IMG/VR virus record: IMGVR_UViG_3300050821_015430
Location: 1-26,105 of that record
Length of the DNA stretch: 26,105 bases
Reading direction: 5' to 3' (one strand)
Source: a virus
The notes under the pieces were generated by a model that had not been told where the DNA came from, did not search any database, and saw only the letters and a program-made list of their open reading frames with translations. This document shows, piece by piece, positions 1-26,105 of this stretch (position 1 is the stretch's first letter; each line of letters starts with the position of its first letter). Made by a program: the position numbers and the translations under genes.

Positions 1-495
1 GTTGCCACTAGGGCCCGCCGTCGTGCAGGTAGCCGTTACGGAGCCGCTAAGGAGCCCGGCGGCGATGGCTAGGTTAACATCGGAGGTAAAAACGAGCCCG
101 CTCCCGGCGCTTTGCACCGTCGTCCCCGCCGGGACGACCTGGGTAACGGCGTAGGTCTTATCTAGGGTAAAGTCGAGCGTCGTTACCGCCGGGGAAGCTG
201 GAAGCCGTTCGGTATTAAAAAACATGCCCAGCGCATCCAGGAACCCGCCTAGGGAATAAGGCAGGAGATTCATTTTGGCGCTTTGGTCGATGAGCTGCCG
301 TTCCTGCACGAGATAGGCGACTAGGGAATAGAGAAAGTTAGTCCGCCGGTCGGCTAAGGTTAGGTTAAGCGTCTCTCCCGTCGCCTCGTACCAAGCGTTC
401 TGAAATCCACTTACCACCGCCGCCTGCAGCGCGGCGACGTCCACGTTACAAAAGGAGATCGGAGGTAAATTGGCAAACGGGTCGGCGACGGCCAT
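1..495 (-). CDS. J: Baseplate assembly protein J (partial, N-terminal 165 codons)
   Basis: This reading frame starts at the ATG at 495 and runs off the left edge without a stop, so only the N-terminal half is present. The translation matches the P2 gpJ / Mu gp47 baseplate-wedge family. It has an N-terminal PPISFCNVD segment, then a helical part with QERQLIDQSAKMNLLPYSLG, then LGMFFNTERLPASPAVTTLDF, and a VVPAGTTVQSAGSGLVFTSD stretch typical of the following beta-rich domain. In this family the protein forms the baseplate wedge together with W and I. The start lies 6 nt after an AGTATTTCT box (502-510), which replaces any Shine-Dalgarno sequence. The gene diverges from the plus-strand gpU gene at 555. 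The family call is secure by pattern; the missing C-terminus cannot be judged. Confidence 0.85.
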   Translation of the reverse strand, partial: MAVADPFANLPPISFCNVDVAALQAAVVSGFQNAWYEATGETLNLTLADRRTNFLYSLVAYLVQERQLIDQSAKMNLLPYSLGGFLDALGMFFNTERLPASPAVTTLDFTLDKTYAVTQVVPAGTTVQSAGSGLVFTSDVNLAIAAGLLSGSVTATCTTAGPSGN

Positions 496-501
496 ACCCC
501 G

Positions 502-510
502 AGAAATACT
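502..510 (-). promoter_or_regulatory. Late box AGTATTTCT upstream of gpJ
   Basis: Read on the minus strand, this nine-base element ends 6 nt before the gpJ ATG. It is one of eleven copies of RGTAWWTCT next to late-gene starts. It forms a divergent pair with the plus-strand copy at 538-546; the two make an inverted repeat (AGAAATACTT / AAGTATTTCT) with a 26-nt spacer. Confidence 0.6.
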
Positions 511-537
511 TCGGTCCCCTAAGCCCTAGGCGCGGGA

Positions 538-546
538 AGTATTTCT
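538..546 (+). promoter_or_regulatory. Late box AGTATTTCT upstream of gpU
   Basis: Plus-strand copy of the RGTAWWTCT element, ending 8 nt before the ATG at 555. It is the only clear copy on the plus strand, and it precedes the first gene of the only plus-strand tail gene pair, so the box follows the gene orientation. Confidence 0.6.
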
Positions 547-554
547 AGGCCGCA

Positions 555-1253
555 ATGACGGGAGCACTCGGACCGGTAATCTTTAGTGGCGGACTCGGAA
601 GCATGAATGACTTCCACGCCATAAACAAGCATCGGAAAGAGACATTCATTAAACACAGAGTCATCCAGGCCAACGATTTAATCGAATCCACCGGCTCCGA
701 CCCGATCGAGCTATCGATCGAGATGCATTTCCATGCCCCCTATACCCTGGGCCCCGGCATTGCCCTAAGCGCGCTAGAGGCGCTGCAGGCGGCCAAGATA
801 CCCGTCCCGCTAATCATCGGCTCCACCCCGGTCGGGCGCGGTTTCCTTACCCTTTTCGTTATCGAGGAGATCTCGATCAAGATGTCGAAGTTTATCGCCG
901 GTTCCGTTATCATCGGAGATATCGATGTTAAGTTATTAGAATATCCCAACGCCTTCGGCCTGGCCGGGCCGCTCTCCGCCCTAGGCGGCGCGCTCCCGGG
1001 ATTATCTAACGCCGTCGCCTCCCTAACCAATATCGTCTCCCCCTTCGCCGGGATCGTTAACCTGGCCGGGGCGGTCACCGCCCCCCTTACCGCCGGGATC
1101 GGCGTGCTTAAGACGATAGCCGGTGCTAGCCCCGCCGCCGCTATTACCTCCCTCGTCTCTTCGCTTAAACCGGGTTCCGCCGTTTCCATTACCGCCGCCT
1201 CGGCCGCGACGGTGCAAACCGCCCTAGCCAATATCCGAAAAGCCGGATTTTAA
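555..1253 (+). CDS. U: P2 gpU-like tail completion protein
   Basis: A 232-residue protein. Residues about 48-135 resemble the P2 gpU family: PIELSIEMHFHAPYTLG is followed by a helix (ALSALEALQAAKIPVPLII) and then by GFLTLFVIEEISIKMSKF and an IDVKLLEYPN strand. In P2-like phages gpU caps the tail tube at the head-proximal end. P2 gpU is about 160 residues, so this copy has an unusual C-terminal extension of about 95 residues rich in Ala, Leu, Gly and Ser, with strongly hydrophobic stretches. The gene is on the plus strand whereas the rest of the tail genes are on the minus strand. It is followed 2 nt later by the gpW gene and starts 8 nt after a late box. The family call rests on the core pattern only. 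Confidence 0.65.
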   Translation: MTGALGPVIFSGGLGSMNDFHAINKHRKETFIKHRVIQANDLIESTGSDPIELSIEMHFHAPYTLGPGIALSALEALQAAKIPVPLIIGSTPVGRGFLTLFVIEEISIKMSKFIAGSVIIGDIDVKLLEYPNAFGLAGPLSALGGALPGLSNAVASLTNIVSPFAGIVNLAGAVTAPLTAGIGVLKTIAGASPAAAITSLVSSLKPGSAVSITAASAATVQTALANIRKAGF

Positions 1254-1255
1254 GC

Positions 1256-1732
1256 ATGATCGTTTACAAAAGCTTCTCCGCCTTCGCCGGTAATACCAAG
1301 TACCTCGTCGACGGAGCCTTCCAGTGGGACATGGAGGTGCTCGAAAACTCGGTCGAGCTAGTCCTTTCGAACGTCTTTAACATCCTGGCTACCCCCTTCG
1401 GCACCCAGCCGCTTTTGCGGGCCTTCGGGCTCTCCATGCGTTGGATTGATCAGCCCGGATCGTTAGGCATTATGCAGGCCCGCACCGCCGCCCTTCTCTC
1501 CATCTCGATCTGGGAGCCGAGGGCCCATGTGCGCGCCCTGGACTTTATCCTGAACCCGGGGGACGTCATGGCCGGGATCTACGACGTGCGGATCGAGCTA
1601 GAGGTCGATTTAAGCTTGCCGGTCAATACGGCTCTCTTTGCCCCGCCCGCCCCGGTGAATACCTGGGTACTCGACGCGCCTTTCGACGGGGTTACCGTGC
1701 CGACCGCTATGCAAGAGCTACTAACCTTATAG
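1256..1732 (+). CDS. W: gpW / gp25-like baseplate wedge protein
   Basis: A 158-residue protein with the gp25/gpW signature. It has FQWDMEVLENSVELVLSNVF, then ILATPFGTQPLLRAFGLSM (the conserved T..G.....P.FG pattern), then ARTAALLSISIWEPRAHVR, where WEPR matches the family's terminal helix-strand motif, and a VRIELEVDL strand. In P2 and T4 relatives it is a structural component of the baseplate wedge, next to J. Residues after about 125 are a Pro-rich tail. The gene begins 2 nt after gpU on the plus strand, with no box or clear Shine-Dalgarno sequence of its own, so it is probably translationally coupled to gpU. It converges on the minus-strand gene ending at 1890. Confidence 0.8.
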   Translation: MIVYKSFSAFAGNTKYLVDGAFQWDMEVLENSVELVLSNVFNILATPFGTQPLLRAFGLSMRWIDQPGSLGIMQARTAALLSISIWEPRAHVRALDFILNPGDVMAGIYDVRIELEVDLSLPVNTALFAPPAPVNTWVLDAPFDGVTVPTAMQELLTL

Positions 1733-1776
1733 AAAGCGTCCTAGAACGTCGTATAAGCCCGCAGGAGCGTTTTCTA
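1730..1776. terminator. Imperfect stem-loop between convergent transcripts
   Basis: TAGAAAGCGTCCT (starting at the gpW stop) can pair with AGGAGCGTTTTCTA near 1763-1776, giving about 13 pairs including two G-U wobbles and one bulged A. It lies between the ends of gpW (plus) and the 1890-2180 gene (minus), the place for a two-way terminator. There is no long T tract on either side, so termination is only inferred. The rest of the gap to 1889 holds no reading frame that I would call. Confidence 0.35.
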
Positions 1777-1889
1777 GGCACCTTTCCGCTAAAATCTATC
1801 GGCTCGCGTGCTCCCGTAAGCTTAAATCGACTTTTAGCCCTCCTACATCCTAGCTCGATATCGCAAACCAGCTATAACTAACTGGCCCA

Positions 1890-2180
1890 TTAATGGTTGA
1901 CAGGCTCTTTTTTAGGTTGTTTTTCGGATTGCTGTGTGCCGTTAATCCGGCGGTCCCAGGTGTTTAATCCGGCTAAACCGAAAACGAGGGCCGTCAGGCT
2001 TTGGAAATAGGGCACGATAAATTTGGCTTCCTGTAGGCTTTCCGACCAGCTGGCCGCCCAGTGGGGGGGCTGGAAAGAATCGGAGACGATCCGCACGATT
2101 AGGACTAGTAAAGGTATGCTTAAAAAGAGGATGACTGTTCCCCAGCAAAGCATTCTTCGCCATAGCGGTTCTACCGGCAT
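1890..2180 (-). CDS. Small two-helix membrane protein in the tail module
   Basis: A 96-residue protein with two predicted membrane segments, about residues 12-33 (WGTVILFLSIPLLVLIVRIV) and 60-76 (LTALVFGLAGL), a Trp-rich linker between them, and a charged Lys/Gln-rich C-terminal tail. It sits between the spike gene (V) and the inverted U-W pair. A holin or another lysis accessory would fit the size and topology, but nothing in the sequence proves this and no endolysin is visible beside it. The bases before the ATG (AAGTAATTAAGAGAAT) loosely recall the late box but do not match its consensus. Confidence 0.6.
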   Translation of the reverse strand: MPVEPLWRRMLCWGTVILFLSIPLLVLIVRIVSDSFQPPHWAASWSESLQEAKFIVPYFQSLTALVFGLAGLNTWDRRINGTQQSEKQPKKEPVNH

Positions 2181-2202
2181 ATTCTCTTAATTACTTCACG
2201 TT

Positions 2203-2847
2203 TTAATCCGGGGGGCCGTGCCCTCCGGCGAAATGGGCGAACTGTTTAAACTCGGAGGTGCCGTCGACGGTTAATGTGCCAATAATGTGTACGTTGCCCG
2301 CCTTATCGATCGTCGTCCCATTTAAGGAAATCGAAGGGGCGGTAATCGTAGCCGTCCCGCCGACCTGCGCCGTTAAATCGCCGCCCACGGTCAAATGCCA
2401 GGTCCCCCCGCTATAACTAATCGTATCTCCGTTTATGGAGAGATGGAGGGATTGCACCCCGGCAATAGTTAGAGTGCCGGATTGCGGCTCGTGCTCGAAG
2501 TAGGCCCCATTCTCCGTGGCCAGAGCGATGGCGTCGATCGAATTAGGCACGAAAACCGGGTTATTGCCCGTCCCGTTAGCCGCAATGACGATGCCTTGCT
2601 CCACCCCGGTCGGGAAATGTAGCGTCGTAACGTTATCCCCGATGCGGGGGCAAAAGTGAAAGGCCGCTCCCGCCGCTCCCGGCTGACCCACCGAAATCCA
2701 GGTACTCGTTACCCCCCGGTCGGGATAGGAGACCATGACCTCCGGGCCGTAGAGCCCGTTGCGCCGGTCGACCACGGTGCCGTTGCGGATAAGGTTACCG
2801 AAAACCGCCTCCTCCCCCGCCGAGCCGTAATCTTCGTCCGTATGCAT
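2203..2847 (-). CDS. V: P2 gpV-like baseplate spike protein
   Basis: A 214-residue protein, close to the length of P2 gpV. It has the expected order: a short N-terminal helix (GSAGEEAVFGNLIRNGTV), an OB-fold-like region (residues about 30-90, with PEVMVSYPDRGVTSTWIS and FHFCPRIGDNVTTLHFPTG), then a repetitive beta-helix region (LTIAGVQSLHLSINGDTI, DLTAQVGGTATITAPSISL, THIS-type strands ending IIGTLTVDG). Such proteins form the trimeric membrane-piercing spike at the centre of the baseplate. The C-terminus ends HFAGGHGPPD. Two His residues are close together there, but I cannot confirm a metal-binding tip. It starts 4 nt after the stop of the preceding gene. Confidence 0.85.
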   Translation of the reverse strand: MHTDEDYGSAGEEAVFGNLIRNGTVVDRRNGLYGPEVMVSYPDRGVTSTWISVGQPGAAGAAFHFCPRIGDNVTTLHFPTGVEQGIVIAANGTGNNPVFVPNSIDAIALATENGAYFEHEPQSGTLTIAGVQSLHLSINGDTISYSGGTWHLTVGGDLTAQVGGTATITAPSISLNGTTIDKAGNVHIIGTLTVDGTSEFKQFAHFAGGHGPPD

Positions 2848-2851
2848 CGTT

Positions 2852-3394
2852 TTAACCCGGCTTGGCCGGTTCCTGCAGCGCTTTAGCTAACCAGGGGTCG
2901 TTCCAGGTCATGCTTTCCGGTAGCGGGTTGTGCCCCCCGAGGGAATCGTTCTTTACCAGGGCCGCCGTCGTCTTGGGGGTAACCGGCCCGGCGGGTAACA
3001 CAGGGGGCGGCTCCGGTTTCGTTAGTTCGATCTCCATGCGGGAACCGCTCTTGCCCTGAAAGGTAAAAACCACCTCGTTGACGCACCAGTTGCCGTCGAA
3101 GTTTTTGCCGAAACCCTGCAGGGTATAGACCAGGCCCTCCTCCATCTTAGGGTCGAAGGGAAGCTCCATGCGGGGACATTGGCGGCGTTTGCGGTTTTTC
3201 TGGCTCAGTAGATTTTTAGCCGCCGCGTTGTGGGCGGCAATGGCGTTGGCGTCCCCCTCGTTGGGCGAAGTACCCGGCTTATCCTGCCCATTCTTGACCT
3301 CCTCCGGTAGGGCCGTCGGATCGTAGGGTGCCACCGGTTTCCCCGGCGAGGGCGGGAGGGGAGTCCAAACCACCGGATAAACACTAAAGGCCAT
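2852..3394 (-). CDS. C-terminal part of a gpD-like baseplate hub protein (split gene)
   Basis: A 180-residue protein. After a Pro-rich N-terminus, residues about 48-126 match the C-terminal end of the P2 gpD / gp27-like hub family: a helix DANAIAAHNAAAKNLL, a segment MELPFDPKMEEGLVYTLQGF, then GKNFDGNWCVNEVVFTFQG and MEIELTKPEPP. In usual gpD proteins this domain is continuous with the part encoded by 3401-4297. The two frames are in phase, separated only by one TAA and two further codons. A good Shine-Dalgarno (GGAGG, 10 nt before the ATG) allows independent translation. The N-terminal linker YDPTALPE echoes FDPTAMPE at the end of the upstream gene, which suggests that a duplication created the split. 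Confidence 0.65.
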   Translation of the reverse strand: MAFSVYPVVWTPLPPSPGKPVAPYDPTALPEEVKNGQDKPGTSPNEGDANAIAAHNAAAKNLLSQKNRKRRQCPRMELPFDPKMEEGLVYTLQGFGKNFDGNWCVNEVVFTFQGKSGSRMEIELTKPEPPPVLPAGPVTPKTTAALVKNDSLGGHNPLPESMTWNDPWLAKALQEPAKPG

Positions 3395-3400
3395 TTCTTT

Positions 3401-4297
3401 TTAACCTCCCTCCGGCGGTTCCGGCATGGCCGTCGGGTCGAAGGGAGCCCCTTCCGTGAGCGGTTTCTTGGTGACGTTATGTGTAGGGCCCGGCTCCTTA
3501 GAGGCCGCGTCGGCCTGGCCGGTGGTTACCTTGCCGGTGCGCACATCCTTAGAGGAGACGACGGCGTGGCTATAGGTATCCTCCACGTCGTCGGCCAGCC
3601 GGTAGGAGATAATCCCCCGCCCCTTAATCCCTCCCCGGTTGCCCGGGCTGGGGGCGACGATAATCCCCACCGGCGGGGCGTGCTCGATCTCCTGCATGCT
3701 CACGATGGTAAGCACCTTGCCCTTGCCGTTATCCTTCACCTTATAGGAGAGGTCGTACTGGCGGCAGAATTTTTCGAGGAAGACGGCGTCGCTCTGGTTG
3801 TGCTGGTCGGCCCGGGGCACGGGCGGGTTCACCGAGGTGCGATAATCCAGCGTCATATGGTTATCCTTAGCGACCTGACCGGCGATGGTCTTGAGGTCGG
3901 TGCCCGTGGCCGAACGGCTCTTGCGGGTTAGCCGGAAGCCGGTAGAGGGGGGAATGGAGGTCGCCGTAATAATAACCGTCCCGCCCCGATCCTTGCTCTG
4001 CTCGATCTCCACCCGGGAGATCTCCATTTGCGTCGCGTCGCTAATTAAATGCTCGCCGGGATAGTTCCAATTGTAGGTCTCGACCTGGAGCTGTAGGGTC
4101 TGCTTGGTTAGGATGTTATAGTTGAGCCGGAAATAGCCCTCCGGATCGGCCAGGGCGATGGAGATGGTATCCGCCCGCTTATCGTTGCCGATGCCTCTCT
4201 TCCAACTAAGATTGGTAATCGAGGGCACCCAATCCGCGCTGACGTTCTTCCCGGCATAGGTAATAATCGGATTAGCCTGTCTAACCAAGGGGATCAT
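3401..4297 (-). CDS. D: gpD-like baseplate hub / late control protein D (N-terminal part)
   Basis: A 298-residue protein of the P2 gpD family. It has an N-terminal domain with SWKRGIGNDKRADTISIALADPEGYF, a central TLQLQVETYNW and MEISRVEIEQSKDRGGTVIITATSIP segment, then FLEKFCRQYDLSYKVKDNGK and SYRLADDVEDTYSHAVVSS. P2 gpD is near 390 residues. Here the usual last domain is missing and is encoded by the next gene (2852-3394). The protein forms the hub that links tube to spike. A TAGGAAATT sequence before the ATG is a weak Shine-Dalgarno. The gene ends in a Gly-Gly pair followed by TAA, with the downstream part in phase. Confidence 0.8.
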   Translation of the reverse strand: MIPLVRQANPIITYAGKNVSADWVPSITNLSWKRGIGNDKRADTISIALADPEGYFRLNYNILTKQTLQLQVETYNWNYPGEHLISDATQMEISRVEIEQSKDRGGTVIITATSIPPSTGFRLTRKSRSATGTDLKTIAGQVAKDNHMTLDYRTSVNPPVPRADQHNQSDAVFLEKFCRQYDLSYKVKDNGKGKVLTIVSMQEIEHAPPVGIIVAPSPGNRGGIKGRGIISYRLADDVEDTYSHAVVSSKDVRTGKVTTGQADAASKEPGPTHNVTKKPLTEGAPFDPTAMPEPPEGG

Positions 4298-4303
4298 AAT
4301 TTC

Positions 4304-4534
4304 CTAGAAGAGAGCGGCGGTAAGGTTCCAGGGTTGCACGGCCACGTTGCTAGCTACGGCCACCCTCGGGATAAGCAGGATCTCCCCGCTATCGAAAAAG
4401 ACGATCGTGTTCAGGGCCGGGTTGGCCCGCATTAGCACGTTGGCGTAGCGCTCCGCCCCGTAGAGCTTGAGCGCCACCTGATCCCAGGTCTCGTCCTGCT
4501 CCGTGGCGTAGATGGTAAAGGTTTGGTAAGCCAT
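4304..4534 (-). CDS. X: P2 gpX-like tail protein with LysM-like fold
   Basis: A 76-residue protein matching the gpX family of small tail proteins. It begins YQTFTIYATEQDETWDQVAL, followed by KLYGAERYANVLMRANPALN and GEILLIPRVAV, the LysM-like pattern of a strand, two helices and a closing strand with IP. In P2-like phages it lies next to D and U and is thought to sit at the baseplate hub. Here it precedes gpD by 6 nt and is in phase with it (one TAG between). The upstream sequence GTTTACCCGCGTTT is neither a Shine-Dalgarno nor a match to the late box. Confidence 0.8.
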   Translation of the reverse strand: MAYQTFTIYATEQDETWDQVALKLYGAERYANVLMRANPALNTIVFFDSGEILLIPRVAVASNVAVQPWNLTAALF

Positions 4535-4551
4535 AAACGCGGGTAAACGCT

Positions 4552-7134
4552 TTAAACCACCGCCGCCCGGCTCCGGCGGGTATGCAAGACCCTCTCCACC
4601 GCGTCGGCGATGGCCTCCGGGTCGGCGTTGCCCTGCACGGTAATGTTAATCGTCGTACTACCGAGCCCCGCCGCTCCCGCCCCGGATAAAGGCAAAATCG
4701 CCTCTGGCCCGCTCTCCCCGATTAACGCCCGGGTAGGCCGTTTTACGATCCCGCCCAGCGCCCCCCGGAAGACGTCCACGTTGTATGGGTCTCGGGACCC
4801 GCTGCGATCTGCAAATCTCCAGGTCCGCCCGTACTCGTCGGTAAACATCTGGCCCGGCGAGACGCCGTACTTCGCCTGCGCCGCGTAACCGAGCGCCACA
4901 TCTCCCGCCCGCAAAGGCCCGGTAATGCCCGGGAATGCGCCGACATGGTGGTAGGAATTCCAGTCGTAGGTCGGTCCCCCCGGCTGGTCTCCGGGAACGG
5001 AAGGCCCGTACTCGGTAAAGTGGGCCCCGGTAACCGCCCCGGAAAATCCGCCCGCACCCATGCCGAAGACGCCCCCGGCGAAGTTAAGCGCCGCTAGCTG
5101 ACCGAGGGATTCGGTGACCTTATCGAGCGCCGCGTTAAAATGGACGAAATCGTTGCCGGTGGTCTTCTCGACCGCCTCGTTGAGCTTCTTTTGCGCCTCC
5201 GACCCTTCCTTCAGCACCTTGTTATGTTCTTCCAGGGCCTTGGCCGCCCTCTCCCTCTCCCTCGTCGCATCCTTTCTTAAATCCTCCTCGCTCATTCCCT
5301 CCGGGGAAATAACGCTCCAATCGTACTTATCCGTCTTAGGGTCGTAATAAGGGGGTTTAACCACCTTATCGAACAGGTGCCCAACCGCCGTGGCGGTTAC
5401 GGCGGCGATGGTGGCAAAGATGGTGGCCCCCGCCGCCGAGCCGAGAAAGAAATTCTCTAAGAGAACGGGGATAGTGGCCTCATTTTTCGCCTGCACCGCC
5501 TCCCGGACGATTTCGTCGAGACCTTTACCCCCGGTGGCGGCGGCCCCCGCCGCTCGCACGGCGGCAGTCATCTTGGCCAGCATCCCGAGAAAGGTTAAAA
5601 AAACCGTACCCAGGGCTATGGTCGTTTCCGCCAGCCACTTGGTAATATTAATCGCAATCAGGGCTTCGAAACCGAAAATAGCCTTATCTATCCACTTCTT
5701 TACATCGTCGGGGTGGTCAACGAACCATTGGAAGGCATCGGTAATCTTGGTAAGGATATCCTGGCTAAGCTTGGTCGCCTTGTCCAACCAGGTACGCCCC
5801 GCCTCCGTCATAAAGCGGGCCATGATGACCTGGGTGTGCTCCTTATTCCACATCGGGCGGGGCTCCTTCTCGAATAACTCCACGCCGCCGGTAATCGCCT
5901 TCCATAAGCCCTCGAACATAGTCTTAAGCCGGTTAACCACCGGGGTATTGGCCAGCGCATCCCAGAGGTTCTTTATCATGGCCCCCCACTGCTTCCCGGT
6001 ATCGATCATGGACTTGAAGACGTCCGTGAAGTTGATCTTGTCTAGCCAATCGTTAATCTCGTCGGCGATCGGGGAGATAACCTTCTCGAAGAATTCCCCG
6101 ATCTTATTCTCGAAGTCTTCCCAGTGTTCCCCGAAGCGATAGAACATCCCCTCCATGCCCTCCATATGCGCTTTTATTAAGGGGAAGCCCTTATTTTCCC
6201 CCAGCTCCAGAATGGCCTTATTCAGCGCGTCGATCCCCTTCGCCCCGGCCAGCGCCCCCCCGGTAACCTCTCCCGTGCGCCGGGAGACCTTAGCCGGAGC
6301 GAAAGCGGCCGCCATCTGGGTAATCGGAATGCCGGTATCCGCCGCGATCTGTTGCAGGAGGGCGGTGCCCATGCCCCCGCCCCGGCCTATGCCCGCGATG
6401 GCCGTAGGCCGCACCCGCCCGGCGGCCAGCATAGGCCCTAGCTTGCCGTAGGCGGCCATAGTGGCTTGCGCGCCCGCTTCCGTGCCCCCGCCTACTCCGA
6501 TAAGCGCCATGGCCATCCGCTCCGCCGCCTCCGGGGTACGAAAGCGGTCGCTACGGGCGAGCTGCGTCATTATGCGCATGGCCTCCTCGTGCCCCACCCG
6601 GGCTCGTCCGGAGATCCGCTCGGCGGCCTCCTCGTACTCCGGCGCTTGCGCTCCCCGGCCCCGCCCGGTCAAGGTAGCCCGCAAAGTGGCCGCCTCCGTT
6701 TCCCGGGCCCGGTGCACCTCGATCCCTTTCTTAAGAAGTTCCTCCCCAACCAGTGCTCCGCCCGCCGCACTTAAGACCCCGCTTATCCCGATCCATTCCA
6801 GGGGCTTATTTATCTGCTCGACGAAGGACTTATAGCTCTCCTTCATCTTCTCCATGGCCTCGTGCATCTTCTTTTGCGTTTCCTTGGCCGCCTCGGCCAT
6901 GTGCTTAAAGGCCTCCTTAAAGGAGTGATCCATGGATTCGGCGGATTTCTTCGCCTCCTTCCTCGCCCCGTCGAAGGTCTCCTTATAGGCCCGGCCCATA
7001 ACGGCGTTAATGGTGCGGGCGGTCGCGCCCTGCTTCTTTAGGAGGTCCTCCAAGTCCTTAAACATCTTCAGGACCTCCGGCTTAATCTTGCCGCCGAGGA
7101 GAATATCGAAACTAACGTCCGAAGCCGCTGCCAT
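4552..7134 (-). CDS. Tail tape measure protein
   Basis: An 860-residue protein. The N-terminal 100 residues are Lys/Glu/Met-rich and helical (coiled coil). Residues about 160-300 hold the tail-fibre-independent helical core with Gly-rich stretches. Two hydrophobic segments near residues 495-525 (ITKWLAETTIALGTVFLTFL) and 575-595 may insert in the host membrane. The C-terminus has the classic tape-measure motif GGIVKRPTRALIGESGPEAI, followed by INITVQG and a short helix. Residues about 705-790 form an unusual insert (ITGPLRAGDVALGYAAQAKY ... ADRSGSRDPYNVDVF) that looks like a compact beta domain. It is preceded by the chaperone frameshift ORF and by a GGTATTTCT late box 7 nt before the ATG. 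The protein sets tail length and occupies the tube lumen. Confidence 0.9.
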   Translation of the reverse strand: MAAASDVSFDILLGGKIKPEVLKMFKDLEDLLKKQGATARTINAVMGRAYKETFDGARKEAKKSAESMDHSFKEAFKHMAEAAKETQKKMHEAMEKMKESYKSFVEQINKPLEWIGISGVLSAAGGALVGEELLKKGIEVHRARETEAATLRATLTGRGRGAQAPEYEEAAERISGRARVGHEEAMRIMTQLARSDRFRTPEAAERMAMALIGVGGGTEAGAQATMAAYGKLGPMLAAGRVRPTAIAGIGRGGGMGTALLQQIAADTGIPITQMAAAFAPAKVSRRTGEVTGGALAGAKGIDALNKAILELGENKGFPLIKAHMEGMEGMFYRFGEHWEDFENKIGEFFEKVISPIADEINDWLDKINFTDVFKSMIDTGKQWGAMIKNLWDALANTPVVNRLKTMFEGLWKAITGGVELFEKEPRPMWNKEHTQVIMARFMTEAGRTWLDKATKLSQDILTKITDAFQWFVDHPDDVKKWIDKAIFGFEALIAINITKWLAETTIALGTVFLTFLGMLAKMTAAVRAAGAAATGGKGLDEIVREAVQAKNEATIPVLLENFFLGSAAGATIFATIAAVTATAVGHLFDKVVKPPYYDPKTDKYDWSVISPEGMSEEDLRKDATRERERAAKALEEHNKVLKEGSEAQKKLNEAVEKTTGNDFVHFNAALDKVTESLGQLAALNFAGGVFGMGAGGFSGAVTGAHFTEYGPSVPGDQPGGPTYDWNSYHHVGAFPGITGPLRAGDVALGYAAQAKYGVSPGQMFTDEYGRTWRFADRSGSRDPYNVDVFRGALGGIVKRPTRALIGESGPEAILPLSGAGAAGLGSTTINITVQGNADPEAIADAVERVLHTRRSRAAVV

Positions 7135-7141
7135 ACGCGGG

Positions 7142-7150
7142 AGAAATACC
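7142..7150 (-). promoter_or_regulatory. Late box GGTATTTCT upstream of the tape measure gene
   Basis: Minus-strand copy of RGTAWWTCT, ending 7 nt before the ATG at 7134. Flanking CGGG and CCCG could pair and present the box in a small loop. Confidence 0.55.
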
Positions 7151-7159
7151 CGAGGAGGA

Positions 7160-7340
7160 CTATTCCGGCGGGGTCAGTAGCTCGGCGAGGGTAAGGCTCC
7201 ACTCGACCGCCTCGTCGAGCGGTAAGCTTAACCAGTGCTCTACGGTCGGCGCGTGATGCGCCAGGCTTAGATAGAGCTTACGCCAGATAGCCGACGGATC
7301 GCCCTCGGGATCTACTCCGTCTTCGCGCTCTTCCCGCCCG
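7160..7340 (-). CDS. Tail assembly chaperone -1 frameshift extension (gpE'-like)
   Basis: In the -1 frame relative to the 7312-7725 gene, a frame stays open past that gene's TAG and encodes EDGVDPEGDPSAIWRKLYLS, LAHHAPTVEHWLSLPLDEA and VEWSLTLAELLTPPE, ending at a TAG at 7160-7162. It has no ATG or GTG start of its own near the overlap. This is the position, and the W..LP.DE pattern, of the frameshifted second chaperone of P2 (E') and similar phages. A shift would give a fusion of about 188 residues. No perfect heptanucleotide slip site is present. Candidate slips are the TTTTC runs at 7347-7351 and 7340-7344. The left coordinate of the overlap is approximate. Confidence 0.65.
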
Positions 7341-7725
7341 AAAATTGAAAAGACGCCGCTTGTAGAAACATAAGCGGGAGGTCTTCGTAATGCATCTTGT
7401 AGAGGTCCTCCGGCGTGATTTTGTTTAGCTTCGCGACCACTAGGGACAAGAAGACCTCGCTCGTGAATTTATTAAAGGTAACCCGGGAATCTTCCGGAAA
7501 TTTGCGCTGGTAGGTGCGGAGTAGCTCGAAGAGATCCTTCCCGGTTAGCACCCCCTTCGGGTCGAGGAGGAGCCACTTTATTTCCTTTCCGTCGACGTTA
7601 ATGGGGGCGGAAAGATAGAAATAACGGACATCGTTGCCTGCCTCCGGGGAGACGACTTCTAGTTTCGGAGAAATTTCTTCTCCGGCTTCTCCGGCGGGCA
7701 CGACGGCGAGATTATCGGCGCTCAT
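7312..7725 (-). CDS. E: Tail assembly chaperone (gpE-like)
   Basis: A 137-residue protein between the tube and tape measure genes, the conserved slot for the tail assembly chaperone. It has ISPKLEVVSPEAGNDVRYFY, a strand region with INVDGKEIKWLLLDPKGVLT, and helices GKDLFELLRTYQRKF and SLVVAKLNKITPEDLYKM that resemble the gpE/gpG type. These proteins bind the tape measure during tail assembly and are not in the virion. Its last codons overlap the -1 extension at 7160-7340. It starts 5 nt after an AGTATTTCT box, which follows a perfect six-pair stem-loop. Confidence 0.75.
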   Translation of the reverse strand: MSADNLAVVPAGEAGEEISPKLEVVSPEAGNDVRYFYLSAPINVDGKEIKWLLLDPKGVLTGKDLFELLRTYQRKFPEDSRVTFNKFTSEVFLSLVVAKLNKITPEDLYKMHYEDLPLMFLQAASFQFSGGKSAKTE

Positions 7726-7730
7726 GCCGG

Positions 7731-7739
7731 AGAAATACT
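7731..7739 (-). promoter_or_regulatory. Late box AGTATTTCT upstream of the tail chaperone
   Basis: Minus-strand copy of RGTAWWTCT, ending 5 nt before the ATG at 7725, the shortest spacing seen. Confidence 0.55.
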
Positions 7740-7754
7740 CGGGAGGCGCTCCCG
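7740..7754 (-). other. Stem-loop between tube and chaperone genes
   Basis: CGGGAG-GCG-CTCCCG forms a perfect six-pair stem with a three-base loop. On the minus strand it lies just after the tube stop codon and directly before the late box. There is no T tract, so it looks more like a processing or stability element than a terminator. Confidence 0.4.
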
Positions 7755-7755
7755 G

Positions 7756-8268
7756 CTAAGTGTTAGCCCGGGTAATGGCGTTTAGATCGACGCCATTAAT
7801 TATACAAATATTTCCACCTTGGTCTATCTCCCAGTACTTAATCCCTCCCCACAGGAGGGCCAGGTAGGTGCAATCAAAAGTCAGGCTAACGCCCCCCTTG
7901 CCGGAGGTCTCCCGTTTTCCTAAATTGTAACCCTGGCTAAAAACAGTTAAAATAATTTCCTCCGGGTCTTCGTTAACCTGGCCGGAGCCGGTATCCGCGC
8001 TATAGATAGAGGCTAGGGAACGAATGCGCTGCCCGCCTCCGGAGAAAAGTTGCAAACTTTGCCGGTTGGTCGTGTGGAAGGTAATAACACACTCCATCGG
8101 TTGCGGATTGCCTTGAATGCCGAGGTTGCTCGAACCCGCCCAGGAGGCCCCTTTGACGGTGTCTTTTTCCCACTGCAGGTGCGGCAACGTAATGTCGGCG
8201 ACGGCTACCTCTACTCCGTTGGCGGAGTAGACGTTAAAATTTTTAACCGAGAAAGGATAGACCGGCAT
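7756..8268 (-). CDS. FII: Tail tube protein (P2 FII-like)
   Basis: A 170-residue protein with the FII tube pattern. It begins PFSVKNFNVYSANGVEVA, then ADITLPHLQWEKDTVKGA, then a central LGIQGNPQPMECVITFHTTN strand pair and a C-terminal LTFDCTYLALLWGGIKYWEI. P2 FII is about the same size. The tube protein polymerises inside the sheath, and its order directly after the sheath gene is conserved. The start follows an AGTATTTCT box by 6 nt. The box overlaps the last codons and stop of the sheath gene (S-I-S-stop), and the frame is in phase with the sheath gene. Confidence 0.85.
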   Translation of the reverse strand: MPVYPFSVKNFNVYSANGVEVAVADITLPHLQWEKDTVKGASWAGSSNLGIQGNPQPMECVITFHTTNRQSLQLFSGGGQRIRSLASIYSADTGSGQVNEDPEEIILTVFSQGYNLGKRETSGKGGVSLTFDCTYLALLWGGIKYWEIDQGGNICIINGVDLNAITRANT

Positions 8269-8271
8269 ACG

Positions 8272-9783
8272 CTAAGAAATACTCGGGATGGTTATGCTAG
8301 AGATCCAGGCGGTTAAGCCGTTGGCGTCGTAGGATTGCTCCACGATCAATTGCCTAATTGGAGTCGGCGGGGTCCACAGGACCGTGTAGGTGTATTTGCC
8401 AGCCTCGACATCGGTGGCTAGGTTCTTGGCCGGGTCGAAGCGCACCCGGGCGGTATTAGCCGCCTGAATGGCTACGAGATGGTTCAAATATTGCTGGATC
8501 GTCTCCCCGATCGTGGCCAGGTAACGCTGGTTGCCCGGGTCGTCGATAAATTGCTTTAACGTCAACGAAAGGGTATTGCCCAAGAAATTAAACATAAACC
8601 GCTCGTTGGTCCACATTTGCGGGATCTGTGTGGACAGAGGATAGTCGGTCGTATAGTCGCCGATTAATGTCCAGCCGGTGTCGTTCACGGCGGTAAAGAC
8701 GCCGTAATTCTCGATAGAGGTAGCCGTACCGAGATCCATGCGGACGCTCTTGCCGTTAGCGAGGACCAAGCCGGTAATGCCCACGTTGTGCTTGTTAGAA
8801 GGCACGGCCACGGGCACATTCTGAAATTGAGCGGCGGTTACGTTCTGCGCTACCGCGTAAACCGTGGAGGCATGGTAAACCTTCGAGCCGAGCTGTATCA
8901 TCGGCCACCCGGCGATGGCGAAGGCGGAGACGAAGTTGTGGGCGTTCTTCCAGGACCAGATCCCCGTCCAGTTGGTCACCGCCGCCGGATCGATATCGCA
9001 GATATAGACGCCCCGGAACTGCGAATTAGAAATGCTCTGCACAGCGGCGTTGGCCGCGCTAAAGAGATCCGGATCGGAGCCGTAGCCGGGGGCGATGAGC
9101 TGGGCGGGGACGATGCCGGTATCCGTATAACAATGCTGCAGATTCTCTAACCCGAGGGCGTTGCCGGAGGTGTCCGTGCCGCCGATAATGTCGTCGACAT
9201 CAATGTTCGCCAGGTTAGGCGTATAGAAGCTAACCGTAAAGCTCGCCTCCAATGCCGCCGGAGAGCCCGCGTAGAGCTGGATGGTGCCGGTCTTAAGCGT
9301 ATCGTCGTCATAGCTAAAGGAGTAGTCGACCCCCTCCGTATAGACATTGGAGGCCCCTTTTAAGACTAAACTGGCCAAAATAACTTCCCCGGTAACCGGG
9401 ATCTCCATCTGCGCGTTAGGGACGAGGCCGCTATGCGAGACCGGCGTGCTCATCTTCCAGGGATCGAACACGTTACAGATAATAAGAGGGGAGGCGTTAT
9501 TTTCCACGAAGGCGTAATCGTACAGCTCGCAAAGCGGGTAGCCGTCCGCCGGGTCCCAATCGCTACTAAAGCCGAGGGTCGTCATCCAGTCGGGCTGGGC
9601 ATCGCAACGAACGTTAACGTTTACGACGCTGGCATAGCCGGAAGGCGACCATTGGTAGCCGGGCACGGCGTGCACCGGGGCCGCGCCCACGGCATAGATC
9701 GAACCGGCGGAAGCCTCGACCACTGGCACAACCGTGTCCAGGATATCGACCGAAATAACTCCACGGGGATTTTGCTGTGCCAT
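8272..9783 (-). CDS. FI: Contractile tail sheath protein (P2 FI-like)
   Basis: A 503-residue protein with the P2 FI sheath pattern. The N-terminus has PRGVISVDILDTVVPVVEAS and IYAVGAAPVHAVPG. The middle has an FVSAFAIAGWPMIQLGS region typical of the subtilisin-like inner domain (DPAAVTNWTGIWSWKNAHNF before it). The C-terminal handshake arm region has IRQLIVEQSYDANGLTAWIS. The sheath contracts during infection. It begins 3 nt after the preceding gene (9787-10035) and is in phase with it, with no Shine-Dalgarno and no late box, so coupled translation is likely. Family call is based on pattern, order and length. Confidence 0.9.
   Translation of the reverse strand: MAQQNPRGVISVDILDTVVPVVEASAGSIYAVGAAPVHAVPGYQWSPSGYASVVNVNVRCDAQPDWMTTLGFSSDWDPADGYPLCELYDYAFVENNASPLIICNVFDPWKMSTPVSHSGLVPNAQMEIPVTGEVILASLVLKGASNVYTEGVDYSFSYDDDTLKTGTIQLYAGSPAALEASFTVSFYTPNLANIDVDDIIGGTDTSGNALGLENLQHCYTDTGIVPAQLIAPGYGSDPDLFSAANAAVQSISNSQFRGVYICDIDPAAVTNWTGIWSWKNAHNFVSAFAIAGWPMIQLGSKVYHASTVYAVAQNVTAAQFQNVPVAVPSNKHNVGITGLVLANGKSVRMDLGTATSIENYGVFTAVNDTGWTLIGDYTTDYPLSTQIPQMWTNERFMFNFLGNTLSLTLKQFIDDPGNQRYLATIGETIQQYLNHLVAIQAANTARVRFDPAKNLATDVEAGKYTYTVLWTPPTPIRQLIVEQSYDANGLTAWISSITIPSIS
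8275..8283 (-). promoter_or_regulatory. Late box AGTATTTCT upstream of the tail tube gene
   Basis: Minus-strand copy of RGTAWWTCT that also encodes the last three residues (S-I-S) of the sheath protein. It ends 6 nt before the ATG at 8268. Confidence 0.55.
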
Positions 9784-9786
9784 AGG

Positions 9787-10035
9787 TTAGACTCGTCGGC
9801 GGCGGAAGGGTTGAAGCGGGGCGCGGAGGATCTTCGCCCCGGCGAAGGCGCGGGAACCGGGGGCGGGCCGGAGCCGGAAGACGGAGAGTTTACTAAACTG
9901 GTTAGCTAGGCCCGGGTCGCTCTTAAACGCCTCCTTTAGGTAGTCGGGAAGCTCTCCCCGGGCGAAGATCGCGTGGGTACGGAGGTTAAGATCCCGGCGC
10001 GGGGAACCCGTGTAAATAATGGCGGCGCTACTCAT
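9787..10035 (-). CDS. Small basic protein upstream of the sheath gene
   Basis: An 82-residue protein rich in Arg, ending in an RRRRV tail. I do not recognise the family. The part SKLSVFRLRPAPGSRAFAGA is Pro/Arg-rich. Mu-like phages carry a small protein in the same slot (between the tail terminator and sheath genes), so a tail assembly role is a guess from position. The start is 8 nt after an AGTAAATCT box. ATCTCT and AGAGAT, at the end of the box and over the ATG, form a perfect six-pair hairpin that could affect initiation. Confidence 0.65.
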   Translation of the reverse strand: MSSAAIIYTGSPRRDLNLRTHAIFARGELPDYLKEAFKSDPGLANQFSKLSVFRLRPAPGSRAFAGAKILRAPLQPFRRRRV

Positions 10036-10043
10036 CTCTAAAG

Positions 10044-10052
10044 AGATTTACT
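10044..10052 (-). promoter_or_regulatory. Late box AGTAAATCT upstream of the 82-residue protein
   Basis: Minus-strand copy of RGTAWWTCT with the AA variant at its centre, ending 8 nt before the ATG at 10035. It overlaps a small hairpin (10034-10047) that includes the start codon. Confidence 0.55.
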
Positions 10053-10054
10053 TT

Positions 10055-10669
10055 TTAGGGCGAGCGCGTCTCGTCGTCGGGGTCGGGGAGGGCGATATCT
10101 TTCCATCCCGCTTGCCCTCCTTCGATACCGACTAACGGCGGCTCGATAGGCATACCTAACGAGGCCGGAGGAGGAGGCGGAGAGGAGGAACGGATGGTAA
10201 ACTGGCACTCTACACCCCCCACGAAGTAGGGGAAGAAATCCTTAAAGGCGTCGACCACCTCCGCGTAGTGGATAGGGTCGTCGGTGAGCACGAAATTGCC
10301 GATCTTAACGTGGTAGAGGAGGGATTGCACCATCCGGTTCATAAGATTGGAGCAATCTCCATAACCTTGCCGGGAAGGGTCGTCGTCCCACGTCAAAATG
10401 AGAATGTTCACCGTGCACTTACCGGCGAGCCGGAGATGAAAGCCGGAGGTGGCCCGTACGGCGATAACCGGGGCCTTGTCCTCCCCAGCCTGCGGCCCGG
10501 CATAGTAACTGGGGATAAACCCCTGCACGACTTCGATAGGCACCGGCACCGCTCCCCGATCGATCGGGGATTTTAACCGGTAATCGGTTACCCACTTGCG
10601 GATCTCGGTAACGAGGCACCGCTCTAGGTCGAAGGGAGTTGCCCAAAAGCCAGTACTCTTATCGCTCAT
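10055..10669 (-). CDS. Probable tail terminator / tail completion protein
   Basis: A 204-residue protein. It has an N-terminal helix (PFDLERCLVTEIRKWVTDYR), strands VIAVRATSGFHLRLAGKCTV and NILILTWDDDPS, then a GYGDCSNLMNRMVQSLLYH helix and VGGVECQFTIRSS. The fold pattern and its location between the gpZ-like protein and the sheath fit the Mu gp37-like tail terminator, which stops tube growth and joins tail to head. The C-terminal 40 residues are Pro-rich and probably disordered. It has a good Shine-Dalgarno (GGAGGAGAAAC then ATG) and overlaps the end of the upstream gene by 4 nt (ATGA). Confidence 0.55.
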   Translation of the reverse strand: MSDKSTGFWATPFDLERCLVTEIRKWVTDYRLKSPIDRGAVPVPIEVVQGFIPSYYAGPQAGEDKAPVIAVRATSGFHLRLAGKCTVNILILTWDDDPSRQGYGDCSNLMNRMVQSLLYHVKIGNFVLTDDPIHYAEVVDAFKDFFPYFVGGVECQFTIRSSSPPPPPASLGMPIEPPLVGIEGGQAGWKDIALPDPDDETRSP

Positions 10670-11250
10670 GTTTCTCCTCCTCCGCCTTCGGCACCCGCCG
10701 CCCCGTACTTGGTCCGGTTGCCCTTTAAGGCCTCGCTTACCCAGTACTCCGCCCGTTTCGTAAATTGCTCGCGGATGCGCGCCTCTACCTTCGGGAGCAC
10801 CTCCTCTTGCTCCCGCACCATGTTAGCCACGGAGAGGCCGGTCTGCATTTGGACCGGGCCCCGTTTGGGGCCTTCCCGGGCGAAGACGTTGGCCCCGTAG
10901 CGCATAGTAGCGAGGAAAGCATGCGAAATCTCGGATTGCGTCCCCCGCACCTCCTCGAAGGCCACCCCGGTACTCGTCATGCGGGGAGAGAACATCTGAA
11001 TCGGAAACCGCCGCCCGCTAACCCGGATTACCGCGACGAGGCGGCCCGTCGTGGCCTTCATTACGGTAAAACCCTTGCGGATATCCCCCTCCTTCAGGTT
11101 GTAGCGTTTAAAGGCGGCCTGGAGAGCCACCTTCTGGCCACTCTCGGCGACGTCGTTCAGCGTCCGCATAATGGCCCAATTCGCCCCTTCCGGCACGTTT
11201 CTTAGCCGGGCCTTAATCTCGTCGAGCTGCGGTATTTCGAAGGTAATCAT
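10666..11250 (-). CDS. Minor tail protein Z-like neck protein
   Basis: A 194-residue protein with the minor tail protein Z pattern: RTLNDVAESGQKVALQAAFK, RYNLKEGDIRKGFTVMKAT, then RFPIQMFSPRMTSTGVAFEE and SHAFLATMRYGANVFAREGP, followed by a helical C-terminus and a Gly-rich end. In lambda-like phages Z is needed for a fully mature tail end that joins the head. It lies between the head-tail connector and the terminator, as expected for a neck protein. It is in phase with the preceding gene, with one TAG and one codon between, so coupling is likely. Its stop overlaps the next start. Confidence 0.65.
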   Translation of the reverse strand: MITFEIPQLDEIKARLRNVPEGANWAIMRTLNDVAESGQKVALQAAFKRYNLKEGDIRKGFTVMKATTGRLVAVIRVSGRRFPIQMFSPRMTSTGVAFEEVRGTQSEISHAFLATMRYGANVFAREGPKRGPVQMQTGLSVANMVREQEEVLPKVEARIREQFTKRAEYWVSEALKGNRTKYGAAGAEGGGGET

Positions 11251-11253
11251 CGG

Positions 11254-11634
11254 CTACCGGCTCTTAAAAACTTGCAGGTCGATCTCGTAGATGCCGTTCT
11301 CTAGCACGGCGGAGTCGATGCGGTACTGCACGTTATCCACATCGACGTAGGCGTTGGCCGCGATGCGGGCGTTACCCGGCACGTCGGCGGCGAAGAAGAC
11401 GGCGGTAATGGCGTTATTGCTCAGCACGTAGTTAGTGCCATGACTATGTGTCCTGACGATGCGCTCCCAATCCGAGATCCAAAGGCACTCTAGTTCGACG
11501 AAGATCTTCCCCGCTCCGGAAAGGGAATTGGGCGGCGTGCCGCTCCCGTCGGAGAAGGCGAAGGTCTTAATCACCTTATCGAGGGAGAGGGCGGTATCCA
11601 GGCCCGCCGCGAAATTATCGTCGACCTCCGACAT
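11254..11634 (-). CDS. Head-tail connector protein (FII-type)
   Basis: A 126-residue protein. Its C-terminal half, VDVDNVQYRIDSAVLENGIY followed by EIDLQVFKSR, is typical of head-tail joining proteins of the lambda FII group, and the central ITAVFFAADVPGNARIAANA is also in keeping. Its slot, between a small protein after the capsid gene and the gpZ-like gene, supports this. No Shine-Dalgarno or late box is visible before the ATG, and it starts 4 nt after the stop of the upstream gene, so it is probably coupled to it. Confidence 0.5.
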   Translation of the reverse strand: MSEVDDNFAAGLDTALSLDKVIKTFAFSDGSGTPPNSLSGAGKIFVELECLWISDWERIVRTHSHGTNYVLSNNAITAVFFAADVPGNARIAANAYVDVDNVQYRIDSAVLENGIYEIDLQVFKSR

Positions 11635-11638
11635 AAAA

Positions 11639-11866
11639 TTAGCGTACGGCCACCTTGTCCTTCAACCGGTCGTTGCAAAGGGCGGCCAATAGCTCTTTTT
11701 TGCCCGGCTTAGCCGGTGCCGGTGCCGGTTTTTCTTCCGGCGGCGGCGAACCTTTACAATAAGCCACCGCAATCATCTTTTCTAACTCTGGCTCTAGTTC
11801 CGGCCCCGAGGCGGCGAGGTAGTCGATGTAGCTGGCCCCCTTCAAATTGGTATGCTGGTATTCCAT
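11639..11866 (-). CDS. Small protein after the capsid gene, function unknown
   Basis: A 75-residue protein with an acidic helical N-terminus (SYIDYLAASGPELEPELEKM), a Pro/Ala/Lys-rich linker (PPPEEKPAPAPAKPGKK) and a short C-terminal helix. I do not recognise it. The slot directly after the capsid gene often holds head accessory proteins of this kind (for example lambda FI), so this is a possible role only. It starts 7 nt after a GGTATTTCT box and follows a strong stem-loop at 11894-11930. Confidence 0.6.
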   Translation of the reverse strand: MEYQHTNLKGASYIDYLAASGPELEPELEKMIAVAYCKGSPPPEEKPAPAPAKPGKKELLAALCNDRLKDKVAVR

Positions 11867-11873
11867 TCGCTCT

Positions 11874-11882
11874 AGAAATACC
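11874..11882 (-). promoter_or_regulatory. Late box GGTATTTCT after the capsid gene
   Basis: Minus-strand copy of RGTAWWTCT, ending 7 nt before the ATG at 11866. Confidence 0.55.
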
Positions 11883-11893
11883 CGTTAAAGGCA

Positions 11894-11930
11894 TCGCCCC
11901 GCCCGTACTAATTTCTTCGGGGCGGGGCGA
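11894..11930. terminator. Perfect 11-bp GC-rich stem-loop downstream of the capsid gene
   Basis: TCGCCCCGCCC (11894-11904) and GGGCGGGGCGA (11920-11930) pair perfectly around a 15-nt loop. On the minus strand it follows the capsid stop by about 30 nt and precedes the next late box. There is no T run after it, so it may be a Rho-independent-like partial terminator or a 3' end that stabilises capsid mRNA. Confidence 0.5.
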
Positions 11931-11960
11931 AGTTATTTCTCCCCTAGAGAAAAGAGAAAG

Positions 11961-13301
11961 TTAGTTCGAAACGCCGGAGTTCGTACTACACGAGAAGGCG
12001 CTCGTGTAACGATACTTTACGTCGACGAACATATTGGCGATCACCCGCACCTCCGCCTGCGTGGCCAAAGAATAAATGTCCACGACGAGGTCGAGACCCG
12101 CCCATTGCCCGATCATTAGCTCGTTCCACTTGCCGAAAACCACCCGGTTGCCGGTAATTTGGTTAGTCGGGATCGCCCGGTGGCCATTCACCGTATTGTC
12201 CGCCTCCCAGAAGAAGGCCGGGAACCAAATCGAGGTGTTGCGCGGATCGGATTTCGCGTAGCCCTTCCAGGCTCCTTTTACCTGCGGAGAGGTTATATAG
12301 GCGGCGGTATCGTCGAGGACTAAATTGCCGGTTTCGACCGCCGACTCGAAGGAAATTACCTGCGCCCAAGTCGGATAGCCCGATCCGAAAGCGACGGGAG
12401 GAGCCGCCTTGGTATAATCGTAGGGCGGGGTCGGCGGACCCGGATTCGCCGCCATGTTAAAGATGCCGGTCGGCTGGTTAGCCCCGGTGCCGTTCAGGGC
12501 CACATTATCGATGGCGATCTGAATAATTTGGATGAGATCGTCCCTCACAATATTTTCGATGTCCAGGGAAGATTGGGCTAACAGTTGCTTGGAGTAGTTG
12601 CACCAGCCACCCACGCGGTTGGGGCTAAGCACGACGTTATCCAGCTTCAGGTCGGATTCCGTGAGCGGGGCAATTTCGGTGTTCCACGAAACGGTCGCGG
12701 GGGCGTTTTGCCGAGGCATGGACAGATTGCCGACCAGACCGGAAATATAGCGGGCTCCGGCCTGCAATACCGCCGTGCGGTTGCGCAGTAGCGGAATTAA
12801 GCTCGGCTCGACAGTCGTTTGCACGCTTACCCCGCCGGTCGAGGGCGGGCTAACGGTAAGGTCGCGGGTGAGCGCCCAATCCGGCACATAAAAACCGGTC
12901 GGCTCGGTGCCGTGGATACGGGCCATTTCGGCGCTAACCTCCGCCTCTAGGCCGTCGAAGCGGCCCTTGCCCTGCATAGCGGCTAGCATATTATTCAGCC
13001 CCCTAACCACGGAATAGGTGCTCCGGTCGCGATGGGTAAAGCCGAGGCTCGAATCGATGGCCGTCGGGATAGGCCGGTTACCAGCCGCAGGCATCTTCTC
13101 CCGCAGGATGTAACCGGTGAAATCGGCCACGGTTTTACCGGTGCGGATAAACTCTTCCGCCTCCGTACCGGCGTTAAATTTTTGCCCGAAAGCCTGAATT
13201 TCCCGGATACGGATTAGCTCCGACTCGCGGATTTTAACCACGTCGATCGTCGGAACTTCAGCCTGCGGCGGAGTCGGAGAGGGAGTAACGGGATCTGCCA
13301 T
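11961..13301 (-). CDS. Major capsid protein, separately initiated inside the protease-capsid frame
   Basis: The in-frame ATG at 13301 (codon 281 of the fusion) would give a 446-residue capsid protein. It is preceded by an AGTAAATCT box (13321-13329), the same element found before the protease itself and other late genes. The protein begins with Pro-rich residues, then a helical segment (VVKIRESELIRIREIQAFGQ) like the delta/scaffold domain of HK97 capsids, then the fold proper: LTVSPPSTGGVSVQTTVEPS, SMPRQNAPATVSWNTEIAPL and NYSKQLLAQSSLDIENIVRD, and near the end RVVFGKWNELMIGQWAGLDL. The internal start is inferred from the box and the domain boundary. The box is 19 nt from the ATG, longer than usual. 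Confidence 0.6.
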   Translation of the reverse strand: MADPVTPSPTPPQAEVPTIDVVKIRESELIRIREIQAFGQKFNAGTEAEEFIRTGKTVADFTGYILREKMPAAGNRPIPTAIDSSLGFTHRDRSTYSVVRGLNNMLAAMQGKGRFDGLEAEVSAEMARIHGTEPTGFYVPDWALTRDLTVSPPSTGGVSVQTTVEPSLIPLLRNRTAVLQAGARYISGLVGNLSMPRQNAPATVSWNTEIAPLTESDLKLDNVVLSPNRVGGWCNYSKQLLAQSSLDIENIVRDDLIQIIQIAIDNVALNGTGANQPTGIFNMAANPGPPTPPYDYTKAAPPVAFGSGYPTWAQVISFESAVETGNLVLDDTAAYITSPQVKGAWKGYAKSDPRNTSIWFPAFFWEADNTVNGHRAIPTNQITGNRVVFGKWNELMIGQWAGLDLVVDIYSLATQAEVRVIANMFVDVKYRYTSAFSCSTNSGVSN

Positions 13302-14141
13302 AAGATTAGCGCTTCTCTCTAGATTTACTTTTGCTTCGTCGGGCACCACGTCGTCGCCCTCCAAGCCTAACATGCGCACCTCGTAGAGTTCCGCTTCCCC
13401 CCGGTTAACCCCTACGGAAGGATCGGCGGGCACGGAGACTAAACTCATCTCCACCGGCTCCCAGCGGGAGACCTCGTAGAGATCCTCCATATCATCGTCG
13501 TCGCCGTTATCGTCGTCCTCATTAAAAAACCCGTTATCGTCGTCGCCATTGTCGTCGTCCTCGTCCCGGCGACGGACCCGGCCTAGTAGGCGCATGGCCC
13601 GGGGAATATAACCGGCGGAGATCTCCGTCTTTATACCATCCTGAATATCCCGGAGCGCCTCTTCTCCCGGCGGGTTGCGGCTAAGGAGGGCCACCGCCCG
13701 CCCCTTACCGTCGCTTACGGAATAGCTAACGATCTTGCCAATTTGCTGATTAAAATCGTGGTTCCACAGGAGCGGCACCGCCTGCCGATCTAGCCGGGCG
13801 GTATCGATGGCCCCCGGGGCGTGGCTAAGCACCTCCCGGAAAGTGCGGTCGCCCAGCTTGCGGCGCACCGGCATGCGGGAGGAGAAGCTAAAGGAGACCA
13901 GCCGTTTATCCGCATCGACAGTGCCGTTCTCGATCCGAGCCGATCGGTAGAGGGCGGGCGATTTTAAAGACTTTTCGCCCGGCGGTGGCGCGGAGCCGGG
14001 GTGCTTAGACCGCCAAGCGGTAAAACACATGGCGAGCCGCTGCTCGTTCGGTCGGTCGGGATCGGAATCGGCCAGCGCGTGCATGCACCGGGAAATGAAA
14101 TCCGCCTGTTTCTCGTTGTCGGTCGGTTTAGGAATCGGCAT
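11961..14141 (-). CDS. Prohead protease fused to major capsid protein
   Basis: A 726-residue fusion. Residues 1-50 carry a Cys/Trp-containing helical domain (FISRCMHALAD, MCFTAWRSKH) common in front of phage proteases. Residues about 65-245 are the U35-type prohead protease: VPLLWNHDFNQQIGK holds the catalytic-type His (about 128) and GIKTEISAGYIP the catalytic-type Ser (about 175). An Asp-rich repeat stretch lies at about 192-217, before LYEVSRWEPVEMSLVSVPAD. From residue 281 the protein is a capsid protein with an N-terminal scaffold-like helical region and an HK97-like fold. The gene starts 9 nt after an AGTAAATCT box. The protease and capsid are usually separate genes; here an internal box and ATG (13301) could give capsid alone in excess. 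Confidence 0.85.
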   Translation of the reverse strand: MPIPKPTDNEKQADFISRCMHALADSDPDRPNEQRLAMCFTAWRSKHPGSAPPPGEKSLKSPALYRSARIENGTVDADKRLVSFSFSSRMPVRRKLGDRTFREVLSHAPGAIDTARLDRQAVPLLWNHDFNQQIGKIVSYSVSDGKGRAVALLSRNPPGEEALRDIQDGIKTEISAGYIPRAMRLLGRVRRRDEDDDNGDDDNGFFNEDDDNGDDDDMEDLYEVSRWEPVEMSLVSVPADPSVGVNRGEAELYEVRMLGLEGDDVVPDEAKVNLERSANLMADPVTPSPTPPQAEVPTIDVVKIRESELIRIREIQAFGQKFNAGTEAEEFIRTGKTVADFTGYILREKMPAAGNRPIPTAIDSSLGFTHRDRSTYSVVRGLNNMLAAMQGKGRFDGLEAEVSAEMARIHGTEPTGFYVPDWALTRDLTVSPPSTGGVSVQTTVEPSLIPLLRNRTAVLQAGARYISGLVGNLSMPRQNAPATVSWNTEIAPLTESDLKLDNVVLSPNRVGGWCNYSKQLLAQSSLDIENIVRDDLIQIIQIAIDNVALNGTGANQPTGIFNMAANPGPPTPPYDYTKAAPPVAFGSGYPTWAQVISFESAVETGNLVLDDTAAYITSPQVKGAWKGYAKSDPRNTSIWFPAFFWEADNTVNGHRAIPTNQITGNRVVFGKWNELMIGQWAGLDLVVDIYSLATQAEVRVIANMFVDVKYRYTSAFSCSTNSGVSN
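13321..13329 (-). promoter_or_regulatory. Late box AGTAAATCT inside the protease-capsid frame
   Basis: Minus-strand copy of RGTAWWTCT within coding sequence, 19 nt before the in-frame ATG that begins the capsid domain. The same AA variant precedes the protease gene. Confidence 0.55.
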
Positions 14142-14147
14142 CCTAAC

Positions 14148-15908
14148 CTAAGATTTACTTTTTACTCGGGAGGCGGCTTTCCCGAGCTTCTCGACGAAGT
14201 GGAGCACCTCCCCCGGAGCCGGTTCAATCCCATAATCCGACACGTAGCTAACCATCCGACCCGAGCTAGGGCTTACTTTCTTCCTCGGGGGCTTCGCCGG
14301 GGGCGGGGCGGGCTCCTCCTCCGTCTCTTCTCCCTTTTCCGTTTCCCCTTCCGAGCCGGGCATCTCCGAGGTAGGAATGACGTTGGGATTACGGTTCGCT
14401 GGGTTCGAGAAAACGAGGCCCCGCTCCTCCTCTAGTTCCTTATCCCGGGCTAGCTCGTCGAGAAACTCTTCGTAGTCGATGCCGCGCTCGACCAGTTCCC
14501 GCCGCCGGGAGCTTAAGCCGCCATCGATCGCATTTAGAGCGCTGCCAATTTCCTTGGTTGGATCGACATAGGGAAACCCGCGCCCCTGCCACTCGATGTT
14601 AGCCAGGATTAAATCCGACTGCAGAATACTAGCCCCGGGGATAGCGTCGGAGAGGATGGCATAGGAGAGCCACTCCTCGAAGATCACCGCCAGCACATGG
14701 TCGGCGTAATAGCGCTGCAATTCCCGCCACCAATCATTTTCAATGTCTTTCGCCGCCCGGGCGGAGCTGTAATTGTAGGATTCGAAATCGGAGGCTAGGG
14801 AGTTATAAATTATCCCCACCCCGCAGGCGATCTTGCGCAGGTGCTGCTTGCGGAACTCCCCGTAGGCCGCGCCGGGCACCTGCGGGTCGAAGAATTTGAG
14901 CGTCTTGCCGAAGGGTAGCTCCTCCACGATCCCGGCCTGCAATTCGGAGATGGTCTCCCCGGTTTTGGTCTTGCCCTGACCCTCGTAGGGCTGGGCCCCG
15001 GGCTGCGACTCGATCACCCCCATCTTGGCGGCGAAGGCCCGCTGAGCGACGATCGTATACTCCTCGAATTTATCCAGCGTGCGGAGATCGAGGGCGTTGG
15101 CCCCGAACCAGGACATGCCGCGCACCTGACCGAGCCGGTCGGGGATAAAGACGTGCACGATGTCCTTAGCCGGGATGCGCTTGCGGGGGGCTTGCTGGTT
15201 GTTAGCGAAGAGGTCGGTTACCGGATAATCGATTACATGGTAGGCCACCGGCTTGCCGAAGGGGTTAACCTCTACCCCCATGGTTACCCGATTGCCGCCG
15301 GGAAGGGCGGTATTGTAGAAGATATCTAAGAAATCGTTCTCCAATATTTGGAGGGCGAAATTGAACTTATTCCCCGCCGCCGGGCCCCGGATAAATTGGA
15401 TAACCACCTCCCCGTCCACGGCTAGGCGCTGCAAGATCTGCTTATCGATTTCGAGCCCGGTAAACAGTTGCCGGATCTCGTAGTTTTTGCGCCGCCGGAA
15501 CTCCTTCCAGGCAGCCAGGAGCGCCGCGTTCAGCCGGGTATTCAGCTTGGGCCCCTTGAGGTTAGGCACCTTGGCCGCCAGCTTTATGCCGTGGTAGCCC
15601 AGGACATTCGACTTTAGCTCCCGGAGGAAACTTTTGACATAGGGGTTGTTCCTCTCTAAATCCCGCACCCGGGCCCGCACCACCCGAGACCCGTGAAAGA
15701 TTTCGTAATTCCCGGTAGTTAGCCAGGCACTCCAGTCCGCCTGAGTATTGGACGGCATAGCCGCGTCGTAGATGCGGGTGGAGGTCTTTAGGCTGGGGAG
15801 GGCGATGGCGTTATAGCGCCGGGGATCGCGGGAGGGCACCGGCTTAAGGCTCGGCACGGGTAAAGGCCCATAACCGAAGAAGGAGGCGAGAGAAGAGAGA
15901 AAACCCAT
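14148..15908 (-). CDS. Portal protein (lambda gpB family)
   Basis: A 586-residue protein of the lambda-type portal family. Typical segments are VRARVRDLERNNPYVKSFLR and ELKSNVLGYHGIKL near residues 80-115, VDGEVVIQFIRGPAAGNKFN, KRIPAKDIVHVFIPDRLGQV followed by RGMSWFGANALDLRTLDKFE, and YNYSSARAAKDIENDWWREL. The portal is the dodecameric ring at one capsid vertex through which DNA passes and on which capsid assembly starts. The C-terminal 90 residues are Glu/Pro/Lys-rich and probably flexible. No box or Shine-Dalgarno is visible. The gene starts 9 nt after the stop of the gpW-like gene and in phase with it, so coupling is likely. Confidence 0.9.
   Translation of the reverse strand: MGFLSSLASFFGYGPLPVPSLKPVPSRDPRRYNAIALPSLKTSTRIYDAAMPSNTQADWSAWLTTGNYEIFHGSRVVRARVRDLERNNPYVKSFLRELKSNVLGYHGIKLAAKVPNLKGPKLNTRLNAALLAAWKEFRRRKNYEIRQLFTGLEIDKQILQRLAVDGEVVIQFIRGPAAGNKFNFALQILENDFLDIFYNTALPGGNRVTMGVEVNPFGKPVAYHVIDYPVTDLFANNQQAPRKRIPAKDIVHVFIPDRLGQVRGMSWFGANALDLRTLDKFEEYTIVAQRAFAAKMGVIESQPGAQPYEGQGKTKTGETISELQAGIVEELPFGKTLKFFDPQVPGAAYGEFRKQHLRKIACGVGIIYNSLASDFESYNYSSARAAKDIENDWWRELQRYYADHVLAVIFEEWLSYAILSDAIPGASILQSDLILANIEWQGRGFPYVDPTKEIGSALNAIDGGLSSRRRELVERGIDYEEFLDELARDKELEEERGLVFSNPANRNPNVIPTSEMPGSEGETEKGEETEEEPAPPPAKPPRKKVSPSSGRMVSYVSDYGIEPAPGEVLHFVEKLGKAASRVKSKS
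14151..14159 (-). promoter_or_regulatory. Late box AGTAAATCT upstream of the protease-capsid gene
   Basis: Minus-strand copy of RGTAWWTCT, overlapping the last codons and stop of the portal gene (S-K-S-stop). It ends 9 nt before the ATG at 14141. Confidence 0.55.
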
Positions 15909-15917
15909 GGCAATGCG

Positions 15918-16553
15918 CTAGACGTAGGGATAGGGGTACCAGGGATACGGCCCGCCCCAGGGATTTTTAAAGACGGGGATAATAATGCGGGAGCGGGGAT
16001 TGCCGCTGAGGGCCGCCCGTTCGTCCTGCACCCGCTGGTAGAGGTCGTTGCGCACCGCCCACAGCTTCGAGATGTCCCACAGGGTATAGGCCTTTCCGGC
16101 GAAGGTTACGGAGGAGGTGCGCTGGCTGAGTAGTTGTAGGAGCGTGGCGTCGCAGGCGGTTAGCTGTTGCTCCAGCATGGTCGCCGTCGGCACCACCGTA
16201 CCGGGGGCGGAGATATCCGGGAGAGCGGTCACCGTCCCCTCCTGTAGCGTGTAGCGTTCCGGCACCGGGTTAGCTACGGCAATGGTATAAACGAGCGTCC
16301 CGGCGGGAAGAGTGGAGGTCTCGCCCGGCGGCACTAGCCAGTAAAAGATATTCCCTTGCAAAGTGGCCACCGTCGGCACCTTTACCGTGCCGCTAGCAAA
16401 GGTTAGCGTGGCCGTCCAGGGGCCATCCGTCGCCCCGGAACCATATTCCCCGGCGTCCATTTGGAAGGCCCAGGAGTCGCCGATGGTTAGGTTATCCGGG
16501 AAAATGACCGTGGAAGGCGGGGCAAAACCGGGTCCGGGATAGTAACCGTTCAT
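15918..16553 (-). CDS. gpW-like head completion protein with an N-terminal beta domain
   Basis: A 211-residue protein. Residues about 120-190 resemble the lambda gpW head completion protein: two helices around a small strand pair (MLEQQLTACDATLLQLLSQR, VTFAGKAYTLWDISKLWAVR, YQRVQDERAAL). Its slot, between the terminase side and the portal, is that of lambda W. Residues about 15-100 are a separate beta-sandwich-like segment (TIGDSWAFQMDAGEYGSGAT, TLTFASGTVKV, GTLVYTIAVANPVPERY), absent from lambda W, which is only about 68 residues. The C-terminus is aromatic and Pro-rich (NPWGGPYPWYPYPYV). The late box is 54 nt upstream, so this gene has an untranslated leader. Confidence 0.6.
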   Translation of the reverse strand: MNGYYPGPGFAPPSTVIFPDNLTIGDSWAFQMDAGEYGSGATDGPWTATLTFASGTVKVPTVATLQGNIFYWLVPPGETSTLPAGTLVYTIAVANPVPERYTLQEGTVTALPDISAPGTVVPTATMLEQQLTACDATLLQLLSQRTSSVTFAGKAYTLWDISKLWAVRNDLYQRVQDERAALSGNPRSRIIIPVFKNPWGGPYPWYPYPYV

Positions 16554-16607
16554 AAAAAAATGGCCGAAAATCGCCGTTTAAGGGCGAATAATCCGCGAAT
16601 TACGGCT

Positions 16608-16616
16608 AGAAATACT
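16608..16616 (-). promoter_or_regulatory. Late box AGTATTTCT upstream of the gpW-like gene
   Basis: Minus-strand copy of RGTAWWTCT, 54 nt from the ATG at 16553. This is the largest spacing and argues against a pure ribosome-binding role. It overlaps the very end of the sigma-like gene. Confidence 0.55.
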
Positions 16617-17524
16617 TATTCGAAGAGGGGGACCGCCTCCGGATGCCCGTTTAGCACGAAACCGAGGTTACGGCGGAGGGCGGGAGAGGTAAGCCGTTCC
16701 CGCCGCCGTTCCCGCCGGTTGCGGTTCTCCGGATCGACTAGGATGATTAAATAGGGGGCTAGATCGCGCATAAGGAGAACTAGCTTCGAGAACTCCTCGC
16801 GAGTTAGGTAGGGGCGGTAACGGAGAAGGGAGGCGGCCCGGGTGCGGTTCAGGCTTTCCGGATCGATTAGCCGGGGCGGTAATTCGGCATAGAGAAGGCG
16901 ACGCACCTCCAGAATGGTTAAGTCATACAACTCCCTACTGCGGGTCTCGGTTAACCCGTAAACTAACATAGCGCTATTCGCGCATTGATAGCGGCGTAGC
17001 TCGAACCAACCATCGAGAAAGGAAGCGACATACCAGCGTTGCGCCTCCCGCTCCGCCGGGTCGGTCACGGTGCTTTTTATCCCGGCCCGGATGCGGAAAA
17101 CGAGATCGTCGATGGCCTCCCGGCTCTCCTTCTCCCCGTTGGTATGTAGCCGAGGCAAAATGCCCTCGTCTAGCTCGGTATAATGCTCGGCGCGGGCCCG
17201 GGCGGTAGAGACGGCGGTGCGGAGCGTATTGGTAATAAGATGCGAAAGGAAGGTAAAGGCGCTCCCCTTCTCCGCATCGAAACGGCGCAGGGAGCGGATA
17301 AGCTTATAATTGATCTCCGAGAGTAGCTCCTCTTCCGAACGGTAGCGGGTAGTGCCGTTAAAGCGGATCAGGGTTAACGCCCGTTCCCGGATAAGCTCGA
17401 CGATATCGGCCAGCGCCGCCGGGTCCTCGGTGCGGTTATAAACCGCGATCAGCGGCTCTAGCCGGGCGTTATCGAGGTGGAGGGAGGCTCCGCCTCGGGG
17501 GTTGTGTTTCGAGCGGAGATTCAT
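16616..17524 (-). CDS. Sigma-70-family-like factor in the late module
   Basis: A 302-residue protein. Residues about 40-108 look like sigma region 2: IRERALTLIRFNGTTRYRSE leads to INYKLIRSLRRFDAEKGSAF and TFLSHLITNTLRTAV, where RFDAEKGSAFTFL matches the conserved FDp.kG..F.tyl motif. Residues about 182-211 (ANSAMLVYGLTETRSRELYD) could be the helix-turn-helix of region 4. The remaining C-terminus is Arg-rich. Phage sigma factors such as T4 gp55 direct late transcription. The ATG overlaps the terminase stop (ATGA), so the two are coupled. A late box at 16608-16616 overlaps its end. Function is inferred from the motif; it could also be an inactive or anti-sigma-like relative. Confidence 0.65.
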   Translation of the reverse strand: MNLRSKHNPRGGASLHLDNARLEPLIAVYNRTEDPAALADIVELIRERALTLIRFNGTTRYRSEEELLSEINYKLIRSLRRFDAEKGSAFTFLSHLITNTLRTAVSTARARAEHYTELDEGILPRLHTNGEKESREAIDDLVFRIRAGIKSTVTDPAEREAQRWYVASFLDGWFELRRYQCANSAMLVYGLTETRSRELYDLTILEVRRLLYAELPPRLIDPESLNRTRAASLLRYRPYLTREEFSKLVLLMRDLAPYLIILVDPENRNRRERRRERLTSPALRRNLGFVLNGHPEAVPLFE

Positions 17525-18969
17525 GATTTAAACCACCCCCTCCCGGGTAGGAGCCGCTTTACCGGTAAAAGTGGGCGAGCTAAGGCCGCCAGGGTAGCCG
17601 GAACCGGGGTCGGCGTCGGGGCGGGCGGAGGCGGGGGCTCCGCTTCCGGCGAAGGAGGCGCTTCGGGCCGCCAGTCGTTTTCCGGCGGTTCGGCAAACGA
17701 GGCCCGGATCTTATCCCAGGCGATGTTAGGTAGCATCTCCAACGCGGCTAAGCCATAAATGCGCGCATCGAGGGCATGATTCGGGCGGCTATGGATGGGC
17801 ACGAAATAAGGAGCGCTGCTCCCTTTTACCATTTTTTCGGCGGTTAGTTGCTCGAAATATTCCTGGTCGTAACCGCAGGAGGGGTTAGAAGGGAAATGCT
17901 GGTAGGAGGGGCCATACTCCAGGACGGTATTCAAGGCGCTATAGAGCCGCTCCTTCGGCCCATCCACGGCCAGAATGAGCAAGTTGGCGTCCCGTTTGCC
18001 GGAGCGCTTCACCCATTGCGGGGTGTAGCCCCGACTCCCCTTCACAGCGAACCAATACTGGCGGCGGCAGCGGCGAACATAGGCGTAGGGCTGGGTCGGC
18101 TTATCCGAGCTATCGATGCAAACGGCGGCGGGCCAGATCCAATGGCCGCTCGCGTGCCGCCACCGCTTTAGTAGCCACTCGTCTAGCTCGGCGAAAACTT
18201 CCGGAAGCTCGGTATTGCCCCGGAAACTCTTATAGGCGATGCCCCAATTTTCCTCCCGTACCCCGTGCCCGAGAATTTCGCACTCCAGCCTATTGTGCTG
18301 CACGTCCACGCCCGCCGTCAGCACTAGGCACCTCTCCGGAACGACAATCTCCCCCTCGAACTCGGGGTACTCCTCCCGCCGGGACATTATATTTATGTGG
18401 TCGGGCGGAGGGAGGGTCTCTAGGGTATAGGTCTCGGCCAGGATTAGATTTTGAAAGGTTTTGCGCCCCTCTAACCCCAGCCGTTCGGCCCGGAAGAAGC
18501 GGTCCACGAGATAGTGCAGCCAGGATTTAAAGCCCCTCCGGCAAGGCCCGAGCACGATAAAGGCGTTCGCCCAGTAGCCGTAGGCTCCCCGGTTATCCGG
18601 GCGGGTAGCGATCCAGCGCCCCTTACGCACTAAAGCCTGCCGGGCCTTATCGTCGTAGCGCGTCTCGCAGGCCGGACACTCGACGTAAGCCTCCTCGGTT
18701 AAATGCACCTTGCGCCCGGTCCGCTCGTCGATCCGCTTCGGCCAGCGGATATCCTTCCACATTATCACGAACTCGTTCCGGCACTTGGTGCAGCGCACGA
18801 ACCACTTCCGGTAATCCGTGCCCTCCATCTCCGTGGCGATGCGGGACATATCGGTCAGCGTGGGCGTGCTCGTTTTTACGGAGAAGGCCTCCGGATGACG
18901 GAAGGAACGCTGCTCGACCAGGGTAATCGGATCGCCCTCCGACTCGGCGCTCTCCGGATATCTATCCAC
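17521..18969 (-). CDS. Terminase large subunit, C-terminal part (continues in frame from 19044)
   Basis: The frame is open from the TAA at 19042-19044 to the stop at 17521. The first ordinary start in it is a GTG at 18969, inside Walker B. Upstream of that GTG the frame still encodes GGANSASQLS and WGVFDEVDRYP, the gpA-family motif and Walker B (VFDE). Downstream follow TSTPT (motif III), a CxxC...CxxC zinc-ribbon-like pair near residues 60-63 and 98-101, then VLTAGVDVQHNRLECEILGH and VCIDSSDKPTQPYAYVRRC, with acidic residues expected of the nuclease, and NHALDARIYGLAALEML near the end. A GTG start would lack Walker A and half of Walker B, so this is the rest of one enzyme rather than a gene of its own. 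The C-terminal tail is Pro-rich. Confidence 0.8.
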   Translation of the reverse strand: MDRYPESAESEGDPITLVEQRSFRHPEAFSVKTSTPTLTDMSRIATEMEGTDYRKWFVRCTKCRNEFVIMWKDIRWPKRIDERTGRKVHLTEEAYVECPACETRYDDKARQALVRKGRWIATRPDNRGAYGYWANAFIVLGPCRRGFKSWLHYLVDRFFRAERLGLEGRKTFQNLILAETYTLETLPPPDHINIMSRREEYPEFEGEIVVPERCLVLTAGVDVQHNRLECEILGHGVREENWGIAYKSFRGNTELPEVFAELDEWLLKRWRHASGHWIWPAAVCIDSSDKPTQPYAYVRRCRRQYWFAVKGSRGYTPQWVKRSGKRDANLLILAVDGPKERLYSALNTVLEYGPSYQHFPSNPSCGYDQEYFEQLTAEKMVKGSSAPYFVPIHSRPNHALDARIYGLAALEMLPNIAWDKIRASFAEPPENDWRPEAPPSPEAEPPPPPAPTPTPVPATLAALARPLLPVKRLLPGRGWFKS

Positions 18970-19041
18970 CTCGTCGAAGACGCCCCAACGGGCGGTATGC
19001 GCGGATAACTGTGACGCGGAGTTAGCCCCGCCTAAAACTAT

Positions 19042-19044
19042 TTA
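19042..19044 (-). other. In-frame ochre codon splitting the large terminase
   Basis: The bases GGA-TAA-ATA interrupt an otherwise continuous frame (19623 to 17521). A single change would restore sense. Many other genes here end in TAA, so TAA is not generally a sense codon in this phage. Confidence 0.85.
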
Positions 19045-19623
19045 TCCCCCGACAAAAGTTTTATGCAGGATGGTATTCGACCCCTCGCCCAGCTTAGACT
19101 TGCGCACCGCCTTCTCCATCTTCTCCCGCACGGGCGGGCAGGCATTGACGAGAGGGGTAAAGCGGTTTTTCGACCAGTGGGAGGCGTTATCGATGGTAGG
19201 GTGGACGGCCACCACCGTGCCCGGATTCTGGTCAATCATCCACAGGAGCCCCCCCTCGATAATGCTGCTTTTGCCGAGCGCCTGGCTGGCAAACATGAGG
19301 GTTAGGCTATTGCAGGCGGGATCGGCGAAGGCGTTGAGGGGCTCGATCTGAAATTCGAAATTCCGCCAGCGCCCGGCAATGGGCGACCCTTTAGGCGCTA
19401 CCCTATACTTCTCCTGCCATTCCGCCGGAGAGAGGTAGGTGCGGGGCTTTAGTAGTTCGAGGAACTCCTTTAGAAAATCGTAAACCGCCGGGTCAGATAC
19501 CCATATCGTCGGGCGTAAGGGCGGCGGCGAACTTCGGGCGCGCCTTGCTCGGAGCGCTTTCTTCGCTTTCCTCGCTTTCTTCGCTTTTTTCGGACCGGAG
19601 TTTGGATTGGGCGGCGGCGACAT
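19042..19623 (-). CDS. Terminase large subunit, N-terminal part, ended by an in-frame TAA
   Basis: A 193-codon frame holding the start of the gpA-type packaging ATPase: WVSDPAVYDFLKEF, an RTYLSPAEWQEKYRVAPKGS segment, Walker A (SQALGKSS, residues about 113-120), VVAVHPTIDNASHWSKNRF and TILHKTFVGG before the TAA. The TAA falls where the family normally continues straight into the GANS motif and Walker B, which are present in the same frame after it. A read-through product would have about 700 residues, near the family length. The first 35 residues are Lys/Ala/Arg-rich and lie over the end of the small terminase gene; the true start may differ, as no closer ATG is present. Confidence 0.8.
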   Translation of the reverse strand: MSPPPNPNSGPKKAKKARKAKKALRARRARSSPPPLRPTIWVSDPAVYDFLKEFLELLKPRTYLSPAEWQEKYRVAPKGSPIAGRWRNFEFQIEPLNAFADPACNSLTLMFASQALGKSSIIEGGLLWMIDQNPGTVVAVHPTIDNASHWSKNRFTPLVNACPPVREKMEKAVRKSKLGEGSNTILHKTFVGG

Positions 19624-20032
19624 CTTCCAGGAGCACCGGCCAGGAGGAGAGGTTCTTCAGGAAGTCCTCTTTTTCGCGGCGGGATAGCTCCGAGAGCGTA
19701 ATTACTGTCGAGAAGACGTCCGCCAGGGCGGTGAACCCTTTCGTTAGTTCCGCCCGGTTTAAAACCTCCGCCCGGGTAATGGCATTCTCCAGGGCGTAGC
19801 GCGCCGTTATCTCTCTTTGCGTCTTTAACTTCTCCACGTGCATAGAGCCGAAGAGGGCCTCGACCAGCTGCTCCGTCGTGTACAGGCCGTCCTTATCCGG
19901 GGAGGCGGAGACCTCGTTAAGCCTCCGCTTAAGCGTGGAGTTGTTCACGCCGAACTCCCGGGCCGCCTTCTCGACATTCCAGCGCAGCGGTGCGTGCTGC
20001 GGGACATTGGATTTCGTCGGGAGGCTAGGCAT
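19493..20032 (-). CDS. Terminase small subunit (Nu1-like)
   Basis: A 179-residue protein with an N-terminal helix-turn-helix-like domain (RWNVEKAAREFGVNNSTLKR), like the DNA-recognising domain of lambda Nu1, then a DGLYTTEQLVEALFGSMH segment, a long helical region for oligomerisation (residues about 85-145) and an acidic C-terminal repeat (SEESEESEES). It recognises the packaging site and hands DNA to the large subunit. It overlaps the large terminase start by 131 nt. The start follows a GGTAATTCT variant of the late box by 8 nt. Confidence 0.8.
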   Translation of the reverse strand: MPSLPTKSNVPQHAPLRWNVEKAAREFGVNNSTLKRRLNEVSASPDKDGLYTTEQLVEALFGSMHVEKLKTQREITARYALENAITRAEVLNRAELTKGFTALADVFSTVITLSELSRREKEDFLKNLSSWPVLLEDVAAAQSKLRSEKSEESEESEESAPSKARPKFAAALTPDDMGI

Positions 20033-20040
20033 AACGCTAA

Positions 20041-20049
20041 AGAATTACC
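20041..20049 (-). promoter_or_regulatory. Late box variant GGTAATTCT upstream of the small terminase gene
   Basis: Matches RGTAWWTCT on the minus strand and ends 8 nt before the ATG at 20032. The flank TTAGCG just before the start is shared with the tail tube gene leader. Confidence 0.5.
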
Positions 20050-20084
20050 GAAGAAGGCCGAAGACGGCTGGGAAATGTAAGATT

Positions 20085-20303
20085 ATGAATATACTATCTC
20101 TTCTCCTTCGACTCGTCGGTGCTTCAATGCTCGGAACCGCTTCTTACTATTTCGCAAAGGGCGCATACGCCACTTGGCAACTGTGGGGCTTCGGCGGGGA
20201 AATTTCTTCCCTCTTAATCTTCGGTCTGGGAGCGATCTCTTTCGTCGCCGGTGTATGCGCTTTCCTACTGCTCTTTTCTCCGTCTCGTTCTGGGGAAATG
20301 TAA
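20085..20303 (+). CDS. Small two-helix membrane protein
   Basis: A 72-residue protein with two hydrophobic segments, about residues 4-26 and 40-65 (SLLIFGLGAISFVAGVCAFL). The first has a Tyr-Phe-Ala-Lys end and the second is followed by a short polar tail. I do not recognise it. The start at 20085 is chosen because AAATGTAAGATT just before it is nearly repeated before the next gene, and because the longer upstream frame overlaps the small terminase gene. It is the first gene of a plus-strand cluster divergent from the terminase. Confidence 0.6.
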   Translation: MNILSLLLRLVGASMLGTASYYFAKGAYATWQLWGFGGEISSLLIFGLGAISFVAGVCAFLLLFSPSRSGEM

Positions 20304-20307
20304 AAGT

Positions 20308-20748
20308 ATGTTAAAGAAATCTCTCTTCATCCTAACGGCGGTGGCCTCCTTAAGCCTGACCATCGCGAATGCAAACGCGGGAAGCGCTTACCCGGATTCG
20401 GTTATCCGGGCCGCGCACCGGCACGGCTATACCGATAAGCAGATCCAATTCTGCGCCGCAATGCACATGGTCTGGGATAGCTCGGATAACTCCTTCGTCG
20501 ATGGGACTCTCAATGCGCAACAACGAGCGAATTTCGCCGCTATTACCAGCGGTAAAGCGCACCCGAACCGGTGGATGTACCTAACCCCGGACTTTAACTG
20601 GTTCGGCTATCTCGACGGGGATGGCGTCCTGCACCGCTTTCAAGCCGACGCGGCGCGCTACGACCGGAGCACCAACGATTACCAGGTGCAGATCCAGGGC
20701 CGCTGGTTATCGGTCGGCACGGATATCTCCCGCCTAACCGACTTCTAA
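20308..20748 (+). CDS. Exported protein with signal peptide, function unknown
   Basis: A 146-residue protein. Residues 1-24 are a typical Sec signal peptide (MLKKSLFILTAVASLSLTIA then NANA, with cleavage probably before GSAYP). The mature part has one Cys, several His and aromatic residues (RAAHRHGYTDKQIQFCAAMH, HPNRWMYLTPDFNWFGYLDG, VQIQGRWLSVGTDISRLTDF). I recognise no family. The size and export suggest a moron-type gene acting in the host envelope. It starts 4 nt after the stop of the upstream gene, within AAATGTAAAAGT. The start at 20308 is preferred to an upstream in-frame one, because only this start gives a clean signal peptide. Confidence 0.75.
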   Translation: MLKKSLFILTAVASLSLTIANANAGSAYPDSVIRAAHRHGYTDKQIQFCAAMHMVWDSSDNSFVDGTLNAQQRANFAAITSGKAHPNRWMYLTPDFNWFGYLDGDGVLHRFQADAARYDRSTNDYQVQIQGRWLSVGTDISRLTDF

Positions 20749-20752
20749 GGCG

Positions 20753-20951
20753 ATGACGTTAATCCTCTTCCTTCTCTTCGGCGGGATCGCCGTCGTATGC
20801 TTAACTATCTTCGTTTGCGGCGAAGCCCTCCTCATCGCTATCGGCAAGACGCTCGAGCCTCCTCTACCTCGGCTTTACCGGGGTCTTTCTCTACCTGGCC
20901 GGGTATGGTCTTTACCTTGCCGGATCGTTCCTCTGGGCGGTCTTCCACTAA
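20753..20951 (+). pseudogene. Small membrane protein gene, apparently frameshifted
   Basis: The frame from the ATG at 20753 encodes TLILFLLFGGIAVVCLTIFV, then CGEALLIAIGKTLE, and then becomes Pro/Arg-rich. From about 20856 a second frame (+1) encodes LLYLGFTGVFLYLAGYGLYL followed by AGSFLWAVFH and a TAA at 20949-20951, a very regular membrane segment. Loss of one base near 20850-20862 would join the two into a protein of about 65 residues with two membrane helices. This may be a real frameshift mutation, a sequencing error or recoding. If the frame does not shift, the 20753 frame runs to 20962. The 3' half lies over the antisense gene 20838-21122. Confidence 0.45.
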
Positions 20952-21122
20952 GCGAGTTTTAAGATGGGCTTCGGCCCGCTCGTAAAGAACGGCATTAGCC
21001 CGGTGGACAGCTTCCCAGCCTTCGGCGTGTATCGTCTCCAGCATCGCTGCCAGCTGCCGGTCCGTCACGAAAAGCGCGTTCGCCAGTTCGCGGATCAGCC
21101 GGACGGTTTCTTCGGAATCCAT
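20838..21122 (-). CDS. Small acidic/basic helical protein, function unknown
   Basis: A 94-residue protein. Residues 1-60 are a clear amphipathic helical region (SEETVRLIRELANALFVTDR, QLAAMLETIHAEGWEAVHRA). The rest is Lys/Glu/Pro-rich and antisense to the plus-strand membrane gene, so its true end could be questioned. The leader GAATGTAAAAGA resembles those of the two plus-strand genes at 20085 and 20308. No family recognised. Confidence 0.5.
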   Translation of the reverse strand: MDSEETVRLIRELANALFVTDRQLAAMLETIHAEGWEAVHRANAVLYERAEAHLKTRLVEDRPEERSGKVKTIPGQVEKDPGKAEVEEARASCR

Positions 21123-21144
21123 TCTTTTACATTCTTAACCCGAT

Positions 21145-21171
21145 AACCCCACTTTTCAGTGGGGTTTTTTT
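21145..21171 (+). terminator. Rho-independent terminator
   Basis: AACCCCACT (21145-21153) pairs perfectly with AGTGGGGTT (21158-21166) around a TTTC loop, and the stem runs straight into a T tract (21165-21171). It acts on plus-strand transcripts and would end the 20085-20951 cluster. On the minus strand there is no T run after the stem. Confidence 0.85.
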
Positions 21172-21433
21172 ATAGGCCTATTTCTTATAATTTCTATACG
21201 CAATAGGTTATCGCGGTCGCAGCGCTCGCCCCCCTACCGGTATCGCGGAAGGACCCGAATAATTGCACCGCAATAGGGAACCGGGCCGAAATTCCCGAAA
21301 TCGGGACGGTTTCATCTCGAACTTCACGACGAACTTCACGCCGCCGATAAAAACTTCACGGCGCTTTTCACCGCGTTGTGCATCTTCGATCTCGGGAATT
21401 CACGATATCGAATTGCCCCCCGGCGAGGAGACC
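21172..21433. repeat. Repeat-rich spacer with short direct repeats and a palindrome
   Basis: This 262-bp gap holds a perfect palindrome ATAGGCCTAT (21172-21181), an AT-rich stretch with TATAAT (21186-21191), two copies each of GCAATAGG and TATCGCGG, and three direct repeats of ACTTCACG (with GAACTTCACG at 21319-21328 and 21331-21340, AAACTTCACG at 21351-21360). It lacks a convincing gene. It could be an operator, promoter region or replication site. On the minus strand the repeats fall in a short open frame without a normal start, so a coding origin of the repeats is not ruled out. Confidence 0.4.
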
Positions 21434-21625
21434 CTAGAAAATTCGCCCCGTACCCCCATGCTGCCGTCGAACTTGCTCGCTCTGATTCAACCAGTAATCC
21501 TTCACGAACGCCTTGTATTCCCCGACCGTCACCGTGCGCGGCCTGCCGTCGCCCGCGCCGAAAGGAACGTAGACCCGGTAAACGACCTGATTGTCGTCGC
21601 TTTTATTATCGATAGGCTCAATCAC
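21434..21625 (-). CDS. Small protein, function unknown
   Basis: A 63-residue protein (IEPIDNKSDDNQVVYRVYVP, then RTVTVGEYKAFVKDYWLNQS). The strand-then-helix pattern suggests a compact domain. I do not recognise it. It overlaps the end of the next upstream gene by 8 nt, so the two are coupled and transcribed as part of the small-gene string 23334-21434. Confidence 0.55.
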   Translation of the reverse strand: MIEPIDNKSDDNQVVYRVYVPFGAGDGRPRTVTVGEYKAFVKDYWLNQSEQVRRQHGGTGRIF

Positions 21626-21824
21626 GTTCGGAAAATTTAGCCTCGTGCCATCCTACCTCGTAGGCTAGCCGAACGAGGGAATCGTTATCGAGCAGCCAGC
21701 AAAATAGCTCCTCGCCCGCTAGATCCTTCGGCGGTACGGTGCGACCGCACCTCGGACATAGATGGCGGCGTTCGAGTTCCTCCTCTAAAAGCTTCTGGAA
21801 TTCCGGGTCTTTATGCAATATCAT
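21618..21824 (-). CDS. Small zinc-ribbon-like protein
   Basis: A 68-residue protein with a CPRCG motif near residue 23 (EELERRHLCPRCGRTVPPKD) and one further Cys about 20 residues later (EELFCWLL). One CxxC is clear, but a second full pair is missing, so metal binding is uncertain. The rest is acidic and helical. AAAGGG lies 8 nt before the ATG as a Shine-Dalgarno. No family recognised. Confidence 0.6.
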   Translation of the reverse strand: MILHKDPEFQKLLEEELERRHLCPRCGRTVPPKDLAGEELFCWLLDNDSLVRLAYEVGWHEAKFSERD

Positions 21825-21854
21825 CGGAGCCCTTTCGTAAGGAATAAAAGACGG

Positions 21855-21953
21855 TTAATGCGTGGTAAAAAACCAAACGACAAAACCGAGCCCGAGCAAT
21901 AACCCGACAACCCCGATAATCGAGGCGGTCAAATACGGGAAATCCTCAAACAT
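21855..21953 (-). CDS. 32-residue single-helix membrane protein
   Basis: A very short frame: MFEDFPYLTASIIGVVGLLL then GLGFVVWFFTTH. Apart from eight N-terminal residues it is one continuous membrane helix. GAGGAG lies about 13 nt before the ATG. Its place in the string of small minus-strand genes and its regular composition support it; the length alone cannot prove it. Confidence 0.5.
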   Translation of the reverse strand: MFEDFPYLTASIIGVVGLLLGLGFVVWFFTTH

Positions 21954-21970
21954 CGGTCTTCGGTTTCTCC

Positions 21971-22066
21971 TCACCGCTTTTTCGGGCCGCCGACGGTTGT
22001 CTGCACGGTTCCGGAGCAATTACTGGTAGTTAATGTTAGCGAGATTCGATTTTGTTCTTTTTGCAT
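21971..22066 (-). CDS. 31-residue small protein (tentative)
   Basis: A short minus-strand frame (MQKEQNRISLTLTTSNCSGT, then VQTTVGGPKKR) that ends just before the ribosome binding site of the 32-residue membrane protein. No Shine-Dalgarno is clear. It is kept because it fits between its neighbours without overlap. Confidence 0.35.
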   Translation of the reverse strand: MQKEQNRISLTLTTSNCSGTVQTTVGGPKKR

Positions 22067-22088
22067 AATATTTCGTTCGCGCTCGTAG

Positions 22089-22235
22089 CTAATACTCGTC
22101 CGGATTATCGCAATGCAATTCCCAATGCTCGACCGGCGGCGGTTCCCGACGAGCGGCGATTTCGGCCAGAATTTCCTCCCATTCGAAACCGGCTTCTTGC
22201 AATGCGCTCCGCCAGGTTATTAAACCGTCGCTCAC
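22089..22235 (-). CDS. 48-residue acidic protein with GTG start
   Basis: A minus-strand frame starting at a GTG 5 nt after the stop of the 22241-22438 gene. It encodes LITWRSALQEAGFEWEEILA, EIAARREPPPVEHWELH and CDNPDEY, a plausible helical acidic protein. No family is recognised. The GTG start is an inference from spacing to the upstream gene. Confidence 0.5.
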   Translation of the reverse strand: MSDGLITWRSALQEAGFEWEEILAEIAARREPPPVEHWELHCDNPDEY

Positions 22236-22240
22236 GGATC

Positions 22241-22438
22241 TTAATTATCCGGGTTGCCCGGCCCGCCTTTATCTAGGCCGGAAGCTTTAAAAAGCTCCCG
22301 CGTCGTTTCGAAATGAGCGATGCTTTTATCGATGGCATCGCGGGCGGCCATTAATCCGGCCAGGAAACCGTCCATGTAGTCGTTCGGGCTTTCCCGCATT
22401 TTAAGCGGCACGATATAGCTTTTTCCTTTTTCGCTCAT
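22241..22438 (-). CDS. Small helical protein, function unknown
   Basis: A 65-residue protein with YIVPLKMRESPNDYMDGFLA at the start, then a helix (AARDAIDKSIAHFETTRELF) and a Gly/Pro-rich end. Its ATG overlaps the stop of the upstream gene (ATGA), so translation is coupled. I do not recognise it. Confidence 0.6.
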   Translation of the reverse strand: MSEKGKSYIVPLKMRESPNDYMDGFLAGLMAARDAIDKSIAHFETTRELFKASGLDKGGPGNPDN

Positions 22439-22635
22439 AAACCGGCTAGCTCCAGATATTCCCTCGGCACGTTAAGAGGGTCGATTAGCCCGCAATTTCT
22501 ACAGCGCATGATGCGGAAGCGATCGTTGAGGATAGATATCGTTTCGAAAAAGTGCCCCACCGCGTGGCCATCCACGACTTGGCATAGCCAATCCTCTCCC
22601 GGCTCCGCCCAATAATCCGCACGCACGATTTTCAT
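22435..22635 (-). CDS. Small CxxC protein, function unknown
   Basis: A 66-residue protein, MKIVRADYWAEPGEDWLCQV then VGHFFETISILNDRFRIMRC, with RCRNCGLID holding a CxxC pair near residue 46. The single pair may bind metal in a dimer. It overlaps the downstream gene by 4 nt. No family recognised. Confidence 0.6.
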   Translation of the reverse strand: MKIVRADYWAEPGEDWLCQVVDGHAVGHFFETISILNDRFRIMRCRNCGLIDPLNVPREYLELAGL

Positions 22636-22669
22636 TTTGGCCTACAAAAGAATCTAGAGCGGCAAAACG

Positions 22670-22936
22670 CTAATCCATAACAGGCTTTTCCCTTCTTAGC
22701 CTACGGTCTTCGCTAGCACGAACCGTGGCGGCGATCTTTTGCAAAATCTCGCTAAACTCGAAAAGCTGACTGGCGTTAAACGGTAACGGCCCAATAATTA
22801 ACGGTCGACCGGAAATAAAATCGCAAGAGGTAGCGGTTAGCCAGATATTTTTCCGCTGCCACTCGACCACGATCGAACCCATCTTAAAAACGAAGACCGC
22901 TCGATGGATGGACTTAAAGGCGTAGTAATCCGGCAC
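22670..22936 (-). CDS. Small protein, function unknown, GTG start
   Basis: An 88-residue protein. Residues 1-60 look beta-rich (AFKSIHRAVFVFKMGSIVVE, then WLTATSCDFISGRPLIIGPL) and are followed by a helix ending in a basic tail (LQKIAATVRASEDRRLRREK). The first ordinary start is GTG at 22936, about 10 nt after the stop of the 44-residue gene. No family recognised. Confidence 0.55.
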   Translation of the reverse strand: MPDYYAFKSIHRAVFVFKMGSIVVEWQRKNIWLTATSCDFISGRPLIIGPLPFNASQLFEFSEILQKIAATVRASEDRRLRREKPVMD

Positions 22937-22945
22937 GCCGGGTAA

Positions 22946-23080
22946 TTATCGCCCGCCCGCACAGTAGCCCAAGAGGAAGCAAAGCCCGATTAAAACCACG
23001 CAGCAACCACACCCCCGCTTAACGGAGGCCGGAAGCGCTAGCGCGCAAAATAAGGCAAGGAGAACGATTAGGGCGGTCAT
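22946..23080 (-). CDS. 44-residue Cys-rich two-helix membrane protein
   Basis: A short minus-strand frame: MTALIVLLALFCALALPASV, then KRGCGCCVVLIGLCFLLGYC and AGGR. Two hydrophobic helices flank a short basic turn, with six Cys residues, three of them clustered (CGCC). It lies between two other small genes without overlap. I do not recognise it. No Shine-Dalgarno is clear before the ATG. Confidence 0.5.
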   Translation of the reverse strand: MTALIVLLALFCALALPASVKRGCGCCVVLIGLCFLLGYCAGGR

Positions 23081-23142
23081 TTAACGCGAGCGGGCGTAAA
23101 AGAGGCTACAATCGGCTGCTAGGGGCCTTCACGGACCGCTTA

Positions 23143-23334
23143 TTAAAGTCTCCCGTCGAGAAAACCGACCGCCTGACCGCCAACGCAAACAATAAAGGTC
23201 GACCACCCAATTCTGTCATCATAGCAGTAGTAGCGCACCCGCACATCCTTTGCGGCGACCGGCAACGGGGCTAACACTTTGCGGAGATGCAAAATTAATT
23301 GCGCCCGCGTCTCTACTAACACGACAGTGCGCAT
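23143..23334 (-). CDS. Small protein, function unknown
   Basis: A 63-residue protein with RTVVLVETRAQLILHLRKVL and then VRVRYYCYDDRIGWSTFIVC and VGGQAVGFLDG. The alternation of strands around a helix suggests a small alpha/beta fold. It is the first of the small-gene string and lies 45 nt after the 299-residue repeat protein gene. No family recognised. Confidence 0.5.
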   Translation of the reverse strand: MRTVVLVETRAQLILHLRKVLAPLPVAAKDVRVRYYCYDDRIGWSTFIVCVGGQAVGFLDGRL

Positions 23335-23379
23335 CGAGGAATCGAGGTCGCCACGTTGCTGTCGAAAACGGGTCGTAAC

Positions 23380-24279
23380 TTATGCCGCCTTTCTCGCCTC
23401 TTCCTTTTCGGGGAGGTAGTAACGGTGATCTATCCGGATTATTTCACCTTCTCTAACCGCTCTTTTTAAGACCGTCGTAATTGTATCCCTCGACCATTGG
23501 GGAAATTCTTTCTTCAGTTGGTATACGCGCACACCAGCTCCAGCTTCCGAAATGAAGACTTTTATCGCATTAAATCGTTGTAGATAATTTAAATTAAAAG
23601 CCTCTAGTTTAACTTTCGCCGCTGCTTTGGAGCCAATTATCGCGTTTTCCTTTGCTCTTTTTGGGTTTTCTTTTTGCCAATTAAGCATAGCTGGGATACC
23701 TATTTTTCGACCTTCGCTTAATTGTTCGGCGGTTTTCTCCGGGTTCTCTTCACGCCATTTCTTTCCGGCGGGAATTAAAACTTCATACGCCCGTGTCAGC
23801 ACTTCATCGGGATGCTCGGCTTGCCAAGTAAGGATGCCCTTCGCTATTTCTTCCCCAGTTTTCCCTTTCCGCCAATGGGCTAGGGCGGTTAGCCCTTTTA
23901 AGATGCGTGCCGCATCTTTTTCCGGATTTTCCATTTTCCAATTATCGAGGGCGATTCGCATCCTTTCGACATTGGCTTTTGCTTCCTCCGGATAAAGTTC
24001 GCGCCAATCAGCCATCGCTTGGACCGCGATTTCTTGGACTAGTTTTTCGTGTTCGGGGTGTTCCTTCCTCCACTTAAGTAGAGAGGATATGGCATTGAGT
24101 CCACCTCGCTTGCACGATTCCCGAAATTGTTCATAATCTCGCAATGCAAAAGCTGTTAAATAATTGGATCGCTTTATCGGGTCTTGCCAGGCGGCCCTCC
24201 TGATCGCCGAGCGCGCCAGGGATTTTGCTAGAATCTCAAAAAGCTCTCCAAATTTAACCATCTCTAAAACATCAACCAT
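23380..24279 (-). CDS. Repeat protein with a C-terminal winged-helix-like domain, function unknown
   Basis: A 299-residue protein. Residues 70-220 contain a degenerate repeat headed by Trp and a x(E/N)-P-E type motif: WRKEHPE (70), WRELYPE (92), WKMENPE (114), WRKGKTG (136), WQAEHPD (152), WREENPE (175) and WQKENPK (201). The spacing is 22 residues for the first three steps, then 16-26. Each unit looks helical. Residues 228-290 (LNYLQRFNAIKVFISEAGAG, RVYQLKKEFPQWSRDTITTV, LKRAVREGEIIRIDHRYYLP) resemble a winged helix. A DNA-binding role is inferred. The gene is visibly more AT-rich than its neighbours, which suggests recent acquisition. The ATG abuts a T run of a possible terminator, so a later start (ATG at codon 7) is possible. 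Confidence 0.6.
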   Translation of the reverse strand: MVDVLEMVKFGELFEILAKSLARSAIRRAAWQDPIKRSNYLTAFALRDYEQFRESCKRGGLNAISSLLKWRKEHPEHEKLVQEIAVQAMADWRELYPEEAKANVERMRIALDNWKMENPEKDAARILKGLTALAHWRKGKTGEEIAKGILTWQAEHPDEVLTRAYEVLIPAGKKWREENPEKTAEQLSEGRKIGIPAMLNWQKENPKRAKENAIIGSKAAAKVKLEAFNLNYLQRFNAIKVFISEAGAGVRVYQLKKEFPQWSRDTITTVLKRAVREGEIIRIDHRYYLPEKEEARKAA

Positions 24280-24300
24280 AAAAAAGGTTCCGGGGGGAAC
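24280..24300 (-). terminator. Short hairpin with T run before the repeat-protein gene
   Basis: On the minus strand GTTCC-CCCC-GGAAC is followed by C and six T, directly before the ATG at 24279. The stem is only 5 bp, so it is a weak terminator or an attenuator for the preceding coiled-coil gene. Confidence 0.4.
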
Positions 24301-24310
24301 GTTTTCGGGG

Positions 24311-25378
24311 TTAGGGTTGCGATTTCGCGAAGAGGTAATCCGCTACCCGCGCCATGCACTGCATGTTGCGCTTAAAGGCCTCCACCTTTTTGCGCGGGAG
24401 GAGGTCGAGCATGGTCGCTACTTCTCCGAAAAGGATTTCCATCTTGGGGAACCCCTGCGATTGCGCGATTAGTTTATCCAAGAACCGCTCGAACTTGGGG
24501 TCCAGATCTTGGGCGGCTTTCGCCTCCTCTTCCGCCCGGGCCGCTTCTTCCGCGCCGATGCGGGAGGCTTCCTCGGATTCCCGGGCTTCCTTCTCCGCCT
24601 TTTCCGCCGCCGCTTTGGCCAGGGCCGCTTCTAACTCCTTGGCTTTAGCCGCTTCCTTTTCCGCTTCCGAAGCCTGGCTTTCTTTAGCCGCTTCCGCTTG
24701 CCGCTTCGCTTCCACTTCCGCTCTTTGCGCCTCGCGTGCGCTAGCTTCCGCCCGCGCTTGCGCTTCCCGGGCTTGCTTCTCTAGGGCGGCCTTCTCCGCC
24801 TCTAAGCGGCGCACTTCCGCCTCGTGCCGGGCTTTCGTTTCCCGGGCGATGCGTTCCTTCTCCTGGCGGGCTCTCGCTTCCTTCTCCCGCGTCGCCCGTT
24901 CCGCCGCACGCTTCGCTTCCTCCGCTTCGCGGAGGGCCTTTACCTTAGCGTCCTCGTTCGTTTGCGCCCAATGCTCGAACAGGGTCGGGTTAACTAGACC
25001 CAACCGGCGGAGCTGCTCCGCCATCGGCTCTACCGGGGTGCCATTGTAATTAATAATCTCCGACGGGATGAGGCTTTGGAACTTATTAATGAGGTCCAGG
25101 TCCCAGTGCAGGTTGTGCCCCGCCGAGACGTAGAGGTTGATTTTTTCGACGGAGAGCTTAGGAAACAGTCTTTCGACCGTGCGATCCCAAGCGGCGGGCG
25201 TGGCGTTCATGAGGTAGGCTTTTTCCCGCATGTGCCGGAAAGCGAGGCAACAACAGCCGAGATTGACCGTGGCCTCGAAGTAGCACTTATCCATGGCCCC
25301 GAAGTACTCCTTGGGGATGGAGCTAAGCTTGCCTAACTCCGAATTTAACCAATCGACTAAACTAACTGACTGACTCAT
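24311..25378 (-). CDS. Long coiled-coil protein with conserved-looking ends, function unknown
   Basis: A 355-residue protein in three parts. Residues 1-140 look globular (SVSLVDWLNSELGKLSSIPK, a GCCCLAF Cys cluster, WDRTVERLFPKLSVEKINLY). Residues about 145-290 are a very Ala/Glu/Lys/Arg-rich heptad region (EEAKRAAERATREKEARARQ and similar), a long single helix or coiled coil like TolA. Residues about 290-355 look globular again (FERFLDKLIAQSQGFPKMEI, KVEAFKRNMQCMARVADYLF). No signal peptide or membrane segment is seen. The low-complexity middle makes similarity searches misleading; the ends are better probes. No family recognised. Confidence 0.65.
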   Translation of the reverse strand: MSQSVSLVDWLNSELGKLSSIPKEYFGAMDKCYFEATVNLGCCCLAFRHMREKAYLMNATPAAWDRTVERLFPKLSVEKINLYVSAGHNLHWDLDLINKFQSLIPSEIINYNGTPVEPMAEQLRRLGLVNPTLFEHWAQTNEDAKVKALREAEEAKRAAERATREKEARARQEKERIARETKARHEAEVRRLEAEKAALEKQAREAQARAEASAREAQRAEVEAKRQAEAAKESQASEAEKEAAKAKELEAALAKAAAEKAEKEARESEEASRIGAEEAARAEEEAKAAQDLDPKFERFLDKLIAQSQGFPKMEILFGEVATMLDLLPRKKVEAFKRNMQCMARVADYLFAKSQP

Positions 25379-25441
25379 TTTAACGTAATACCGGCCTGGC
25401 TACCGGCGGGTTGCGCTTAGTTTAATTCACCGCAACGGGAG

Positions 25442-25463
25442 GGAGGTTTAACCTTAAACCTCC
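25442..25463. promoter_or_regulatory. Perfect 10-bp inverted repeat upstream of the coiled-coil gene
   Basis: GGAGGTTTAA and TTAAACCTCC form a perfect inverted repeat with a CC spacer, about 64 bp before the start at 25378. There is no T run after it on either strand, so an operator or RNA hairpin is more likely than a terminator. The minus-strand sequence just upstream (TATAAC, TAGAAT) could hold a promoter -10 element. Confidence 0.4.
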
Positions 25464-25545
25464 AAAAGAAATTCTATTTCAGTTATACATTTCGCGGCAC
25501 TGACGCGCTTTTTATGTTACGGTCTCCAATGCTGCATCATCGCTA

Positions 25546-25773
25546 CTAATGGCCGCCCATTGCGGGCGGCGCTCGATGCGTGGCACGATCTAAGGCGTTG
25601 CTCTGGATGGAAAAAAGGAAGTTCATTGCTATAACGGCCAAGAACGTAAGTAATATGATCAGCGCCACAAAATAGTTCATCTCGATGCTCATGCGTTGCC
25701 AGTGCGCTAAACTTTTTTCGTGCTCCGCCTCGCGTCTTTTCGCTTCCGCTAAGTAGTCGTCCATCGCGCTCAT
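25546..25773 (-). CDS. Small membrane protein with N-terminal coiled coil
   Basis: A 75-residue protein: a charged helix (LAEAKRREAEHEKSLAHWQR), then one membrane segment (NYFVALIILLTFLAVIAMNF), then a polar tail. The ATG at 25773 overlaps the TGA of the upstream gene (ATGA), which decides the start over a TTG further up. A perfect 7-bp GC stem (25552-25570) lies over the last codons. The topology suits a lysis accessory or envelope protein, but this is a guess. Confidence 0.6.
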   Translation of the reverse strand: MSAMDDYLAEAKRREAEHEKSLAHWQRMSIEMNYFVALIILLTFLAVIAMNFLFSIQSNALDRATHRAPPAMGGH

Positions 25774-26105
25774 CGGGGCCAACCCGGCAACTGGTGTAAG
25801 GCATAGAATTCGGGGTTAAAGAAATCCGACAACATCCAAAAAATGTTATCGGCAATGATCTGCAAATTGGACAGTATAACCAGGGCCAGTAGGATAAAAA
25901 CCACTACGTCGCTTAAGACCAGAAACCAGCCCGGGGGCCGCATGGCATCCTCGGTGGCCGCCACGAGCGCCGCTTTAGCTTTCGGCCACAGACGAGCCGA
26001 GGCCCAGATCAGTACGGCAATAAACAGCACGCGAGCGGAGGCGGCTAGAAAAGAGCTGACGCCATCCACGTAAGCTTGCCGGACCAGCACGCCCCAGAGA
26101 TGCTC
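25770..26105 (-). CDS. Membrane protein, partial at the right edge
   Basis: The frame is open to the window edge, so the true start is not visible; a GTG at 26090 is the first start within the window. The visible part has two strong membrane segments (ARVLFIAVLIWASARLW and LVLSDVVVFILLALVILSNL) and ends in an aromatic-rich region (NIFWMLSDFFNPEFYALHQL). Its stop overlaps the next ATG, so the two membrane proteins are probably made together. I do not recognise it. Confidence 0.6.
   Translation of the reverse strand, partial: EHLWGVLVRQAYVDGVSSFLAASARVLFIAVLIWASARLWPKAKAALVAATEDAMRPPGWFLVLSDVVVFILLALVILSNLQIIADNIFWMLSDFFNPEFYALHQLPGWPR

Follow-up and report, generated by a model that had tools for sequence, protein, structure and literature searches.

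Nine-base boxes close to late gene starts and a sigma-70-type gene point to a dedicated late-promoter system in an uncultured phage lineage

Late sigma factors that act on -10-only boxes are known from phages, and so are phage mRNAs without a leader. The late promoters of T4 carry TATAAATA at -13 to -6, which is read by gp55 (PMC1524935), and the sigma factors of phiEco32 (gp36) and of phage 7-11 are associated with a core TGATGT (PMC4331800). In bacteria, TANNNT stands about 12 nt upstream of the start codon of leaderless genes (PMC3160421, PMC12340547). A precedent among phages is the Thermus phage phiYS40, most of whose middle and late mRNAs lack a leader (PMC3594737), and AR9 provides a precedent for phage promoters inside ORFs, which may make truncated proteins (PMC5312081). 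A literature search returned no report of the two features in combination, of a layout in which the boxes abut the start codons, or of three matched dialects, and a search for the sequence of the box described below yielded nothing relevant.

The window analyzed here is the whole stretch of 26,105 bp that constitutes positions 1-26,105 of the IMG/VR virus record IMGVR_UViG_3300050821_015430. Most of its virion genes are preceded by a nine-base box, RGTAWWTCT, and we consider it very likely that these boxes are -10-type late promoters, which would be read by the host RNA polymerase together with the phage's own sigma factor (16616-17524, minus strand). The first-pass annotation had placed eleven boxes before late genes, always in the orientation of the gene, and had proposed to count the pattern on both strands of the whole genome. 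That count, made on the window, returned exactly these eleven sites, where 1.00 was expected and each of 100 shuffles gave at most 4; no further copy was found in the window and the reversed pattern had no match in it. The distances given in that annotation hold as well, as nine of the eleven boxes end 5-9 nt ahead of a late gene start and the remaining two lie 19 nt upstream of an internal capsid ATG and 54 nt upstream of the gpW-like gene, and the orientation is that of the gene for every copy. Nine genes have a copy of the real box 4-10 nt upstream, compared to a mean of 0.03 and a maximum of 6 for its anagrams (n=3000). Widening the pattern to RGTANNTCT added a single window site (1714-1722, minus strand), away from any gene start. 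The sheath, portal and g10-g12 genes of the window have no box of their own, and Rfam gave no match in the window.

The pattern had been fitted by eye to the window, so that the decisive test lies in other genomes. As relatives we took IMG/VR contigs with 72-82% identity in portal or sheath; a scan of a genome collection with sigma and sheath alignments, carried out as a host search, gave no relative. In 160 kb of these relatives, the near-copy contig G009 left out, RGTAWWTCT occurs 57 times versus 3.5 times in dinucleotide shuffles, and the reversed control pattern occurs three times, never at a start. The boxed orthologues comprise the tube, tail chaperone, tape-measure, 82-aa and protease-capsid genes, and further boxed sites are the inner capsid start, gpW, gpJ and gpU. 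Moreover, the flavour of the box is specific for the gene and is itself conserved across the relatives: the inner capsid start and the 82-aa gene have AGTAAATCT, mostly preceded by at least one A, the tube, chaperone and gpW sites have AGTATTTCT, and the protease-capsid site has a looser version, RGTANNTCT. The first-pass annotation did not include these flavours, nor the sigma gene and the dialects discussed below.

At one end of the window AGTATTTCT is found at 502-510 on the minus strand, 6 nt before the gpJ-like gene (1-495), and again at 538-546 on the plus strand, 8 nt before the gpU-like gene (555-1253; Pfam PF06995, 6e-12). The gpJ site reads AGTATTTCT in G012 and AGTAGTTCT in G011, and the gpU site is also boxed in G012, G013 and G011. 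The two divergent boxes stand back to back in the window (502-546), in G012 (13388-13410) and in G011 (13284-13304). Their gap is only 5 bp in G012 and 3 bp in G011, and the two promoters could therefore hardly be occupied at once.

All other boxes are on the minus strand. The tape-measure gene (4552-7134) has GGTATTTCT at 7142-7150, 7 nt before its start, a site shared with G001, G005 and G012 and present as AGTAGTTCT in G011. The gene at 7312-7725, called a chaperone in the first-pass annotation, has AGTATTTCT at 7731-7739 (5 nt), which recurs in G001, G005, G008 and G012, as AGTAGTTCT in G011 and as GTATTTA in L048. The tail-tube gene (7756-8268) has AGTATTTCT at 8275-8283 (6 nt), within the last codons of the sheath gene. 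At this site the C-terminal Ser-Ile-Ser of the sheath is coded AGT ATT TCT in seven of the nine contigs of the dialect, the window included; these codons are uncommon in the same genes, with a joint frequency of about 0.002 or less. The 82-aa gene (9787-10035) is preceded at 8 nt by AGTAAATCT at 10044-10052, with the same AAA flavour in G001, G003, G006, G007, G008 and G009, and a 75-aa gene (11639-11866) at 7 nt by GGTATTTCT at 11874-11882.

The protease-major capsid fusion ORF (11961-14141, minus strand; Pfam Phage_capsid 1e-30, Peptidase_S78 4e-7) carries two boxes. The outer one, AGTAAATCT at 14151-14159, ends 9 nt before the ORF and is found as exact or RGTANNTCT versions in G001 and G003-G008 and as AGTAGTTCT in G011. 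The inner one, AGTAAATCT at 13321-13329, lies 19 nt ahead of the internal ATG of the major capsid part; this ATG is conserved in nine contigs, and in eight relatives it is found 16-22 nt downstream of the box. In some relatives the sequence between the inner box and the ATG includes a purine-rich, Shine-Dalgarno-like stretch (GGAGGAG in G006). The gpW-like head-tail joining gene (15918-16553, minus strand; phrog_5774, 7e-19) would be driven from AGTATTTCT at 16608-16616, 54 nt upstream and in the 3' end of the sigma ORF. The last box, GGTAATTCT at 20041-20049, is found 8 nt before the small terminase gene (terS, 19493-20032), the product of which is an HTH protein. The neighbouring large terminase (17521-19623, minus strand) is split in the window by an in-frame TAA near 19044 (FVGG*IVLGG); five relatives have no stop there (GGWMVLGG or GGWLILGG), and the window differs at this point by several G-to-A changes. 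On the other side, 20251-20748 (plus strand) is a 165-aa ORF with a signal-peptide-like stretch, the C-terminal part of which matches a sequence of contig G010 at 63% identity.

An alignment of 40 start-proximal sites revealed that over 45 nt upstream only the nine positions of the box carry strong information; nothing resembling a conserved -35 element was found within those 45 nt. The box ends 4-10 nt before the start, with a mode of 6, and the first T of the core is located 11-17 nt ahead of it, which agrees with the distance of about 12 nt between -10 element and start codon in leaderless genes.

The late cluster contains a candidate for the reader of the box. The ORF at 16616-17524 (minus strand, 302 aa), flanked by the large terminase and the gpW-like gene, matches Pfam Sigma70_r2 at 1.8e-5 and 24.8 bits, just above the gathering cut-off of 24, and the same family is matched in seven of eight orthologues (best 5.6e-6). 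TIGR02937 (sigma70-ECF) is matched at 4e-6, under its curated cut-off, and phrog_234 ('late sigma transcription factor'), which we take to be the gp55 family, in three of the eight orthologues with a best E-value of 0.003. For the AlphaFold model (pLDDT 71) the best PDB folds are all sigma factors, with the RpoS structures 6omf and 7xl3 on top (probability 0.97-0.98, E about 0.08). The region-2 fragment 5h6x superposes at an rmsd of 2.5 A and a TM of 0.70 of the target; profile score, orthologues and fold all point to sigma-70 region 2, the part responsible for core binding and -10 recognition. For region 4 (-35 recognition and flap binding) there is no HMM match in the ORF; the model has an HTH-type helix pair at 178-212, and the RpoS alignments span nearly the whole length, at an E-value of 0.08 and a pLDDT of 71 only. 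The scores are low in absolute terms, but libraries and orthologues agree, and by HMM and fold we regard the product as a divergent sigma-70-type factor. A scan with the window protein alone missed all relatives, an alignment query found them, and wherever a relative covers the locus, its late cluster contains the gene. Among named phages the protein had no match. A related segment was seen in the 64-kb contig G014 (about 47962-50998; L050-L053), where the sigma gene is accompanied by a capsid fragment and an inverted terS, next to a different contractile-tail phage and integrase-like genes; we interpret it as a probable prophage remnant in which the sigma gene was retained.

The sequence of the box varies with the clade of the sigma factor. 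In the more distant G011 (sheath 56%, sigma 44%) RGTAWWTCT occurs once and RGTAGTTCT nine times (0.23 in shuffles). Six of these nine precede orthologues of window genes that carry a box (gpW, protease-capsid, 82-aa, chaperone, tape measure and gpJ), and the others are found before the large terminase, g12 and gpX. L045 has RGTAGTTCT at the capsid start and, with one mismatch, also at gpW. L047 and L048 (sigma 38-40%) have neither pattern; here GTATTTA is found before gpW, the 82-aa gene, the chaperone and others, with 8 copies versus 1.7 by shuffle in L048 and 4 versus 0.9 in L047, where a single shuffle gave up to 4. When 13 sigma proteins are arranged in a tree, each of the three dialects corresponds to a separate clade; this requires two changes, the least possible number, which none of 200 shuffles attained. 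Such a concerted change of the boxes with the sigma clade is what a trans-acting reader would predict. The sigma clades are also phage clades, and with dialects that run parallel to the phage phylogeny, the covariation would look the same for any co-inherited factor or after a change of host. In G011 the aligned starts of the sigma ORF (30594, L038) and the protease-capsid ORF (27403) are ATT and ATC; there is no ATG, GTG or TTG at these positions and non-canonical starts are thus possible.

The first-pass annotation had left the choice between a late promoter and a translation signal. In the latter case the box would act on the mRNA, replacing the Shine-Dalgarno sequence at a spacing of 5-9 nt, and both the tight 4-10 nt spacing in the 40 sites and the fact that boxed genes mostly lack a Shine-Dalgarno sequence agree with this. 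The lack itself, pointed out in the annotation, is real, but many unboxed genes share it and the anti-Shine-Dalgarno pairing energies of boxed and unboxed genes do not differ significantly (p = 0.31), so that we dropped it as a distinguishing feature of boxed genes. A strong Shine-Dalgarno sequence is present at other genes of the phage (g5, g10 and sigma), and the box has no known complementarity to the 3' end of bacterial 16S rRNA. Most telling is the gpW site, where the box is kept in 11 phages (the window and ten relatives, the latter at 7-39 nt) at distances to the ATG of 7, 8, 27, 29, 37-39 or 54 nt: 27-54 nt in eight phages and 7-8 nt in three. Counted from the R position (in L047 and L048 the base before GTATTTA), its phase in the sigma frame is 0 in eight phages, 1 in two (G011 and L044) and 2 in the window. 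With all three phases and such distances, the box is kept neither for the protein sequence alone nor at a ribosome spacing. The inner capsid box likewise lies 16-22 nt from its ATG in all relatives covering it, and a ribosomal partner is not expected to change with a phage sigma clade. On spacing and reading frame at these two sites we have rejected the translation signal, which we hold to be highly improbable. The comparisons support a DNA-level promoter signal instead of a ribosome-binding signal, with the gpW site as the deciding one, and the promoter option of the first-pass annotation thus gains from gpW, from the inner capsid spacing, from the sigma gene and from the dialects.

A promoter signal could also be a -10 element for the host sigma factor, as in hosts rich in leaderless genes, with the phage sigma reading something else. 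The TAWWTC core indeed resembles the TANNNT beside leaderless genes of Actinobacteria and Deinococcus-Thermus (PMC3160421, PMC12340547), but beyond the TA core G2 and C8-T9 are strictly kept in the 40 sites, nearly all copies change together in relatives, and no box-bearing late cluster that covers the locus is without the sigma ORF. The 6 kb outside the late cluster are free of boxes, a weak argument as chance alone predicts no more than about 0.2 for this part. We consider this explanation very unlikely. Scarcely more than a slim chance is given to binding by another late-gene regulator, an activator or repressor: a short repeated site ahead of late genes would suit it and terS provides an HTH protein among the window genes, but an asymmetric, gene-oriented box mostly 4-10 nt from the starts would have the regulator cover the initiation site, and no other promoter element is conserved upstream. 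Finally, the box might be a site at which an endoribonuclease trims late mRNAs to short leaders. Orientation dependence, proximity to starts and the presence of boxes inside coding regions could be accommodated, but no nuclease candidate was found among the late genes scanned and the divergent gpJ/gpU pair, with one box each, needs two start sites anyway; we give this hardly any credence.

For the phage sigma and its promoters we infer recognition of the box by the sigma factor, the transcript start, the late timing and leaderless translation alike. Each box would be the -10-type element of a late promoter that needs no -35 element and would be recognized by the host's RNA polymerase in complex with the phage sigma. 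Placing TAWWTC at -12 to -7, the position of the core in sigma-70 promoters, would put the end of the box at -6 and the start of transcription 6 nt beyond that end. Start codons begin 5-11 nt past the box, and given the spacing of 4-10 nt (mode 6) most late mRNA leaders would measure about 0 to 5 nt; for the gpW and internal capsid promoters the leaders would be about 10 to 50 nt long. Late genes would thus have their own promoter each, or one per short group, and the unboxed sheath, portal and g10-g12 would be read from boxes upstream. The inner capsid promoter would allow additional capsid protein to be made from within the protease-capsid ORF. The terS box would drive a terminase-sigma unit and put the sigma factor under its own control, which is uncertain because this box was not found at the same site in G006, G013 or G011. 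More generally, we lean towards the view that a small phage lineage uses its own -10-only, leaderless promoters per gene or group with a dedicated sigma factor, and that the specificity changed at least twice, most promoters being replaced concertedly.

A likely transcription switch would herewith be identified for a family of uncultured tailed phages, whose sigma factor is without a match among named phages. It would provide a rule for annotation, in that late genes, their true starts and internal starts could be read from the box. If true, the three dialects and sigma clades form a natural series of matched sigma-box pairs, in which it is testable how a sigma factor and its promoters change specificity together, and whether a start-codon-adjacent promoter is a general late-gene strategy in leaderless-tolerant hosts.

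A close comparison is with T4. Like T4, the lineage would employ a divergent phage-encoded sigma factor for virion genes and a single -10-type box without a -35 element, the latter as seen here in the 40 aligned sites. The position of the T4 box at -13 to -6 fits the 4-10 nt spacing found here, and divergence of the box with divergence of the sigma factor was reported there too (Aeh1 gp55; PMC1524935). The systems differ in the box itself, TATAAATA versus RGTAWWTCT, RGTAGTTCT or GTATTTA, and late transcription in T4 additionally uses the clamp gp45 and the coactivator gp33. The T4 late genes keep leaders with a Shine-Dalgarno sequence, whereas the boxes here abut the start codons. At a best E-value of 0.003 to phrog_234, the present sigma factor is not a close homologue of gp55. 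With phiEco32 and 7-11 the lineage shares a phage-encoded sigma factor and a short, extended -10-like motif upstream of structural genes; there, the motif is another one, the promoters were sought in intergenic regions and are fewer, and leaderless mRNAs are not reported (PMC4331800). For phiYS40 the available text of the source gives no link between a phage sigma factor and a box (PMC3594737). With bacterial leaderless genes the shared feature is a -10 element about 12 nt before the start that leads to a leaderless mRNA. However, in bacteria the motif is loose and belongs to the host sigma factor, whereas here a strict nine-base box is tied to the clade of the phage sigma factor.
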